Shown in pieces: positions 1 through 64,000 of a stretch of DNA of 64,000 bases (position 1 is its first letter; each line of letters starts with the position of its first letter). Position numbers and translations under genes: made by a program. Origin of the DNA: Nodosilinea sp. P-1105 (GTDB taxonomy: Bacteria; Cyanobacteriota; Cyanobacteriia; Phormidesmidales; Phormidesmidaceae); NCBI RefSeq assembly GCF_012911975.1, contig NZ_SMDQ01000013.1:46893-110892 (forward strand). Direction: 5' to 3'. Below the pieces are notes generated by a model. The model ran no database searches. It saw only the letters and a list, made by a program, of their open reading frames with translations, and was not told the origin of the DNA.

Positions 1-337
1 AGGCTTCCCAGGCTAGCATCACCGCAATCAGCAGCAGAATTACACCGTTGACCAAGGCGGCCAGTCGATCATAATGGCCCCAGCGACGGCCTCGACGCAG
101 CAGAGACAGTCGAGTTAGCCAACTACCGCTTAAGGCCAAGGCGATCGCCCCAGCATCGGTCAACATATGGCCAGCGTCAGATTGCAAAGCCAGACTATGG
201 CTGTGATGCCCCACCAGCCACTCCACCAGGGCAAACCCCAGCACTAGGGCCAAAAATAACCCCAACCGTTGCCGGGTCTGGGGATTCAGTACCGGGTTAC
301 ATAGGGGAGATGGGCAAGAACTCAGTGGAGAAACCAT
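1..337 (-). CDS. Cation diffusion facilitator (CDF) transporter, N-terminal part, cut by window edge
   Basis: A membrane transporter of the CDF family, which exchanges divalent metal ions such as zinc, cobalt or iron for protons. The visible 112 residues read a short cytosolic N-terminus, TM1 (LGLFLALVLGFALVEWLVG), then TM2 with QSDAGHMLTDAGAIALAL, whose HxxxD pair is the CDF metal-site motif, then TM3 (AALVNGVILLLIAVMLAW). The RRGRRWGHYDR loop between TM2 and TM3 is typical of CzcD/ZitB-like members. The ATG at 337 is the first in frame. The C-terminal half lies outside the window, so metal specificity cannot be judged. Confidence 0.85.
   Translation of the reverse strand, partial: MVSPLSSCPSPLCNPVLNPQTRQRLGLFLALVLGFALVEWLVGHHSHSLALQSDAGHMLTDAGAIALALSGSWLTRLSLLRRGRRWGHYDRLAALVNGVILLLIAVMLAWEA
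141..148. repeat. HIP1 octamer GCGATCGC (representative)
   Basis: GCGATCGC is strongly over-represented here (also for example at 1209-1216), in genes and outside them. HIP1 abundance is a hallmark of cyanobacterial genomes. I did not count all copies. Confidence 0.95.
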
Positions 338-443
338 AAACTCATGGAATAGGACAGGTTGGGCCTAAAGTACTTGGTATTTTGGCATGGTTTTTAGCAG
401 ATGCACGCCTGAATAGACAGTTTGCGGATAGGCTGGGGAATAA

Positions 444-485
444 AGGCAGAAGGCAGAAAGCAGAAGGCAGAAAGCAGAAGGCAGA
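444..485 (+). repeat. Heptamer tandem repeat (AGGCAGA/AAGCAGA)x6
   Basis: Six consecutive 7-bp units alternate AGGCAGA and AAGCAGA. Arrays of degenerate heptamers are the short tandemly repeated repetitive (STRR) sequences known from cyanobacteria. A short piece of the same motif recurs near 2438-2452, upstream of the TonB-like gene. Confidence 0.9.
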
Positions 486-539
486 AGCAGAAAGGGGATC
501 CTGCTCTAAGGAACGTGGATCTTTTAAGGTGCAATGCTT

Positions 540-592
540 GTAGGTCAGGCAAGATGCCTGACCGTGGACAGCCGGGACGGCTATCCCACGTT
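540..592 (+). repeat. Dispersed two-hairpin intergenic element, copy 1
   Basis: Hairpin 1 is a perfect 8-bp stem GTCAGGCA/TGCCTGAC (544-551/555-562). Hairpin 2 pairs CGTGG (563-567) with CCACG (586-590), with an inner stem AGCC/GGCT (570-573/579-582). A gap-free relative lies at 33840-33892. The 15-bp near-palindrome GTGGGCAATGCCCAC follows at 621-635. The rest of 338-709 shows no gene I can support. Confidence 0.7.
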
Positions 593-709
593 ATTTTTCG
601 CAATCCTAAGCTTTCGTAGTGTGGGCAATGCCCACCACTCGGTAGAAAGTTTCCTAGATGTGATCTTAATGTACCCAGGTTTTGCTAACACCCTAAACAG
701 ACGTGGGCG

Positions 710-1432
710 ATGGTTCCCCTAAAACTATTGCTAATTCGCCATGGCCAGTCCCAGGGCAATGTGGATGGACGCCTGGAAGGGTGGCACTCAACCCCCCTGA
801 CGATCCTGGGACAGCAGCAGGCTATCGCCCTGGGGCAGCGGCTAGCCAAAATAGACTGGGATCCTACTCACATGTATTGCAGCCCGCTGCTCCGGGCAAC
901 AGCGACCCTAGCCGGCCTGCTGACTGGTTTTGCGGGTCAGTCGCAGGTGATGCCAGTGCCTCTACCCAACCGCATTCCGCTGCGCCAGGGCTCTGTGCCG
1001 ATCCAATTACGAGAAGACCTGAAAGAGCTGAATCAGGGTATCTTTAATGGCCTCACCTGGGCTGAAGCCCAAACCATAGCTCCCGATCTTTGCCACCACC
1101 TGGAAACCTGTCTGGACTGGCACCCCATTCCCCAGGCGGAAACCCCAGTACAGGGAGCCAGGCGAGCCCAACAATTTGTTGATCACCTGTTAGGCCAACA
1201 TCGCAACGGCGATCGCGTTTGGGTGATCAGCCACCATGGCCTTCTGCAGCAGATGATTGCGGCTCTGATGGGCTGCGATCGCCCCTGGGGGTTAGCCATA
1301 GACCACACGGCGCTGTTTGAGTTCTGGCTGGACCGCGACCGTTGGTACGATCCTGGCGCCAACCGGTTTAACACAGCCCTGTGGCAAATTAAACGTTGGA
1401 ATGACAGCCACCATCTGAGTCAGCTGGACTAA
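710..1432 (+). CDS. Histidine phosphatase family protein (phosphoglycerate mutase-like)
   Basis: A 240-residue cytosolic member of the histidine phosphatase superfamily. The catalytic RHG motif sits at residues 10-12 (LLLIRHGQSQGN), followed by the usual LTxxGxxQA segment (LTILGQQQAIALGQRL). A second conserved histidine occurs late in VWVISHHGLLQQM, and the central CSPLLRATATLAG matches the family's SxxxRAxxTA block. Family members act on phosphoglycerates, sugar phosphates or phosphoproteins; the substrate here cannot be told. The stop overlaps the convergent TonB-like gene by 4 bp. No strong ribosome binding site is visible, but the motif position fixes the start. Confidence 0.85.
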   Translation: MVPLKLLLIRHGQSQGNVDGRLEGWHSTPLTILGQQQAIALGQRLAKIDWDPTHMYCSPLLRATATLAGLLTGFAGQSQVMPVPLPNRIPLRQGSVPIQLREDLKELNQGIFNGLTWAEAQTIAPDLCHHLETCLDWHPIPQAETPVQGARRAQQFVDHLLGQHRNGDRVWVISHHGLLQQMIAALMGCDRPWGLAIDHTALFEFWLDRDRWYDPGANRFNTALWQIKRWNDSHHLSQLD

Positions 1433-2427
1433 AACGGCATCTGCACCTGGGTTTCCAGCACATAATCCGTAGAGGGTAGGGGGGTGCCGCCGACGGAGGC
1501 GGGCTCCACCTGTAGAGCCTGGCGCACCACACAGCTCACTAACTCATCCAGGGCTGAGTTACCACTACTTTGCACCACCGTTGTATAGGAAATTTCTCCG
1601 CTAGCCTCCACCCGAATACGTAAATTCACCTGACCAGAGGTTAGGGCTGAGCTGTCCCCAGCGGCCTGACACCCCGCAGGTAGCGGGTCTAGGGAAATCC
1701 TGGTCGTCCCAGTCAGGCGAGGTGGCGAATCAGGAATATCCCTCGCCTGTTGTTCTTGAACAATTCTTAGGGCTTGCAGTTGGCCCCCGGTTTCGCTGGC
1801 CCCACCACCAGGGGCAGACGGCCGGGGCGGAGCAGGGGACGGCGTTGTTGGCGGAGACGAGACCGGCGGCGGCGAGTCTACCGGAGGACGGGGGGCAGGG
1901 GCCTCTGATGTGGCCCCTGTAGGGGGTGCCGGAGAAGGCTCAGCCGGGAGCGTCGGAGTTACTGGAGGACGGGGGGCCACCTCTGGGGCTGGGGTCGCAG
2001 GGGGCGGATCCACCGGAGCCGGAGTCGCAGGGGAAGAGGAGGCTGGTGGCGATGGGGCGGTTGGCAGTGAGGATGCCACCTCTGGCGGCGGTTCCACTGG
2101 ATTTGGAGGGGCGGGGTCTGCGGCAGACTCAGGGGGCGGGGTCACCGCCGGTTCTGATTCGGCACCTGAGGTATTCCTGGGGGTCAGATCTGGAGGTATT
2201 GGATCCACCTCCCCTGAATAGGCTGCCGGTTCTGAATCAGGGGCCAGGGTTAACAGCTGGATGGGGGGCGAGGTAGCCAACTCATCGACTGCGGATCGCG
2301 TTTCCAACACTGGGCGTAGTAAGGCCAGGGCTGTGCCATGGACCAACAGAGAGGCGATCGCCGCCAGGGGCCAAAGCAGTTTTGGATCGCGGTACTGGCT
2401 AACGGTGGTCAGAAAGGAAATATGCAT
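1429..2427 (-). CDS. TonB-family protein (energy transducer-like) with long proline-rich linker
   Basis: About 332 residues: an N-terminal transmembrane anchor (LLWPLAAIASLLVHGTALAL), a long Pro/Ala/Ser-rich linker, and a C-terminal domain with GQVNLRIRVEASGEI followed by SGNSALDELV, which fits the TonB C-terminal fold. Such proteins span the periplasm and couple inner-membrane energy to outer-membrane receptors. I chose ATG 2427 because the longer frame to 2523 runs through repeat and hairpin DNA and encodes an unlikely 32-residue leader. No ExbB/ExbD neighbour is present. The linker is highly GC-rich, which creates long spurious open frames on the other strand. Confidence 0.75.
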   Translation of the reverse strand: MHISFLTTVSQYRDPKLLWPLAAIASLLVHGTALALLRPVLETRSAVDELATSPPIQLLTLAPDSEPAAYSGEVDPIPPDLTPRNTSGAESEPAVTPPPESAADPAPPNPVEPPPEVASSLPTAPSPPASSSPATPAPVDPPPATPAPEVAPRPPVTPTLPAEPSPAPPTGATSEAPAPRPPVDSPPPVSSPPTTPSPAPPRPSAPGGGASETGGQLQALRIVQEQQARDIPDSPPRLTGTTRISLDPLPAGCQAAGDSSALTSGQVNLRIRVEASGEISYTTVVQSSGNSALDELVSCVVRQALQVEPASVGGTPLPSTDYVLETQVQMPF

Positions 2428-2472
2428 ACCCTGGTGCAGAAAGGCAGAAGGCAATAGAGTTATGCTTGTGTA

Positions 2473-2505
2473 CAGTGCCCATTCCTCAACAGCTGATGGG
2501 CACTG
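2473..2505. repeat. 10-bp perfect inverted repeat
   Basis: CAGTGCCCAT (2473-2482) and ATGGGCACTG (2496-2505) surround a 13-nt loop. There is no U-run after it, so it looks like a dispersed palindrome rather than a terminator. The remaining 2428-2779 stretch shows no supported gene. Confidence 0.7.
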
Positions 2506-2779
2506 GCAAGGCCCTTTGCCCATCCTACATCAAGGGAAAATCTTTCCTAGCGATCACCTAAGTCGGCGAACCAGCCCTGACACCTTTAGCAACGGTAGCC
2601 ATAGTTTTGCCAGGCAGTACTCAGTGCTACGGAACGATAGACTGAAAGGGCGATCGCGTTAGTACCCTTCATATCCTAATGAATTGCTAAGCAGGCGTGG
2701 GCAGAATTAACCCCAGAACTGGGCACAACTCTTAGCAGACAGGGTATAGTTTCTTCAAGGACATGTATCGTGCTGACTG

Positions 2780-3388
2780 ATGGCTTCCTTCGAACCTCGT
2801 CTATCCTTTCCATTGGCAGCCGATTCCCTTGGCGCCAGCCTGGCTACCGAACCCAGCTCGAATCCCCTAATTCGGCCGGCTGCGCCACAGGATGTGACGC
2901 AGCTAACTCACCTGCTAGCTACTAGCTTTTATGCGGACTGTGGCTGGAAGCGGTTGATCTTTCCGGTGCTAAAGCTTGGCATTCAGGAGGATCTGAAGCA
3001 GCGGTTGACCTACACCAAACCTAACTATGCTTGCCTGGCGGCCTATAGTGCCGCCGAGGGAGTAGTCGCTGGCACCGTAGAGATCTCCCAGCGCCAGTCT
3101 TGGCCGTGGCAAGGATTACCCAGCTCCTATGGGTATCTGTCTAACTTAGCTGTGGATCGTACCTTTCGCCGCCAGGGCATTGCCAAAGCCCTGCTGGCCC
3201 ACTGCGATCGCCTTGCTCAACATTGGTCAGTGGCGGACTTGTATCTGCATGTGATGGAAGATAACCTGCAAGCCCGTCGCCTCTATCAATTTGCTGGGTT
3301 TCGCTTGTGCCGGGTTGAGGAAAGTCCAGCCACTTGGTTCGGACTGCAGGCCCGTCGGATGTTACTGCATAAGGCGATCGCCCTCTAA
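2780..3388 (+). CDS. GNAT family N-acetyltransferase
   Basis: A 202-residue acetyl-CoA-dependent acetyltransferase. The N-terminal 30 residues are poorly conserved. The fold begins at IRPAAPQDVTQLTHLLA, a standard GNAT strand 1/helix 1. Motif A is LAVDRTFRRQGIAKALL, with the pyrophosphate loop RRQGIA at residues 130-135, and motif B is DNLQARRLYQFAGF. The acceptor (amine, protein N-terminus or small molecule) cannot be read from sequence. It stands alone, separated from the next gene by about 250 bp of AT-richer DNA without a recognisable feature. Confidence 0.85.
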   Translation: MASFEPRLSFPLAADSLGASLATEPSSNPLIRPAAPQDVTQLTHLLATSFYADCGWKRLIFPVLKLGIQEDLKQRLTYTKPNYACLAAYSAAEGVVAGTVEISQRQSWPWQGLPSSYGYLSNLAVDRTFRRQGIAKALLAHCDRLAQHWSVADLYLHVMEDNLQARRLYQFAGFRLCRVEESPATWFGLQARRMLLHKAIAL

Positions 3389-3639
3389 CTGTTATCGCAC
3401 CATAACAAATTCAAAAAGTTTTCCTGAAAATCAGCAGACTTTATGAAAACCTTAAAGTCATAGCGAGTAAATTCATTCGTTCTTTAGCAGCTCCTCAAGC
3501 TTTCGCGGGAAAGTTATAGGGACCTACTGTTTTAGAATAGAGGTTCAAAAAACCCTCTAAACTTAGCTTAGAGCTTTGGATAAACTCTAACGTTGACGGG
3601 ACGGTGACGAACCAATGTTGTCATTGTGAATGAGCAGGG

Positions 3640-4215
3640 ATGAGCCCATATTTTGAGCAAAACTTGGTAGGCCAATGGCATGGCAGTTCCCTAATCCCCC
3701 ATGGCAGCTATTCAGCTCGTCCAGGCCATCCTAACTATCCTCACCAAGGTATTTCCCTGGAACCCTCTCTGCTATCTGGGGGAGCGTCAGGTCTTGATGA
3801 TGACGACATTCTGGCCAAGACTCGGGGCAATGAGCTGTGGGTGGTCAACAGTCGTCGCCGCAATGGCCTGATTATTCACAAAGAGTTTTATACCGAATTT
3901 GCCGGTCCTGGTGCTGCCATTGGCGGTGGCCTCGATCAGGACTGTCGTGGGGTGATTTCCTTAGGAAATCTGTCGTTGATTTCGCCTAGCTCGGCCGAAG
4001 CACAGCAAAAGGCTCTGCGAATTCGGTTGCAGTGGATCCGCTTAACCCAAAATTTCACAGATAAGCCGGTGCCCATTGACCGAGCCCGCATGATCTTAGA
4101 GCAGTTTAAAAGCTACTTTGACCAGACCATAGTTGATCAGGTCCCCGATGAGGCCTTTGCCCTACTGGTTGGCGTATTGCCCTATACGGTTCGCCACGCT
4201 AGGGCTCTGGTATGA
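3640..4215 (+). CDS. Unknown protein, 191 aa
   Basis: I do not recognise this family. The protein is soluble, without signal peptide or membrane segment. It has an N-terminal Gly/Ser/Pro-rich portion (LIPHGSYSARPGHPNYPHQG), an acidic DDDD patch near residue 53, a compact central part (NELWVVNSRRRNGLIIHKEF) and a helical C-terminus ending in LLVGVLPYTVRHARALV. Codon use and GcgatcgC-type sequence match neighbouring genes, so it looks native. The ATG at 3640 is the first in frame; in-frame GTG upstream is followed by a stop. It is most likely a cyanobacterial conserved hypothetical, but that is inference. Confidence 0.65.
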   Translation: MSPYFEQNLVGQWHGSSLIPHGSYSARPGHPNYPHQGISLEPSLLSGGASGLDDDDILAKTRGNELWVVNSRRRNGLIIHKEFYTEFAGPGAAIGGGLDQDCRGVISLGNLSLISPSSAEAQQKALRIRLQWIRLTQNFTDKPVPIDRARMILEQFKSYFDQTIVDQVPDEAFALLVGVLPYTVRHARALV

Positions 4216-4239
4216 GCATCACGGTCGAGCTCTAGTGGC

Positions 4240-4350
4240 CAGTCAATCTGATACTGACGGGATTTTTGACCTGGGGTTCACGGTATACGACTGGCCGTGA
4301 GCCGTAAGCCCTTTTATCAGCCGATCATTTTTAATTTGACAGACCACTAA
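4240..4350. repeat. Dispersed intergenic repeat family (CAGTCAATCTGAT...TTCACGG...CCGTGA), copy A
   Basis: This stretch starts CAGTCAATCTGATACTGACGG, continues to GGTTCACGG, then GGCCGTGAGCCGTAAGCCC, and ends near TTTGACAGACCACTAA. Diverged copies with the same order of blocks lie at 31703-31825 and 34393-34525. The TTCACGG/CCGTGA(A) parts are inverted and could form a stem. The distal end runs into the stop codon of the aminotransferase gene. Confidence 0.65.
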
Positions 4351-5471
4351 TTTGGTACCTGACGCAAATGGGCCAGCGTACGTTGGTTTTCGGCTGGGCT
4401 GCCCACCGTAATCCTGAGGCCACCGCCAGTGTGACGAATTAATGTACCCTGGGCTTTCAATGCTTGGAAATAGTGGGCTAGAGCCGCTTCCATGGGCATC
4501 TGGGACGGGTGGGGGCGAGCGTAAATAAAGTTGGCCACACTCGGCCACACCCGCAATGCCGTCTGCTGCGTAATGCCCTGCATTAACCCGTCCCGCTGGG
4601 CCTGGATTTCGGGAATCACCGCCAGCAGTTCCTGGCGGTGGGCCAGCGCCAGGGAAGCGGCGGCCTGGGTGGTGCTGGGCAGGTTATAGGGCAACCGTAC
4701 TTTTTCGAGGGCCGCAATTAACTCCGGGTTGGCCACGGCATAGCCAACCCGATAGGCAGCGAGGCGAAAGGCTTTTGAAAAGGTGCGCAGTACCACCCAG
4801 TTGGGGCGGCTTAGCCCATCAGTCACGGTGGTCTGCTGGCTGAACTCGAAATACGCTTCGTCCACCACCACCAAAATGTGGTCGGGCAGCTGCCGTAGCC
4901 AAGCCAGCTCGGCCTCGGTCAGGCCATTACCGGTGGGGGAATTGGGGTGCACCATAAACACCGCTCGCACTGGCACTCCCTGGGGATGCTCAATCGCCTG
5001 CTGAGCCGCATCCAAATCTGTGGCAAAGCTGTCATCGTGTCGCCCCACAGTGACCACCGGGATGCCCAAGGTACGGGCTAAGATGCCGTACATAGAAAAT
5101 GTGGGATTGGCGACCAGTACTGCCCCTTCGCCTCCAACACAGGTGGCAATCAATAAGGAGCGAATCAATTCATCAGACCCATTGCCCACAGATATGTGAT
5201 CGGCGGTTAACCCATGGGTAATGGCTTCACTGACATAGGCGGCGATCGCGTCCTTCAGGGCTCCATGACCACCATCAGGGTAGCGGTTAGCCGCAATATC
5301 CTGCTGGGCCATCCAGGCCAGTTTCTCCTTTAGCGCCTGGGGTAAATCGTAAGGGCACTCGTTGGTGTCCAGAGGATCTAAATAGGCTGGGGTGATCGCA
5401 TCAGCAGCCCCAGGGTGAGGGGTATAGGCCGCCAGTTGAACCACATCAGACCGCAGGAAAGGCAAGGGCAT
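4347..5471 (-). CDS. hisC: Histidinol-phosphate aminotransferase-type PLP enzyme
   Basis: A 374-residue fold-type I aminotransferase. HisC converts imidazole acetol phosphate and glutamate to histidinol phosphate and 2-oxoglutarate. Visible features are [11 protein letters not shown] near the N-terminus, NRYPDGG, the GNGSDELI phosphate-side loop, N177 in HPNSPTG, D204/Y207 in [10 protein letters not shown], and the PLP lysine K233 in TFSKAFRLA followed by RVGYAVA. The length fits HisC. Cyanobacteria often carry more than one HisC-like gene, so assignment to histidine rather than aromatic amino acid synthesis rests on overall similarity. The gene is monocistronic, with repeat DNA on both sides. 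Confidence 0.82.
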
Positions 5472-5526
5472 GGGGGGAGGGGGGAAGGGGTTGACTTGAT
5501 TATTATTGCAGAGGGAGGGGGGGAGT

Positions 5527-5610
5527 GATGGGTGGATGGGTGGATGGGTGGATTTTGGATTTTGGATTTTGGATTTTGGATTCTCCTTTTTCGTTTTTCG
5601 TTCTTCAACA
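5527..5610 (+). repeat. Octamer (GGTGGATG) and heptamer (GGATTTT) arrays plus TTTTTCG tail
   Basis: Three GGTGGATG-like octamers (about 5527-5550) lead into four and a half GGATTTT heptamers (5550-5583), then a TTTTTCGTTTTTCGTTCTTC tail. The same chain of parts recurs at 16810-17170 (reverse) and 23790-23995. It lies between the divergent hisC-like gene and the UbiB-family kinase, so promoters of both genes may be embedded in it. Confidence 0.85.
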
Positions 5611-5693
5611 ACCCTGAAGACAGGTACGGAAGTCTGCCCTGGGTAAAATCGGCAACCCCGTTACAATAGTTTACGGGAATGTAATTTGGTTTA

Positions 5694-7784
5694 ATGACTG
5701 TGACTGTCCGTCTGCCCCTAACCTCCTCTGAGCGTGCTATGGCTGATAATTTGACCCAAAATTCGACTCAGCCGTCCGGCCATGCCGTAGATGCCGCTGC
5801 AATTACGGTGACGGGGGAGGTGCTGACGGAGCCAGCGACCGCATCTTCCCATGCCGCTGTCAGCCAGGCCACGACGGGATTGCCCCAAAAACCCCAAGAC
5901 CCTTTTGAAGAGTTTGCCTACGACCCAGAGGCGATCGCCACCTACTATGGTCGGCGTCCCTTTCTGGTGGCGACCCGGTTTGTGGCCATTTTGCTGCCCT
6001 TGATCAGCTTCTATGTGCGGCTGTGGCTAGACCGGCAACGGGGTAGAAGTGCCCAAAACGAGCAACTGCGAGCAGTGCAACTGCGAGAGATGCTGACTAA
6101 CCTGGGACCAGCCTATATCAAAATTGGTCAGGCCCTGTCGACCCGGCCAGATCTGGTGCCTCCTTTATTTTTAGACGAACTGACCCAACTGCAAGATCAG
6201 CTTCCCCCCTTCGCCAACGACATTGCCTTTCGCTTCATTGAAGAAGAGTTGGGTGCCCCACCCCACGAGGTTTACGCCGAGTTATCGGCCGATCCGGTAG
6301 CTGCCGCCTCCCTGGGCCAGGTCTATAAGGGCAAACTTAAAACCGGTGAAGCGGTGGCCGTGAAAGTGCAACGGCCTGGCCTAGCCAAGCGCATTACCCT
6401 CGATCTATTTATTCTGCGCCAGTTAGCCAAGTTTGCCACTTACCGCATCGACCAAATTCGCAGCGACCTGGTCGCCATCATGGACGAATTTGGTGAGCGC
6501 ATCTTTGAAGAGATGGACTACACCCACGAGGGGCAAAACGCTCAACGCTTTGCAAAACTCTATGGTCACATTCCAGATATTTATGTGCCCCATATTTATC
6601 CCCAGTACACGGCCCGCCGGGTACTGACCATGGAGTGGATTGAGGGCACTAAGCTGACTAACATTGACTCCCTCGACCGCCAGGGGATTGACGCCACCCA
6701 CCTGATCGATGTGGGGGTGCAGTGTTCCCTACGCCAGCTGCTAGAGCACGGCTTTTTCCACGCCGACCCCCACCCCGGTAACCTGTTGGCCATGGCCGAT
6801 GGCAAGTTGGCTTATCTAGACTTTGGCATGATGAGCGAGGTCAAGCCCTACCAGCGCTACGGTTTGATTGAAGCGGTAGTGCATATGGTAAATCGCGACT
6901 TTGAGGGGCTGGCCAATGACTATATCAAGCTTGAGTTTCTCACCCCCGATACTGATCTCAGCCCGATTATCCCGGCTCTGGCGGAGGTCTTCAACAATGC
7001 CCTGGGGGCCAGCGTGGCGGAATTGAACTTCAAAAGTATCACGGACGAATTTTCGGCCTTGATGTATGAGTATCCTTTCCGGGTACCCGCCTACTATGCC
7101 CTGATCATTCGCTCCCTGGTGACCCTAGAGGGCATTGCCATCAACGTAGACCCTGAGTTTAAGGTGCTGAGCAAAGCCTATCCCTATGTGGCTAAGCGCC
7201 TACTCACCGATTCCTCTCCCCAATTGCGATCATCCTTACAGGATTTATTGTTTAAGGACGGCAGCTTTCGCTGGAACCGGCTAGAAAATCTGCTGCGCAA
7301 CGCTAAGGATAGCGATGACTACGATATGGATCAGGTGCTAGACCAAACCCTGGAGTTTTTGTTTTCGGAACGAGGGTCGTTTTTGCGCGATCGCATCGTC
7401 ACCGAACTGGTCAATGGCTTAGACCACCTGGGCCAAACCACCCTGCAGAACCTGACCACCTCCGTACAACGACGATTGGGCCTAAAGCCAGCGGCACCCG
7501 CGACAGAGACGGCAACCAATGGCAACGATGACCTGGCCCACTTAATGCGGATTCTGGACATTCTCAAAGACACCCAGGGGTTTGACCCCGCCCAGGTGGC
7601 GACTCGCATTCCGGCGATTTTATTTAAGCCTGAAACCCAAGCCATGGGGCAGCAGGTGATGTCGGGGTTAGCCCAGCGAGGCCTGGCCCGGCTAATTCGC
7701 AACCTACTGATCGCCGAAGCAGCCCCTAACCTAAATGGTGGTAGCCCCCAGTTGACCCCGGCCCCATCTAAGGCCATAACTTGA
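5694..7784 (+). CDS. ABC1/UbiB (AarF) family atypical kinase
   Basis: A 696-residue member of the ABC1K/UbiB family, membrane-associated protein-kinase-like ATPases linked to quinone and prenyl-lipid metabolism. The KxGQ signature is at 143-146 (AYIKIGQALSTRPDL), the Ala-rich nucleotide loop at 203-213 (AAASLGQVYKG), the VAVK lysine at 224, HADPHPGN at 356-363, and the DFG-like DFGMM at 376-380. A hydrophobic segment (VAILLPLISFYV) precedes the kinase core, and the C-terminal 200 residues are helical. ATG 5694 gives a 65-residue poorly conserved leader; an internal ATG at 5739 is an alternative start. Cyanobacteria carry several paralogues, so no specific symbol is given. Confidence 0.88.
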   Translation: MTVTVRLPLTSSERAMADNLTQNSTQPSGHAVDAAAITVTGEVLTEPATASSHAAVSQATTGLPQKPQDPFEEFAYDPEAIATYYGRRPFLVATRFVAILLPLISFYVRLWLDRQRGRSAQNEQLRAVQLREMLTNLGPAYIKIGQALSTRPDLVPPLFLDELTQLQDQLPPFANDIAFRFIEEELGAPPHEVYAELSADPVAAASLGQVYKGKLKTGEAVAVKVQRPGLAKRITLDLFILRQLAKFATYRIDQIRSDLVAIMDEFGERIFEEMDYTHEGQNAQRFAKLYGHIPDIYVPHIYPQYTARRVLTMEWIEGTKLTNIDSLDRQGIDATHLIDVGVQCSLRQLLEHGFFHADPHPGNLLAMADGKLAYLDFGMMSEVKPYQRYGLIEAVVHMVNRDFEGLANDYIKLEFLTPDTDLSPIIPALAEVFNNALGASVAELNFKSITDEFSALMYEYPFRVPAYYALIIRSLVTLEGIAINVDPEFKVLSKAYPYVAKRLLTDSSPQLRSSLQDLLFKDGSFRWNRLENLLRNAKDSDDYDMDQVLDQTLEFLFSERGSFLRDRIVTELVNGLDHLGQTTLQNLTTSVQRRLGLKPAAPATETATNGNDDLAHLMRILDILKDTQGFDPAQVATRIPAILFKPETQAMGQQVMSGLAQRGLARLIRNLLIAEAAPNLNGGSPQLTPAPSKAIT

Positions 7785-7946
7785 GCTGGTAGTTTAGGCC
7801 CACCAATATCAAGTCTGTGATCGGCCGTTGCCGCTATACAATGCCGCTATACAATGAGAAGCGCTAGACCGCCGATCAGTCTCAAGGGTTGAGCCAATCT
7901 AGCTCTCGATGACCTTGGGGGGCAAACAGCGGCTGGCAGCAAACGG

Positions 7947-8534
7947 TTGGGAGAAAACGCCTTGTATCAGTGCCCCAAAGAAGGCAATGTCGACCTTCAA
8001 GATAGTCAGTTGGCCCCAGGATTAGCCGCCCATGCTTGCCCCAGTTGTGGTGGCAATTGGATTCCACCAGAAGCCTATGTGACCTGGCAACAGCCGCAGG
8101 TTGACCCAGATCAACCCATCCAGGTGTCACTGTTGCCCCTGTCCTTGCAGACACCGTTTCAACCCGCTCCCCTTGATAACCGAGCTGCCCTCTGCCCCGA
8201 CTGTCGCAGCTATTTAGTGCGGGGGCGAATCACGATTCAGCAAGGGGCCTTTTATGTGGAGCGCTGCCCTAACTGTAAAGGGATCTGGTGCGATGCCGGG
8301 GAATGGGAAATTTTGCAGCAGTTGGGGTTAGATACCCATATTGACTATATCTTTTCTGCCGATTGGCAAGCCCAGGTGCGAGAGCTAGAACACACAGAAC
8401 GGGAAAAACAAGCCACCCTCGATAAATTAGGCCCAGAGATTGCCCATCGCATCTTTGAATTGGCTGATCTGCTGGAGCAGCACCCCAATGGTGATTTTGG
8501 GGTCGCTTATTTAATGCGTCGATTTGAACAGTAG
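7947..8534 (+). CDS. TFIIB-type zinc-ribbon domain protein
   Basis: A 195-residue soluble protein with zinc-ribbon cysteines: C9, then C31-x2-C34 (ACPSCGGNWI), then a second ribbon C83-x2-C86 (LCPDCRS) and C107-x2-C110 (CPNCKGIWCDAGEW). The last matches the zf-TFIIB family's CxxCxGxWxDxGE signature. The C-terminus is helical and charged. No ATG lies in frame upstream, so a TTG start at 7947 (or TTG 7962) is assumed and is the weak point. It ends 3 bp before the ABC transporter ATPase gene and is probably co-transcribed with it. Function unknown. Confidence 0.75.
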   Translation: MGENALYQCPKEGNVDLQDSQLAPGLAAHACPSCGGNWIPPEAYVTWQQPQVDPDQPIQVSLLPLSLQTPFQPAPLDNRAALCPDCRSYLVRGRITIQQGAFYVERCPNCKGIWCDAGEWEILQQLGLDTHIDYIFSADWQAQVRELEHTEREKQATLDKLGPEIAHRIFELADLLEQHPNGDFGVAYLMRRFEQ

Positions 8535-8537
8535 ACA

Positions 8538-10184
8538 ATGGCCAACCCCCTGGATACAGTCGCGCCGCTCCTGGCGGTAGAAAACTTTTCAGTCCTCTAT
8601 ACAGGCCAAGCTATTCCGGCCGTGGAGCAGGTGTCCCTGACCTTAGAGCCTGGGGAAAAGCTGGGTCTAGTGGGGGAGTCCGGCTGCGGCAAATCAACCC
8701 TAGGGCGGGCGATGCTGCGGCTGCTGCCGCCGTCAACCACCCTACAGGGGCGGGTGTGGTTTAACGGTGCGTCAGTGCTCGACTTTAGTCCCCGACGGCT
8801 GCGCCAGTTTCGGGGGGAGGCGGTGGCCCTGGTCTTTCAAGACCCCATGACCCGACTGAATCCGCTAATGACCATCGGGGAGCACTGCATCGAGACCCTG
8901 CGAGCCCACCGGCCTGGGCTATCTCGGGCGGTGGCTAAGGAACGGGCAGTGGCCGTACTGGAAACGGTCAATATTCCTGCCAGTCGTTTGACGCAGTATC
9001 CCCATGAATTTAGTGGTGGCATGCGCCAGCGGGTGGCGATCGCCCTGGCGATGATTTTAGAGCCCCAGCTGATTGTGGCAGATGAACCCACCACCAGTCT
9101 GGATGTGACGGTGTCAGCCCAAATTTTAGATGAACTCACCCGCCTGTGCGACCAGTTGGGCACAACCCTGGTGCTGATCTCCCATGACCTGCCGTTGGTG
9201 GCCGAGTACTGCGATCGCGTTGCCGTGATGTACCAAGGGCATATTGTAGAGACGGGGCCGGCCACCGCCGTATTACAGAACCCTGTGGATGTTTACACCC
9301 AATCATTGGTCGCCTCTGCTCGGCAAATGCAGCGGGCCACAGGGTTAGCCCACAGCGGGGCGATGGATACCCCAATTCTGAGGTTGCGGAATGTACAGCA
9401 GCACTACACCCTGGACACCAACCTGGTGGCTCGCTGGCTGGGGGGACAGACTGCCAGTCTAATTAAAGCCGTCGATGGGGTAGACCTTGCCATTTACCCA
9501 GGTGAGGTGGTGGGGCTGGTGGGAGAGTCGGGCTGCGGCAAAAGCACCCTGTCCCGCACAATTTTGCAGTTGGTTAAGCCTACTGCTGGCACAGTTGAAT
9601 TTAACGGCACTGACCTGTCCCGCCTGTCCCGGCAGCAGATGCGCCCCCTGCGGCGGCACTTGCAGTTGGTGTTTCAAGACCCCCTCGCCTGCCTCAACCC
9701 AATGATGACGGTGGGCAAAAGTATTGCCGACCCCCTACTGATTCACGGTCTAGCCACCGTCACCGAGGCCGAAAAGCAAGCCCATGCCATGCTGGCCCGC
9801 GTCAGCCTCACCCCCAGTCAGGACTTTTTCCATCGTTTTCCTCGGGACTTGTCGGGGGGACAGCAGCAGCGGGTGGCGATCGCCCGGGCGTTGATTACCA
9901 CCCCGCAGCTAGTGATCTGCGACGAGCCCGTCAGCATGCTGGATGCCACGGTGCAAACCCAGGTACTAGAGCTCATGCTGGCCCTAAAACAAGAATTCGA
10001 CCTGACCTACCTGTTCATTACCCACGATCTGTGGGTGGCCCGGTTTATGTGCGATCGCATTGCGGTGATGGAAAAGGGCAAAATTGTTGAACTGGCCCCT
10101 ACCCAAACCTTGTTTGAGTCCCCCCAACACCCTTACAGCCAGACATTGCTGCAGGCGGCACCGGTGCTAGCCCATTTCTCTTAG
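8538..10184 (+). CDS. ABC transporter ATP-binding protein, two fused ATPase domains (dipeptide/oligopeptide type)
   Basis: A 548-residue protein with two complete ABC ATPase modules, as in DppD-DppF fusions (GsiA/YejF type), which power import of di- and oligopeptides or glutathione. Module 1 has Walker [10 protein letters not shown] at 46-54, signature [12 protein letters not shown], and Walker [13 protein letters not shown]. Module 2 has a second GESGCGKST, signature [12 protein letters not shown], and Walker [13 protein letters not shown]; the two H-loops are LISHDL and FITHDL. Each module ends with the oligopeptide-family tail ([18 protein letters not shown]). Permeases and binding protein are not adjacent, as is common in cyanobacteria where they are scattered. 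Confidence 0.92.
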
Positions 10185-10349
10185 GCTGACAATTTGTAAC
10201 GTCACATCATCGACACATGGACAACACATCGCTGTCGTAATCGCCCCATAGTCTATCCACCCAGGGCAAGAATCGTTAACATAGCGATCATTGCCTTACC
10301 GTGAACATGCCCTATCGGGATCACGGCTGATGATATAAGAGGACCCTGT

Positions 10350-10856
10350 ATGAAACCCTCAACCCTTTTACGAGGCGTTTTGGCTGCAACTCTGGTGATT
10401 GCTGCCCCTGCGGCCGCAGTTGCCCAACAACCTGAGACAGCACCCCAGCCTGAGATGGCTCCCCAGCCTACTCCTGAACCTCAGGTGGAGTTGTCTCCTG
10501 CCCAGATAGATAGCTTCGTGAATGCCTACCAAGCCATTCAAATGATTCAGCAAGAGGTGCAAGCTGATCTGGTGGCCGCAGTGGAAGCTGAAGGGCTGTC
10601 GGTGGATGACTACAACGCGATCGCCGAGTCGCAGCAGTCCCCTGAAGCGGCCGCTGAAATCCCCGCCGAGCAAACTGAGCAATTTGCTGCTGCCGTCGAG
10701 CAGGTATCGACTATCCGGGCCAGCGCTCGGGATGATATGGAAGCGGCCATTCAGGCTCAAGACCTGACCATAGAGGAATTTGAGCAAATCTTGACCCAGG
10801 CCCAGCAAGACCCCGCCTTGCAGCAGGAAATCAATCAGCGCTTGGGTGGGCAGTAG
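10350..10856 (+). CDS. DUF4168 domain secreted protein
   Basis: A 168-residue exported protein. A signal peptide (LLRGVLAATLVIAAPAAAVA, cleavage near AVAQQ) is followed by a Pro/Gln/Glu linker (QPETAPQPEMAPQPTPEPQ) and two helical DUF4168 halves around VDDYNAIAESQQ and IEEFEQILTQAQQDP. DUF4168 proteins are common in cyanobacteria and proteobacteria and are of unknown role, probably periplasmic. AGAGGA lies 6-7 nt before the ATG, and a GATATAAG -10-like box sits just upstream. A strong hairpin terminator follows at 10907. Confidence 0.85.
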   Translation: MKPSTLLRGVLAATLVIAAPAAAVAQQPETAPQPEMAPQPTPEPQVELSPAQIDSFVNAYQAIQMIQQEVQADLVAAVEAEGLSVDDYNAIAESQQSPEAAAEIPAEQTEQFAAAVEQVSTIRASARDDMEAAIQAQDLTIEEFEQILTQAQQDPALQQEINQRLGGQ

Positions 10857-10906
10857 CAGTTGTGGTGACGCGACCATAGCCTTTAGCCACCGAAACTAAC
10901 CCCTTA

Positions 10907-10930
10907 CCCCCGGCCCCTGCCGGGGGTTTA
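10907..10930 (+). terminator. Hairpin terminator after the DUF4168 gene
   Basis: CCCCCGGC (10907-10914), loop CCCT, then GCCGGGGG (10919-10926) form a perfect 8-bp GC stem followed by TTTA. The T-run is short, so termination efficiency is uncertain, but the placement 50 bp after a stop codon fits. Confidence 0.65.
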
Positions 10931-11021
10931 GTGTGTGACCAGCCCCATGGCAGCAAGATGGATTGGGACACCTGTTGTCCCCAGACGTTACGGATCTAGG
11001 GCATCGGTTCAGTGTGGCTAA

Positions 11022-11085
11022 AAACCCGGTTTCTTCGTCGCTGCGCCAAAGACATAATCTGCGGTATGGCTGAGAAACTGGGTTT
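11022..11085. repeat. 13-bp inverted repeat with one G-U pair
   Basis: AAACCCGGTTTCT (11022-11034) can pair with AGAAACTGGGTTT (11073-11085) through 13 positions including one G-U wobble. Each arm is itself near-palindromic. AAACCGGGTTTCT-like sequences recur in intergenic DNA of many cyanobacteria. It occupies the otherwise gene-free 10931-11287 stretch. Confidence 0.6.
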
Positions 11086-11287
11086 CTGTACCGGCGTTCT
11101 AGAGTGTCCTCATCACCGTGGCATCTACACCCTAATTACCAATCCAGGGGGATGGCAGCAACGATGACCAACAGCGACAATGGGACTCAGTCATCTTGCT
11201 TGTTTCCCCAGCCGAATGCCTGCTGAGTGTTTGAAGCATCGGCAGACAAGCAGGATATGGCATTGCCCATTACGCCAAGGACAACCC

Positions 11288-11971
11288 GTGAACATATTGA
11301 TGGTATTGACCTCCCACGACCAACTGGGAGACAGTGGTCAAAAAACCGGCTTTTGGCTGGAGGAATTTGCCGCTCCTTACTATGTCTTTAAGGATGCTGG
11401 GGCTACTCTCACCCTGGCCTCTCCCCAGGGCGGCCAGCCACCCCTAGACCCCAAAAGTAACGCGCCGGAAGCCCAGACTGAGGCTACCGAGCGGTTCCAC
11501 CAAGACCCGGACGCCCAGGCCGCCTTGGCCAATACAGTCGTGCTGTCTGAGGTATCTGCCAATCACTACGATGCGGTGTTTTACCCAGGCGGCCATGGGC
11601 CGCTGTGGGATCTAGCCGAGGATGCCCGCTCCATTGCCTTAATTGAGGCGTTTTACCAGGCAGGGAAGCCCGTTGGTGCTGTCTGCCATGCCCCTGGGGT
11701 GCTGCGCCATGCCAAAGGCCCTGCTGGCCAACCCCTGGTCAAGGGTAAGGCGGTGACAGGCTTTGCTAACAGCGAGGAAGCCGCCGTGGGCTTAACCGAG
11801 GTGGTACCGTTTTTGGTGGAAGATGTGCTCACCCAAAACGGCGGCAATTATACTAAGGCAGAAGACTGGCAGACCCATGTCGCCTGTGACGGTAGCTTAA
11901 TTACTGGGCAAAACCCGGCCTCCTCGGCGGCGGCGGCCAAGGCTGTGCTGCAACACCTGGAGGTGGGCTGA
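11288..11971 (+). CDS. Type 1 glutamine amidotransferase-like protein of the DJ-1/PfpI (Hsp31) superfamily
   Basis: A 227-residue cytosolic protein of the Hsp31/HchA-like branch, whose members act as glyoxalase III, deglycase or chaperone; which applies here is unknown. The nucleophile elbow is C133-H134 in GAVCHAPGVL, with GGHGPLWDL upstream at about 102. I chose GTG 11288 (VNILMVLTSHDQLGD) because AAGGA lies 6 nt before it and the family begins at this strand. The longer frame to 11180 adds 36 residues without family character. It is separated by 5 bp or more from the CHAD gene region downstream. Confidence 0.85.
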   Translation: MNILMVLTSHDQLGDSGQKTGFWLEEFAAPYYVFKDAGATLTLASPQGGQPPLDPKSNAPEAQTEATERFHQDPDAQAALANTVVLSEVSANHYDAVFYPGGHGPLWDLAEDARSIALIEAFYQAGKPVGAVCHAPGVLRHAKGPAGQPLVKGKAVTGFANSEEAAVGLTEVVPFLVEDVLTQNGGNYTKAEDWQTHVACDGSLITGQNPASSAAAAKAVLQHLEVG

Positions 11972-12018
11972 AGGTATTGGTCAGGTATATGACTGGTATG
12001 ATTAGAGGTTTCGGGTTT

Positions 12019-12056
12019 CAGGTATTAGCATCCCCTCGAGGGGCAGGGGTGGGTTA
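12019..12056. repeat. Dispersed repeat CAGGTAT..GCATCCCCTC..GAGGGG..AGGGGTGGGTTA
   Basis: A block with a short CCCCTC/GAGGGG stem, repeated almost unchanged at 59719-59760 and in relaxed form around 40665 and 40738. Because it lies in the 5' part of the longest frame of the next gene, that part was not taken as coding. Confidence 0.7.
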
Positions 12057-12075
12057 TTTAAGTTTTCTCTTCTCA

Positions 12076-12999
12076 ATGGCCTATCGTTTTTTTCGTTACA
12101 GCACCGTTGATGCCGATGTTCAGCGCATTTTGAGCGAACAGCTCGAAAAAGCGATATATCAGCTCAGCGAAGCCTTTCCCATGGCTCCGGCGCGGGCCGT
12201 GCATAATGCCCGCAAACGCCTGAAGCGATCGCGGTCAGTGCTGCGGCTGGTGCGCAAGTCCATCGACAAAGCCACCTACCAGCGGGAAAAGTCCTTGCTG
12301 CGCGACCTGGGGCGAGTGCTGGCCCCGGCCCGCGATGCCGAAGCCTACCAAACCACCCTGGTCTCCCTGCTGGAGACCTACGACCTGACCCTAGATGCCG
12401 ATGGCTTTACTGACCTGCAAATTAGCCTGGCCGACTTGCAACAGGAGAGGCTGCATCGCCTGACTCAGTCAGACAATACCATTGCAGCTATGGTTGGCGA
12501 GCTGAAGGGGAGTCGGGCTCGTCTCGCCCAACTTTCCCTACACAAGACGGGCTGGGAGGCTGTTGCCAAGAATGCCAAGCGACTATACCGCCAGGGCCAA
12601 ACCCGCTATCAAACTGCCTATGACACGGGTAGCGATGAGGCTTTTCACGAATGGCGCAAGCGGGTCAAAGACCTGTGGCACGATACCCGCCTACTGCGGC
12701 AGCTGTGGCCCCCAGTGATGCAAGCTTTTGACGACGAGGCCCACCAACTGTCAAGGCTGTTGGGGGACCACAATGACTGTGCTGAACTCAAGCACTTTTT
12801 AGTCAACCCACCAGACGATGTGGTTATCAAGGATGTCCATACTCAGGTTTTGCTGCCACTGCTGACCCATCGCCAAGACAGACTCCAGCAACAGATACAG
12901 GGACTGGGTGAAAAACTCTACAGTGAAAAACCCGGCGCGTTTACCCGACGTCTAGCCAGCTATTGGCAGGTGTGGTCCCGAGAACCGGACGCCCTCTGA
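12076..12999 (+). CDS. CHAD domain-containing protein
   Basis: A 307-residue all-helical protein. CHAD domains bind inorganic polyphosphate through conserved histidines and basic residues. Two characteristic blocks are visible: VHNARKRLKRSRSVLRLV near the N-terminus and FHEWRKRVKDLWHDTRLL in the second half, each His followed by clustered Arg/Lys, plus LLGDHNDCAELKHFL. No CYTH triphosphatase domain is fused to it. I start at ATG 12076 (MAYRFFRYSTVD); the frame stays open to a TTG at 11977, but that leader is encoded by a dispersed repeat. Confidence 0.85.
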   Translation: MAYRFFRYSTVDADVQRILSEQLEKAIYQLSEAFPMAPARAVHNARKRLKRSRSVLRLVRKSIDKATYQREKSLLRDLGRVLAPARDAEAYQTTLVSLLETYDLTLDADGFTDLQISLADLQQERLHRLTQSDNTIAAMVGELKGSRARLAQLSLHKTGWEAVAKNAKRLYRQGQTRYQTAYDTGSDEAFHEWRKRVKDLWHDTRLLRQLWPPVMQAFDDEAHQLSRLLGDHNDCAELKHFLVNPPDDVVIKDVHTQVLLPLLTHRQDRLQQQIQGLGEKLYSEKPGAFTRRLASYWQVWSREPDAL

Positions 13000-13020
13000 A
13001 GAGGTGGCTGAAGAAGTCAC

Positions 13021-13167
13021 TTAAACATCGTCTGAGGCTGGCGATCGCAAGTATTTCGGTCGCCCTGCCGCGAAAACCAGATCAGCGCCATTGACGAGCC
13101 CTTCACCACAGACGGGGCACCGCCATTGCTGACGTTTTTCTCTGCTGGGCAGGGACGATAACGCCAT
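13021..13167 (-). pseudogene. Possible remnant with a CPVCG zinc motif (48 codons)
   Basis: A 48-codon frame from ATG 13167 reads RQQWRCPVCGEGLVNGADL in the middle. The combination of a basic stretch, W, CPxCG and NG resembles the C-terminal HNH/zinc part of group II intron reverse transcriptases, but the expected histidines are missing. It may be a decayed fragment or chance. Nothing else is seen in 13000-13243. Confidence 0.25.
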
Positions 13168-13243
13168 TAGACCAAGGGTAGTTAATTTAGAAGGAGAAGC
13201 GACTGTTGTCTGGGACGAAAGCGTGCTTAGGCTTAGGTTATGC

Positions 13244-15196
13244 CTAAATCTTCAGCACTCCCTCGGGGTTGACGCTGAGAATCGGGCGGCGCTTCACCCC
13301 TTGCTGCTGCAAGATGGCATTGGCGGCCAACAACCCACTGCTGACGGCTCGTTCCATCAGGCCACAGGGAAAGGGCATCCGCACCCAGTCGCCTGCAAAT
13401 AGTAGGTTGTCTGCCGCCGTGGTGGTTTGGGGTCGGTTAGCAAAGCTACCCGGTGGAAAACCGGCAAAGTTCTTTTGGTTAACCAACTGGCGATGTAGCA
13501 CCGTGGCCCCTTTTAGCTCGGGCACAATCTCGTACAGTTCAGCTTCGAAGGTGCTGAGGATATCCGCCTGGGTAGGAAAGTCTTTTTCTTTATAGCAGTA
13601 GGCGTGTAGCTCGACCACGCTGCCGCCGGTACGTTCGGCCCAGGCAATGTAGTCGTCCTGGATGCGGTGGTACAGGGTAATGCTATCGGTGAGGCGGTAG
13701 CCCGAGAGGCTGGTGAACCAGCTGTGTTGCCAGTCGAAGTCGCGATCGAACCAGAAGCGGCCCACAGCAAAGGGATCGGCCACTTGCAGCTCGTCCACCT
13801 GGGCGGCCAAAGTGGGCTCGACGGTGCCTTCCGACAGGGCAAACAGAGCCTTGATGCCAGGGATGTCGGCGGCCATCACATAGTAGTCGGCTTTCAGGGG
13901 CATCGGTGGGTTGCCCTGATTGAGATTGGCCGCCACAAGCTGAAGGCGATCGCCCTCTCGCTTCAACACCTGATACTGGGTAAGATTGTCTTTTGCCGGC
14001 CCCGCCAGCACCTGGCCATTACTGGCATAGGCCGCACCGTGGCAAGGGCACAGGTAGCCCGCTTCGTTGGGTTCCACCTGCCGTTGCACACTACAGCCCT
14101 GGTGAGTGCAGGTCAGGGAAAGGGCCATGTCGGCACCGGGGGCCAGGGAATAGACCTGGTCGCCAGCCCCGAAGTACTCCATCTGTTCGGAACTGAGCAG
14201 AGGATTGCGATCTACCCAGAAGGGTACTGAATTATTCGCGACACTACCCTTTTGGTAGGTCACTCCGGCAATTTTATTATCTTGCCAATCCACTTGGCTG
14301 ACGGTGACCCCCGTCAGCACCTGGCCACCGTTGGCCTCGATCGCCGCCACTAGAGGGTCCACCAGACAACGACCCATATCCTGGCAGGTGCCGTTGAAAG
14401 CTAGCCCCTCTGGATTGCCAAAAAAGTAAAAGTGGAAGAACTGCATCAACTCCCCAGCACTCAGCACATCGGGGGCATTTAAGCTGGACTTGGCAAAGGG
14501 CAAAAAGTACAAATCATAGAGCCCTCGGGGAAAGTCATCCCCCACCCACTCCTCTACAGAAAGTTGGTCCAACCGCTGGTAGCTCTGGGGGTTACGGAAG
14601 CCGGTAATCTCCCGAAACACCTGCAGGTGTTTGATATGGGTGAGGTTAATCCCCCACTCCAGCCGATTGGAGGAGGAAATGGCCAGATCCACAATGTTCC
14701 AAGGAAAGGCAGAGTTGCTGGGACGGAACACCTCTGGGGCGTAGTGCTCTTTGTAAACCAGGGAATAAAAGTCCAAAGACTTAAAGTTCTGGCTGATGTT
14801 CAGATCGTTGACCAGGCTAAATAGGTTGTAATACTGGGGGAAAAAGCCATGGAAGCCATGCTCCATCATGAAGGACTGGTCTCCCACTTGGATCGGCCAG
14901 CTGGCAATTTTGCCCCCGAGTTGGGGCGATCGCTCTAGCAGCGTTACCGCTACCCCCCGCTGACTGAGTTCGTAGGCGGCGGCCAACCCGGCCAGTCCAC
15001 CGCCGATCACCACAGCGGTAGCCGGTTGTGACAGCCGGAAGGGTAGTTCCAGCCGGTCTTGCTGAAACACGGTGGGCTGGGGTTTGCTGAGGCGAGAGTA
15101 GCCCAGCAGGGCGGCTAGGCCCCCAATGCCAAATAGCTTGAGCACATGGCGACGGGCAAGGGTTTGGGCGAATAGCCCCTCTAAAGATTGACTCAT
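13244..15196 (-). CDS. FAD-dependent carotenoid-desaturase-like oxidoreductase with Rieske [2Fe-2S] domain
   Basis: A 650-residue protein combining an FAD amine-oxidase/phytoene-desaturase fold with a Rieske cluster. The N-terminus has a twin-arginine-like segment (ARRHVLKLFGIGGLAALLG), then the dinucleotide motif GGGLAGLAAAYELS at 64-77. The stretch MEHGFHGFFPQYYN (111-124) resembles the CrtU/CruE carotenoid desaturase-methyltransferase branch. At 363-386 are C363-x-H365 and C383-x2-H386, with the extra pair C368/C385 that forms a disulfide in b6f-type Rieske proteins. The FAD fold resumes afterwards, ending with the usual GDWVRMPFPCGLMERAVSSG. I infer a membrane-associated redox enzyme of carotenoid or quinone chemistry. 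The gene is divergent from the ABC-2 permease. Confidence 0.85.
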   Translation of the reverse strand: MSQSLEGLFAQTLARRHVLKLFGIGGLAALLGYSRLSKPQPTVFQQDRLELPFRLSQPATAVVIGGGLAGLAAAYELSQRGVAVTLLERSPQLGGKIASWPIQVGDQSFMMEHGFHGFFPQYYNLFSLVNDLNISQNFKSLDFYSLVYKEHYAPEVFRPSNSAFPWNIVDLAISSSNRLEWGINLTHIKHLQVFREITGFRNPQSYQRLDQLSVEEWVGDDFPRGLYDLYFLPFAKSSLNAPDVLSAGELMQFFHFYFFGNPEGLAFNGTCQDMGRCLVDPLVAAIEANGGQVLTGVTVSQVDWQDNKIAGVTYQKGSVANNSVPFWVDRNPLLSSEQMEYFGAGDQVYSLAPGADMALSLTCTHQGCSVQRQVEPNEAGYLCPCHGAAYASNGQVLAGPAKDNLTQYQVLKREGDRLQLVAANLNQGNPPMPLKADYYVMAADIPGIKALFALSEGTVEPTLAAQVDELQVADPFAVGRFWFDRDFDWQHSWFTSLSGYRLTDSITLYHRIQDDYIAWAERTGGSVVELHAYCYKEKDFPTQADILSTFEAELYEIVPELKGATVLHRQLVNQKNFAGFPPGSFANRPQTTTAADNLLFAGDWVRMPFPCGLMERAVSSGLLAANAILQQQGVKRRPILSVNPEGVLKI

Positions 15197-15410
15197 TTAA
15201 GGTATACGGACAGTGCTTAGGTCAAACTCAACCTTAGGGAGAACCCTGAGGGTGTGAGAAGAGCGACTTCGGCATTACGGTATCACAGACTCCCGGCCAG
15301 AGGAGTGAGGTTCCAGCCTGTCGGCCAAAACAGCGGAATCCCCCCGTGAAACCCAATTAATGACTAAGTAAAGACTAGTATTAAGTTGCTTTTACAGTCT
15401 ACTCATCCTG

Positions 15411-16184
15411 ATGAAATACGTGCGAGAAACAATTTCGGTTGCTCAGCGAATTTTGGCCGAGCTGTGGCGACGCAGGCGTAGCCTGGTATTTTGGGCCATT
15501 TTTCCGACCCTGCTGCTGATCCTCAACAGTTTGATTCTGCAGGAACGGGCTCAAATTCCCCTGGAGGATGCCTATACCAATGCCTCGCCCCCCACCCTGG
15601 TCGGTGCCGCCCTGTTTTTTAGCTGCCTGGGGGGCAGCGTGGCTACGGTGGTGGCTGAGCGGGAGCAGCAAACTCTGAAGCGGTTGTTCCTATCGCCCCT
15701 GAGCGGAGTGTCATACTTTTTGGGGATTGTGTTGGCCTATGGGGTAATTGGGCTGGGGCAGACGGTGCTGCTATACGCGATCGCCTTTTCCCAAGGTGCG
15801 GTGATTGAAGGCTCAATTCTCGCCAGCCTGCTGATTGTGCTGCTCAGCATTGCCGCCTATGTGGGGGTGGGGTTTGTGCTGGGCACCCAATTTGCTCGCC
15901 GCACCGAAGATGTCAACGCCCTGGTGGCCGCCTTTGGGGTGCCATTGATGATTTTGGGCGGGGCGTTTTTGCCCACTGACTTTTTTCCCGAGTCGCTGCT
16001 TACCCTGACCCGGTTCAACCCGATCTACCACATGATCGAAGCCATGGGTGGCATTGCCGCCGACGGCAGCAGCCTAGCTGAAGTCAGCGGCAATGTGTGG
16101 TTTTTAGGGATATTTGCCCTGGTGATGGTGGCTGCGGGCTGGCTGTCCTACCGGCGGATGGTGCGGGTGGAGCGGCAGTTGTAG
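15411..16184 (+). CDS. ABC-2 type transporter permease
   Basis: A 257-residue integral membrane protein with six predicted transmembrane helices. It matches the ABC-2 permease plan: a cytosolic amphipathic N-terminus (RILAELWRRRRSLVFW), TM1, the coupling-helix region EREQQTLKRLFLSPLSG between TM2 and TM3, and a final TYR-rich basic tail. PLMILGGAFLPTDFFPESL is the typical re-entrant P-L-x-F loop of drug and polysaccharide exporters. The cognate ATPase gene is not adjacent, so the substrate is open. The ATG at 15411 is well placed 214 bp from the divergent flavoprotein gene. Confidence 0.8.
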   Translation: MKYVRETISVAQRILAELWRRRRSLVFWAIFPTLLLILNSLILQERAQIPLEDAYTNASPPTLVGAALFFSCLGGSVATVVAEREQQTLKRLFLSPLSGVSYFLGIVLAYGVIGLGQTVLLYAIAFSQGAVIEGSILASLLIVLLSIAAYVGVGFVLGTQFARRTEDVNALVAAFGVPLMILGGAFLPTDFFPESLLTLTRFNPIYHMIEAMGGIAADGSSLAEVSGNVWFLGIFALVMVAAGWLSYRRMVRVERQL

Positions 16185-16190
16185 GGGAGT

Positions 16191-16350
16191 GTAGACGCGG
16201 AGCGGCTTCCCGCAGGGTAGGGGGGATGGGGGGATGGAGATGGGGAGGGTGGGGAAGGTGGGGAGGTTTTGGATTTTGGATTCGTAGCGTGGGTTAGGCG
16301 GTCGGGGTTGGGGCGATCGTCAGGTCACTCAAGGCTCGCCGTAACCCGCG
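16191..16350 (+). repeat. Chain of dispersed repeats (GTAGACGCGGAGCGGCTTCCCGC; GGATTTT; CGTAGCGTGGGTTAGGCGGTC)
   Basis: Three known-type blocks in a row: GTAGACGCGGAGCGGCTTCC (16191-16210; relatives at 23994 and, reversed, about 58770), a G-rich run with GGTTTTGGATTTTGGATT (16265-16282), and GTAGCGTGGGTTAGGCGGTC (from 16284) ending in GCCGTAACCCGC. The last block recurs reversed twice in 25625-25830. Confidence 0.75.
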
Positions 16351-16378
16351 TCTGGGGAGTTAACCTTAGTTAGCGATT

Positions 16379-16792
16379 TTACAGCAGCACCTGATTTACC
16401 CAGGCTTGCTCCTCTGCAGATAGGGCTGGTGGTGGCACAGGGGCTTGGTAATCTATCCGAATGCTGTATCCACTGCGCTCATAAATGCCGTTAACCAGTG
16501 GTTGCAAATCAACCATCACCTGCTCCCCCATTGCTTTTAGAGGCAGCGGAAATGCAGGGCTCGCCGGAGTAAACGGTCCTGGGGTAGACAACACAACGGC
16601 ATCCGGAATCCTCACTAGTAATTCTTCATCGGCACTATCCATATAGGTGCGAGTCTCTACCGCCACGTAGTATTGCGGCAGTAAGCTGGGGGCAAGGGCA
16701 TCGGCGATCGCCACAATCAGGCGGCTGTGAAACTCTGACCAAAAGATGGCCTGTTCTAAGTAAGGATCCATACCTGGAAAGGGAGATGCCAT
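16379..16792 (-). pseudogene. DUF4058 family gene with an in-frame internal deletion
   Basis: The 137-residue product has the DUF4058 N-terminus (SPFPGMDPYLEQAIFWSEFH, then LPQYYVAVETRTYM) and the DUF4058 C-terminus (YERSGYSIRIDYQAP, ending in an Ala-Trp-rich helix). The middle of the family, normally more than 100 residues with the VIEVLSPxNK region, is missing; the joint lies around residues 85-105. The reading frame is kept and there is no stop. Full-length members have about 250 residues. I infer deletion of the core and probably loss of function. The gene sits next to the repeat cluster 16793-17245. Confidence 0.7.
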
Positions 16793-16860
16793 GGTGAGCC
16801 TGCAAACGGGGCTGCACCAATTTTAGCGGACGCTCCCATCCGGGCCCTCTGTCCGCCTAT

Positions 16861-17256
16861 CCACGTTAACCATCCCCTGGCAGGGCGGACACACCAGTCC
16901 GTATCTGAAAAACGAAAAAGGAAAAGGGAAGAACGAAAATCCAAAATCCAAAATCCAAAATCTCCCCACCCTCTCCATTTCCTCGCCAGGGCGGACACAC
17001 CGGTCCGCCCCTACGCCACCTTCTCCATCCTCTCTGCCTTCTCGCCGGTTCATTTCCTCGCCAGGGCGGACACACCGGTCCGCCCCTACGCCACCTTCTC
17101 CATCCTCTCTGCCTTCTCGCCGGTTCATTTCCTCGCCAGGGCGGACACACCGGTCCGCCCCTACGCCCTATCTATAACCTCCCCACCCATCACCCCATCA
17201 CCCCATCCACCCATCACCCCATCACCCCATCACCCCATCCACCCATCACCCCATCC
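16861..17256. repeat. Repeat cluster: 75-bp tandem repeat, GGGCGGAC hairpins, AAAATCC heptamers, CACCCCAT octamers
   Basis: A 75-bp unit starts at 16981, 17056 and 17131 (two full copies and a partial third, almost identical). Each carries the hairpin GGGCGGAC-n6-GTCCGCCC (first copy 16989-16996/17003-17010). A truncated relative is at 16883-16901, joined to AAAACGAAAAAGG and three AAAATCC heptamers (16937-16961). From about 17178 to 17256 runs a CACCCCAT/CCAC octamer array that reaches into the 3' end of the next gene. No gene is supported in 16793-17245. Confidence 0.9.
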
Positions 17257-18259
17257 GCGGTCGCGCAGACGGCGCGCCGTCTAACTCAATCGTCGCCACG
17301 ACCTGGCCGTGGTCTGACTGCCAGGGTTCGATGTTGTCTTCCAGCAGGGTTTGGTCAAACAGGTGGTCGTTGTACACCGATACGTAGGTGACCCGGCCAA
17401 TGCGATCGCGGTTTTGGGCGGAAAATTCTTCGCTGACCATGATGTGGTCCAGGCTGTCGTAGTGGCCGTTGTGGATGTGGGTGTAATAGTGGTCGCCGTA
17501 GCCCAGGCGAGCCTGGATGTCTTTGGCCTGGTACAGTAGCACATCCCAGACGGGGGCTTTTTTGCGGTAGGGCCAGCATTCCCAGGGGGGTTGGCCGGCC
17601 ACAATTTGAGTGGTAATGGCTGTGTGGTTGTCGTTAACGTCGCCCAGCACAATTACCGGGTAGGCGCGATCGCGCAATACCTCCATCAAAATGCAGCGCA
17701 GGGCGGTGGCTTCGGCAGCTCTGCGAATTAACGAACGGGCGTGACCCTTAGCAATTTCCACCGGGTCACTGCGATCGGCCCGGTCTGCCATCATTGGGCG
17801 TTTGGACTTCAGGTGGACCACAAACACCGTGCAGTGAATGGCCTCGGTCAGGGCCAGGTCCACCGCCAACACTGGGTGGGAAAAGCTATTGAGCTGAATT
17901 TCCGCCCCTTCTATATCGATCCGACTATCGGCAGGGAAGGCTTCGTAAATCCGCTGATCGAGCACTGGAAACCGGGTGGCTAGGGCTAGCCCCGGCCCCA
18001 GGCCAAAGCCTTCTGCCATCACAATTTCATGGCGTTGGTGGTAGTCACTGCGATGCAGGGCCTCCTTCAGGGCTCCCCGGTGAAAGACCTCCTGAAAGCC
18101 GATAATATCAACCTGCATGCGGTCCAGTTGTTGCCCGGTCCAGGTGAGCTTTTTCAGGTACTGCTCTTGGCTGTAGGTTTCTCCTTGGTAAAAGTCGCGC
18201 TCTGGTAGGGCCAGATTACGCAGGTTAAACGTGCCGACACGAAACTGGTTGCGCTCCAT
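17246..18259 (-). CDS. Endonuclease/exonuclease/phosphatase (EEP) family protein
   Basis: A 337-residue metal-dependent phosphoesterase of the EEP fold (DNase I, AP endonuclease, sphingomyelinase group). Visible motifs in order: VGTFNLRNLAL, DIIGFQEVFH (catalytic Glu), VVHLKSKRP, VIVLGDVNDN, SLDHIMVSEEF and QSDHGQVVATIEL with the final catalytic His. No signal peptide is seen, so it is likely cytosolic. I start at ATG 18259 rather than TTG 18304 because the fold begins right after. The last codons and the stop lie in the octamer array, so the C-terminus has been redefined by repeat DNA. Confidence 0.85.
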   Translation of the reverse strand: MERNQFRVGTFNLRNLALPERDFYQGETYSQEQYLKKLTWTGQQLDRMQVDIIGFQEVFHRGALKEALHRSDYHQRHEIVMAEGFGLGPGLALATRFPVLDQRIYEAFPADSRIDIEGAEIQLNSFSHPVLAVDLALTEAIHCTVFVVHLKSKRPMMADRADRSDPVEIAKGHARSLIRRAAEATALRCILMEVLRDRAYPVIVLGDVNDNHTAITTQIVAGQPPWECWPYRKKAPVWDVLLYQAKDIQARLGYGDHYYTHIHNGHYDSLDHIMVSEEFSAQNRDRIGRVTYVSVYNDHLFDQTLLEDNIEPWQSDHGQVVATIELDGAPSARPRMG

Positions 18260-18425
18260 AAGGGGTCTAGAAAAAAGATGGGGACGGACAGCAAACTGTG
18301 CCAATTATCGACGATTGATCGACCGGCAGCCGCGATCGCTGTGATTTGGTAATGGACTGCTACATTAAAAGCATCAGAGTGTGCCAGGTTGAGCGTTACT
18401 GCATTATTCCTCCGAGGTTTCGGCG

Positions 18426-19670
18426 ATGAGGGTACCGTCATCCCCAACGTTGGCCTGGAACGATCGGCCCCGGTCCCTGACGATTCAGGCCTCCCTTGAC
18501 CAGGTCGTAGCCGATGCGGCCCACCGTAATGAGCTGCGGCTGGCCTATGTGCGATCGGTGGTGTTGTTGATTTCCCTGGTGCTGGATGGGCTGGTGTTTT
18601 TGTTTCCCAAACCGTTGATGGGGCAAGACCAGATTCCCCCCACCATTGTGATCATCAGCTTTTGTGCCACCCTGGTAGCCCTAGGCCTGGTGCATAGTTT
18701 ACGCCAGGAGATGGCCCTCAGCACCCTACGACGCTGGCAGGTGGTGATTCCCCTGTTTGATGGTCTGTTGCTGTGGGCCTTCATCACCAACATTGCCCGG
18801 GTGTTTGGGGAAAGCCAGCCGTTGATTTTTGCCAACATTGCGGCTTTTTGCGGCCTGATGGCGGTTTCTGGCGGCATGCGCCTGAGTCGTCGGGCCGCTT
18901 GGCTGACGACAGTCTTAGCCCTGGTGAACTTTGCCTATGGGGCGATGCTGTTTCAGGCCAGCCTGGCGGTGGGGCTCTTTGCGGCGGTTACAATTTTGGG
19001 CACCGGCCTTTTGGGGCTGTGGATGGCCACCATTGTGCGCCGCCATGTCAAAAACGAGGCGGGCCGGGTGCTGATGGAGCGGTTTTTGCCTAAAACTGTG
19101 GTGCAGGCGGCCTTCGAAGATCCCCTCAGTCTGGTGCAGCGGCCCCAAAAGTGCCAGGTGACGGTGATGGTCACCGACCTGCGCAACTTCACCCAGTTTG
19201 CTGAAACCCAAGACCCCCAAGCAGTTTTATCGTTCCTAAACCGCTACCAGGGGTTGCTGGTTCACTTGGTGGAGGGTCACGGCGGTTGGGTTGATAAGTT
19301 TATGGGCGATGGCATGTTAGCGGTGTTTGGGGCTCCAGAACCGCTAGACAATGCCGCAGACCAGGCCCTGCGGGCGGCCATGGCCATGCTGGCAGAAGTG
19401 CAGCAAATTTCGCCCCTGGCTATGGGCATTGGCCTGCACTCGGGGCCAGTGGTAGCTGGCTGCTTGGGCACTGGCAGTCGGCTCGAGTTTACGGTGATTG
19501 GCGACACTGTCAATGTGGCCACCCGGATTGAAGCCCTGACTAAATCCCTGGGCCATGGTCTGCTATTGAGCGCCAGTACCCAGCAACAGCTGCAAGATTG
19601 GCCCCTGGTGTCTGTGGGGTTGCAACCAATTCGAGGACGTCACGAGGGCCTCGAACTATTTACCCTTTAG
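18426..19670 (+). CDS. Membrane-anchored class III adenylate cyclase
   Basis: A 414-residue protein with about six transmembrane helices (residues 35-205) and a C-terminal class III cyclase homology domain. Metal-binding aspartates are in MVTDLRNFTQF and FMGDGMLAVFG. The purine-selecting lysine is present in WVDKFMGDG, and a Thr in the EFTVIGDTVNVATRIE block matches the Lys/Thr pair of bacterial class IIIb adenylate cyclases, so cAMP rather than cGMP is expected. The transition-state Arg is in VATRIE. This N-terminal membrane arrangement resembles MASE-type sensor modules; the ligand is unknown. Next downstream is a response-regulator histidine kinase in the same direction. Confidence 0.88.
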   Translation: MRVPSSPTLAWNDRPRSLTIQASLDQVVADAAHRNELRLAYVRSVVLLISLVLDGLVFLFPKPLMGQDQIPPTIVIISFCATLVALGLVHSLRQEMALSTLRRWQVVIPLFDGLLLWAFITNIARVFGESQPLIFANIAAFCGLMAVSGGMRLSRRAAWLTTVLALVNFAYGAMLFQASLAVGLFAAVTILGTGLLGLWMATIVRRHVKNEAGRVLMERFLPKTVVQAAFEDPLSLVQRPQKCQVTVMVTDLRNFTQFAETQDPQAVLSFLNRYQGLLVHLVEGHGGWVDKFMGDGMLAVFGAPEPLDNAADQALRAAMAMLAEVQQISPLAMGIGLHSGPVVAGCLGTGSRLEFTVIGDTVNVATRIEALTKSLGHGLLLSASTQQQLQDWPLVSVGLQPIRGRHEGLELFTL

Positions 19671-19857
19671 GCTAAACGCTGAACCAGGCGGGGAAACTTA
19701 TATCCTGGGATAGAGGAAGGTAGAGCGCTCTGTGTGACACTAATGGGCAATGAGTCAGGCCAGCTCTCGGGGAGATTTTTAGATGCGATCGCCCCATCCC
19801 TAAACAGCTGAGCTTATTCATCTTGTAGCGCCCTTCGCCGATACCTCGGAATCTATA

Positions 19858-21045
19858 ATGCCTCCGGATTTTTCCCAAGGTTCTCATCACATCCTGGCCG
19901 TCGACGATTCCCCGGACAATTTATTTTTGATTGAGACCATCTTAGATCACCCCAGCTACCAGATCACCTGCGTGGCCAGTGGCCAGGAGGCGCTGGCGGT
20001 GGTAGAGCAGTCTCCCCCCGATGTGATTTTACTGGACGTGATGATGCCGGGGCTAGACGGCTATGCCGTCACCGCACGCATTCGCCAAAATTCCTCCCTG
20101 CCCTACATTCCGATTTTGCTGATTACGGCCCACGACCAGTCCAGCTTGGTGCAAGGCCTAGACGCTGGAGCCGACGAATTCATTCGTAAGCCCGTGGATG
20201 TGAACGAGTTGAAAGCCAGGGTGCGATCGCTGTTGCGGTTAAAGCGGAGTATTGATGCCCAGGCCCACATGATTCGCCAGCGGGATGATTTTGTAGCCCG
20301 TCTTACCCACGATCTCAGGACTCCACTGGTGGCCGCCAACCGGATGCTCAAGTTGTGCCAAGATGACGCCTTCGGACCTATTCCCGTCGAGGCCAAACAA
20401 GCCGCTGGCAACATCATTGACAACAACAATAACCTGCTCAATATGGTCAACACTCTGCTAGAGGTGTACCGTCACGAAGCTGGTCACAAGTCCTTAACGG
20501 TGTCGTCTGTGAACTTGGTTGAGCTAGCCGAGGCGGTGGTGCAAGAACTGGCCCCTGTAGCCGCTGAAAAGCAAGTTGACTGTTTAATGGGTCCAACCGC
20601 TGAGAGCACGCCGCCGACACCCCCATCCGTGTTTGACATCGAAGGCGACTATTTGGAACTGCGACGGGTTGTCACCAACCTGGTGGGTAATGCAATTAAA
20701 TTTACCGACCAGGGTAGGGTAACTGTGACAGTGGGAGCTGGGCCAGAACTGCCCCCTGCGATTCAAGCTGAAATCGCCTCGGCCAAGGCTGATACTTGGG
20801 TTTGGGTTGCGGTGGCTGACACCGGTATCGGTATTACCCCTGAGGATCAGGCTAAGATTTTTCAGTGGTTTCGTCAGGGCAATCAGGCCCGGGCCGGTCA
20901 TGGGTTGGGGTTACACCTAGCCCAACGGATCGCTAAACTTCATGGTGGTGCCATTGGCGTCACCTCAGCCGTGGGCCAGGGGAGTTGTTTTACCCTATAT
21001 TTACCAGCGGTTACCCCAGCCGAGATCACCACTGAATCCAGCTAA
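19858..21045 (+). CDS. Hybrid response regulator / histidine kinase
   Basis: A 395-residue cytosolic two-component protein with an N-terminal receiver domain (ILAVDDSPDN, phosphoacceptor Asp in VILLDVMMPGLDGY, Lys in IRKPVDVNE) joined by a short coiled coil to a HisKA domain (H in RLTHDLRTPLVAANRM). The HATPase follows, with N-box VVTNLVGNAIKFT, G1 VADTGIGI and G2 GHGLGLHLAQRI. REC-first kinases of this type typically sit mid-phosphorelay. The gap to alanine dehydrogenase is 23 bp, so the two may be co-transcribed. No DNA-binding output domain is present. Confidence 0.9.
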   Translation: MPPDFSQGSHHILAVDDSPDNLFLIETILDHPSYQITCVASGQEALAVVEQSPPDVILLDVMMPGLDGYAVTARIRQNSSLPYIPILLITAHDQSSLVQGLDAGADEFIRKPVDVNELKARVRSLLRLKRSIDAQAHMIRQRDDFVARLTHDLRTPLVAANRMLKLCQDDAFGPIPVEAKQAAGNIIDNNNNLLNMVNTLLEVYRHEAGHKSLTVSSVNLVELAEAVVQELAPVAAEKQVDCLMGPTAESTPPTPPSVFDIEGDYLELRRVVTNLVGNAIKFTDQGRVTVTVGAGPELPPAIQAEIASAKADTWVWVAVADTGIGITPEDQAKIFQWFRQGNQARAGHGLGLHLAQRIAKLHGGAIGVTSAVGQGSCFTLYLPAVTPAEITTESS

Positions 21046-21068
21046 ATCCATTCAACCAACACATCACC

Positions 21069-22166
21069 ATGAACATTGGGCTACCCAAGGAAGTCAAGGA
21101 TCAAGAATTTCGGGTCGGTCTGACCCCTGCCGCCGTAGCTAGTCTTTGCCGCCAGGGCCACCAGGTCGTGGTTGAAGAAGGCGCTGGCGTCGGTGCCGGG
21201 TTTGAGGATACGGCGTATCGCCAGGCTGGGGCTTCATTGGTGACTGATCCTACCATCGTCTGGAACCAAGACATGGTGGTGAAGGTGAAGGAACCGCAGC
21301 CTTCGGAGTATGGCTTCTTTCGCCCCAACTTGATTTTGTTTACCTATTTGCACTTGGCCGCCGAGCCTAAGCTTACAGAAGCTCTGGTCAAAAGCGGCAT
21401 TACCGCCCTGGCCTATGAAACCGTCACCACCGCCGATGGCCGCCTACCACTACTCACCCCGATGAGTGTGATCGCGGGTCGGTTGTCGGTCCAGTTTGGG
21501 GCTCGCTACCTAGAGCGCCAGCAAGGGGGACGAGGGGTGCTGATAGGGGGCATTCCTGGGGTTTCCCCAGGAACCGTATTAATTTTAGGAGGCGGTGTAG
21601 TCGGCACTGAGGCGGCTAAAATTGCCGTGGGTATGGGAGCCAGGGTGCAAATTGTCGACATTAATTTGGACCAATTGGCCTATCTAGAAACCTTGTTTGG
21701 TTCTCGGGTGGAGTTGCTATACAGCAGCCCCAGCCAAATTGAAGCCCTGGTGCCCCAGGCTGACCTGCTGATTGGGGCTGTGTTGATACCTGGCCGCAAG
21801 ACCCCCACTCTGGTGTCTAAGCCAATGGTGTCCACCATGCGTCCGGGCTCTGTGATTATTGATGTGGCAGTGGACCAAGGGGGCTGCATCGAAACCCTGC
21901 GGCCCACCTCCCATAGTCAGCCCACCTACATTGAGTCGGGGGTGCTGCATTTTGGCGTACCCAACATGCCGGGGGCAGTGCCCTGGACAGCCACCCAGGC
22001 CCTGAGTAATGCCACCTTGCCCTACGTGACCAAGCTGGCTAACCAGGGGCTAGTGGACGCCCTTGATGCCGATAATGGTCTGCGGGGGGGGCTAAACGTG
22101 GCCGAGGGTAAGTTGGTGCATCCAGCGGTGCAGCAAGTGTTTCCCGAATTTAGCCACCCAAAATAA
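21069..22166 (+). CDS. ald: Alanine dehydrogenase
   Basis: A 365-residue NAD-dependent enzyme interconverting L-alanine and pyruvate plus ammonia. The N-terminus MNIGLPKEVKDQEFRVGLTP carries the substrate-binding Arg and the Lys-Glu pair. VVKVKEPQPSEY holds the catalytic lysine region, LFTYLHLAA the catalytic His, and VLILGGGVVGTEAAKIA the NAD Rossmann loop; HFGVPNMPGAVPWTATQAL is the C-terminal signature. Length matches the family. The 3' end overlaps the convergent CPBP protease gene by 17 bp. Confidence 0.95.
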   Translation: MNIGLPKEVKDQEFRVGLTPAAVASLCRQGHQVVVEEGAGVGAGFEDTAYRQAGASLVTDPTIVWNQDMVVKVKEPQPSEYGFFRPNLILFTYLHLAAEPKLTEALVKSGITALAYETVTTADGRLPLLTPMSVIAGRLSVQFGARYLERQQGGRGVLIGGIPGVSPGTVLILGGGVVGTEAAKIAVGMGARVQIVDINLDQLAYLETLFGSRVELLYSSPSQIEALVPQADLLIGAVLIPGRKTPTLVSKPMVSTMRPGSVIIDVAVDQGGCIETLRPTSHSQPTYIESGVLHFGVPNMPGAVPWTATQALSNATLPYVTKLANQGLVDALDADNGLRGGLNVAEGKLVHPAVQQVFPEFSHPK

Positions 22167-23727
22167 ACAACCCCACCATGGTGACGCTGTTCCAGGCGCT
22201 GTGGAGCACCATGGGGGAGAGGAGATTGCGCGATCGCGTGTAGACAAACCCCAAAATCGCGCCTAGCAGGGTCAGGGGCAACACCTCTGACAGGCTCAGG
22301 TGGGCGGTGGCGAAAATCAGGCTGCTGAGCACAATCGACCAGCCCACGGACATGTACTTGGTCAACGAGGGCAGCAGAAAACCCCGAAACAAGACCTCTT
22401 CAAACAGCGGGGCGGCAATGGCAGCGGTGAGGAAAAACACCACCAGCGCCACCGGGTCCTGTTCTTCCAGCACGGTTTGCAGTAAAGGGTTGCTGCCCCC
22501 CTGTCCCTGCCAAATCTGTTGGTTGATCAGCGCCACCCCAAACATCAGTGGTAGGGCCACAAAGTAGCCGCCGATGCCCCATAGCAGGCCCCGACTCGAT
22601 GGTTTCAGCCGAAACATGTCGGTGGGGATGGGGCTGTAAGCCCGAATGGACCACCACAGCACCCCTAGCCCCCCGGCGGCCATCAGTAGGTAGTACACCA
22701 GGGAAAAAACCGCTCGACTGCGGCTATCCAGGTTGGCACTGGCAATGCCCAAGCTCCCTAGCACTAGGGGCAGTACGATTTGCCCTACAAAGAAAAAGCC
22801 GACGATCAACACTTGCCAGATGGTCTCCGCTGTCCAGGGGATGGCCCAGCCCTGGCTGGCATTTTGTCGCAGTAGGGATTGGTTACCCCGGATCACCCGC
22901 TGGGCTAACAACCAGAGAATCAACCCCACCCCAATCGCTGCTCCTATGGCGGGTAGGATACCGACTAGGGCCAACTTCAACAGTTTGGTGCGGGCGGTCG
23001 CTTGTTCTTGAGCCTGTAACTGCGATCGCGCTTCCTCTAGCCCTTCTATGGTATAGAGCTGATCTAGGGCACGGTATTCAAACCAGCCATCTAGGGATTG
23101 CTGTAGCCAAGCTTCATCCTCCGGTTGAGGGGGTTGGTCTTGCCACAGGCGGATGAGGGTATCGGCGGTGCGCATCAGCGGGGCCGGGGTCGTGTTGCTG
23201 TCTCGCACTTGGAGCCAACGGTCGAGGGCCGACTGGGTGTCCCCCTGGTAGGCCTCCATCAACCCCAGGCGAATATCCAATTGGTCAATCAGCGCTCCCT
23301 GTTGGCTAATCGCCGTTTGCAGTCGCCGTGACAGGGGTTTGCCGGCATTGGTTCCATTCGCTAGGGTGTCAGGCCCTAGGGAACCAGTCGCCCCAGGCGC
23401 CTCTGGTTCTGACCAGCGGCTCATGGTTTCAGCTGCATCTTGACGAACCGTCTCATACTGGGTTTTGGCCGTCCCGACGGGGTCCTGGCCCAATAACCCT
23501 TCCCGGACTATGGGCCACTGGTCCTCCGGCAGCCCCTCCCCCTGCCAGGCGCTACCTTCCAGCAGTAGGTCCGTTTGGTATAGCTGGAGTTGGTTGGCCA
23601 CCTGGGGTTCGTTCCAACTGTTCAGCAACGACTGCACCAGCACCAGGCCTACCAGGGCTGTTACCACAATCAAAAACAGTCGCTTCACAGACAGCCAGGG
23701 CTGAGGCGGGGTCGGTTTAGGGCTCAT
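22150..23727 (-). CDS. CPBP family intramembrane glutamic protease with N-terminal domain
   Basis: A 525-residue membrane protein. One N-terminal helix (LFLIVVTALVGLVLVQSLL) is followed by a long soluble region (about residues 35-240) and then eight or so helices. The C-terminal CPBP/Abi domain has the glutamate motif FEEVLFRGFLLPSL, the HLS motif FATAHLSLSEV, and SPMVLHSAWN. In eukaryotes this family cleaves CaaX proteins; bacterial members process membrane proteins or bacteriocins. I start at ATG 23727 because the frame's outermost codon is TTG 23742. The 3' end overlaps ald. Confidence 0.85.
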   Translation of the reverse strand: MSPKPTPPQPWLSVKRLFLIVVTALVGLVLVQSLLNSWNEPQVANQLQLYQTDLLLEGSAWQGEGLPEDQWPIVREGLLGQDPVGTAKTQYETVRQDAAETMSRWSEPEAPGATGSLGPDTLANGTNAGKPLSRRLQTAISQQGALIDQLDIRLGLMEAYQGDTQSALDRWLQVRDSNTTPAPLMRTADTLIRLWQDQPPQPEDEAWLQQSLDGWFEYRALDQLYTIEGLEEARSQLQAQEQATARTKLLKLALVGILPAIGAAIGVGLILWLLAQRVIRGNQSLLRQNASQGWAIPWTAETIWQVLIVGFFFVGQIVLPLVLGSLGIASANLDSRSRAVFSLVYYLLMAAGGLGVLWWSIRAYSPIPTDMFRLKPSSRGLLWGIGGYFVALPLMFGVALINQQIWQGQGGSNPLLQTVLEEQDPVALVVFFLTAAIAAPLFEEVLFRGFLLPSLTKYMSVGWSIVLSSLIFATAHLSLSEVLPLTLLGAILGFVYTRSRNLLSPMVLHSAWNSVTMVGLFILGG

Positions 23728-23789
23728 AGGGTGTGATGGCAATGTCTAAGGCAAAAACGCAATTTTTCTATTATCACACTCTACTTGGC

Positions 23790-23995
23790 CAGGGGGTGGC
23801 GAAGGGGGGAGTGGGGGAGTGAGGGAGTGAAGGAGTGGGGGGGGGGGGGGGGGGGGGAATTTTGGATTTTGGATTTTGGATTTTGGACCCTTCCCTTTGC
23901 TACGCACGGGCTACGCCCTATGTTTTTCTGTTTTCGTTTTTCGTTCTTCAGATACGTAGGGGCGGACCCACGTGTCCGCCCTGGTGGGGAATATA
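23790..23995 (+). repeat. Composite repeat with G21 homopolymer, GGATTTT heptamers and GGGCGGAC hairpin
   Basis: In order: GGGAGTG-like units, an uninterrupted run of 21 G (23837-23857), four TTTTGGA heptamers (23858-23887), TTTTCGTTTTTCGTTCTTCA (about 23931-23950), GATACGTAGG, and the hairpin GGGCGGAC/GTCCGCCC (23960-23967/23974-23981). The region 23728-24056 has no supported gene. A homopolymer this long is error-prone in sequencing, so its exact length is doubtful. Confidence 0.88.
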
Positions 23996-24056
23996 GACGC
24001 AGAGTAACTTCCCGCCTGATAGCAGGGGGACAAGGACGTTCAAAATAATGCCCCTG

Positions 24057-25520
24057 TCAATTCGCCTCAAACGGATGCTGGATACGCTGCAGCAGATCGT
24101 AAAACGGTTGCCAGTGGTTGTCGGTGGTAATCGGTTCCCAGATCGCTTCGATCTCGGGGCGCAGCAGCACCGTTTTAGGATTGGTGCTGCTGAGGCATTG
24201 CCTCACAGTTTCCATGGCCTCTGCCGGTAACGTTTGCAGGCAACGGTGGTAGAGATCGCGCCAGAGTCTTAGGGCCTCTGCTGCGGCTGGGTCTGAGGCC
24301 TCTAGGGTGGTGCTCAAAATTTGGCTGGAATCGTCTCGCCACTGGGGACTAAACTGCTGGGTCAGTCCTAGAAAAAAGTCGTGGTAGCCGACGTTGACTG
24401 AACCTAGCAAGTTCTGGGTTTGGTTGACGATCGCGATCGCCAGTTCCGCTGCTAGATTCTCCAGCCCTAGCTTGCGCAGCATCCGCTGGCGATAGTGGCC
24501 CAGGTAACGCTCTTGGTAATGCCCTAAAGTGGCCTCAAGATCGGCTTCGACCATCACCAGCTTCAGGGGTTTGTGCAGTGCCTTCAGGTTCAGCTGGCAA
24601 ATCATCGGCTGGTTGCCATAGCTGTAGCGACCAGCATAGTCAAAGTAGGCGGCGGTAAAGCGGGGATCGTACTGATCTATAAAGGCATAGGGGCCATAGT
24701 CAAAGCTTTCCCCGGTAATTGACATGTTGTCGGTGTTCAACACCCCATGGCAAAAGCCCGCCGTCATCCACTGGGCGGCCAGGGCCGCCACCCGGTCTAC
24801 CAACTCATCGTAGAACTGTAAAAACCGGTCTTGGGGGTCGGTAAACAGGCGCGCTGCTGGGTAGTACAGGTCGATCACATGCTCCAACAACTTGGTAATT
24901 AGGTCGGGGCGCTGGTGAAACTCCAGTCGTTCAAAGGTGCCAAACCGAATGTGGGAGCGGCTAAACCGCACCATCACCGCCGACCGGGTGGGGGAAGGTT
25001 CATCCCCGCGCCACAGGCCCTCGCCAGTTTCAATCAGACTAAGGGTGCGAGAGGTGGTCACCCCCAGGGCATGGAGGGCTTCTGCCGCCAGCACTTCCCG
25101 CACGCCGCCTTTCAAAGTCAAGCGACCATCGCCGCCACGAGAGTAGGGGGTTGTGCCCGACCCTTTGGTACCAAAGTCATAGACTGTGCCATCTGTACCC
25201 TGCACCTGGCCGTATAAAAAGCCGCGTCCATCCCCTAAATAGGGGTTATATTCCCCAAACTGATAGCCGTGGTAGCGTAGGGCTAAAAATGGCTGTCGCT
25301 GCAAGAATTGGCCAAAGGCTTGAATAAAGTGCTCGTCGCTCACCTGGGCTGGATCTAACCCTAGCTGTGCCAAAATGGCATCATTACGAAAGCGCAGTTG
25401 GTGCTGAGGAAAACTAGCCGCCTCCACTACGTCGTAAAATTCGTTCCCCAGGGCCTCAAGGGCGGGTAAATAGTCGAGGTTGAGCAGGGGATTGGTGGTG
25501 GCCGCGAGGGAGGAGGTCAT
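24057..25520 (-). CDS. selO: Protein adenylyltransferase SelO (YdiU/UPF0061)
   Basis: A 487-residue pseudokinase-fold enzyme. SelO transfers AMP from ATP to Ser/Thr/Tyr of target proteins and is linked to redox stress. The typical start [20 protein letters not shown] is followed by [36 protein letters not shown] with the nucleotide-binding Lys, [18 protein letters not shown], the metal/ATP segment [19 protein letters not shown], and YSYGNQP. The usual C-terminal selenocysteine/cysteine tail is absent, as in many bacterial short forms. The stop lies just past a repeat region; the start ATG 25520 has GGAGG upstream. Confidence 0.93.
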
Positions 25521-25624
25521 GGAGCAGGGGTAAAATTAGACTTTAGCAACATACACATTTCTAAAGTATGCCGCAAGATTACCACCCCTGGTAGCGATCG
25601 CCCTATCCCTGGCCCATGGGTTAC

Positions 25625-25830
25625 GGCGGCATTTGAGACCGGTGCAGTGCGGCCCCAGGTTGACCGCCAATCCCCCGACCCCGACCGCTAATGCACCCTA
25701 CGAATCCAAAATCCAAAATCCCCCCACCTTCCCATCCCTTCCCCGTGGGTTACGGCGGCACTTAACTGGCCAGGCGATCGCCATTACCCTGACCGCCTAA
25801 CCCACGCTACGAACCCAAAATCCAAAATTC
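25625..25830 (-). repeat. Two reversed copies of the GTAGCGTGGGTTAGGCGGTC / GGATTTT chain
   Basis: Read on the minus strand, both copies have GTAGGGTGCATTAGCGGTC or GTAGCGTGGGTTAGGCGGTC, preceded by heptamer arrays (TTTTGGA at 25703-25721 and 25812-25830) and followed by GCCGCCGTAACCCA. The plus-strand relative is at 16265-16350. The whole 25521-25857 interval is repeat DNA, with no separate gene. Confidence 0.75.
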
Positions 25831-25857
25831 CCCCACCTCTTCACCTCCCCATCCCCC

Positions 25858-26631
25858 ATGCCCCCCCATCTCACCCGCATTGACTTATTCCCAGTTAAAT
25901 CCCTAGATGGGGTCAGGGTCCCCAAAGTGACGGTGCTAAACAGTGGGGCGTTGGAGCGCGATCGCACCTTTGCCCTGTTTGACGCCAAAAACCGGTTTAT
26001 TAATGGCAAGCGCAATGCTGCCATTCACCGGCTGCGGGCTACCTTTTCCACGGATTTGCAGGCCATGGCTATTCGGGTGGATGGCAACGAAGCAGAGCAC
26101 ACCTTTCACCTCCAGACCGACCGCTCAGCCCTGAACGCCTGGCTGAGTGACTATTTTCAACAGCCGGTGACAGTACAAGCTAACGACACTGAGGGGTTTC
26201 CCGACGATACCGAAGCCGCTGGCCCTACCGTTATTAGCACGGCCACCCTGGAGGCCGTTGCCGCCTGGTACCCCGACCTCACCGTAGCTGAGGTGCGCCG
26301 TCGCCTGCGCACTAATCTGGAAATTGGTGGCGTTCCAGCCTTCTGGGAAGACCAACTGTTTGGCCCTGGTGCTACCCCTGTATCTTTCGCGATCGGGGAT
26401 GTGGTATTTGACGGCATCAACCCCTGCCAGCGATGTGTCGTACCCACCCGCGATGCAAGAACAGGGGAAGTCAGCCCCAATTTTCAGCGGGTGTTTACCC
26501 AGCAGCGGCAGACCACCTTGCCTCCTTGGACCCACCGCGATCGGTTCAACCATTTCTATCGCTTAGCTGTGAATACTAATATTCGCAACCAAGGGGGTAA
26601 GGTTTTGCGGGTTGGAGACGCAGTAAAGTGA
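25858..26631 (+). CDS. MOSC domain protein (YcbX-like)
   Basis: A 257-residue protein with an N-terminal MOSC beta-barrel segment (RIDLFPVKSLDGVRVPKV, ERDRTFALFD) and a C-terminal MOSC core with VISTATLEAVAAWYPDL, RRRLRTNLEIGGVPAFWEDQ and the invariant-type Cys in CQRCVVPTRDARTGE. MOSC proteins bind molybdenum cofactor and carry sulfur or oxo groups (mARC, YcbX, YiiM). No reductase domain is fused, so it needs an external electron donor. The ATG at 25858 directly follows C-rich repeat DNA without a good ribosome binding site. Confidence 0.85.
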   Translation: MPPHLTRIDLFPVKSLDGVRVPKVTVLNSGALERDRTFALFDAKNRFINGKRNAAIHRLRATFSTDLQAMAIRVDGNEAEHTFHLQTDRSALNAWLSDYFQQPVTVQANDTEGFPDDTEAAGPTVISTATLEAVAAWYPDLTVAEVRRRLRTNLEIGGVPAFWEDQLFGPGATPVSFAIGDVVFDGINPCQRCVVPTRDARTGEVSPNFQRVFTQQRQTTLPPWTHRDRFNHFYRLAVNTNIRNQGGKVLRVGDAVK

Positions 26632-26747
26632 CCTTTAGGTGGATTAAGAGCAGGTTAGTTACTTAAGTCCACTCATTTCAATGGTTGGCCAGAACAAGAT
26701 TCCCTTCTCTGTTTGCTAGATACGATGATCTCTCAGATAGAGAGCGA

Positions 26748-27071
26748 TCAAACTGAAATTTGATATTCAATTTGATCAGACCTAGGCAATAGACTATTGT
26801 TCTCGTTACCAATCACCAATCCAACTAAGAAAGTTGCTGCTACAGCCCAGATTCCTACTACCGTAAAAAGAACAACAAACCATATTGGAATCTGGTAGGA
26901 ATGGGATGAGTCGTCCTGTAGCTTCAAAGATTTTAGTGCTTGGTTTACGTTCTCCTGAATGATTTTCAAATCGTTCCTTAGTCTTTCGTCTTCTTCCCTT
27001 CTCTCATCATTTTTTACAGATTGTAGAAATACTTCCAAATCTTGTTGGATAGCATTAGAAAGCTTAGCCAT
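26748..27071 (-). CDS. Small single-helix membrane protein with coiled coil, unknown
   Basis: A 107-residue protein I do not recognise. Residues 1-60 are strongly charged and helical (ERREEDERLRNDLKIIQENV), probably a coiled coil. One transmembrane helix follows (IPIWFVVLFTVVGIWAVAA), then a short tail. I chose ATG 27071 because a full GGAGGT site lies at 27077-27082, 5 nt upstream; an upstream frame adds 13 residues. The gene is clearly more AT-rich than its neighbours, suggesting acquisition or relaxed selection. It is divergent from the gas-vesicle-type gene. Confidence 0.7.
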   Translation of the reverse strand: MAKLSNAIQQDLEVFLQSVKNDERREEDERLRNDLKIIQENVNQALKSLKLQDDSSHSYQIPIWFVVLFTVVGIWAVAATFLVGLVIGNENNSLLPRSDQIEYQISV

Positions 27072-27175
27072 TATGCACCTCCGATTTGTCAGCTCGTAAA
27101 GCAAATTCATTTAATAAGAGCTTCTGCAGAGATCTCCGCATAGAAACCCTGAATGCTTTCCTTTCATTTCATTTA

Positions 27176-27215
27176 TTCAGCAACAGTTTGAGAAATGGCT
27201 CGATTAGTTGCTGAA
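27176..27215. repeat. 9-bp inverted repeat in AT-rich spacer
   Basis: TTCAGCAAC (27176-27184) and GTTGCTGAA (27207-27215) flank 22 nt, in the promoter region between two divergent genes. It could be an operator or a dispersed palindrome; no U-run supports a terminator. Confidence 0.45.
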
Positions 27216-27376
27216 ATTTGCACACTCTCTTTGGTTTGGGTATCGTCGGGCTTGCATACTCTCACCAAATTTATCGTATGGTTTTAATTGTTCTTGAGTC
27301 CCAAAAATCATCAAATTTTTACTGTACTTATCAAATTTAAACAGTATATAGATCCATTCCTGGTAGGGGAGAAGCC

Positions 27377-28261
27377 ATGGGCAAGATTACACGTGTTAGC
27401 GCTGTACCTCTGGTTAGAGGAGATGCCCCCATTATTGCCGATATCCCCGACGCTGTAATATCCATGGTTAGCTCTGGGGGGAAGCAGATGAAGCGATCGC
27501 GACCAGAGCGGGGGGTTTCCCCTGGTGGTTCAGCAGACTACCATCAAAGGAAAGCCCTGACTGAAATGACCATGGCCGCTACCGAGTTGATTTACATCTA
27601 TGGCATTTGTGTGCCGCCGCCTGCCTCCCTGCCGCCGCTGCCCCTGGGCTTAGAGGGAGAACTACAGGTGGTCACCGAAGGGGCGATTGCCGCGATTGTT
27701 GAGCCAGGCCTAGATCTAGAGGGCTTACAGGCTGACGATCCCCGTCTGCTGACCGCCGTGCTTAGCCACGATCGCGTCATTTGTGAGCTGTTTCAGCAGA
27801 TGCCCCTGCTGCCCCTACGGTTTGGTACCCAGTTAGCCTCTCTGGAAGCCCTCAAACAGCACTTAGCTGACCAGCAGCACACCTACCAGGCCAAGCTAAC
27901 CGCCCTGGCAGACAAAGTTGAGTACCAAATTAAGTTGTTGCCCCAGGACATTCCTTTACCCCCTGTACCCGATGGATTGAAAGGACGGGACTACTTTCTA
28001 GCTAAAAAACAGCAACTGCACGATCAAACCACTGCCCAAGAACAGCAACAGGCCGAACTGCATACCCTGCTACAGGAGTTACATACTGCCTATGGTCCCG
28101 GCGTAGAAGGGGGTAGCCCCACGGGCGAAGCGAAGGTATACATTTTAGTAGAGCGGCAGCGAGCTGTTGACTTGCAGCAGTGGCTAGAGGCCGTAAACAC
28201 ACGGGTGCGCCATTGGGACATCACCCTCAGCGATGCCTTGCCACCGTATCATTTCGTGTAG
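27377..28261 (+). CDS. GvpL/GvpF family gas vesicle protein, orphan, with N-terminal extension
   Basis: The core from about residue 66 (ELIYIYGICVPPPASL) to the end matches GvpL/F, a small accessory protein of gas vesicle assembly: IAAIVEPGLDLEGLQ, VICELFQQMPLLPLRFGT, KVEYQIKLLPQ, a GRDYFLAKKQQL helix, and VYILVERQRAVDLQQWL. Family members have about 230-250 residues; here 294 because of a 63-residue leader (MGKITRVSAVPLVRGDAP...). The leader start is supported by AGGGGAG, 5 nt before ATG 27377; ATG 27566 or 27572 would give the normal length. No GvpA or other gvp gene is near, so a gas vesicle role is uncertain. Confidence 0.8.
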   Translation: MGKITRVSAVPLVRGDAPIIADIPDAVISMVSSGGKQMKRSRPERGVSPGGSADYHQRKALTEMTMAATELIYIYGICVPPPASLPPLPLGLEGELQVVTEGAIAAIVEPGLDLEGLQADDPRLLTAVLSHDRVICELFQQMPLLPLRFGTQLASLEALKQHLADQQHTYQAKLTALADKVEYQIKLLPQDIPLPPVPDGLKGRDYFLAKKQQLHDQTTAQEQQQAELHTLLQELHTAYGPGVEGGSPTGEAKVYILVERQRAVDLQQWLEAVNTRVRHWDITLSDALPPYHFV

Positions 28262-28434
28262 AACGCCGGCACAGATCCCAGAGTTCTGCCCAGGGGTGCC
28301 CCAAAGTTCATAGCCAATCAGCCCAAGCACCCTGGGATCTTGATAAACTGGGCCGGTGCTCTGGGGATGAGCTGTCTGAAATCAGCATCTAAAATACTAA
28401 TGTTCACCCATGGCTTTAATGCCCACAAAATCCT

Positions 28435-28635
28435 ATGACCACTGTTAATCTGACGGTTCCTGATATGGCCTGTGGGGCCTGTGTCGATACCATTACTAAA
28501 GCGATCAAAACCCTTGATCCTACCGCTAAGATTGATACCAATCTGGAATCTAAGGCGGTTCAGATTGAAGCCAGTATCAACGAAAGCTCGATTACCGAGG
28601 CGATTGAACAGGCCGGATACATAGTAAAAGCTTAA
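28435..28635 (+). CDS. Heavy-metal-associated domain protein (Atx1/CopZ-like copper chaperone)
   Basis: A 66-residue single HMA domain that carries Cu(I) to P-type ATPases, in cyanobacteria on the route to plastocyanin in the thylakoid. The metal-binding motif is MACGAC in DMACGACVDTITKAI, with the usual beta-alpha-beta repeat and C-terminal AIEQAGYIVKA. Synechocystis Atx1 has a loop-5 histidine where this protein has Tyr (GYIV). No efflux ATPase is adjacent. The following 28636-28804 holds no secure gene. Confidence 0.88.
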   Translation: MTTVNLTVPDMACGACVDTITKAIKTLDPTAKIDTNLESKAVQIEASINESSITEAIEQAGYIVKA

Positions 28636-28648
28636 CTTCTAGTTCCCC

Positions 28649-28800
28649 ATGTGGCCCTTTAATGCCGCCAGTGCCCCTGCCCGATGCCCCACCTGTATGG
28701 ACATTGGAGCGGGGCAGGGGTTGTTTGCCGTGCAGTTTGCCCAAGCTTACCCCCACAGCCCCTTGATCGCCATTGTGCGTACCCAGGCACACTATGCCAA
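28649..28800 (+). pseudogene. Possible methyltransferase motif I fragment
   Basis: A frame from ATG 28649 reads MDIGAGQGLFAVQFAQAYP then SPLIAI, close to the SAM-binding motif I of class I methyltransferases, with the CPTC just before. It has no further methyltransferase sequence and abuts the 3' end of bvdR. It may be a truncated remnant or a chance frame. Confidence 0.25.
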
Positions 28801-28804
28801 ACGG

Positions 28805-29794
28805 CTACCCTGCAACAGTGATCGACTGGCCAGATGCCGCCGACTGCTGCACCGCTGTAGCCACCCGTAGGCTATACACACTGGCGGCGGGGGTACAGTA
28901 CAGGGGCTTGTCCGCCAGTAAATGGTCCAGCACCGCTGTGGTGTCGGCGGCAAATAGCCCTCGCCGGGAGCCCAATGAAAGCGATCGCGCCCCCTGGGCA
29001 TTCACCCATTCCCCTCCATCCCCGTCCAGCACCAATTGTCCCTGGCTGCCGTAAACCTCTAACCGGCGGGTGGAGGTCCAAAAGCCTTCCCCCTTACCGT
29101 AAGCCACCGCCGCCACCAGGCCGCTGGTAAACGTGAGTTGGGCGGTGCAGAGGCAGGTGGTGTAATAGTCCAGCCCGTCGCTTGCCTGGGCCAGGCCGCC
29201 GTACTGGTTTTGGCCATACACCCGCTGCACTGGGCCAAAGGCATCGATCAGCCGGTGCAGCCGCGATAGAGCCCCCACCAGTGGAAAGCCAAACTGCTGG
29301 GGGCAATAGGACCAGGAGCGGGGCACCCGACGTTTCGGGGCCAGGGTGCTATAGCGGGCGTAGTGAATCTGGCCCAGGGTAGCTAGATGGGTCTTTAGGG
29401 CCTGGTGGGTGCCCCCCAGCAGCTCAATGTGCTCCACATGCAGTAGGCGATCGCGGGCATGGGCCAAGGTCAGCAACGCTTCCGCCTCAGCCACGGTCAA
29501 CGCCAGGGGATACTCCACCACCACATGCTTTTTGGCCCCTAGGGCCGCCGCGGCCACCGCCCCGTGGTAGCAGTTGATGTGGCACACCAGCACCAGGTCA
29601 ACCTGGGGATGATGGACCACCTGCTGCCAGGTAGGTAGGGCCAGCGTCTGGTACTGCTGGGCAAAGGCCTCGCTATCCCCAGGCAGATAACCAGCCACCG
29701 CCACCAACCGGCCCCGGCCATCCTGTTCCAGGGCTTCAGCCCGCTTACGGGCCACAAAGCCAGTTCCGACGATGCCCACCCCTACGGCTGCCAT
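28805..29794 (-). CDS. bvdR: Biliverdin reductase (Gfo/Idh/MocA fold)
   Basis: A 329-residue NAD(P)H-dependent enzyme reducing biliverdin IXalpha to bilirubin; in cyanobacteria it influences phycobilisome pigment supply. The Rossmann motif is GIVGTGFVARKRAEAL. LLHVEHIELLGGTHQAL, YARYSTLAP, QQFGFPLVGALSRLHRL and SLGSRRGLFAADTTAVLDHL match the cyanobacterial BvdR family (Synechocystis slr1784) rather than general sugar dehydrogenases. It lies 24 bp after the unknown 294-residue gene and is probably the last gene of a three-gene operon. The catalytic activity itself is inferred from the family. Confidence 0.88.
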   Translation of the reverse strand: MAAVGVGIVGTGFVARKRAEALEQDGRGRLVAVAGYLPGDSEAFAQQYQTLALPTWQQVVHHPQVDLVLVCHINCYHGAVAAAALGAKKHVVVEYPLALTVAEAEALLTLAHARDRLLHVEHIELLGGTHQALKTHLATLGQIHYARYSTLAPKRRVPRSWSYCPQQFGFPLVGALSRLHRLIDAFGPVQRVYGQNQYGGLAQASDGLDYYTTCLCTAQLTFTSGLVAAVAYGKGEGFWTSTRRLEVYGSQGQLVLDGDGGEWVNAQGARSLSLGSRRGLFAADTTAVLDHLLADKPLYCTPAASVYSLRVATAVQQSAASGQSITVAG

Positions 29795-29818
29795 GGTAAC
29801 GCTGGTTGCCCCCAGCCG

Positions 29819-30703
29819 TTAAAGTTCCGCCACGGCCCGCTCAATCAACCGGCGGGCCAGGGTTTGGGTGCCAGTGTGTTCGTAATATTTAACCGACATG
29901 TCCAAAAATGCGCCCAGGTAGTCGAGCTTGCCCCTAGACCCCTCAATAAAGCCGCCCAAATTGTCCAACAGGCCGCTTTGGGTAATCCCCTTGTCGGCCA
30001 CAAACGTATCCATCCAGCCCTTAGTGGACTCAAAGCTTTCGGTCATAAACGACAGCTTGCCCTTAGAATCGTTGCCCGGAATTTCGTTCTTAATCCCCTT
30101 AAAGGTTTGATTGCTTTCAATGTCCGAAGGGGACATGCCCTTGATGGCATTGAGGGCTTTGGTGGAAAATTCAGCCCCCAGGGGGATAATGCCATCGAAA
30201 GAGACCAGGGCTGCCATCCGAACCAGCGACTCACTGCTGTAGTCTCCCAGGGCGGTAAGAAAGTCCCCCAGGCTATCCCCAGGAATGCCGCTAATTTTGC
30301 AGAAGGCCACCACCTCTGTCACCAGCTTCACCGCCAGGTCAATGGTTTGGGCTTGCTCTGGCTTGGGGGAAATATTTTTCAAAAACCCTAAAAACGTGTC
30401 TTGACCAATGCGGTTAGCCAACGCGGCAGTGCCCAAGAGGCCAGAGGCAGAGTCGACGGTTTCGTATAGCCAGAGGGCCGTCTGGTACCCCTGCTTCTTG
30501 TCATTGAACAGGGCCACAGCGCGCTCACCGATGGCCTGGATCATGGCCTCATCGGTTTCTCCGGTGACCACCTTGATGGTGTTGTCAAACCCCACCAGAT
30601 TGTCCCATTGGCCCGGCACAAACGTATCAAGGGATTTTAACGCCCGTACTGTTAGCCCCCCTTTAGGCAGCTTATCGACGACTTCGTAAATCTTTTTGCT
30701 CAC
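29819..30703 (-). CDS. Conserved protein of unknown function, 294 aa
   Basis: I do not recognise a named family. The protein is soluble and largely helical, with no signal peptide and no membrane helix. It begins MSKKIYEVVDKLPKGGLTVR, with regular helices such as AMIQAIGERAVALFNDKK and TIDLAVKLVTEVVAFCK, and ends LARRLIERAVAEL. The GTG start at 30703 is supported by AAGGAG 7 nt upstream. It sits between a lipoprotein gene (69 bp upstream) and bvdR (24 bp downstream) on one strand. Context suggests a link to bilin or membrane function, but this is inference only. Confidence 0.7.
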   Translation of the reverse strand: MSKKIYEVVDKLPKGGLTVRALKSLDTFVPGQWDNLVGFDNTIKVVTGETDEAMIQAIGERAVALFNDKKQGYQTALWLYETVDSASGLLGTAALANRIGQDTFLGFLKNISPKPEQAQTIDLAVKLVTEVVAFCKISGIPGDSLGDFLTALGDYSSESLVRMAALVSFDGIIPLGAEFSTKALNAIKGMSPSDIESNQTFKGIKNEIPGNDSKGKLSFMTESFESTKGWMDTFVADKGITQSGLLDNLGGFIEGSRGKLDYLGAFLDMSVKYYEHTGTQTLARRLIERAVAEL

Positions 30704-30772
30704 AGGTCAGCTCCTTACGGTTTGCTGTGCGTATCTGACTATCCGTCCATGATGGCCAGGATCAACCCATCC

Positions 30773-31435
30773 CTAGCCCGCAGGCTGAAGGGTGGGCTCT
30801 GGTGCCGGTACTTGAATTTTGGGTAGCTTGAACCCGGGTTTGGCTGGGGTGGCGTCCTTGGCCACGGGGGTATCCGACGGGGTAATGGGGTTAGCTGCCG
30901 ATCGCTTGGGCTGCACGACCGCCTTGCCTTGCAGTTGGGCTAGCCCCTGCAGATCAAATTTTTGCAACCAATCAACCCGCTCTGCTTTGCCAAAGGAGGC
31001 ATCCCGAGACAATACCTTCACCTGGTAGCGACCGTTGACCAATAACCCGGTGGCGGTCGTCCCTTGGTCGACCGAGGGATAACCGCTGACTAACTCGGCG
31101 GCGTCCACATATTTCTCGGCGGCAACGGGCAGGCTGATGGTGTCGTTAATGGTGAGCATGGCGACGGTGGTATCTCCCCGTTGTAGCTTATATTCTGCAA
31201 AGCCTTTCTTCTCTTGATAGGGAATCACCTGATAGTCTCCCTGGCTGGCGGGAAAGAACTGATTGAACGTACCACCCTTCTCGGCCTTCTTATCTACCGC
31301 CGCTGGAGACCGAAAACCAGTGGTATCTTTCTGTACCTGGTCATACCTAGACGGTGCCGATGAACAGGCCGTAACCAATAAAACTAAGCACAACACTAGC
31401 GGTGCTAACCGCTTTAACCAGCGGGTCAAGGTCAT
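30773..31435 (-). CDS. Lipoprotein of unknown function, 220 aa
   Basis: An exported lipoprotein. The signal is WLKRLAPLVLCLVLLVTAC, with lipobox LVTAC and the lipid-bearing Cys at residue 22. The mature part begins SSAPSRYDQVQKDTTGF and contains a central beta-rich domain (YQVIPYQEKKGFAEYKLQRG, ISLPVAAEKYVDAAELV) and a disordered Pro-rich tail. I chose ATG 31435 because AAGGAG lies 7 nt upstream and the signal starts there; a longer frame exists but has no such support. It is first in the probable operon with the unknown gene and bvdR. Confidence 0.75.
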   Translation of the reverse strand: MTLTRWLKRLAPLVLCLVLLVTACSSAPSRYDQVQKDTTGFRSPAAVDKKAEKGGTFNQFFPASQGDYQVIPYQEKKGFAEYKLQRGDTTVAMLTINDTISLPVAAEKYVDAAELVSGYPSVDQGTTATGLLVNGRYQVKVLSRDASFGKAERVDWLQKFDLQGLAQLQGKAVVQPKRSAANPITPSDTPVAKDATPAKPGFKLPKIQVPAPEPTLQPAG

Positions 31436-31702
31436 AACGCGCTCCTTTCGGGGAAAACAGGCAAGGCCGAACCACCTTTCAATCAAACCAATTCTGACCG
31501 TGCCACAGAAACATAAGACCAAAATAAGGGGTCACTATTGTCAATAAAACGTAACCTGGCAATGATTCTTAATAGCTTGATCGATAGCCTGATCGGTCTT
31601 ACTCCGTCTAAAGACAGAATCTGCGCAAACTCGTATATTTTCCTTACTTGTGTAGCTTATGCTGATTTGATATTTCAATCATTTGGCAGGCGGCGCTGGT
31701 GC

Positions 31703-31825
31703 TCAGTCAATCTGATAATGACTGGGTCTTATAGTCCAGGATTCACGGCTTCAGATGTAAGGTTAATGGCCAGCCGTGAACCTTACACCCTACTGACCTG
31801 TCATCTTTAGCTTGGCAGATTACTT
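31703..31825. repeat. Dispersed intergenic repeat, copy B
   Basis: CAGTCAATCTGATAATGACTG, then TCCAGGATTCACGG, then GGCCAGCCGTGAACCTTAC and CTGTCATCTTTAGCTTGGCAG follow the same block order as 4240-4350. Further on, TCACCACATACCCGACACC is repeated exactly at 31904-31922 and 31953-31971. The interval 31436-32043 holds no supported gene. Confidence 0.65.
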
Positions 31826-32043
31826 GGGCACCGGTACCGATTTCAGAGTTTCCCATGGGGAAGCACCCAAATTCATAGCCCATAGGCCTTATACCAAGTC
31901 CAGTCACCACATACCCGACACCTCGTACCTGACACCCAACACCTTGCATCGCTCACCACATACCCGACACCCGACACCTTCAACTCTGATGGTCGCTTTT
32001 CTGCTAACCCCTACTACTTGCGTCCTTTACCCCCACTACTACG

Positions 32044-33693
32044 ATGGCGAACCCTTTCCAGCAGCTTAAAGATACCTTTGCCTCCTTTGGCTCTGATCTT
32101 ACTGTCGAAGCCCGTGACAATGCTAAGAGTCTCCTGCGAGATTGGCTGAACGCCAATGCCGACGTTATTCGGGGCAAGCGCAAATCCGGAGAGTTTAACG
32201 GCACTATGATGCAGTACTTCCACTGGTATACCCCTGCCGACGGCAGCCACTGGAAGCAGCTTAAGCAGGAAGCCAAGGCCCTGGCTGACGCTGGTATTAC
32301 CGCCCTGTGGTTGCCGCCAGCCTATAAGGGGATTGGCGGCGGTTACGACGTGGGTTACGGGGTCTACGACCTATTTGACCTGGGGGAGTTTGACCAAAAG
32401 GGCACCGTGCGCACTAAGTACGGCACTAAGGACGAGTATGTGGCTGCGGTCAAAACCTGTCGGGAACTGAGCATTAACATCTACGCTGACGTAGTGTTTA
32501 ACCACAAAATGGCGGCGGATGAAGAGGAAGAGTTTAACGCCACCCCCATGGACCCCAACGATCGCCACCGGCCTTTGGGGGAAATGCGCAAAATCAAGTC
32601 CTGGACCAAGTACACTTTCCCGGGGCGGGGGGATCAGTATTCCAGCATGAAATGGCACTGGTACCACTTTGATGCTGTGGACTACAACAGCTACGAGCCT
32701 GACTATAAGGCCGTCTGGCTGATTGAAGACAAGGCTTTTGAAGACAAGGTGAGCTGGGAACTGGGCACCTTTGACTACTTGATGGGCTGCGACCTGGATA
32801 TTGACCACCCAGAGGTGCGAGGGGAACTCAAATATTGGGGCGAGTGGATGTTGGACCACATTGGCGTCGATGGCTTTCGCCTGGATGCGATTAAGCACAT
32901 CTGTGGTGACTTTTTTGTGGACTGGTTGGGACACCTGGAACACTATGCCCAGCGGGATCTATTCTGCGTGGGCGAATATTGGACCTACGACCTCGGCACC
33001 CTGAGTTGGTACGCTGGTAATTCCGGGGGGCGTTTGGATTTATTCGATGCCCCACTACACCTGAATTTCCATAAAGCCAGTAAGGCCGGTCCTCACTATG
33101 ACCTGCGCCGCATCTTTGACCATACCGTGGTCAAGGAAATGCCGTTGTTGGCGGTCACCCTGGTGGAAAACCACGATACCCAGCCGCTGCAAGATTTAGA
33201 GTCGGTGGTGGAAGCCTGGTTTAAACCCCTGGCCTATGCTCTGATCCTGCTGCGGGCCGAGGGCTACCCCTGCATCTTTCACTGCGACTATTACGGGGCC
33301 CACTACGTCGATCACGGTAAAGATGGTAACGAGTATGAAATCTGGCTTGCTTCCCATCGATGGATATTGGATCGCCTGTTGATTGCCCGCAAGCACTTTG
33401 CCTATGGCCCCCAGTACGACTACTTTGACCACCCCAATGTGGTGGGCTGGACCCGGCTGGGGGAAGAAGCTCACGATCGCGCCATGGCGGTGTTGCTGAG
33501 TAACGGTGACAGCGGCACGAAATGGATGGAGGTGGGTAAACCAAATGCTAATTTCTATGACCTGACGGGTCACATCAAGGCACCGATTAAGACCAATGAA
33601 CACGGTTGGGCCGAATTTCGCTGTAACGGTGGCTCGGTGTCGGTCTGGGTAGAAGAACACCCGATTTTGGATCGGTTGTTTCAAGTGCTATAG
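32044..33693 (+). CDS. Cytoplasmic alpha-amylase (GH13)
   Basis: A 549-residue glycoside hydrolase of family 13, hydrolysing alpha-1,4-glucan (glycogen or starch) to malto-oligosaccharides. The catalytic (beta/alpha)8 motifs are seen: ADVVFNHK (region I), GFRLDAIKH with nucleophile D281, FCVGEYW with acid/base E311, and LVENHDTQP with D378. The substrate-binding stretch is GTMMQYFHWYTPADG near residues 53-67. No signal peptide precedes it; an N-terminal 45-residue helical extension is present, so it acts inside the cell, presumably on glycogen. It matches maltohexaose-forming GH13_5 amylases. It is monocistronic, flanked by long repeat-bearing spacers. Confidence 0.9.
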   Translation: MANPFQQLKDTFASFGSDLTVEARDNAKSLLRDWLNANADVIRGKRKSGEFNGTMMQYFHWYTPADGSHWKQLKQEAKALADAGITALWLPPAYKGIGGGYDVGYGVYDLFDLGEFDQKGTVRTKYGTKDEYVAAVKTCRELSINIYADVVFNHKMAADEEEEFNATPMDPNDRHRPLGEMRKIKSWTKYTFPGRGDQYSSMKWHWYHFDAVDYNSYEPDYKAVWLIEDKAFEDKVSWELGTFDYLMGCDLDIDHPEVRGELKYWGEWMLDHIGVDGFRLDAIKHICGDFFVDWLGHLEHYAQRDLFCVGEYWTYDLGTLSWYAGNSGGRLDLFDAPLHLNFHKASKAGPHYDLRRIFDHTVVKEMPLLAVTLVENHDTQPLQDLESVVEAWFKPLAYALILLRAEGYPCIFHCDYYGAHYVDHGKDGNEYEIWLASHRWILDRLLIARKHFAYGPQYDYFDHPNVVGWTRLGEEAHDRAMAVLLSNGDSGTKWMEVGKPNANFYDLTGHIKAPIKTNEHGWAEFRCNGGSVSVWVEEHPILDRLFQVL

Positions 33694-33839
33694 AAGGTGT
33701 TATGGGATGGATAGCCTACTCTAATGTCAGTAACTGAAGAATGTCCTAAATCAGGTTTAAGGTAGGGGAAATGGGAAGGTGAAACCGTAGGAAAATGCTA
33801 TCTTTTTTTGAAATTAGAATTTTATTGAATGCAAGTTTT

Positions 33840-33892
33840 GCAGGTTAGATAGCTTACCTGCCCGTGGAGAGCTGAGATGGCTATCTCACGTT
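33840..33892 (+). repeat. Dispersed two-hairpin intergenic element, copy 2
   Basis: Gap-free relative of 540-592 (offset exactly 33300). Hairpin 1 pairs CAGGT with ACCTG (33841-33845/33856-33860) in a shifted register; hairpin 2 keeps its pairs, with G-C and C-G changed to G-U and U-G. The rest of 33694-34144 shows no supported gene. Confidence 0.6.
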
Positions 33893-34144
33893 ATTTAATC
33901 CTTGCTCCTTAAGAAAATGGCACGATCCTGACGGCTGAAACCTTTTCCATTGCTTCGAGAAACTTAATCTGCGGGGGCAGTATCCCTGACTACAATAATC
34001 TAACAAAGATATATTGGGCTGCGACCTGCTGGGCGTCATGTCTGGGGGCAAGTGTTAACGATCGCTTGTGTCGTTTAACCTTGCCCTATCAACTTTTGCG
34101 ACTGGGGACGTAGCCTCTACTCACGAATAAGAAAAGGTTATGTC

Positions 34145-34294
34145 ATGGATAGTGCGTTTACTGCGGCCACCTGGTTTTGGCTGCTGATTCCTGCGGTGAT
34201 CTGCTTGGGTTGGTCGGTATGGCAATACTGGCAAGAACAGGCCCACATGCGATCGCGCAAACAACCCTACAAGCTAGAAAGTCGGTCGGAATGA
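34145..34294 (+). CDS. Small single-transmembrane protein, 49 aa
   Basis: A 49-residue frame with ATG at 34145. It reads a hydrophobic helix ATWFWLLIPAVICLGWSVW followed by a basic, polar tail (MRSRKQPYKLESRSE). AAGG lies about 9 nt upstream. The plan (short N-terminus out, helix, basic tail) fits low-mass photosystem or transporter-associated peptides, but I could not match it to any named family. It precedes the PutP gene by 260 bp, a gap containing two repeat elements. Confidence 0.5.
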   Translation: MDSAFTAATWFWLLIPAVICLGWSVWQYWQEQAHMRSRKQPYKLESRSE

Positions 34295-34313
34295 TCCCCA
34301 ATCTAAACCAAAT

Positions 34314-34372
34314 CCAAGTCCAGACCTGGAGTTCTGCCTGGGGAAAAACTCCAGATCCCGAGCTGGACTTGG
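34314..34372. repeat. Nested-hairpin element, about 60 bp, copy 1
   Basis: The outer stem is CCAAGTCCAG (34314-34323) with CTGGACTTGG (34363-34372); the inner stem is CTGGAGTT (34326-34333) with AACTCCAG (34347-34354). A nearly identical copy is at 52843-52899 and an 11-bp end fragment at 31893-31903. It resembles a small MITE-like or structured RNA element; no transposase is linked. Confidence 0.8.
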
Positions 34373-34392
34373 TATAGGACGCCGTGTCTATT

Positions 34393-34525
34393 ACTCAGTC
34401 AAGCTAATGGGGGTGAGTTCTGCGCACTGGAGTTCACAGCCCGTCATAGACCGTGAGCCGTGAGCCGTGGACCGTGGACCGTGAGCCGTAAACCGTGACC
34501 CCTGTCAGCTATTCAGATCAGATAA
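34393..34525. repeat. Dispersed intergenic repeat, copy C, with (CCGTGAG) heptamer array
   Basis: Blocks CAGTCAAGCTAATGG, GGAGTTCAC and CCTGTCAGC repeat the order of 4240-4350. In the place of the inverted block there are seven heptamers CCGTGAG/CCGTGGA/CCGTAAA from 34451 to 34499, an expansion of the same CCGTGA motif. Confidence 0.7.
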
Positions 34526-34553
34526 TAAACATCTGTTTTAGGAAACTTTTGTC

Positions 34554-36062
34554 ATGGCTGCGAGTACCTTGATTGCCTTTGCCCTTTACCTGTTGGTGAT
34601 GTTGGGCATTGGCTTATTTGGCTACAAACTCACCAACAAACATGCCGATTACATTTTGGGTGGCCGCAGTCTGGGGCCAGGGGTGGCGGCCCTCAGCGCT
34701 GGAGCCTCTGACATGAGCGGTTGGCTATTGCTGGGGCTGCCGGGGGCCATCTACGCCGACGGCATGAACCAGGCCTGGATTGTGATTGGCTTGATGATCG
34801 GCATTTTTATTAACTGGCAGTTTGTGGCCAAGCGCCTGCGGGTTTATACGGAGGTATCGGGAGATGCCCTCACCCTCCCTGACTTTTTAGATAACCGCTT
34901 TCGCGATCGCGCCCGGCTGTTACGAGTCCTGTCGGCCATTGTGATTTTAATCTTCTTTACCCTCTACACCTCCGCCGGGCTGGTGGGGGGCGGCATCTTG
35001 TTTCAGCAATCCTTTGGCCTCGACTACACGGTGGCCCTGTGGGTAGGGGCGTTGATTATCGTCGGCTACACCTTCCTGGGGGGCTTTTTGGCGGTCTGCT
35101 GGACCGACTTTATCCAGGGCATCATCATGTTCTTGGCGATTGTGATTGTGCCCATCGTGGCCATCACCTCCCTGGGAGGACTGGGGGAAGTGGCCACCCA
35201 GGTGGGGCAATTAGACCCTGGTTTTAACGACATCATGACCGGTACTTCGCTTTTGGGCATTATCTCTCTGATGGCCTGGGGGTTAGGCTACTTTGGGCAA
35301 CCCCACATTCTGGCCCGGTTTATGGCGGTGCGATCGCCCCGGGAAGTGCCCACCGCCCAACTGGTGGCCATGTTCTGGGTGGTGCTGGCCATGTACGGGG
35401 CTCTGCTCACCGGCTATAGCGGCGTGGCCTTCTTTGCTGATGCCCCCCTCGACAACCCTGAAACCGTGTTCTTACAGTTTACCCAGGTGCTCACCAATCC
35501 CTGGGTGGGCGGTGTCTTGCTAGCCGGGGTGCTGGCGGCGATTATGAGTACCGTCGACTCGCAACTGCTGGTGTGCGGCAGTGTGATTTCCGAGGACTTC
35601 TATCGGGGCATCGTCCGTCCCCAGGCCAGCGAACGGGAACTGGTCAACCTGGGCCGAATTAGTGTCGTGATCATTGCATTGATTGCCACCGTGCTGGCTT
35701 CTAACCCCGAAGCCCGGATTTTGGCCCTGGTGGGCTACGCCTGGGCCGGGTTTGGCGCTGCCTTTGGGCCGGTGATGATTTTGTCTTTGTTTTGGCACCG
35801 CATTACCCGCAATGGCGCCGCCGCTGGCATTGTTGTGGGTGCCCTGACAGTGATTATCTGGGCCCAACTGGAAGGGGGGCTGTTTGATCTGTACGAAATT
35901 TTGCCCGGATTTATCTTTAGCCTGGTTGCGATCGTGGTGGTTAGCTTGCTGGATACCACCCCGGCGATCGAAATTCGCCAGGAATTTGCCCTAGTCCGTG
36001 ACCAGATGACCAATCGCACCTATGGCCCACCCCTAGATGCACCCCCTACCGCCCTGGACTAG
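34554..36062 (+). CDS. putP: Sodium/proline symporter
   Basis: A 502-residue solute:sodium symporter with 12-13 predicted helices, importing L-proline with Na+. The start reads LIAFALYLLVMLGIGLFGYK, then GGRSLGPGVAALSAGASDMSGW, typical of PutP. YTFLGGFLAVCWTDFIQG is the family signature of TM5, and STVDSQLLVCGSVISEDFYR matches the PutP segment near TM8-9. AGGA lies about 9 nt before ATG 34554. Proline uptake would serve osmoprotection or nitrogen supply. Confidence 0.9.
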   Translation: MAASTLIAFALYLLVMLGIGLFGYKLTNKHADYILGGRSLGPGVAALSAGASDMSGWLLLGLPGAIYADGMNQAWIVIGLMIGIFINWQFVAKRLRVYTEVSGDALTLPDFLDNRFRDRARLLRVLSAIVILIFFTLYTSAGLVGGGILFQQSFGLDYTVALWVGALIIVGYTFLGGFLAVCWTDFIQGIIMFLAIVIVPIVAITSLGGLGEVATQVGQLDPGFNDIMTGTSLLGIISLMAWGLGYFGQPHILARFMAVRSPREVPTAQLVAMFWVVLAMYGALLTGYSGVAFFADAPLDNPETVFLQFTQVLTNPWVGGVLLAGVLAAIMSTVDSQLLVCGSVISEDFYRGIVRPQASERELVNLGRISVVIIALIATVLASNPEARILALVGYAWAGFGAAFGPVMILSLFWHRITRNGAAAGIVVGALTVIIWAQLEGGLFDLYEILPGFIFSLVAIVVVSLLDTTPAIEIRQEFALVRDQMTNRTYGPPLDAPPTALD

Positions 36063-36165
36063 GGTGCATTTTTATACCGCTAAAAGTTAAGATATGTAAC
36101 GGCCTGCTCATAAAGCTAGCGGCTGGCAGGCTGTGTACACCTTAAGCGGTTAAATCGGTACCTCT

Positions 36166-37257
36166 GTGCAATTAGATAGCGTTCTGCTTGGGCCTGGGGC
36201 ATCCACCCCAGCGCCCTCTTCCTCTCAGTCAGACCTTCCTTTCACCCTGCAAGATCTAAAAGCCGCAATCCCTCAACCTTGTTTTGAGCCCTCGGTGCTG
36301 CGATCCCTGGGCTATTTTTTTGGGGATATAGCCATGATCGCCGCCCTCTACGGGGTGGCTGCCCAAATTAACTCCTGGTTATTTTTACCCGTGTTTTGGC
36401 TGATGCAAGGCACCTTATTCTGGGCGCTGTTTGTCGTTGGGCACGACTGCGGCCATGGGTCGTTTTCCAAGGCAAAATGGCTGAATAATCTGATTGGCCA
36501 CCTGGCCCATACCCCGATTTTGGTGCCTTACCACGGCTGGCGCATCAGCCACCGCACCCACCACGCCAATACCGGCAACATCGATACTGACGAGAGTTGG
36601 TACCCCATTGCTGAAGCAGACTATCGGGCCATGTCATGGATCGCTAAGCTGGTGCGATTTTATGGATCCTTGCTGGCCTATCCAGTTTATTTATTTCTGC
36701 GTTCCCCTGGCCGTGATGGGTCCCACTTTTTGCCCAGCAGCGCCCTGTTTCGCCCTTCTGAGCGCAGGCAGGTACTCACCAGCACAATTTGCTGGGCAGC
36801 GATGGTATTAGTTTTAATTGGGCTAGCCATCCAGTTTGGGCCGTTGTTTTTGCTGAAGTACTATGTTGCCCCTTACCTGGTGTTTGTGGTTTGGCTAGAT
36901 CTCGTCACGTTCTTGCACCACAGCGACTCTGAGATCCCCTGGTACCGTAACGATGATTGGCACTTCCTGAAAGGGGCTCTATCTACCATCGATCGCGACT
37001 ACGGCTGGTTGAACCCGATTCACCACAACATTGGTACCCATGTGGCCCACCATATTTTTCTGGGTATTCCCCATTACCATCTGAAAGCAGCTACAGCCGC
37101 AATTAAGCCGGTGCTGGGGGACTACTATCGTTCGTCTGACGAGCCCATCTGGCGCAGTTTTGTGCGATCGTACTGGGCCTGTCACTTTGTCCCCGATCAG
37201 GGGTCGAAGGTGTACTACCAGCCTCACCCGAGCTATGGGAAACCATGGGTTGACTAG
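36166..37257 (+). CDS. desB: Acyl-lipid omega-3 desaturase
   Basis: A 363-residue membrane di-iron desaturase that inserts the omega-3 (delta15) double bond into lipid-bound C18 acyl chains, using ferredoxin, commonly induced in the cold. The three histidine boxes are HDCGH at 93-97, HRTHH at 129-133 and HVAHH at 292-296. LPFTLQDLKAAIP, CFEPSVLRSLGYFF and HANTGNIDTDESWYP match the DesB branch rather than DesA (delta12). Start is GTG 36166. Four or more membrane segments surround the boxes. The gene stands alone between putP and the GDSNT gene. Confidence 0.92.
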   Translation: MQLDSVLLGPGASTPAPSSSQSDLPFTLQDLKAAIPQPCFEPSVLRSLGYFFGDIAMIAALYGVAAQINSWLFLPVFWLMQGTLFWALFVVGHDCGHGSFSKAKWLNNLIGHLAHTPILVPYHGWRISHRTHHANTGNIDTDESWYPIAEADYRAMSWIAKLVRFYGSLLAYPVYLFLRSPGRDGSHFLPSSALFRPSERRQVLTSTICWAAMVLVLIGLAIQFGPLFLLKYYVAPYLVFVVWLDLVTFLHHSDSEIPWYRNDDWHFLKGALSTIDRDYGWLNPIHHNIGTHVAHHIFLGIPHYHLKAATAAIKPVLGDYYRSSDEPIWRSFVRSYWACHFVPDQGSKVYYQPHPSYGKPWVD

Positions 37258-37355
37258 TACGCTGTGGTATGCGTCCGAAAAGACTATAAAGACCCTGAGC
37301 CCTCCCTAAAACCTTGGCTACAGTAGAATTGGCTTCTTTATGTTTAGGTGGCGTG

Positions 37356-37775
37356 ATGACCCGTCCAGACTCCCCAGGTCCGAATCGCTCGGTGCAAATT
37401 AGCGGTAATGTCACCGGCGGCGCTGTCGTCGTCGGTGACAGCAACACGGTCTCGGTTCAGGTTCAGCAGGCCACCTTGCCGGCACCCGACGCCGTCGATA
37501 TTCGAGCCGAGTTGCAAGCCCTGCAAGCCGTTCTGGTCAGTTTAAATGACCCCGTCGCTAGCGGTGTGGCCCAAAAGCTCGCCGAAGAGGCGCACAAGCC
37601 AGAGCCCAGCAAGGATGTCATCGCCACCACCCTGGAAACCGGGTTGACTTACACCAAAACGTTGTCGGGCTTTGCGGAGGCGATCGATAAATTGCGGCCC
37701 CATGTGGAAGCAACAGCGGGCTGGTTGGGCAAGCAGGGCCACAAGCTGCTGCCCCTGGTGGGGTTGGTCCTGTGA
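37356..37775 (+). CDS. Small GDSNT-motif protein of the conflict-system-associated type
   Basis: A 139-residue protein. The N-terminal part has SVQISGNVTGGAVVVGDSNT and continues VSVQVQQATLPAP, a beta-strand block seen in cyanobacterial proteins near caspase, NACHT or CHAT effectors. The remainder is helical (AVDIRAELQALQAVLV, ATTLETGLTYTKTL, then FAEAIDKLRPHVEATAGWLG). There is no signal peptide. I use ATG 37356 with AGGTGG just upstream instead of the TTG at 37314. It lies 153 bp before the large peptidoglycan-hydrolase-like gene, in the same direction. The function is not established; the link to conflict systems is from recalled context. Confidence 0.6.
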   Translation: MTRPDSPGPNRSVQISGNVTGGAVVVGDSNTVSVQVQQATLPAPDAVDIRAELQALQAVLVSLNDPVASGVAQKLAEEAHKPEPSKDVIATTLETGLTYTKTLSGFAEAIDKLRPHVEATAGWLGKQGHKLLPLVGLVL

Positions 37776-37928
37776 GGGTGGCCTGGTTGACTTACTGCAG
37801 CATCACCCCACCGTTTACAGGCTCACCCCCTGCGCTACAGCCTTATCACTTTCCTACATAGTCCTTGTACAAAAGAGATCGGGATACCGTAGCGTTAGCC
37901 CAGGTGGGCATTAGAGGGGTGACTCAGG

Positions 37929-40610
37929 ATGGGAACGTGGATTAAAGAAACCGATCAGGCTCTGTACTTAATGCAGGGCAATGGCTACCTCGACTCTGTG
38001 TTGAAACGCCCTTCCCCCAGCAACCCCAAAGAGCAGATTGCCAATGTCAGCCCGCTCAAGGGGTGGTTTGCCCGCAGTGATCGACCTCGGGGTATGACCG
38101 TAGCTGTGGGAACGGGGGCTCCAGAACCGGAACCCGTGGCCCCTGCCCCTGGCCCTGGCGATGAGGCCCTGGCAATAGCCTTTAATGGTCAACTGCATGT
38201 GGTGGGCGACACCTTTTTCAAAACCAGTACCCAGCCCTCTAGCCAACTGGGCGATCGCGACAAAGTGCTGGTCAGGCAAGGCACGATTCTGCCAATTCGC
38301 TACTACAGCGAGGCCAGCGCCAATCACTGGCTCGTGGATTTACAGGCACCTAGCCTGGGTAGCGGCGATCGCACCCTCTGGTATGTCTACATCCCCCACA
38401 TGCGCCTGGGCACCGATGACACCCTAACGGTGACTTACGATACCCTGTTTAAGCTAGCCCCCCAACCATCCACCACCCTGCCCGATGCCGCCAAGGTATT
38501 TGTGTCCCAGGGGCATCAGTTCAGGCTCGCCTCTTTCCTGCCAGCGGCAGCCAACCACACCCAGATTGAGCTAGCCGATGCCACCCTCGGCCCCAATAAC
38601 GGCAGCCTGTGGTATGTCTATAACCGCCACGCCAAAACCCAGGACAATGGCAGTATCCCGCACCAGGGGCTGCAAGTGGAAACGGTGCGAGACACGGTTT
38701 TCACCCTGAGCCCCCAGCCCCCCCAGGCTCTGCCCGAGGACCAACAGGTGCAGGTCAAGGCTGGGGAAATCTTGCCGATTCAATACTACCTGGACCACAG
38801 TACCCATCAATGGCTGATTGAGCTGGTGGAACCCAACCTGGGGGATGGAAAAGCCACCAGCTGGTATATCAACACCCGCGATACCAAACTGGTGTCTGAC
38901 ATCACCCTGACCGTGACCAGCCCCACTATCTTCAAGAAATCCCCCCAGCCCGCTGTCACGTTGCCCGACAGTGCTAAGGTTTCCGTGGCCACGGGCAGCC
39001 AATTTACCCTGATTAGCCACCTGCCCGCCGCTGGCAATCACACTCGCATCGAACTGGCCGATACCCACCTGGGTCCTAATCAGGACAGCGTTTGGTACGT
39101 CTATAATCCCCACGTCACGATTCAGGGCCAGCGGCAGTTGCTGCAGGTGCTGAGTGACACGGTGTTTAAGACCAGTACCGCTCAGTCCAGTCAGTTGCCC
39201 GCCGAGGAAAAGGTGCTGGTGCGGCGCAACACCATCTTTGAGCTCAGTTCCTACGCCCAACCCGCCAGCAACCACGTCAAAGTCGCCCTCAAAGGGGCAT
39301 TTCTGGGTCCGCAAAACCGTAATACCTGGTACTGCTTTTTGCCGGACATTTATGTGGTGGGTACAGAGATTGGGAACAACCCCAATGACCAAAACAATGG
39401 CGGATCGGGCGGGGGCGGCGATCGCGGCATTCCCCTCCAGTTTCCTGGCTTTAGCGGCACCTACTATGCCAATGATCCGATTTTCTGGCAGACCCAGTAC
39501 GGCGATCGCGGCAATTTCACCTGGGGGGAAGCCCTCCACGTCAACCCGACCACGGGCCAGTACCGCCGTCCGGCCAGTGCCGATGTGATCTATGGCATCC
39601 AGCGCATCGCCCGGGCCATGGAAGATATTCGTAAGCGCTACGGCGATCGCCCGATCACGGTCACCTCCTGGTATCGGGACCCGGCCACCAACGCGGCCGT
39701 CGGCGGATCACCCAACTCTCGCCATTTATTTGGCGATGCCGTGGACTTTGTGGTGCCGGGCCGCCATCCCTTTGATGTCTACGCCGACTTAGACGCCTGG
39801 TGGGGCAGCCGGGGCGGACTGGCCAGTGCTCGCAGCTTTACCCACATTGATGCCAGGGGCTACCGGGCTCGCTGGGACTACGGCGATCGCTCCGTAGCCA
39901 TGGCCACCCAGGCGCCCCTGTCATCAACCACCGGCACCTGGATGAAAGCAACCGACCTGGCCATTTACCTGATGCGCGGTAACACCTGGATTTCCCGCCT
40001 GACCAAAACCCCCTCCGCTGCCAATCCTCAAGAACAGGTGCTGAACATTACCGGCATGGCCGCCTGGTTTGAGCGCCCCGACTACCCCACTGCCATGACC
40101 TTTGCCATGGGCACGGGCGCCCCCGAGCCCGACCCCTGGGTGCCCAGCCATAGCGGCAAAACCAACCCCGCAGGCATCGCCCTGATCAAGCACTTCGAGG
40201 GGTTGCGCCTAACCGCCTACCAGGACCCGGTTGGCATCTGGACCATCGGCTATGGCCACACCTCCATGGCCGGACCACCCCCGGTTGTCGAAGGTATGAC
40301 CATTACTGCCGCCGAAGCCGAAGCCATTCTCAAGCAAGACCTGGATCTGTTCGAACGGGGGGTAGCCGATGCTCTGACCATCATCACCAATGACGACCAG
40401 TTTTCAGCCATGGTTTCCTTTGCCTTTAACGTCGGCCTGGGGGCTTTCCGCAACTCCACCTTGCTGCGCAAGCATAATGCCGGGGATTTTGCCGGGGCAG
40501 CCGACGAGTTTCCCCGCTGGATCTATGCCGATGGCCAGATCCTGCCGGGGTTGGTGCGCCGTCGCCAGGCAGAAAGGGCTCTGTACCTGGGGCAAAACTG
40601 GGGGCCGTGA
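37929..40610 (+). CDS. Large multidomain protein: SH3-like repeats, M15 peptidase domain, GH24 lysozyme domain
   Basis: An 893-residue protein. Domain order: a 65-residue unit (GTWIKETDQALYLMQG) also repeated at about 668-735 (GTWMKATDLAIYLMRG); five tandem SH3-like repeats of about 75 residues between 90 and 480 (each with DTxFKxSxQPSxxLP and LWYVY); an M15-type D,D-carboxypeptidase domain near 540-655 with SRHLFGDAVDFVV and FTHIDARGYR as zinc ligands; and a C-terminal phage-type lysozyme (IKHFEGLRLTAYQDPVG, catalytic Glu near 757; WTIGYGHTS). It has no signal peptide. Peptidoglycan cleavage is likely; whether it is self-remodelling, a phage remnant or an effector is open. Confidence 0.85.
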   Translation: MGTWIKETDQALYLMQGNGYLDSVLKRPSPSNPKEQIANVSPLKGWFARSDRPRGMTVAVGTGAPEPEPVAPAPGPGDEALAIAFNGQLHVVGDTFFKTSTQPSSQLGDRDKVLVRQGTILPIRYYSEASANHWLVDLQAPSLGSGDRTLWYVYIPHMRLGTDDTLTVTYDTLFKLAPQPSTTLPDAAKVFVSQGHQFRLASFLPAAANHTQIELADATLGPNNGSLWYVYNRHAKTQDNGSIPHQGLQVETVRDTVFTLSPQPPQALPEDQQVQVKAGEILPIQYYLDHSTHQWLIELVEPNLGDGKATSWYINTRDTKLVSDITLTVTSPTIFKKSPQPAVTLPDSAKVSVATGSQFTLISHLPAAGNHTRIELADTHLGPNQDSVWYVYNPHVTIQGQRQLLQVLSDTVFKTSTAQSSQLPAEEKVLVRRNTIFELSSYAQPASNHVKVALKGAFLGPQNRNTWYCFLPDIYVVGTEIGNNPNDQNNGGSGGGGDRGIPLQFPGFSGTYYANDPIFWQTQYGDRGNFTWGEALHVNPTTGQYRRPASADVIYGIQRIARAMEDIRKRYGDRPITVTSWYRDPATNAAVGGSPNSRHLFGDAVDFVVPGRHPFDVYADLDAWWGSRGGLASARSFTHIDARGYRARWDYGDRSVAMATQAPLSSTTGTWMKATDLAIYLMRGNTWISRLTKTPSAANPQEQVLNITGMAAWFERPDYPTAMTFAMGTGAPEPDPWVPSHSGKTNPAGIALIKHFEGLRLTAYQDPVGIWTIGYGHTSMAGPPPVVEGMTITAAEAEAILKQDLDLFERGVADALTIITNDDQFSAMVSFAFNVGLGAFRNSTLLRKHNAGDFAGAADEFPRWIYADGQILPGLVRRRQAERALYLGQNWGP

Positions 40611-40639
40611 GTTCCGCAGGAGGGAGGTTGCCTCAATAC

Positions 40640-40845
40640 ACCAGGCCTTACCATACCCTCCCAAGGAGGGGTGCCCGTTCGCGTTCGCGAAGCGTTCCGA
40701 GGAAAAGCGTTCTGCAGGAAAGGGCGGGGTGTTCCCCTCCTGGGAGGGGTGCCCGGAGGGCGGGGTGGGTTCTTCGGGCTTGCTTGACCCACCCCTACCT
40801 ACTTCGACAGGCTCAGCACAGGCCTCCAAAGGAGGGGATTTCGGA
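40640..40845. repeat. CCCTCCC-AAGGAGGGG / TTCGACAGGCTCAGCACAG dispersed repeats
   Basis: CCCTCCCAAGGAGGGGTGCCC (40661-40681) and CCCCTCCTGGGAGGGGTGCCC (about 40734-40754) are paired palindromic blocks. Between them lies GTTCGCGTTCGCGAAGCG, and CTTCGACAGGCTCAGCACAG follows at about 40802. Such sequences are dispersed in many cyanobacterial genomes. No gene is supported in 40611-40976. Confidence 0.7.
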
Positions 40846-40976
40846 CCTTGACGGCACAAAATCCTTACATCTGTTAACCCTAAATTCAAGACTTGACTCA
40901 AGACTAGTGGGGCGTTAAAGAGCTACTGCTGTAGGCTTGTCAAAGCACCTGCGATATAGTACAAAAATACCACTAC

Positions 40977-41372
40977 CTATTCTCCCATGGCAGACTTGAT
41001 TTGATCCACAAACTCCTGATGGTCGATTACGGGTTTAGAAATATAGCCATCGGCACCACTTTCATGGAGGAAATTTTCTCGATCCCCCTCCATGGCGTGG
41101 GCGGTGACCAAAATCACTGGCAAACTAGCGGTGTTGGGGTCAGCCTTGAGGAGCTGGGTGATTTTGATGCCATCCATCGGTTTTCCCTGGTACATGCTGT
41201 GGGCCAGAGACACATCCATCAGTACCACATCGGCTTCGCCGCGACGGGCAATGGCCATCACCTCGTCCACATCTTCCGTGTGCTTAACGGCCAGGCCGCC
41301 GCGTTTGGTCAAAATCTTAGAAAAGACGCGGGCATTGACCAGGTCATCTTCCACAATCAAAACAGTTTTCAT
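40977..41372 (-). CDS. Single-domain response regulator (CheY/DivK-like)
   Basis: A 131-residue receiver domain alone. The acidic pair is in VLIVEDDLVNARV, the phosphoacceptor Asp in VVLMDVSLAHS, the switch Thr in VILVTAHAMEGD, and the conserved Lys in YISKPVID. With no output domain it probably works in a phosphorelay or binds a partner. It is divergent from the gyrase-type gene, with 330 bp between them in which I see no feature. Confidence 0.9.
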   Translation of the reverse strand: MKTVLIVEDDLVNARVFSKILTKRGGLAVKHTEDVDEVMAIARRGEADVVLMDVSLAHSMYQGKPMDGIKITQLLKADPNTASLPVILVTAHAMEGDRENFLHESGADGYISKPVIDHQEFVDQIKSAMGE

Positions 41373-41701
41373 GGCTTGGGTGTTTCCCTACGACCAAAAC
41401 GATAGGCTTGCCATACCCAGGGCATTGCTTATAACGTACAGCATTGTTAACCCTGATGTACCACATCCCACTGATGATTCGTTGTCTTTGCCTATCTTGG
41501 TCGCCAGTACCGTCCAGGGATTACCGTAGATGAAGGTACTCCCATCCACCCTAAGGGGCTTTATCCCCCTGTTATGGCCTTGTCAAAAGACAGGTTGACA
41601 ATTCCAGGTTCAGGCTGGGAACGTTAGATTCCCTAGGGTTAAGCGCCTGACGTCGTTGCCACCCATGCCCCATATCTCTCAGTTCACCCAGGATCCTGCC
41701 C

Positions 41702-44242
41702 ATGGCCGACCAACTTAACATCCTTGCTTCTGGGCAAATTGTGCCCACCTCTCTGCATACCGAGGTGCAACGGTCATACCTGGAATACGCCATGAGCGTG
41801 ATTGTGGGTCGTGCCCTACCCGATGTGCGTGACGGTCTGAAACCAGTGCATCGGCGGATTCTGTACGCTATGCACGAACTGGGGTTAACCCCCGATCGCC
41901 CCTACCGTAAGTGCGCCCGGGTGGTGGGGGATGTGCTGGGTAAGTACCATCCCCATGGCGATCAGGCGGTTTACGATGCCTTGGTGCGGATGGTGCAGAC
42001 CTTTTCCAGCCGCTATCCCCTGCTGGATGGCCACGGCAACTTTGGCTCGGTGGATAACGACCCCCCGGCCGCCATGCGGTACACCGAGACTCGCCTATCG
42101 CCCATCAGTAATGAGGCCCTGCTAGAGGATATCAGCGAGGCCCTGGTGGACTTTAGCGATAACTTCGACAGTTCCCAGCAAGAACCGGTGGTGCTGCCGA
42201 CCCAGTTGCCCAACCTCTTGCTCAATGGGTCCTCAGGGATTGCGGTGGGTATGGCCACCAACATCCCGCCCCACAACCTGGGAGAGGTAATCGACGGGCT
42301 GATTGCCCTGATTGATCGACCCACCCTGTCTGACGAAGAGCTATTTCGCCTGGTGCCAGGGCCTGACTTCCCCACGGGCGGCGAAATTATCGGCACTGAG
42401 GGGATTTATGACGCCTATCGTACCGGTCGGGGCAGCATTCCGGTGCGGGGAGTCAGCCAGTTTGAGGAAATTCGCCCCGGTCGAGGCCGCCAGCGACGCA
42501 ATGCCATCGTGATCACCGAACTGCCCTATCAGGTGAATAAAGCGGGCTGGATTGAGAAGATTGCCCAACTGGTCAACGCTAATAAGCTGGATGGTATTGC
42601 CGATATTCGCGATGAGAGCGATCGCGACGGCATGCGGGTGGTGATCGAACTAAAGCGGGAAACCTCGGGACAGCGGGTGCTGCAAGACCTGTACCGGATG
42701 ACCCCCCTGCAAAGTAATTTCGGGGTAATTATGCTGGCCCTGGATAATGGCCAGCCCCGCCAGTTGCCCCTGCGGGAGGTGATGCAGGCGTTTCTAGACT
42801 TTCGAGAAACCACCCTGACCCGCCACTACCAGCATCAGTTGGACAAAACAGAAAACCGGCTGCACATTCTGGATGGCTTATTAACCGCCCTGGGCAACCT
42901 GGATGCGATTATCGACATTTTGCGCAATGCTCCCGACGGCACCACCGCCAAGCAGCAGTTTCAGCAGCAATTTGAGCTCAGCGAACGCCAAGCCGATGCG
43001 ATTTTGGCCATGCCCCTACGCAAACTAACCGGCATGGAACGGCAAGGGCTGGAAACTGAGTATGAAGAGTTTACCCAGCGGCGAGACCAGCTGCAGCGGC
43101 TGTTGTCAGACCGGCGGGAACTGTTGAAGGCGATGAAGAAAGGGCTCCGGGCGCTGAAGAAGAAATATGGCGATTCCCGCCGCACCCGAATTCAAACAGA
43201 AGCTGAGCGAGAAGAAGAATCTCAACAGATTGAGGACATCATCGCGGAGGCGGTGGAAGAAGACACCGTGGTGGAATTTAGCCAGAAGGGCTATGTGCGG
43301 CGGTATTCCCAGCGATCGTACCAGCGGCGCCAGGCGCGGCTGGATGCAGACACCAACCCCAAGCTGCATGATGCCGAAGAGGACTTAACCATTCAGGTGG
43401 AAGCGGCTGTCACCACCCAGGAGGTGCTGACCCTCACCCGGGATGGTCGCGCCTTTACGGTGAGCGTGGAGGATATTCCAGCCAATCCCCGCCAGGGCAG
43501 AGGGGTACCGCTGGTGAACCTGTTGCCCGATTCGGTGCCCGCCGATGCCGATGCGGTCGTGACCCAACTGATGATTAATGACAGCAACCTCGGGCAGGAC
43601 CTGATTTTGGTCACCCGCAAAGGCAAAATCAAGCGTGCCCCCCTGAGGGAGTTCACCAACCTGACCGGGCGGGGGCTGACAGCGATGAAGGTAAAAACGG
43701 GCGATGACTTAGCCTATGTCACCCTGGCCCAGGCGGGGGATGAGGTGATCTTAGGGACATCTGGGGGCAGACTGCTGCGCTTCCCCATCGATGATGACAA
43801 TTTACCGATCATGGGGCGGGCCGCCCAAGGTCCCCAGGGGATACGCATGGGTAAACATGAAACCCTGATTGGCTGTGTGGCGGTGCAGGGGAAAAACGAT
43901 TGTGTGCTACTGATGTCAGCGGCGGGCTATGGCAAACGTCTGCCAGGGGAGGCCCTGCGCCTGGCCAAACGGGGGGACATTGGCACCCAATCGTTCCAGT
44001 TCAGCCAAAAGACCGATCACCTGGTGGCCCTAACCCCAGCCATCCCCCATACGGCCCTGACGGTGCTGACCAGCGCCGAGCGGGTGGCCATCGTGCCCAT
44101 CGAGTCGGTACCGCGTCAGGGTCGCACCGGAGAATGCGATCGCGTGGTTAAGCCCACCAAAGGCGAAACCGTCACCCAGGTGCTTACAGTTACCCTGCCA
44201 GAGTCCAGCGAGAACCAGGCCGCATCCACCGAGGAGGAGTAA
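41702..44242 (+). CDS. gyrA: DNA topoisomerase (ATP-hydrolysing) subunit A, GyrA/ParC family
   Basis: An 846-residue type IIA topoisomerase subunit, breaking and rejoining both DNA strands. The catalytic Tyr is Y127 in [10 protein letters not shown]. The quinolone-resistance region reads [17 protein letters not shown], with Gln at the position of E. coli Ser83. [20 protein letters not shown] and the long coiled coil of the breakage-reunion domain are intact. The C-terminal propeller is present, but the GyrA box is degenerate ([13 protein letters not shown]). Cyanobacteria often have two paralogues; which is the true gyrase subunit is uncertain. ATG 41702 starts after CCC, without a clear ribosome binding site. 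Confidence 0.9.
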
Positions 44243-44311
44243 CCCCGGTGCGATCGGAGGTACGATCAAATAACCGTTTGCTCAACAGCGTCACCCCTGG
44301 GTATACCAACG

Positions 44312-44899
44312 ATGACGGCCACAACGCAAAAACTGACCTTTGAGGATTACCTTGCCTATCACGATGGGACAGATACCCGCTATGAACTCGTCGATGGGGA
44401 ACTGGTGCCCATGAGTCTGGGGACTGGCCAGCATGGCAGGATCATCGAGTTTTTGAATGACCAATTTCGGGACGAAATTAAACGCCAGCAGCTACCGTGG
44501 ACCGCTAAAGCCATGATGGTGGGGGTGCAGTCGCCTCGCGGTAGGCGCTGGGACACCTCCCGGATTCCTGATGTGACGATTTTACCCCTAGGGCAGTGGG
44601 ACGCCATGGCTGATCGTGAAGCTGTCATTCGCCTACATGAACCGCCACCCTTGCTGGTGGTCGAAGTGGTAAGCGACTCCACCGAAGCCGATGACTACCG
44701 CTCTAAGCGCTCAGAATATGGGCTATTGGAAATTCCTGAGTACTGGATAGTGGATTCGTTAGACAAAAAAGTAACCCTGTGTGTGTTAGACCACCAGTTC
44801 TATGACTCCACGGAGGTTTGGGCCGATCAGCAGATTCAGTCGCCCACACTGCCGGGGCTGCACCTCAGTACCAATCAAATTCTGGCTGGCAAACTGTAA
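44312..44899 (+). CDS. Uma2 family (DUF820) restriction-endonuclease-like protein
   Basis: A 195-residue protein with the PD-(D/E)XK fold, a group strongly expanded in cyanobacteria. Characteristic parts: [53 protein letters not shown] and the catalytic [20 protein letters not shown] with EYWIVD. Nuclease activity and biological role remain unproven. The 69-bp gap after the topoisomerase gene leaves it probably independent. Confidence 0.88.
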
Positions 44900-44939
44900 C
44901 AGAGTGGGACATAGCGTCAACTCACTACTGGCTCAACAG

Positions 44940-45296
44940 TTAGAAAGCTGGCTCATAGCAAATTACCATCCGTTTCAGCTTGGGCTTGTAACCAAATTGC
45001 AAGTCTGAACAGTCAGTAAGTTCTAGGAGGGCTTCCCCTAGGGACTCAATCTGCGCTAAGGAGAGGGTATAGGTGAGCAAATCAGTCAGCAGAGTTTGTG
45101 CCTGGGTTGGGGTTGGCCGAGGCTTAACCGGCAATCGGGTGATAACGCTATACACCTCGGCCAGGCTATGGGTGGAGATGTAAGCTGTGGTTTGGCGCTC
45201 TTTGGCCGCTTTGAGGTAGGGGTAACAAAGCTCATGGCAGGGATGAGATGGAACTAAAGCCGGAACCAGTACCGATGAGTCCAGTAGAATTTTCAC
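44940..45296 (-). CDS. PIN-domain toxin with a C-terminus derived from a DUF4351 gene
   Basis: The 118-residue product starts as a VapC-type PIN nuclease (MKILLDSSVLVPALVPSHP with the first Asp, then STHSLAEVYSVITRLP). From about residue 73 it reads TLSLAQIESLGEALLELTD, which copies the C-terminal part of the DUF4351 protein encoded at 51665. The rest, up to MVICYEPAF, is also homologous DNA with an internal deletion of about 185 bp. The usual PIN residues of the second half (Asp-x-x-Asp, final helix) are therefore missing. The GTG start overlaps the upstream antitoxin stop by 4 bp. Toxicity is probably lost. Confidence 0.75.
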   Translation of the reverse strand: MKILLDSSVLVPALVPSHPCHELCYPYLKAAKERQTTAYISTHSLAEVYSVITRLPVKPRPTPTQAQTLLTDLLTYTLSLAQIESLGEALLELTDCSDLQFGYKPKLKRMVICYEPAF

Positions 45297-45556
45297 AGAG
45301 AAAGCAACTTTTGTAGCCGTTCTTCTCGCGTCTGGCTGACCAGATCGGCTAAGGCAGGCTCGTCTAGTGGCCCTGTTTCAATCACCAGCACACCCCCTTT
45401 ACGGCAAAGCTTGGGCTCTACCGGGTGATCGACGATCAACTCAGACGCCACACCTGCTTCAGCCTGACTAATTTCGGCTAAAAGAAACTGCATGGCTTGA
45501 AGTTTCTCAACCCGCGATAGCTCCCGCAGGGCAGGTGAAAGGTCCACAAGGGTCAT
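45293..45556 (-). CDS. Antitoxin partner of the PIN gene
   Basis: An 87-residue protein encoded directly upstream of, and overlapping, the PIN gene. The N-terminus is helical (LSPALRELSRVEKLQAMQFL) and the C-terminus has an acidic and a basic part (ETGPLDEPALADLVSQTREE). It fits the short, poorly conserved antitoxins found before PIN toxins in cyanobacteria, and DNA or toxin binding is presumed. I cannot assign it to a named superfamily with confidence. Confidence 0.65.
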   Translation of the reverse strand: MTLVDLSPALRELSRVEKLQAMQFLLAEISQAEAGVASELIVDHPVEPKLCRKGGVLVIETGPLDEPALADLVSQTREERLQKLLSL

Positions 45557-45625
45557 GAGCGTTATCTCTGCAATGCTTACTGTCCTTAGGTAGGCACCTA
45601 ACTATCCTGATCATACCTTGACCCT

Positions 45626-45690
45626 AGAACCCAGGGTTCTGCCTCAACCTTTGCCGCCCGCCAAGGTCTACCGCTAGAACCCTGGGTTCT
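45626..45690. repeat. Pair of AGAACCC(A/T)GGGTTCT palindromes
   Basis: AGAACCCAGGGTTCT at 45626-45640 and AGAACCCTGGGTTCT at 45676-45690, spaced 50 bp. Further pairs are at 46762/46812 and 58611/58665, and a relative at 59638. All lie outside genes. Confidence 0.85.
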
Positions 45691-45701
45691 GGCGCACCAC
45701 C

Positions 45702-45973
45702 CTACTCACAGGCATGGCTGAGCACTAGGCGGCCATCGGGGAGCTGGTAGACACCGTCGGGTTCTTGCAGGGTGGCAGTGGGTTCGGCCAGGGTGCGGAC
45801 GGTGCCGGTGGGGTAGGTGGAAATGCCGCTGTCCCCCGGGCGCTGGGGCAGACCCCCACTGCCAGTAACCACGAAGTCGCCGAGGCTGTCGTCGGTGCGG
45901 GCGATGCAACTGCCGGTAGTGAAGGTGGAGGGATCGATGATGATTTCTTTCAGAGAGGTGAGGCTGTTGAGCT
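45702..45973 (-). pseudogene. Duplicated 3'-end fragment of a TPS exoprotein gene
   Basis: About 90 codons read LNSLTSLKEIIIDPSTF, then GSCIARTDDSLGDFVVTGS, RPGDSGISTYPTGTVR and finally GRLVLSHACE plus stop. It matches the end of the full-length gene at 46839-47110, with a few substitutions. Its 5' side is cut by the antitoxin gene that ends at 45974. It has no start codon of its own and is probably not expressed. Confidence 0.85.
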
Positions 45974-46213
45974 CTACAAAAGTTCATCCCCTGGTAGCGG
46001 CTCAACATCCGGCACTCGTGCCAAAATTTGTGCAAACTGCTCCTCATCAGCTTTTTCAGCATAATGACGCAGTAGGCGCTCGGTTCTAGCGGCTCCAACT
46101 TTCTCTGAAATAGCTGCTACTAACCACTGATCAAGCGAAACATCATTTTCATTGGCTAATTGGCTAATTTCTTCCAGCAAGTCATTAGGTAACAACAACG
46201 TATAAGAACTCAT
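45974..46213 (-). CDS. CopG/RHH-type antitoxin
   Basis: A 79-residue protein with a ribbon-helix-helix N-terminus: YTLLLPNDLLEEISQLANEN (strand and helix A), then VSLDQWLVAAISEKVGA (helix B). The C-terminal tail (ILARVPDVEPLPGDEL) is the toxin-binding part typical of antitoxins paired with PIN-family toxins. The gene follows the PIN gene by 4 bp, in the toxin-first order. It is intact although its toxin is not. It autoregulates in related systems. Confidence 0.75.
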   Translation of the reverse strand: MSSYTLLLPNDLLEEISQLANENDVSLDQWLVAAISEKVGAARTERLLRHYAEKADEEQFAQILARVPDVEPLPGDELL

Positions 46214-46217
46214 TGAG

Positions 46218-46649
46218 CTAACTCTCCCCTAACCTATGCCTATGTACTAACTCTTGTGGTCTAATCACATCAAGGCCAAATTTCCGCGCCGCAGGTAGAA
46301 AATCTTGAGCATTGAAGGTTACAATCGCGTCGGCCCGGGCATTAATGGCACAGTCCAGCACTCTCTCGTCATCCGGATCCGAGAGTTATGGACGCCATGT
46401 AAAGTAAATGGGTACTGGCATCAAGTGAGACGCTAGCATCGCTAAAACCACTTCTATTTCATTATTATCAGTCCAGAAATTTTTGAGGTTCGCATCTCGG
46501 CGCAGCACATCGCCATATTCTAAAAATAATGCTTCTGACACGGCACCGCTCATTAACCTACGGCTGAGAGCCGATAGAACGACAAAGCTTGCTCCACGAC
46601 GAGATCTAAGGGCAGCTACCCAAACGTTAGTATCAAAAACGTAGAGCAT
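46218..46649 (-). pseudogene. PIN-family toxin with one in-frame stop codon
   Basis: The first 87 codons read YVFDTNVWVAALRSRRGASF with the PIN Asp, then acidic residues further on. At 46386-46388 stands TAA. The same frame then continues LSDPDDERVLDCAINARADA and IVTFNAQDFLPAARKFGLD to a normal stop at 46218. The family usually has a Gln after WRP, so CAA to TAA is the likely change. Full length would be 143 residues, normal for this family. Toxin inactivation while the antitoxin stays intact is the expected safe direction of decay. Confidence 0.8.
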
Positions 46650-46761
46650 AGGCAGTGAGCAGGCTAGTCAAGGGTTTTTGAGGCAACATACTGCTGATGG
46701 CTCTTATGTCAGGCATCAAACCACTTTAATTTCCTAGCTTTCAGTATACCTTGGCCATCAT

Positions 46762-46826
46762 AGAGCCCAGGGTTCTAGCGACAGACCTCGGTGTTTAGCA
46801 AAGGTTAGGGCAGAACCCTGGGATCT
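46762..46826. repeat. Second pair of AGAACCC..GGGTTCT palindromes
   Basis: AGAGCCCAGGGTTCT (46762-46776) and AGAACCCTGGGATCT (46812-46826), again spaced 50 bp. Each has one or two changes from the perfect palindrome. Confidence 0.8.
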
Positions 46827-46838
46827 GGCGCAGCAACC

Positions 46839-49800
46839 TTACTCGCAGGCGTGGCTGAGCACCAGGCGGCCATCGGGGAGTTGGTAGACGCCGTCGGGTT
46901 CTTGCAGGGTGGCGGTGGGTTCGGTAATGGGGCGGACGGTGCCGGTGGGGTAGGCGGAAATGCCGCTGTCGCCGGGGCGCTGGGGTAGGCCACCGCTGCC
47001 GGTGATCACAAAGTCGCCGAGGCTGTCGTCGGTGCGGGCGATGCAACTGCCAGCGGTGAGGGCGGCGGTGTCGATGATGGTGTCGGCTAGGGAGGTGAGG
47101 CTGTTTTCGATGAAGCTGCTGTCGCCCACAATGATTTGCCCCGATTCAACGGCACCACTGGCGTTAACATCCACGCGATCGTTGTTAATCAAGTCAAATA
47201 GTTCTTCACGGGTGAGGGAGCCAGAGCCAATGTTGGCGTTTTGGCCGAAGAAGGTGGTGCGGCTGAGGTCAATGTTGCCGCCGCGACCATCGGCGGAAAA
47301 GGCAAGGATGTCGCTGTCGTCTAGGGCAATGACAAAATCGGCAATGATGGTGATATTGCCACCACTGCCTTCTCCAAAGGCAACCGCAGTCAAAATATCG
47401 CTGTTGTTTCTAAGAATTAGGTTCCCTGCTTGAATATCAATTTGCCCACCGGAGGTTTCTAGCGCAAATGAGTCAATTGTTCCATTGACAACTCGCATTC
47501 GACCATCGACGTTAATCACCACATTCCCCGCATCGCCCGTGCCCTCGGTGCTGGTACTCAGTCGTGCCCCATTGGTCACAGCTAGAGAACCTGTAGTAAC
47601 CACCACGTCTCCACCAGCTCCCACAGCCCCGAATTCGACGGTGCTAAAGGCAGCACTAGGAAACTGACCATCGTTGCTGGTGCCATCAAAGAGGATAGTG
47701 TCGCGGGCGTCTATATCTACCCTTCCTGCATCTCCAATACCTCTAGTGTCGGTAATAAGCTGTGCTCCGTTAGTTACTGTCAAGGAGCTAGTGCGAATCA
47801 CTAGGTTCCCTCCAGTACCTGATGCTGTAGACGCGACGTTGCTAAAGACAGTGCTGTTATTGTCAAATACAGCGGCACCGCGGACATCTATATCTACATG
47901 TCCTGCATCTCCAATGCCTAGTGTTGACGATGTAAGGGTTGCACCACTACTCACTTGTAGCAAATTGGCTGAAATCGTGATGCCTCCTGCTTGGCCCGTT
48001 CCCTGACGTTCGACACGAGTCACGACACCACTAGGAAATTGGCCATCATCACTTCTACCGTCTAAGATAACGCTGCCATGGGCCTCGATTTTCACATTGC
48101 CTGCATCCCCAAAACCTGCAGTACTAGTATTGAGTCTAGCTCCATTTGTGATCGTCAGGGAGCCGGTGCTAATAAGCACATTACCCCCCACTCCTTCTGC
48201 CATAGGTCCAACACGGCTAAAGGTAGCACTACGAAATCGGCCATCAGTGCTAGTTCCATCAAAGACAACGCTATCGCGGGCCTCGATTTCCACATTGCCC
48301 GCGTTCCCAGTGCCAAAGGTGTTGGCATTGAGTCCCGCCCCATTAGTAACTATCAGAGAGCCGGTGCGAATAATCACACTACCCCCTGTTCCCTCCGCTG
48401 CAGCTCCGACATCGCTAAAAGCAGCACTAGATAATTGACCATCAGCACTAGTTCCATCAAAGACAACGCTATCGCGGGCCTCAATTTCCACATTGCCTGC
48501 ATCACCTATGCCAGCAGTAATAACTTGCAGTTGTGCCCCGTTAAACAATGCGAGAAAGCCAGTACGAATTACTACATTACCTCCTGCCCCCTCTGCCTCA
48601 GGCCCGACATCGCTAAAAGCAGCACTAGGTAATTGACCATCAGCACTAGTTCCATCAAAGACAATGCGATCACGAGCCTTGATTTCTACATTTCCCGCAT
48701 TACCGGTGCCATCAATACTAGATTGCAGCTGTGCCCCGCCAAAAAGCTCCACATTTGTAGCGACAATTCGGATATTTCCTCCAGTTCCCGTTACGCCTGC
48801 TGCTAAGTTACTAGCCGCCACCGTCCGACGAGTTTGCCGTTCAAAGCGAACTGTATTACCTGCATTAATCACCACATCGCCTACGACTCCAGCTCCTGTA
48901 GTCTGAATTGAGCTATTAGTCACTACAACATTATTTCGAGCATCAAGATATACGACTCCTCCTTGACCACCAAAACCTCGCGCATCAATGCCAACATTAG
49001 CAAGTCCCTGTCCGGTAACCAAAATGTTGCCTCTAGATAGTCTTGCGTTAGGCTGGTATCGAGTAGTGAGCAGCACTAGCCCATTTGGTGCAGCCATCAA
49101 CACATCGCCAACGGTAATATCGCCATTAGTCGGCACAGTCGTGGCATCCAGTCCCAATAGAATGAAGGCCGGATCGAGGCCAGTGATATTGCCTGGAGGC
49201 ACCAGCCCAATCGCTTCAGGAGACACCCCAGCCCGCACGTCCAAGGTCGGCTGAGCCCCCCCGTCGATCTCAACTACAGTGCCATCGGAGAGAGTAATCG
49301 TTTCTCGCAGAAAATCAACGCCCAGTTCCCCAGGGTCAGCATCGGTAATAATTGCCGTACCAATATTGACTGAGCCCCCCGCAAGGATGTGGAGGGATCC
49401 CCCGCTATAGCCAAGCAACTCCACATCACCCAGGGCACGAATCACCGGGTCGATGGGGCTGAACAGCTCCCCCAAAGAATGATCTAGAGTTTCCACCCGA
49501 AAGCTGCCGCCGCTCCAGTAGTGGGCATCGCCTGCTACGGGGTTCCCAGATCGCAGCACCATATCCCCATGGCTATACAACCCACTATCCCCATGGCTCA
49601 ACGCCACAATATCCACCAATTCATTCCCCTGCACCAGCAGGGCACCCCCCGCAAACCCCACAAACGGCGTATCTGCCGTATCGCGAATCTGCACCGTATC
49701 CAACCCCAGCAGCGTCAAGTCGCCCCCCGCCGCCACCTGCCCCTGCAAATCCAGATTATTCGCCGCCAGGGTCAGATTCCCCTGCGCCGCCAGTTGGCCC

Positions 49801-50354
49801 CGGTTCTGGATATCCCCAGAGGCATCGCTCAGGTAGTTGCTAAACAACGCACTGGGGTGCACGGTCAGCAAACTGCTCTGCTCCGGTTCTGTGGCGCTGT
49901 AGATCCCATCCCCCAGGGGGATCGCCTCGGCGGTGCTGGCATAAAACGAGCCCTGAATATCCAGGGTGGCATTTTCGCCAAACACAATCCCATTGGGGTT
50001 AATCATAAACAAGTCCGCGGCCCCATCTACCCCCAGGGTGCCGAAAATATTGGATGGATTGCCTCCCGTTACCCGGCTAAGAATCGATTCAATCCCCGCC
50101 GGATTGGCAAAATACACCCGCTGGCCGTCATCAATGTTGAACTCTAGAAAACTGTGAAACAGGTTGCCATCGCGCACTGCCCCCCCTTCAATCAGTTCGG
50201 CCTCGGCCCCCTGCACCATCTCTGGGGTCACCACAGACCCCTCTGCTCCCAAGGTGGCATCGGGGGTAATCTGGGCCAGGGTCGGCAAAGGTGCGGCCAG
50301 GCACAGCCAGGGAGCAAGCAGGCTAGCAACGTACCACGGGCGAGGGACAAACAT
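46839..50354 (-). CDS. Two-partner secretion (TPS) filamentous-haemagglutinin-like exoprotein
   Basis: A 1171-residue secreted adhesin candidate. The signal peptide (VASLLAPWLCLAAPLPTLAQ) is followed by a TPS domain with NPSNIFGTLGVDGAADLFM, INPNGIVFGENATLDIQGSF and IQNRGQLAAQGNLTLAANN. These N-terminal domains are recognised by an outer-membrane TpsB porin, and the rest forms a right-handed beta-helix. The passenger contains about seven tandem 66-residue repeats (GNAGNVEIEARDSVVFDG...TGSLTVTNGAQL), at roughly 47500-48720. The C-terminal domain, GSCIARTDDSLGDFVITGS..GRLVLSHACE, is duplicated at 45702. ATG 50354 is used because the longer frame lacks a signal. No TpsB gene is in the window. 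Confidence 0.9.
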   Translation of the reverse strand: MFVPRPWYVASLLAPWLCLAAPLPTLAQITPDATLGAEGSVVTPEMVQGAEAELIEGGAVRDGNLFHSFLEFNIDDGQRVYFANPAGIESILSRVTGGNPSNIFGTLGVDGAADLFMINPNGIVFGENATLDIQGSFYASTAEAIPLGDGIYSATEPEQSSLLTVHPSALFSNYLSDASGDIQNRGQLAAQGNLTLAANNLDLQGQVAAGGDLTLLGLDTVQIRDTADTPFVGFAGGALLVQGNELVDIVALSHGDSGLYSHGDMVLRSGNPVAGDAHYWSGGSFRVETLDHSLGELFSPIDPVIRALGDVELLGYSGGSLHILAGGSVNIGTAIITDADPGELGVDFLRETITLSDGTVVEIDGGAQPTLDVRAGVSPEAIGLVPPGNITGLDPAFILLGLDATTVPTNGDITVGDVLMAAPNGLVLLTTRYQPNARLSRGNILVTGQGLANVGIDARGFGGQGGVVYLDARNNVVVTNSSIQTTGAGVVGDVVINAGNTVRFERQTRRTVAASNLAAGVTGTGGNIRIVATNVELFGGAQLQSSIDGTGNAGNVEIKARDRIVFDGTSADGQLPSAAFSDVGPEAEGAGGNVVIRTGFLALFNGAQLQVITAGIGDAGNVEIEARDSVVFDGTSADGQLSSAAFSDVGAAAEGTGGSVIIRTGSLIVTNGAGLNANTFGTGNAGNVEIEARDSVVFDGTSTDGRFRSATFSRVGPMAEGVGGNVLISTGSLTITNGARLNTSTAGFGDAGNVKIEAHGSVILDGRSDDGQFPSGVVTRVERQGTGQAGGITISANLLQVSSGATLTSSTLGIGDAGHVDIDVRGAAVFDNNSTVFSNVASTASGTGGNLVIRTSSLTVTNGAQLITDTRGIGDAGRVDIDARDTILFDGTSNDGQFPSAAFSTVEFGAVGAGGDVVVTTGSLAVTNGARLSTSTEGTGDAGNVVINVDGRMRVVNGTIDSFALETSGGQIDIQAGNLILRNNSDILTAVAFGEGSGGNITIIADFVIALDDSDILAFSADGRGGNIDLSRTTFFGQNANIGSGSLTREELFDLINNDRVDVNASGAVESGQIIVGDSSFIENSLTSLADTIIDTAALTAGSCIARTDDSLGDFVITGSGGLPQRPGDSGISAYPTGTVRPITEPTATLQEPDGVYQLPDGRLVLSHACE
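47500..48720 (-). repeat. Seven 198-bp (66-codon) in-gene repeats
   Basis: Coding repeats with core GIGDAGNVEIEARDSVVFDG and a closing SLTVTNGAQLNTST. Units 1-3 and 6 are most alike; unit 5 is shorter by about seven codons and units 4 and 7 diverge. This part is less GC-rich than the TPS domain. Confidence 0.8.
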
Positions 50355-50663
50355 AGACACGGTGAAAGCAGACAGCAAGAATGGCCCAAAGTTATCACAT
50401 TGGCCTGCCAACCATTCGCCCTTGTGACATAAACGTTAGCTTCATTCAAGTAGATGAACAAAAGTAAATTTGGTCAGCATGGCTGGTTTCGACGGATCAA
50501 CTGGCTGATTCAAGTCAGATAACTTGGCAGATTTCAGCATCGCATCTGGCTGGTTTTAGGAATGACTGCTGTCGTGGGTTTCCCTAAGCTGAAATCAATC
50601 GGTTCTAAACCAGCCGATTGCTCCTTACACAATTCACGATGATCCATTCTTAAGAGGGTCCCC
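50355..50663. other. Divergent promoter region
   Basis: This 309-bp spacer separates the divergent exoprotein and protease genes. It holds TTGACATAAACG-like and ATTCAAG blocks, but no repeat or gene I can support. Promoter positions are not assigned. Confidence 0.4.
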
Positions 50664-51491
50664 ATGAAACAAGCATTTGTACGGTTCATGAGTTCTGGTT
50701 TGCTGGCCACAACCTCAGTACTGGCCTTAGGGTTGGTGGCGCCCAACTTGCCGAAGTCGGCGCAACTCTCTCATTGGCTTCCTAGCAGTAATGCATTGGC
50801 CTCAACTTCATCTGCAACAGCGGCATTAACACCAGCTGAAATCTATGAGCAGGTGAACCCTGCAGTGGTAACAATAGTTTTGCTCGATGAAGACCAAAAT
50901 CTTTTGAGTCATGGCAGTGGGTTTATTGTCCGTGCCGACGGCTTAATTATGACCAATGCCCATGTCGTCAGTGCAGACCACGCTGCTGTTGGTGTTGTTT
51001 TGGCTGATGGTTCCAGCTATCTAGCCGATATCGTCGGCTTTGACCGCCAAGGCAACGATCTGGCTGTCGTAGAGTTACGCGGAACTCATCAGCTACCTGT
51101 GGCGACCCTGGCGGCATCCATTGGTGAGAGCCGGATTGGCGATGCCGTTTACGCCATTGGTTCACCCCAAGGCATTCGTAATACCCTGAGCAGCGGCATT
51201 ATCAGCAATATTTTGGCTGATCAAACAGAAGTCATGCACAGTGCAGCCATCAACCCCGGCAATTCTGGTGGGCCTTTGGTCAACAACCAGGGTCAAGTGA
51301 TTGGTATTAATACCAGGATGCTGGGCGCACCTGTGACGTCCTCTGAGGGCAATGTAATTGGTACAGCCCGCACGACCAACGGTATGGGGATTGCGATTAC
51401 AGCGGACGAAATTAGGACGTTTATGACCGTGGTGCGCCTAGGGATGGCCGCACCTACCCCCCGCTCGGAAAGGGTTGTTAGTCATCGATAA
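50664..51491 (+). CDS. HtrA/DegP-like trypsin-fold serine protease without PDZ domain
   Basis: A 275-residue exported S1C-type protease. The N-terminus has a signal or anchor (SGLLATTSVLALGLVAPNL). The catalytic triad is H100 in MTNAHVVSAD, D132 in NDLAVVEL and S201 in NPGNSGGPLVNN. The chain ends soon after the protease domain, so unlike DegP it has no PDZ. AGAGGG precedes the ATG. The gene lies between the two TPS genes, suggesting a surface or periplasmic role, perhaps exoprotein processing; that is inference. Confidence 0.88.
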   Translation: MKQAFVRFMSSGLLATTSVLALGLVAPNLPKSAQLSHWLPSSNALASTSSATAALTPAEIYEQVNPAVVTIVLLDEDQNLLSHGSGFIVRADGLIMTNAHVVSADHAAVGVVLADGSSYLADIVGFDRQGNDLAVVELRGTHQLPVATLAASIGESRIGDAVYAIGSPQGIRNTLSSGIISNILADQTEVMHSAAINPGNSGGPLVNNQGQVIGINTRMLGAPVTSSEGNVIGTARTTNGMGIAITADEIRTFMTVVRLGMAAPTPRSERVVSHR

Positions 51492-51553
51492 AGACTCTCG
51501 CAGCTAGCGGTAATGCTGCCCCGCGTGTGTGCCCCAGTCGCCTTTATTGTCCT

Positions 51554-51578
51554 CGTTCCCATGCTCTGCGTGGGAACG
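51554..51578. repeat. CGTTCCCA..TGGGAACG hairpin repeat
   Basis: CGTTCCCA (51554-51561) pairs with TGGGAACG (51571-51578). This hairpin is widely dispersed in bacterial genomes and is extragenic here. Confidence 0.7.
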
Positions 51579-51664
51579 CTTCCCGGCGGCTCAGCCTCTC
51601 TCCGTGGGCGGCAGGCGAGATGCTAGCGCTACTTGACTACCGGCTCAAAAGGCAAACAGCTGAC

Positions 51665-52759
51665 TCAGGGCAGACTATCACTATCATCCGTTTCAGCTTG
51701 GGCTTGCAACCAAGCGATAAAGTCGGACTCATCAGCCCAGTCTGCCAAGGCCACCTGTAGCTCAGCCAACTGCTCCAAAGAGAGGGCCTGTACCGCTGCC
51801 ACAGACGGGGGGGACAAGGTTGCTAATTGAGTCGTTAACTGCTCCACGATCACCGCCTGTCGCTGCTGCTGCTGCGCTAGCCAGGTTTGCAAGTCGGAGC
51901 GGTCGGTAAACTCTAACAGAGCCTCCCCCAGAGATTCAATCTGCGCTAAGGAGAGGGTAACCACGGCAGAGCGAATCGCCTCTGGCAAAGCCCCGACTCG
52001 ACGGCTCAAGAGTCGTAGCACCAGTGCTAGCGCCTCCTGGCGCCGCCCCTCCTGGCGCCCCTCCTGTAGACCTTCCTGACGACCTTCTTGAAGTCCTTCC
52101 TGAAGTCCTTCCTGTAGACCTTCCTGCCAGCCTTCGGCTTTGATTTCTCGATAAATGACGGACTCTTGCATCAGTTCCCTCCTCAGGATTTGCTGAATCA
52201 GGCTTTTGTCTAATACTAACCCGGCCAGAATGGCGGCAGAGGCGGCGACGTTACTCTGGGTGCGGCGATCGCCAATAGTGTCTATTTCCGTCGCCACTTG
52301 ACGCAATAACTGAGCTGGATCGTCGGTTTGGGTGAGTGGGGCCAGGGGTAGCAGGCCGGTTTGGTTGAGGAACAAAGCGGAGGGCTGTTCCCACAGACGC
52401 ACGACTTCAAAGTCGTGGCGGGTGCCGGGCACTTCAAAGGTGGTTTGATAGACAGCCTCTGACTGAGTGGGGGTGAGGTAAATGACCACCTGGCGCATGG
52501 CCTTGTGGGGAAAGCGGCGATAGACCCGCAGGCGGTAGTCGATCATCCTGAAGGCCATGGTGGGATCGGGCCGGGCCTGAAATTCCAGGTGCAGGATGGT
52601 GTCGGGGGATTGCAGGAGAATCAATGCATCGGCGCGGATCGGCTCTAGGGAGAGTTCGGCAGGGCTGAGTTCGGTGAGGGCGATGGGTGCGCCCAACAGC
52701 CAGGTGGCAAAGTCGGCGGAAAAGGTTTCGACCAAAAATTTGCAGACGGTGTCAAACAT
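51665..52759 (-). CDS. Rpn/DUF4351 family protein (PD-(D/E)XK nuclease-like)
   Basis: A 364-residue protein. The N-terminal part resembles the Rpn/transposase_31 nuclease-like group (FDTVCKFLVETFSADFATWL, LILLQSPDTILHLEFQARPD, MIDYRLRVYRRFP). A run of QEGLQEG-like tetrapeptides (eight or more units, 12-bp DNA repeats) forms a charged helix near residue 217. The C-terminus carries DUF4351 (LSLAQIESLGEALLEFTDRSDLQ). I start at ATG 52759 (MFDTV); a longer frame begins in the nested-hairpin element. A decayed copy of its 3' end sits in the PIN gene at 44940. Confidence 0.8.
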   Translation of the reverse strand: MFDTVCKFLVETFSADFATWLLGAPIALTELSPAELSLEPIRADALILLQSPDTILHLEFQARPDPTMAFRMIDYRLRVYRRFPHKAMRQVVIYLTPTQSEAVYQTTFEVPGTRHDFEVVRLWEQPSALFLNQTGLLPLAPLTQTDDPAQLLRQVATEIDTIGDRRTQSNVAASAAILAGLVLDKSLIQQILRRELMQESVIYREIKAEGWQEGLQEGLQEGLQEGRQEGLQEGRQEGRRQEALALVLRLLSRRVGALPEAIRSAVVTLSLAQIESLGEALLEFTDRSDLQTWLAQQQQRQAVIVEQLTTQLATLSPPSVAAVQALSLEQLAELQVALADWADESDFIAWLQAQAETDDSDSLP

Positions 52760-52842
52760 GATGAGCAACTTACCACCAAAGCAGCCATAGAAATGGCCTA
52801 GACTGCCATTAAATGCAACCCAACTTCGACTTAAACCAACGT

Positions 52843-52899
52843 CAAGTCCAGACCTAGAGTTCTGCCTGCGGGAAAACTCCAGATCCCGAGCTGGACTTG
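52843..52899. repeat. Nested-hairpin element, copy 2
   Basis: CAAGTCCAG (52843-52851) pairs with CTGGACTTG (52891-52899); the inner stem has one mismatch compared with copy 1 at 34314-34372. It lies just 5' of two divergent genes. Confidence 0.75.
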
Positions 52900-52964
52900 G
52901 TATAGCGTAAGTCAAGATACACATTTCCACCAATCGCTATTCCACGACCTCAACAATTTTGCCC

Positions 52965-54809
52965 ATGAAGCGCTTTGTCCCCTTTCAGCCGCTGTCATCC
53001 AGATCGCTGGCCTGGCGTCAGCTACTGCCCGGGGCAGTGGTGCTGGGGGTGATTGTCGCCCTGCGGCTGCTGGGCTTGTTTCAAGAGCTAGAGCTAAAAA
53101 TGCTGGACACGCTACTGCGCTGGCGACCGGCAGAACCAACCGATGAGCGCATCTTGATTATTGGCATTGACGAAGTTGATATTCAGCAGTTGGGCACCTA
53201 CCCTGTTCCTGACGGAGTCTTAGCCGAGTTAATTCAGACCCTGGAACGTCACCATCCCCGCGCCATCGGCATCGATATCTTCCGGGACATGGTAGTGGAA
53301 CCAGGTCATCAGGACCTGGTGGAGACCCTGATAGCCCTGCCCCAGGCGATTGCCATTGAATACATCTTAAGCAATCCCCCCATTGCGGCCCCCGACTACC
53401 TGCCTCCAGAACAGATTGGGTTTGTGGACTTTCCCACCGACAACGACGGGTTTGTGCGACGAGCCTTACTCGGTTCCCCCGATGCCGTGGGGGAGTACCG
53501 GCTTTCTTTGGCCCTGCGGCTAGCGGAAACCTACCTGCAACCCGAAGGTATGCCCCTGACCAATGGAGTGCGGGACCCCTGGGCCAAGCGCTTTGGCGAC
53601 ACAGAGTTTTCTAGCATCCCCCCCCATACGGGCGGGTATGTGGGGGCTGATACCGGCGGCCACCAGGTGCTGCTGAATGGGCGCAGTGGGGCCACCCCCT
53701 TTCGCCAGGTGTCGTTGGCTGAGGTTTTGGCGGATAGTGTGGACCCCGACTGGATTCAGGACGCCATTGTGCTGGTGGGTATCACCTCCCCCAGTGTGAA
53801 AGACTTTGTTAACTCAGCGGCGGTGGTGTCTGACCATCCAGGGCAGGTGTATGGGGTGGTGATGCATGCCCATGTCACCAGTCAACTGGTCAGTGCGGTG
53901 CTGGACGATCGCCCCATGTTGCGCACCTGGCCCCAGGAATTTGAGTACCTGTGGATTATTGTCTGGGGTGGGGTGGGGATGGTGCTGATTCGGGGCCTCA
54001 AATCCCCTTCGCGCTACTTGCTGATGGTGGGGGTGATTGGCTTGGCGATCGCGGGTCTGAGCTATGGGCTACTGGTGTTGGGGGGCTGGTGGGTGCCTTT
54101 GGTGCCCACCCTGGTGGTATTTAGCCTGAACGGGCTGGTGCTGCCAGGATTTTATTTATATGACCAAACCCTGCGATCGCGGATCGAAGCCCGCCAGCGA
54201 GCCATCGATCAAACCTATACGGCCATCCACAATGGTCCGCTGCAAACCCTGGCCCTACTCCTGCGCGAGGCCGACAACCTGGATTGGCTCCAGGCGGTAC
54301 CCAGGCTCCACCAGCTCAACCAGGAATTGCGAGATATCCGCGAGCGCTTGCCCGCCGACCAACGTAGGGTCGATGCGCCCCAAACTCCCCTCCACGAAGA
54401 CCTATGGGAAACCTACACCGCCACCCTGCATCGGGGCCAACGGGAATTTCCAGGGCTACAGGGGATTAAGTTCCAAGTGGTGGACTTTAAACCCCTGAAT
54501 GCCGACCACTTATCCGCCGACGATCGCCAGGCCCTGTGCCAATTTTTAGAAGAGGCACTGCTGAATGTGGGCAAACATGGGGTGGGGGTCAGCCGGTTGA
54601 CGGTGGTGTGCCAGGCCACCACTGACGAAAACCTGATCCAAGTCACTGATAACGGCCAGGGGCAGCGCGACCACTCATCCGAACCAGGGGTAGACGGCTG
54701 GGGGACCCAACAGGCCCAGCAGTTAGCTCGACAACTGCGGGGACATTTCCAACGCCGTTTTACCGAGGCGGGTACCTGTTGCGAACTGCGCTGGCCTTCG
54801 CCGCGTTAG
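52965..54809 (+). CDS. CHASE2 domain sensor with degenerate histidine-kinase-like C-terminus
   Basis: A 614-residue membrane sensor. One N-terminal helix (LLPGAVVLGVIVALRLLGL) is followed by an extracytoplasmic CHASE2 domain (ILIIGIDEVDIQQL, IGIDIFRDMV, IGFVDFPTDNDGFVRR, DAIVLVGITSPSVKDF). Three helices come next, then a cytosolic part with H-box-like AIHNGPLQTLALLLRE and HATPase segments EEALLNVGKHG and VTDNGQGQ, as in NarL-partner kinases. The His and Asn boxes are present, so activity is possible. ATG 52965 is used rather than TTG 52959. Downstream are DUF928 and CHAT genes, a known cyanobacterial association. Confidence 0.87.
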   Translation: MKRFVPFQPLSSRSLAWRQLLPGAVVLGVIVALRLLGLFQELELKMLDTLLRWRPAEPTDERILIIGIDEVDIQQLGTYPVPDGVLAELIQTLERHHPRAIGIDIFRDMVVEPGHQDLVETLIALPQAIAIEYILSNPPIAAPDYLPPEQIGFVDFPTDNDGFVRRALLGSPDAVGEYRLSLALRLAETYLQPEGMPLTNGVRDPWAKRFGDTEFSSIPPHTGGYVGADTGGHQVLLNGRSGATPFRQVSLAEVLADSVDPDWIQDAIVLVGITSPSVKDFVNSAAVVSDHPGQVYGVVMHAHVTSQLVSAVLDDRPMLRTWPQEFEYLWIIVWGGVGMVLIRGLKSPSRYLLMVGVIGLAIAGLSYGLLVLGGWWVPLVPTLVVFSLNGLVLPGFYLYDQTLRSRIEARQRAIDQTYTAIHNGPLQTLALLLREADNLDWLQAVPRLHQLNQELRDIRERLPADQRRVDAPQTPLHEDLWETYTATLHRGQREFPGLQGIKFQVVDFKPLNADHLSADDRQALCQFLEEALLNVGKHGVGVSRLTVVCQATTDENLIQVTDNGQGQRDHSSEPGVDGWGTQQAQQLARQLRGHFQRRFTEAGTCCELRWPSPR

Positions 54810-54972
54810 GCAGAAACCAGCCAGGGGCTTGGCACGTATAAGACAACCCCATGGCGCAACCACCCGCTACGGTTAAACCATCCCAACCCGGTAGCTTTGC
54901 TAATTTTTTCTGCCGACCTCGTTTCCCCTTTGTCCACTGCCATAGGATGGCATTAGCGTCAGGAGTAGACCC

Positions 54973-55782
54973 ATGATTCAGTACTCAGGAATGCGCCGAT
55001 CGACCTTAGCGATAACCTTACTGAGCCTAGGCAGCTTAACTGGGCTGTGGATGGCCGCCAGTTCCCCCAGTTGGGGGCGCACCCTACCCACTGGACCTCA
55101 GTCAGGGCCGGGGCAGGTCCTAACACAGCGGGGGAATCAGCGGGGTTATCAACCTCCCCCCAATACCCGTGCCCCTCGCCGTACCACCGGAGGAGGAACC
55201 CGAGGAGGCTGTGCTGGAGATGCCCCCATTGACCTGACTATTCTGGCACCCCAGGGCCATGTAGGCCAGACGGCAATGAGCCATCCCACCCTGGTCTGGT
55301 ACGTACCGGACGACACCCCCTACGATACTGAGCTCCAGCTGTATCGGTATGCCGAGGCCCAGGGGGATGAGCTAGAGCCGATCGCAGTCTTTGACCTGGG
55401 GCCTAGCCAATCTGGCTATCAGACCTTTACCCTGCCGGATGATCAGCCGGGGCTGACGGTAGGGGAAACCTACCGCTGGAAGGTAATTGTGCACTGCTTT
55501 CCGGGGCAGCCGTCCCGGAGTGCCCTGGATGAGGCTGACCTGGTGGTGGTGGCTGATGGGGTCGATCAGCCTGCTGCTGATCCGGTGAGTCAGGCGGAAC
55601 AGGCGATCGCGGCGGGGCTCTGGTACGATGCGATCGCCCTCCTCTCCCAAGCCCCCGTTTCCCCCGAGGCGGCCACCTACCGCCAGGCACTATTGGCTAA
55701 TCTAGCGGCCCTGGAAGCCGAAAACCCTAACGATGACCTGTCGCTGTTTAGCGAACGGCTGCTGTACCTGGCGAATCCGTAG
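54973..55782 (+). CDS. DUF928 secreted protein
   Basis: A 269-residue exported protein. The signal peptide is LAITLLSLGSLTGLWMAAS. After a low-complexity Gly/Arg/Pro part, the DUF928 domain starts with GGGTRGGCAGDAPIDLTIL and continues TAMSHPTLVWYVPDDTPYDTE; LGPSQSGYQTFTLPDD and a short helical C-terminus follow. Function is unknown, but DUF928 genes commonly lie beside CHASE2 and CHAT genes. AGGAG sits 8 nt before the ATG. It converges with the CHAT gene, 3 bp between the stops. Confidence 0.88.
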   Translation: MIQYSGMRRSTLAITLLSLGSLTGLWMAASSPSWGRTLPTGPQSGPGQVLTQRGNQRGYQPPPNTRAPRRTTGGGTRGGCAGDAPIDLTILAPQGHVGQTAMSHPTLVWYVPDDTPYDTELQLYRYAEAQGDELEPIAVFDLGPSQSGYQTFTLPDDQPGLTVGETYRWKVIVHCFPGQPSRSALDEADLVVVADGVDQPAADPVSQAEQAIAAGLWYDAIALLSQAPVSPEAATYRQALLANLAALEAENPNDDLSLFSERLLYLANP

Positions 55783-55785
55783 CGC

Positions 55786-58449
55786 CTAAAGCCAATTGCC
55801 CACTAAAATCAACGGTGCCCACTTGCCCGGGGTCACACTGGCCCCCCGCTGAATCGCCTGGATTTGAGCCTGCTGCAGAGCTTGGGCCTTATTCAGTTGT
55901 GGGTCTTGCAAGTAGTGATAAAAGTCCTGGACGATTTGGGCCGTGGTCAAATCGTCAGCTTGCCAAAGGGAGGCGATCGCGCTTCTAGCCCCGGCCCGAA
56001 TGGCTACCCCAGCCAAGCCCAGGGTGGAGCGATCATCCCCCGCTGCGGTGTCGCAGGCGGTGAGCATCACTAAGTCAACCTGGGGATCGTTCGGACTGCT
56101 AGCCCGAATCAAGGCCTCTAACTGACCGAAGGTGACCGTCTCCCCCTGTCCGGTAATGATGAAATTCTCCTGGGGGTCGGGGCTGAACTGTCCATGGGTG
56201 GCAAAGTGCAAAATGTCGTAGGGGTGGGCTTGCAGCAAACGCTGCAAGCTGGCCTGGCTAAAGTCTGTATCCAGCAGGGCCTGGCTGCCCGGTAGTGCCG
56301 CTAACACCGAGTCCACTTCCCTGGGCACCCCTGGCAACGGTCGAAACTGACGCCCAGCGGCGACAACCGCCTGACTACTACCCAGCACGAGGGCCTGCAT
56401 GTTCTCCAGGCTCAAGGCTTCTGGAGCGGTGAGGGTGAGGGCCGGGGTGGTGGCGATCGCGTATTTTTCAATCAAAAACCGCTGACCGTCATAGAGGGCG
56501 GCCATGGGCACACTGCGCAAAAAGCCATCATGGATAAAGACAAGGGTGTTAATGTCAGCGGCCTGTAAGGTGGGCTCCAGGGGCGCAATCAGTTGCTGAT
56601 ACAGGTGCTGAGCGATCGCGGTGTCATAGGGTTCGGTAAAGAAGGCTTCGAGCCCCAGGCGAAATTGAATCACCTGCTCTTGCAGGTCTTGGCTATGGTC
56701 GATCCAAATTAATTTGGGGGGCTGGTTGGGGATGTTGGCAATCAGGGCGGTGCGATCGGGCAGCACCACGGAGCTAATCACTGCCGTGTTGGTACTTTGG
56801 GCCAGCAGGTCAACCCGGGCCTGGGCCACTGGGGTAAGGATGCAGTCGTTGCCAAAGTAATTTTGCAACTCGGCTAGCCTTAGGGAATCGGCGGTGACCA
56901 GGGCGGCCTCAAGCAGACGGGTGGCGTCTGTGGGCGGTGACGTCCCCTGCTTCACCCCTGGGGCTACGGCCACGGGTAGGGCCGGGTCAACGGTTGAGAG
57001 TTGTAAATCAATCAGCTCTCGATAGATCGGTTCCACCGTATCTCGAAAATCGAATTGCAGGTCTTGATCGGCCACGAGAATTTCGGTGCGGATGCTCTCT
57101 AGGGTGGCTACCGCCTGCTCGTAGGCTCCCATGGCCTGTCCCCACTGTTGCTGTTGCCGGTAAATACGGCCCGCTTGCCACTGCCACAAATACAGACTAT
57201 CGGCTGCCCCCAGGCCATCGGTAGCGGCCAGTTGAGCCCTTGTGGTCCAGCCCATCGCTTGGGGGAAAGCGCCTCGGCACTCATACAGGTGCCCCAGTTC
57301 GCCCAGGGCAAAGGACTCGGCCCGGCGATCGCCAATGGTGACGGCGATCGCAGCTCCCCGTTCTAGCCAGGGCTGAGCCTGGGCTAGCCAGTCAGTGCCC
57401 CCACAGCGAAAACCAACATCCATGGGTTGGTAGGATTTGCCCAGGGCGATCGCCCCGTAGGCCACCGAACGACTGGCGGGTAGTTGGGCCAGCAATGTCG
57501 CCAAGTGTTGCCGGTTCTCTTGCAAGGCGCCGCTATCCGCCTGATGGCGGTAAATTGGCAGTAGATTCAGCCGAGTTTGTAATTCCCCCAGGGGATCTTG
57601 GTGCTCCTGGGCCAGGGTTAAGCTGCGTTCGAGCACCTGCTGGGCTTCGGCTTGGCGCTGCTGGGCCTGGGCAAAGAAGTCGCTGGCAAAACCACTTAGC
57701 CCCAGTTGCTGAGCTGACTCAGCCCGCTGAGAGCTGACGCGGGCCTGGCGCTGGGCCAGGCTGCCTAAGCTGTTCAAGATGGGGACCTGAAATTGGACGT
57801 AGCCCTCGGCTTCGGCCAGGGTCAAGCCCTGCTGCAATAGCTCCTCGGCGGTGGTGTAGTTTCCCCAGAGACGATAGCTTTCCCCTAAGCTACCCAATGC
57901 CGCCACTTCCCCCAGGCGGTCTTGGTGGGTCTGGGCCAAGGCCCACGCTGACCCAGCGACGCAAGGTTGATCGGACTGATCTAGCTGGGGATGGCACAAT
58001 AGCGCGATCGCCCGGCGATACTGGCCCAACCGTAAATGCACCTGGGCCTGTTCGGTCAACGTGCGACCCAGCTTAGTTGCATCCCCTAAACGGCGGTAGT
58101 GGCTAGCCGCCGCCCCCCAAGCATCCAGGGCCGCCGCCGGTTGCCCCAACTGTTGATAGGCCCGGGCCAGGTTTTCGTTAATCACCGCTTGGGCGGCCAC
58201 ATCAGCCGCCTGGGTATAAGCTTGCAAAGCGGATTGCCAACGGTCTATGGCTGGTTGAAAGTCCCCGTCCTGGTACAGGGCCACCCCCTCCTGAACCAAC
58301 TGGGCTGGTGTAGTCCTCTGGTCGGTGCTACCCATATCAGCTATGCTGGGCCACGACAGGGTAGGATGCAGCCAAATGGTCAGGGTCAGGCTGACCAAAA
58401 AGAAAACGCCCCAAACCCGACATAGACCAAGACGGAGCAGATTTGGCAT
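55786..58449 (-). CDS. CHAT domain protein with TPR repeats, secreted
   Basis: An 887-residue protein of the caspase-like CHAT group. The N-terminal signal (LLRLGLCRVWGVFFLVSLTL) leads to many TPR helices (about 40-460: AAALDAWGAAASHYRRLGD and similar). The CHAT protease domain covers about 530-887, with H752 in HFATHGQFSP and C799 in VMLTACDTAAG, the predicted Cys-His dyad. LAGVAIRAGARSAIASLWQ and a final NKAQALQQAQIQAIQ follow as in the family. Proteolysis of surface or exported proteins is inferred, not shown. Confidence 0.9.
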   Translation of the reverse strand: MPNLLRLGLCRVWGVFFLVSLTLTIWLHPTLSWPSIADMGSTDQRTTPAQLVQEGVALYQDGDFQPAIDRWQSALQAYTQAADVAAQAVINENLARAYQQLGQPAAALDAWGAAASHYRRLGDATKLGRTLTEQAQVHLRLGQYRRAIALLCHPQLDQSDQPCVAGSAWALAQTHQDRLGEVAALGSLGESYRLWGNYTTAEELLQQGLTLAEAEGYVQFQVPILNSLGSLAQRQARVSSQRAESAQQLGLSGFASDFFAQAQQRQAEAQQVLERSLTLAQEHQDPLGELQTRLNLLPIYRHQADSGALQENRQHLATLLAQLPASRSVAYGAIALGKSYQPMDVGFRCGGTDWLAQAQPWLERGAAIAVTIGDRRAESFALGELGHLYECRGAFPQAMGWTTRAQLAATDGLGAADSLYLWQWQAGRIYRQQQQWGQAMGAYEQAVATLESIRTEILVADQDLQFDFRDTVEPIYRELIDLQLSTVDPALPVAVAPGVKQGTSPPTDATRLLEAALVTADSLRLAELQNYFGNDCILTPVAQARVDLLAQSTNTAVISSVVLPDRTALIANIPNQPPKLIWIDHSQDLQEQVIQFRLGLEAFFTEPYDTAIAQHLYQQLIAPLEPTLQAADINTLVFIHDGFLRSVPMAALYDGQRFLIEKYAIATTPALTLTAPEALSLENMQALVLGSSQAVVAAGRQFRPLPGVPREVDSVLAALPGSQALLDTDFSQASLQRLLQAHPYDILHFATHGQFSPDPQENFIITGQGETVTFGQLEALIRASSPNDPQVDLVMLTACDTAAGDDRSTLGLAGVAIRAGARSAIASLWQADDLTTAQIVQDFYHYLQDPQLNKAQALQQAQIQAIQRGASVTPGKWAPLILVGNWL

Positions 58450-58610
58450 GGCAACACCATCCTTGCCGAACAGGATACAGAGAGTGACAGACTCAACGGC
58501 TACCCTTAAGCGTATCAGAGGTGCCCGAAAGAAGATTAAACTCTTAATCAGCCGATCCTTTTTTGCATGAGCAACCGGTAGGTATGATTTGAGTCCTAGA
58601 ACGCCGATAC

Positions 58611-58824
58611 AGAACCCAGGGTTCTTGGGCTGATTAGCCAGTATTTTTTTGGGTATCCGAGAGCAGAGCCCTGGGTTCTTGACCTATTGTACCGATACTC
58701 TAGCGTTGGTCTCTTGCGGCCTCTTCAAGTGAGAGTTGGAGGGTACATCCCACTTTTGCAGCCCACTCAAGAGAAGCCGCTCCGCGTCTACACCCTAAAT
58801 CCCTCTCCCAGAGCGGGAGAGGGA
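58611..58824. repeat. Palindrome pair and CCCTCTCCC hairpin
   Basis: AGAACCCAGGGTTCT (58611-58625) and AGAGCCCTGGGTTCT (58665-58679), 54 bp apart, are followed by CCCTCTCCC/GGGAGAGGG (58801-58809/58815-58823) and then TTGAATCCGGC, a dispersed type common in cyanobacteria. No gene is seen in 58450-58959. Confidence 0.8.
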
Positions 58825-58959
58825 CTTTGAATCCGGCCCCCCTTCTCCCATTTTGGGAGTAGGCCGTAGGACGTGCGTAGCAGGGGCTGGGGGATGTAGA
58901 GCTTGCGCTTCCCGCAGGGTGGGCCAACTTGCATAAGTGGGATGCACTCGAGTTGGACC

Positions 58960-59109
58960 TTAGCCTCTAATCTTAACGCCTTTCTTGACATATTCAGCTA
59001 ACGCTTCGCTGAGTTTTTCGTCAACAGTTTTTTCGGGCTTTGGAGGCTTAGAGAAACAGCCAATCGTATGAAGAATAAAAACAACAAAAAGCACAGTTAG
59101 AAATTCCAT
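58960..59109 (-). CDS. Small membrane peptide, 49 aa
   Basis: ATG 59109 opens a 49-residue frame: an N-terminal hydrophobic helix MEFLTVLFVVFILHTIG, then CFSKPPKPEKTVDEKLSEAL and AEYVKKGVKIRG. AGGAG lies 9 nt upstream. The Cys after the helix hints at a lipoprotein, but the lipobox is imperfect. No family is recognised. Confidence 0.5.
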   Translation of the reverse strand: MEFLTVLFVVFILHTIGCFSKPPKPEKTVDEKLSEALAEYVKKGVKIRG

Positions 59110-59154
59110 AGTCACAGACTCCTGGGGGATAACTATAGTGGAGTAATCGAGGGG

Positions 59155-59499
59155 CTATTGGTCGTAAACACAGACTGAAAGCTGACCAGGTCGATTACAG
59201 CCTTCCGGGCCAAATCCCATATCTAAATCACCCACGATCGTCCTTGAATTATTAGGGGCCTGAGAAAAGTTAGGAATCAGGGGCTGTGTAGCCCCGTCGC
59301 CGTAACCGCCGCCAATAATGGGAATTTCACCCTGGGTTGACTTGGGCTCAACCACTAAGTCTTCAGCGTTGAAGGATAAATTATTACGGACCAGATCTAC
59401 ATTTTGAGTGGCCGAAACTGGTAACGAGGAAAGACCTAAAACCGATACGTTAATCACCAGCAGCTGACCAAAGAATTTGAGAGTTTTTTGAGTTACCAT
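59155..59499 (-). CDS. Small exported protein of unknown function, 114 aa
   Basis: A 114-residue protein with a clear signal peptide (FFGQLLVINVSVLGLSSLPVSA, likely cut at VSA-TQ). The mature part is short, Asn/Gly-rich, with two Cys at its end (PEGCNRPGQLSVCVYDQ) that could form a disulfide. I recognise no domain. It lies between the 49-residue peptide gene and the subtilisin-like gene on the same strand, so all three may be related in function. Confidence 0.6.
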   Translation of the reverse strand: MVTQKTLKFFGQLLVINVSVLGLSSLPVSATQNVDLVRNNLSFNAEDLVVEPKSTQGEIPIIGGGYGDGATQPLIPNFSQAPNNSRTIVGDLDMGFGPEGCNRPGQLSVCVYDQ

Positions 59500-59637
59500 G
59501 GGGGCTTTTGGATATCAACAACATCTTTACTGTATGGTTTGAGATGGTTTGATTCACTAGAGATAATTGCCAGCCTGACTTCCAGTTTTGTCTATGTTCA
59601 TTGCTGAAAAGTGCAAGCTAAGTAATAGCTTGATGGC

Positions 59638-59760
59638 AGACCCCTGGGATCTGCCCTGGGGTTCTAGGCGGCAGCTAGTACTGCCTGGCAGAAATATAAC
59701 CACCGTTGCTGAGGGTGTCAGGTATCGGCATCCCCTCCTGGGAGGGGTAGGGGTGGGTTA
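59638..59760. repeat. AGACCCCTGGGATCT palindrome and CAGGTAT..GCATCCCCTC repeat
   Basis: AGACCCCTGGGATCT at 59638-59652 with a partial second copy near 59655, and the CCCCTCctgGGAGGGG block 59719-59760 that matches 12019-12056. Nothing coding is supported between 59500 and 59794. Confidence 0.7.
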
Positions 59761-59794
59761 CACAGGTGTCAGGAATGGTGGGCCGACTTATGCC

Positions 59795-61930
59795 TCAGAG
59801 TACTAGCTCGGGCAGTAGGGCTTGATCAAACAGGGAGGGGAGATCCCAGGTCAGGAGTGACTCTAGGGACACTGGCTCGACTAAATGGGTAGTCAAGGAC
59901 TGTGGCGTCAGTTGTACCGGGCGGTCTATCGCGATCGCCCCTACCCCAGCGTCTTCATCTCCGATTTCCAGCCCTTCCTGCGTCCCCTGGGAATTAAACC
60001 CGGTCACAAAATTATGGGGATCACTGATTCTGGCAGATAAAGCCACCAGTGAGGGTTGAGACAGGGGATGGGTGGACGAGGGGATGAGTGGATGCGCTGG
60101 GGCTACCTCAGCAATGCTCTCCTGGAAGGATCCAACTATCTCAGTCAGGGGACGCAGCACTGGGCTCCAGTCACGGCTAGGGGCCATAGTCCCCGCGACC
60201 TCCGCACCAAAGGCGTTAGGGGCCAGGTAAGCCTGACCGCTCACCCGTGATAGGGCCAGGGCCTTACGCACGGCGGCATCGGCATTGACAAAGCCGTGAC
60301 CGTAGATGGGGTCATAGCCGGGGGCACCCAAATCATAGGCGGTGCGGGCCAAGATACTGTGGACATCCACGGCACTTAACCCAGGATTGGCGCTCCACAC
60401 CAGGGACGCCACCCCAGACACGTTGGGCGCGGCGGCAGAGGTGCCATTGAATGGTTCGGTGCCATGCTGCCACATTGGAGCATTTAGGTTATAACCAAAT
60501 TGCACGTCAGACCAGCCTAATTCAGCCCGGGTAGCGATCACCTCCGACGGTCCCATTAGCGATAGGCCCCAGCCATAGTTGCTGCCCCACCACCCGGGGT
60601 AGGAGATGCGATCGCCCGGATTCGTCTCTTGGCCAAACCAATCTTGGGTGCCCCAGGAAGCCCCCACCGCGATCACATTGCTGTAAGCGTTGGCCAAAAT
60701 GGCTGGATACGACAGCATTGGCGCATCATCGTTGCCTGAAGAAATCACAAACAAAGCATTGTCTTGGTTAAGGGCAATCAAACGTTCTAGAGTGGGAAAA
60801 GCCCCAATTGGGGTACCATGGTCACCCCGACTCAAACTCATATTGATCACCACTCGACGCCCTGTGGCGCGGGCATGGTCGGTCATGATTTGGGTGGCTT
60901 CGTCCAAATCCAGATCCGTTGGGTCACCGCCCAACACATCGATATTCATCACATCGGCATACCAGTTGATGCCGCTCATGCCCTGGCCGTTGTTGCTACT
61001 GGCGGCCATAATCCCCTGCACCGGCGTACCGTGGGAGGTCGATCGGCTGAAGTCGTCTTGAATATTGCCAGCGATACCATAGGTACGACTGAGGTCAATA
61101 TCGCTGTGGGTCAACCCCTGGCGATTAAAGGCCAGTCCAGAATCTTGCACCCCTAGCAAGATCGAGTCACTGCCTTGGTTAAATCGCCAAGCATTGTGAA
61201 CCCCCATCATGTGCAAATTCCACTGTTGACCAAACAGCGGGTCGTTGGGCAATACACTTTGATTGAAGTTATGCCAGCCTTTCTGAAATACCAGACCGTC
61301 TAACCCTTCCATTAAAATCACGTTGCCGTTACTCAAGGTCATGGCATCAAACACGCGCAAGCCATCGGCCATCTCTAGCACAACCCCACCGCCACTACTA
61401 AAAGCCGGATCCCAGCCAGTGACGTCATTAATAGAAATATGGGATAAATCGAGGATGTCCCAATACCCAGAGCCAAAGTCAACATTGCCATGGCCAGAGT
61501 AAATACTGACTTGGCTTTGGCCAGTATAGGTAAACCAATCAGCCCGTAAACTGCCTTGATAGTGGTGCACCGTGAAATCAGCCGTGCCAGCAACACTGTC
61601 AGTGGGAAAGAGACCAGTCAGGGTATCCTGGCCAGAGGCGGCGAGTATCTCTGTTTCGTTACTGTGGTAGAGGATATCGGTGAGTTGATAGTGACCAGAA
61701 CGCTTGAATAGACTAAATTCAGGGGCGATCGCGCTTAAATCTACACTGGTGGTAACACTATCTAGCCAGTCATCAAGGTTGCCCCCATCGGGGAGGGCCA
61801 ACTCATGGATAGATTGCGAATTGAAAAGACTACCGGCATCAGCCGACCAGGCGTCAAAGGCAATTTTCTGACTGGCTGAAAAGTCATAGACTGTTGGAAA
61901 TAGGGATTGATCTTGGGTTAGGGTTTCCAT
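59795..61930 (-). CDS. Subtilisin-like S8 serine peptidase
   Basis: A 711-residue protein. About 230 N-terminal residues form a beta-rich domain (SIYSGHGNVDFGSGYWDILD, GGGVVLEMADGLRVFDAM, ILMEGLDGLVF). The S8 catalytic domain follows: D263 in LLGVQDSGLAF, H300 in STSHGTPVQGIMAASSN, N400 in ISSGNDDAP, and S498 in NGTSAAAPNVSGVASL. This architecture is known from cyanobacterial proteases. I use ATG 61930 (METLTQD); there is no obvious signal peptide, which is odd for an extracellular protease. The C-terminal 120 residues are low complexity. Confidence 0.88.
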   Translation of the reverse strand: METLTQDQSLFPTVYDFSASQKIAFDAWSADAGSLFNSQSIHELALPDGGNLDDWLDSVTTSVDLSAIAPEFSLFKRSGHYQLTDILYHSNETEILAASGQDTLTGLFPTDSVAGTADFTVHHYQGSLRADWFTYTGQSQVSIYSGHGNVDFGSGYWDILDLSHISINDVTGWDPAFSSGGGVVLEMADGLRVFDAMTLSNGNVILMEGLDGLVFQKGWHNFNQSVLPNDPLFGQQWNLHMMGVHNAWRFNQGSDSILLGVQDSGLAFNRQGLTHSDIDLSRTYGIAGNIQDDFSRSTSHGTPVQGIMAASSNNGQGMSGINWYADVMNIDVLGGDPTDLDLDEATQIMTDHARATGRRVVINMSLSRGDHGTPIGAFPTLERLIALNQDNALFVISSGNDDAPMLSYPAILANAYSNVIAVGASWGTQDWFGQETNPGDRISYPGWWGSNYGWGLSLMGPSEVIATRAELGWSDVQFGYNLNAPMWQHGTEPFNGTSAAAPNVSGVASLVWSANPGLSAVDVHSILARTAYDLGAPGYDPIYGHGFVNADAAVRKALALSRVSGQAYLAPNAFGAEVAGTMAPSRDWSPVLRPLTEIVGSFQESIAEVAPAHPLIPSSTHPLSQPSLVALSARISDPHNFVTGFNSQGTQEGLEIGDEDAGVGAIAIDRPVQLTPQSLTTHLVEPVSLESLLTWDLPSLFDQALLPELVL

Positions 61931-62124
61931 GATTGTCTTGGCCTTTACACAGAGGATTGCCATTAGCATAAAAACCAAGAGAGTTGGCTTATCTAGTCAT
62001 AAATGCCAACCCTATGGCAGGATTTAGACAGTCTTTTGGCCAGTAACGGAGCCCACTTATGCAGTTTTCAGCAAGCTCAAGCTGATTGAAAGGGCGTGAG
62101 CATTAGACTGGGAATTTTGAATAG

Positions 62125-62173
62125 GTCAGGAGGTAAGAGGCAGGAGACAGGAGGCAGGAGTCAGGAGACAGGA
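62125..62173 (+). repeat. Heptamer tandem repeat (GGCAGGA/GACAGGA)x7
   Basis: Seven 7-bp units, GTCAGGA, GGTAAGA, GGCAGGA, GACAGGA, GGCAGGA, GTCAGGA, GACAGGA. The remaining part of 61931-62454 has ACCTGACACCC-like pieces similar to 31904-31971, but no gene. Confidence 0.88.
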
Positions 62174-62454
62174 GCTAGTACACCAAGGCAGAAATCAACC
62201 TGCTGTTCAGGACGCTTAAAATCCTTGCGCAGCAACAATTTTTCATCTTGAACTTTGCATTTTGAATTCCGCGTAGCGGTACTAGTCCTCTGTGGCTTAA
62301 GTGGGTCAACCAGTCCTGATATCTGACACCCAGAACCTGACACCCTCAAAGGTGACCGCATTTCCTTAGCTAGTACTAGCTAAAGAATCCTAAACGGTGG
62401 CGCTCTACAGTGGGAAAGCGCTTACGATTAACCTAAGATTTCAGGGTGCACGGG

Positions 62455-63954
62455 ATGGGCCTAGGACTCGTGGGTGGGGTAAGCCGTGGTCGGTTAGGGC
62501 TGGTTTTGAGCTTGGGAGCAGCTCTGGCTATACCCTCGGTCGCTCAGGCTCAGATCATTCCCGATAGTACCCTGGATGCCGAAGCATCTCGGGTGCTACC
62601 CCAGGCAGTAGTGGATGGTTTAGAGACCACAATCATTGAGGGCGGTGCCGCAAGGGGCCAAAATCTGTTCCATAGCTTTGCAGACTTCAATATTGATGCC
62701 GGGCAGCGGGTCTATTTTGCTAATCCTGCTGGCATTGAGGCCATCCTGAGCCGGGTGACAGGGGGCAACCCGTCCAATATTTTCGGCACCTTGGGGGTGG
62801 ATGGGCCAGCGAGTTTGTTTTTGATTAACCCCAACGGGATTGTGTTTGGGGAAAATGCCAGTTTGGATATTCAGGGCTCGTTTTATGCCAGCACCGCTGA
62901 GGCGATCGCCCTGGGGGATGGGGTCTATAGCGCCACAGAACCGGAGCAGAGCAGCCTGCTGACGGTGAACCCCAGTGCCTTGTTTAGCACCTACCTGAGT
63001 GATGCCTCTGGGGATATTCAGAACCGGGGCCAACTGACGGCGCAGGGCAACCTGACCCTGGCGGCGAACAATTTGGATTTGCAGGGGCAGGTGGCGGCGG
63101 GGGGCAACCTGATGCTGCTGGGGTTGGATACGGTGCAGATTCGCGATACGGCAGATACGCCGTTTGTGGGGTTTGCGGGGGGTGACCTGCTGGTGCAGGG
63201 GAATGAGCGGGTGGATATTGTGGCGTTGGGCCACCGGGATAGCGGGTTGTATAGCTATGGGGATATGGTGCTGCGGTCTGGCAACCCCGTAGCAGGTGAT
63301 GCCCACTACTGGAGCGGTGGCAGCTTTCGGGTAGAAACTCTAAATGAAGCTTTAGGTCAACTGTTTAGTCCCATTGACCCTATCATTCGTGCCCTCGGAG
63401 ATGTGAATATTGAGGGGTATAGAGGTAGTTCTTTACATGTTTTGGCAGGAGGGTCAGTCACAATCGGTACTGCCTATATCTATTATCTAGCCGATTCTGG
63501 TGTTCCTGGAATCGACTTTTTGCAAGAAACATTAGTTCTAACCGATGGCACCGTTATAAGCATTGATGGTGGTGCTCAACCAACTTTAGATATTAGGGCA
63601 GGAATATCTCCTAATATAATTAGTATACCTGTAGAAAATATCACAGGTTTGGACCTGGATTTTGATCGATTTCTCGATCAAAGCTTACAACTAACTCAAC
63701 CCAGCTTTTTTGATTTGCCCTCAACTGCCGACATTAGTATTGGTGATGCTTGGATAGATGCCCCTAATGGCTTAGTACTTTTAAGTAATCAATACGAGCC
63801 TAATGTAGAACTGTCTAGGGGTGACATCCTTGTTACAGGTGAAGGCTTTTGGGGAGATGGTATTTATGTTTCCAGGTTTGGAGAACAATCGGGAGCTGTG
63901 TTCATAGATTCTCGAGGTGATATGGGGTGTGATTTAAGCCGGGAAACCCTCTAA
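62455..63954 (+). CDS. Second TPS exoprotein gene, interrupted after about 490 codons
   Basis: The signal peptide (RLGLVLSLGAALAIPSVAQA) and TPS domain (NPSNIFGTLGVDGPASLFLI, NPNGIVFGENASLDIQGSF, YLSDASGDIQNRGQL) match the gene at 46839 closely. From about 63340 on, similarity falls and DNA becomes AT-richer (IISIPVENITGLDLDF). The frame reads normally to AVFIDSRGD (63921), then MGCDLSRETL and stop, which looks like run-off into inserted DNA beginning GTGTG at 63927. GTG 62446 is an alternative start. The rest of the passenger domain must lie beyond the window. Confidence 0.85.
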   Translation: MGLGLVGGVSRGRLGLVLSLGAALAIPSVAQAQIIPDSTLDAEASRVLPQAVVDGLETTIIEGGAARGQNLFHSFADFNIDAGQRVYFANPAGIEAILSRVTGGNPSNIFGTLGVDGPASLFLINPNGIVFGENASLDIQGSFYASTAEAIALGDGVYSATEPEQSSLLTVNPSALFSTYLSDASGDIQNRGQLTAQGNLTLAANNLDLQGQVAAGGNLMLLGLDTVQIRDTADTPFVGFAGGDLLVQGNERVDIVALGHRDSGLYSYGDMVLRSGNPVAGDAHYWSGGSFRVETLNEALGQLFSPIDPIIRALGDVNIEGYRGSSLHVLAGGSVTIGTAYIYYLADSGVPGIDFLQETLVLTDGTVISIDGGAQPTLDIRAGISPNIISIPVENITGLDLDFDRFLDQSLQLTQPSFFDLPSTADISIGDAWIDAPNGLVLLSNQYEPNVELSRGDILVTGEGFWGDGIYVSRFGEQSGAVFIDSRGDMGCDLSRETL

Positions 63955-64000
63955 GTGAAAGGGACTGAGGGTTTGTGCTTTTAGTGACTGACGGGCAAGG
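63927..64000 (+). mobile_element. Possible 5' end of a group II intron (cut by window edge)
   Basis: The insert begins GTGTG, the group II intron 5' consensus (GUGYG). It continues ATTTAAGCCGGGAAACCCTC with a perfect AAACCCTC/GAGGGTTT stem (63943-63950/63966-63973). It breaks the exoprotein frame. Only 74 nt are visible, so another insertion is possible. Confidence 0.4.

Follow-up and report, generated by a model that had tools for sequence, protein, structure and literature searches.

A stretch of 64,000 nucleotides from Nodosilinea sp. P-1105 (hereafter the window) carries two genes for two-partner secretion (TPS) exoproteins together with genes for proteases, a CHASE2 receptor and a DUF928 protein, and the question raised by this locus is which of these genes belong together and what the receptor reads. 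In the original prediction, the CHASE2 sensor controls the exoproteins, and the CHAT, S8 and HtrA-like proteins process them.

Gene content of the locus and its interrupted end

The features of the locus were assigned mainly by Pfam and tblastn and are listed below. Signal peptides were called with a hydropathy rule of our own and not with SignalP.

45705..45983, minus strand: fragment of TPS exoprotein 1, matching its residues 1099-1190 with 83% identity (tblastn)
46839..50411, minus strand: TPS exoprotein 1 (TpsA-type), 1190 aa as listed (PF05860, 150 bits; TIGR01901)
50664..51491, plus strand: trypsin-like protease, HtrA-type without PDZ (Trypsin_2, PF13365, 108 bits)
51665..52933, minus strand: Rpn-family nuclease/transposase with DUF4351 (TIGR01784, PF14261)
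52959..54809, plus strand: CHASE2 receptor histidine kinase, 616 aa (CHASE2 at 215 bits in Pfam; HATPase_c under the cut-off)
54973..55782, plus strand: DUF928 protein, 269 aa, predicted exported (Pfam, 85 bits; hydrophobic N-terminus)
55786..58449, minus strand: TPR-CHAT protein, 887 aa, with signal-peptide-like N-terminus and H748/H752/C799 (TPR and CHAT by Pfam)
59155..59499, minus strand: 114-aa protein without Pfam match
59795..61978, minus strand: S8 protease, 727 aa (Peptidase_S8, PF00082, 99 bits)
62446..63923, plus strand: TPS exoprotein 2, 5' part, interrupted (PF05860, 155 bits; tblastn)
63924..64000, no strand: end of a repeated (insertion-like) element and contig end (one of 12 identical 76-base copies in the genome)

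The predicted CHASE2 kinase-like sensor, DUF928 gene, S8 protease and TPR-CHAT protein with H752 and C799 were all recovered by Pfam, the HATPase match of the sensor being weak and H748 of the CHAT domain being present as well. For the HtrA-like protease, the trypsin domain was confirmed, and PDZ had no Pfam match. The gene for the Rpn/DUF4351 protein was located between this protease gene and the receptor gene. Both flanking exoproteins possessed the TPS domain of TpsA proteins in two-partner secretion (type Vb), as predicted, but the right-hand gene is not intact. The true start of the left-hand gene probably lies further in than the listed ORF start. The TPS domain of exoprotein 2 was called on the ORF 62446-63954(+), and its sequence had 72% identity with exoprotein 1 across 469 aa (tblastn). 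From about 63924 this ORF read into the repeated element, and the contig stopped at the end of the window.

No TpsB transporter (POTRA and ShlB) was matched by Pfam among nine window proteins, and the sole POTRA_2 match on contig C35 fell outside the window. The 8-base word GGTGATAT, which directly precedes the element end at 63924, was found again on another contig, C132, immediately behind the 77 repeated bases at its end; on this contig a TPS half is followed by a ShlB/POTRA_2 protein. TpsB also adjoined the TPS gene in two genomes of the same genus. C132 is very probably the continuation of the locus, providing the rest of exoprotein 2 and the TpsB transporter, followed in our list by a protein of 206 aa and a response regulator of the LuxR type, and we infer that this regulator very probably belongs with the window.

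Recurrent partners of DUF928 and CHASE2 genes

Recurrent linkage had been named beforehand as the test of the predicted system. In 13 related genomes, a listed CHASE2 gene was located within 10 kb of 67 of the 79 DUF928 genes (3.7 expected at random) and a TPS exoprotein gene within 10 kb of 50 of the 79 (3.8 at random), while the S8 (4/79 vs 1.8) and trypsin-like (2/79 vs 2.6) proteases were near chance; these counts rest on 150 of 169 CHASE2 matches, and the random expectations use contig sizes estimated from hits. A TPS neighbour was found for 46 of 66 CHASE2 genes with DUF928, compared with 4 of 80 without it. In the 20-kb loci centred on DUF928, some of which overlap (e.g. L065/L066 and L098/L099) or come from the near-duplicate sister genomes G015 and G020, a CHAT gene was present in 37 of 77, compared with 0 of 20 control loci, as counted with our own profile, which fails to detect the diverged CHAT at the N-terminus of CHAT.CHASE2 fusions. 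The linkage is above chance for TPS, CHASE2, DUF928 and CHAT, and no other gene accompanied these CHASE2 genes as constantly as DUF928.

This part of the prediction did not extend to the S8 and trypsin-like proteases, which were rejected as members of the system on their linkage; they also kept no fixed position. S8 was found in 6 and trypsin in 4 of 80 loci of named genomes, and the trypsin and Rpn genes were each detected in one of the 77 DUF928 loci, that of the window itself. The profiles for trypsin, S8 and Rpn were built on 3, 5 and 1 sequences besides the query, so distant relatives may be missed in these counts. The S8 protease, the trypsin-like protease and the Rpn/DUF4351 gene are probably bystanders; S8 may have a minor role, as it was slightly over-represented within 10 kb of DUF928-linked CHASE2 genes (4/66 vs 0/80 others, P = 0.04).

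All 67 CHAT domains compared from such loci were identical at H748, H752 and C799, with 6 shorter matches of 73 omitted, and the CHAT dyad of the window protein is, judged from its residues, intact. Eight proteins combined TPS and CHAT in one frame (six if sister genomes G015 and G020 count once), which makes a joint role of CHAT and TPS likely. Separate CHAT proteins were more common than these eight fusions, and 51 of 53 had a signal-peptide-like start of their own. Fusions of CHAT with CHASE2 were also found.

The CHASE2 receptor and DUF928 as its likely partner

The receptor consists of an N-terminal transmembrane segment, CHASE2 (29-341), C-terminal transmembrane segments and a NarL/DesK-like kinase, the transmembrane parts being assigned from hydrophobic segments. 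H424, N536 and D564 of the kinase were invariant across 10 aligned proteins, and the kinase motifs of the window receptor are intact. Kinase, cyclase, GGDEF/EAL, SpoIIE, TIR and CHAT outputs were joined to CHASE2 receptors among the 22 of 69 CHASE2 proteins scanned, the window's included. The output domain is freely swapped, and the new point is that DUF928 accompanies the receptor whatever the output. In 68 of 80 relatives the kinase gene was immediately preceded by a regulator-like gene, identified by our sequence-pattern rule and confirmed by Pfam in one case besides that of C132, and the order regulator-receptor-DUF928 recurred over distant cyanobacteria. The predicted control of the exoproteins by the CHASE2 sensor is plausible.

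The AlphaFold2 model of DUF928 (pLDDT 83) displayed a Fn3/Ig-like beta sandwich and five short helices. Across 77 aligned proteins W217 was invariant, and C80 and C175 were nearly so. In a mirror-tree test on non-redundant loci, DUF928 co-varied with the CHASE2 domain (r 0.66) and not with TPS (r 0.04); relatedness was handled by dropping similar DUF928 proteins and, in one rerun, one of the sister genomes as well. A Gemmatirosa protein contained CHASE2, cyclase and DUF928 in one frame. When the DUF928 model was compared with known structures, MtxA was the first match by VIA-align and the third by Foldseek. Taken together, the linkage to CHASE2, the co-variation, the output swapping, the match of its model to MtxA and the Gemmatirosa fusion suggest that DUF928 is likely an exported partner of CHASE2 receptors. 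No function was assigned to DUF928 in the one paper found to name it, in a search that reached a minority of subscription journals.

The comparisons with known systems rest on the available parts of the cited papers. MtxA of Magnetospirillum has a signal peptide and Ig-like (Fn3) and TPR-like C-terminal domains, and its gene lies just before a CHASE2-adenylate cyclase gene in magnetotactic bacteria (PMC4439547), much as the DUF928 gene adjoins the CHASE2 receptor gene. MtxA differs from DUF928 in an extra N-terminal region, and no sequence similarity was detected in two profile searches, A3 and A1 not retrieving 4z29 at E up to 10. In the BiofilmReg operon of Burkholderia contaminans, a response regulator, a partner with signal peptide and a CHASE2 histidine kinase are clustered; biofilm is abolished when the regulator gene is disrupted by an insertion, which in the authors' view silences all four genes, and the ligand of CHASE2 domains was stated to be not known (PMC5192318). 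The window likewise encodes a CHASE2 histidine kinase, but with DUF928 in the place of the LysM-FecR partner (neither FecR nor LysM was matched by Pfam in nine window proteins), and the order regulator-partner-kinase with DUF4136 as fourth gene differs from the cyanobacterial one. Neither TPS nor CHAT is mentioned in the available text on MtxA or on BiofilmReg. In the eight proteobacterial loci compared, several from close rhizobial relatives, CHASE2 was assigned by Pfam in 5 and by tblastn coverage in 3.

Caspase-like domains have been described beside CHASE2 before. A metacaspase fused to CHASE2 was listed in Trichodesmium (PMC2853523). Later, Kaur et al. (2021, PMC8195603) described EACC2-caspase systems, in which a caspase-like domain is fused on the N-terminal side of CHASE2 and is accompanied by DUF1822 and an ECF sigma factor; their text contains neither the word DUF928 nor hemagglutinin. 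These systems resemble loci in this genome and in related ones where sigma-like, DUF1822 and CHAT.CHASE2 genes lie together: on C139 of this genome a CHAT.CHASE2 fusion follows genes that BLAST clustering assigned as DUF1822- and sigma-like, and on C181 DUF1822 and the fusion were found with no sigma gene assigned. The window differs from them, since its receptor is a CHASE2-histidine kinase and its CHAT protein is separate. That protein shares the TPR-CHAT fold and dyad with Csx29 of Craspase (type III-E); unlike Csx29/TPR-CHAT and separase it has a signal-peptide-like N-terminus and is linked to secretion and CHASE2, and no CRISPR gene or gRAMP/Cas7-11 partner was matched by Pfam among nine scanned genes of the locus. 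CHASE2 and DUF928 genes also share a cluster in Nostoc punctiforme, reported for one cyanobacterium of the seven surveyed, but there they occur with WD40 proteins and are not presented as a conserved pair in the available text (PMC5587647). In literature searches reaching a minority of subscription journals, no work was found joining CHASE2, the CHAT domain and cyanobacteria, or filamentous hemagglutinin and the CHAT domain, and nothing related for CHASE2 with hemagglutinin; two-partner secretion, cyanobacteria and the CHAT domain did not occur together among the matches listed.

Proposed role and alternative readings

The locus encodes a CHASE2 receptor histidine kinase beside DUF928, TPR-CHAT and TPS exoproteins, and we consider it reasonably probable that DUF928, predicted to be exported, is the partner of the CHASE2 sensor domain. 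By way of DUF928 the receptor would likely monitor the condition of both the exoproteins and the CHAT protein. DUF928 would reside in the periplasm or on the cell surface, contacting CHASE2 through its Ig-like or its helical face. Outside events such as exoprotein secretion, attachment, or cleavage with the CHAT protein as either protease or substrate would alter the DUF928-CHASE2 complex; the kinase would then phosphorylate the LuxR-type regulator, whose gene lies beside TpsB on C132, and the regulator would govern how the exoproteins and their transporter are expressed.

The original reading as an adhesin maturation locus, with HtrA, CHAT and S8 proteins processing the TPS exoproteins and the CHASE2 kinase controlling their expression, draws on the TPS-CHAT fusions, the invariant CHAT dyad, the many loci with CHAT beside TPS and the slight excess of S8. 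It is nevertheless unlikely, given the near-chance linkage and shifting positions of S8 and trypsin, and it leaves no role for DUF928. More doubtful still is a contact-dependent weapon, in which the TPS exoprotein would carry a CHAT protease into adjacent cells, with DUF928 and CHASE2 serving as immunity and alarm. The TPS-TPR-CHAT fusions, secreted proteins that end in a protease-like domain, would suit it, as would the CHASE2 receptors with three TIR domains found in loci with TPS, TpsB and DUF928. However, toxin-immunity pairs are expected to co-vary, and the lack of co-variation between DUF928 and TPS disfavours DUF928 as a TPS immunity protein; most CHAT proteins, moreover, are separate and have their own signal-peptide-like start.

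That there is no system at all, exported repetitive proteins and receptors merely collecting in plastic genome regions, as the Rpn gene, TPS fragment and repeated element of the window might suggest, is already disfavoured and appears the least probable. Against it stand the control loci devoid of CHAT, the scarcity of TPS beside CHASE2 genes without DUF928, the gene order kept over distant cyanobacteria, the co-variation of DUF928 with CHASE2, and the single-frame CHASE2-cyclase-DUF928 fusion in another phylum.

With CHASE2 and DUF928 paired, the cell could likely monitor the condition of its own surface. If the pairing is true, CHASE2 reads a protein co-receptor and not a free small molecule, and the orphan crystal structure of MtxA would be explained. 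Adhesin-like exoproteins and exported caspase-like proteases would also be tied to signalling inside the cell, TIR and caspase-like outputs such as those known from immunity and cell death among it. More tentatively, each CHASE2 receptor across phyla may read a dedicated exported co-receptor of the Ig/TPR or FecR type (DUF928 for cyanobacteria and Gemmatimonadota, MtxA for magnetotactic bacteria and FecR-type proteins for Proteobacteria), and the cyanobacterial version may be a plug-in surface-surveillance module that watches TPS exoproteins and exported caspase-like proteases and has at least nine outputs, TIR and caspase-like ones included.

Gene content and interruption of the locus

Nine proteins of the window were scanned with Pfam and NCBIfam, and the genes and coordinates of the original prediction, which had described an adhesin secretion-and-proteolysis locus, matched the scans. 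For the protease it had called HtrA-like, the trypsin-like domain was confirmed while the scan gave no PDZ match, and an Rpn/DUF4351 gene was absent from its list.

Genes of the window locus by Pfam/NCBIfam (coordinates, strand, product)
46839-50411, minus, TPS exoprotein (exoprotein 1)
50664-51491, plus, trypsin-like protease, no PDZ match
51665-52933, minus, Rpn/DUF4351 gene
52959-54809, plus, CHASE2 receptor with kinase ATPase domain (ATPase match below the Pfam cut-off)
54973-55782, plus, DUF928
55786-58449, minus, TPR-CHAT
59155-59499, minus, 114-aa protein, no match
59795-61978, minus, S8 protease
from 62446, plus, second TPS gene (exoprotein 2)

With H424, N536 and D564, all invariant in an alignment of ten proteins, the receptor appears to be a functional histidine kinase. 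Close homologues of the window DUF928 were found in Nodosilinea and Leptolyngbya. A loose C-terminal TPS fragment (45705-45983, 83% identity to the end of exoprotein 1) is perhaps the remnant of a further exoprotein gene.

The right-hand TPS gene was interrupted: the similarity of exoprotein 2 to exoprotein 1 stopped at about 63924. The remaining bases of the window were the end of a repeated element with 12 identical 76-base copies in the genome, the window's included, of which at least 9 lay at contig ends. The terminal 77 bases of C132, another contig of this genome, also formed the start of contigs C181 and C183. The 8-base word GGTGATAT stood directly before the element in the window and directly after the 77-base repeat on C132, where it was followed by the remaining 714-aa TPS stretch (aligning to exoprotein 1 from residue 489 onward). 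Behind this stretch came genes for a TpsB transporter matching ShlB and POTRA_2, for a 206-aa protein that Pfam did not match and for a LuxR-type response regulator. The same order from TPS to regulator was found in a single locus of two same-genus genomes. Based on the repeat ends and the shared word, this gene content and the conserved order, the window very probably holds just part of the locus, whose continuation on C132 we infer rather than read through. The two ends of the insertion-like element broke several contigs of the assembly (window 63924-64000; ends of C181, C183 and C132). Genes that we take to be gyrase-A-like (window 41702-44242, left of the locus) and gyrase-B-like (L048:255-2234, on C132) probably flank the locus on opposite sides.

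Linkage of DUF928 with CHASE2 and TPS genes

The positions of six families were listed across 13 related genomes. Within 10 kb of 79 DUF928 genes, CHASE2 (among the matches listed) occurred at 67, compared with 3.7 at random positions, TPS at 50 (3.8), TpsB at 16 (1.8), S8 at 4 (1.8) and Trypsin_2 at 2 (2.6). Without the near-duplicate sister genomes G015 and G020, the counts were 37, 27, 11, 4 and 1 of 47, respectively. Purpose-built profiles, applied to 77 DUF928-centred stretches of at most 20 kb each, detected CHASE2 in 67, TPS in 50, CHAT in 37, TpsB in 21 and S8 in 4; trypsin and Rpn were each found in 1/77, both the window's own. None of these families was detected with the same profiles in 20 control stretches from ten of these genomes. 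On present evidence the S8 and trypsin proteases, which the original prediction had included in the locus, are bystanders.

Among CHASE2 genes that had DUF928 at most 5 kb away, 46/66 had a TPS neighbour, against 4/80 of those that had no DUF928 within 10 kb (p 2e-17; four in-between CHASE2 genes left out); after removal of G015 and G020 the figures were 26/37 and 2/66. DUF928 thus marks the CHASE2 receptors that sit beside TPS exoproteins. CHASE2 (among the matches listed) was absent within 10 kb of 12/79 DUF928 genes, and TPS was near one of those 12. Of 292 genomes sampled phylum-wide, 82 carried DUF928. A family of 206-270-aa proteins, with no Pfam match in the two members scanned (e.g. 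L090:13582-14274, L048:10437-11057), was found in 8/77 DUF928-centred loci, all of the CHASE2-kinase type, and mostly adjoined TpsB or the response regulator.

Gene order and receptor outputs in other bacteria

In a scan anchored on the CHASE2-kinase instead of DUF928 (best 80 of 165 loci, named genomes), the loci spanned Leptolyngbya, Phormidesmis, Nostoc, Calothrix, Fischerella, Scytonema and Microcoleus. Among these 80, a response-regulator-like gene immediately preceded the CHASE2-kinase gene in 68 and DUF928 immediately followed it in 45, in the same orientation in each case. Anywhere in the stretch, many being cut by contig ends, DUF928 occurred in 51, CHAT in 34, TPS in 21, TpsB in 8, S8 in 6, trypsin in 4 and Rpn in 1. 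By its public annotation, a Pseudanabaena plasmid has consecutive genes for ShlB, a CHASE2 protein (a kinase by Pfam), filamentous hemagglutinin and CHAT; the annotation shows no DUF928 among them.

Output domains were scanned in 22 of the 69 CHASE2 proteins of DUF928 loci, including the window's. The receptor head is constant and the output domain is swapped: NarL-type or HisKA kinase, kinase with receiver, GGDEF, GGDEF-EAL, guanylate cyclase, SpoIIE phosphatase, Ser/Thr kinase, three TIR domains, AAA-like, N-terminal CHAT, or nothing recognised. The three-TIR receptors (L088:10659-13910, L129:6190-9354), in which a surface receptor carries an immunity-type output, were in loci with DUF928, TPS and TpsB; the SpoIIE receptor L099:10782-12866 adjoined DUF928.

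A DUF1822 BLAST cluster (one member scanned) lay directly upstream of 15 CHASE2 genes with long N-termini, of which the two scanned were both CHAT.CHASE2, and in most of the 15 cases a sigma-70-like gene (matches below Pfam cut-offs) preceded it. These loci resemble the EACC2 arrangement described by Kaur et al. 2021 (PMC8195603), which is here combined with DUF928 and TPS. The window's genome carried EACC2-like loci on C139 and C181. Those on C181 (L046) and C139 (L047/L062) had DUF1822, CHAT.CHASE2 and DUF928 with a TPS or CHAT protein downstream, and on C139 a sigma-like gene stood ahead of DUF1822.

Proteobacterial loci were found by tblastn of a CHASE2-cyclase on plasmid records and by tblastn of its CHASE2 part. 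A FecR-type gene (FecR-TPR or LysM-FecR; in S. meliloti by its annotation) lay directly upstream of CHASE2 in 8/8 loci examined. In Burkholderia contaminans, biofilm was abolished on interrupting an operon of a regulator, a LysM-FecR protein, a CHASE2 kinase and a DUF4136 protein (PMC5192318). In Gemmatirosa kalamazoonensis (plasmid 2, L262:4426-7200), one 924-aa open frame combined CHASE2 and guanylate cyclase with DUF928 (30.6 bits, cut-off 26; hhalign 96.7%) and also had an internal signal-peptide-like segment. An M48 peptidase gene with a TPR match lay upstream of this fusion.

Co-variation and the proposed role of DUF928

Pairwise distances, not tree-corrected, were correlated over loci holding both genes, with TPS and CHAT of the same loci as internal controls. 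DUF928 co-varied with the CHASE2 domain at r 0.83 (n 62) and, after removal of similar DUF928, at 0.66 (n 43), a value reached in 0/2000 permutations. The same removal reduced DUF928-TPS from 0.45 (n 48) to 0.04 (n 35) and DUF928-CHAT from 0.65 (n 36) to 0.26 (n 27), and CHASE2 kept 0.37 with TPS (n 33) and 0.28 with CHAT (n 25). The contrast persisted over the same loci without G020: DUF928 gave 0.59 with CHASE2 versus 0.07 with TPS, and 0.46 with CHASE2 versus 0.31 with CHAT. The simplest reading is that DUF928 is an exported protein that partners the CHASE2 domain. The DUF928-CHASE2 pair likely watches, or answers with, the TPS exoproteins and the exported CHAT protein. In a window-type locus, the receptor output would be the kinase and a LuxR-type regulator.
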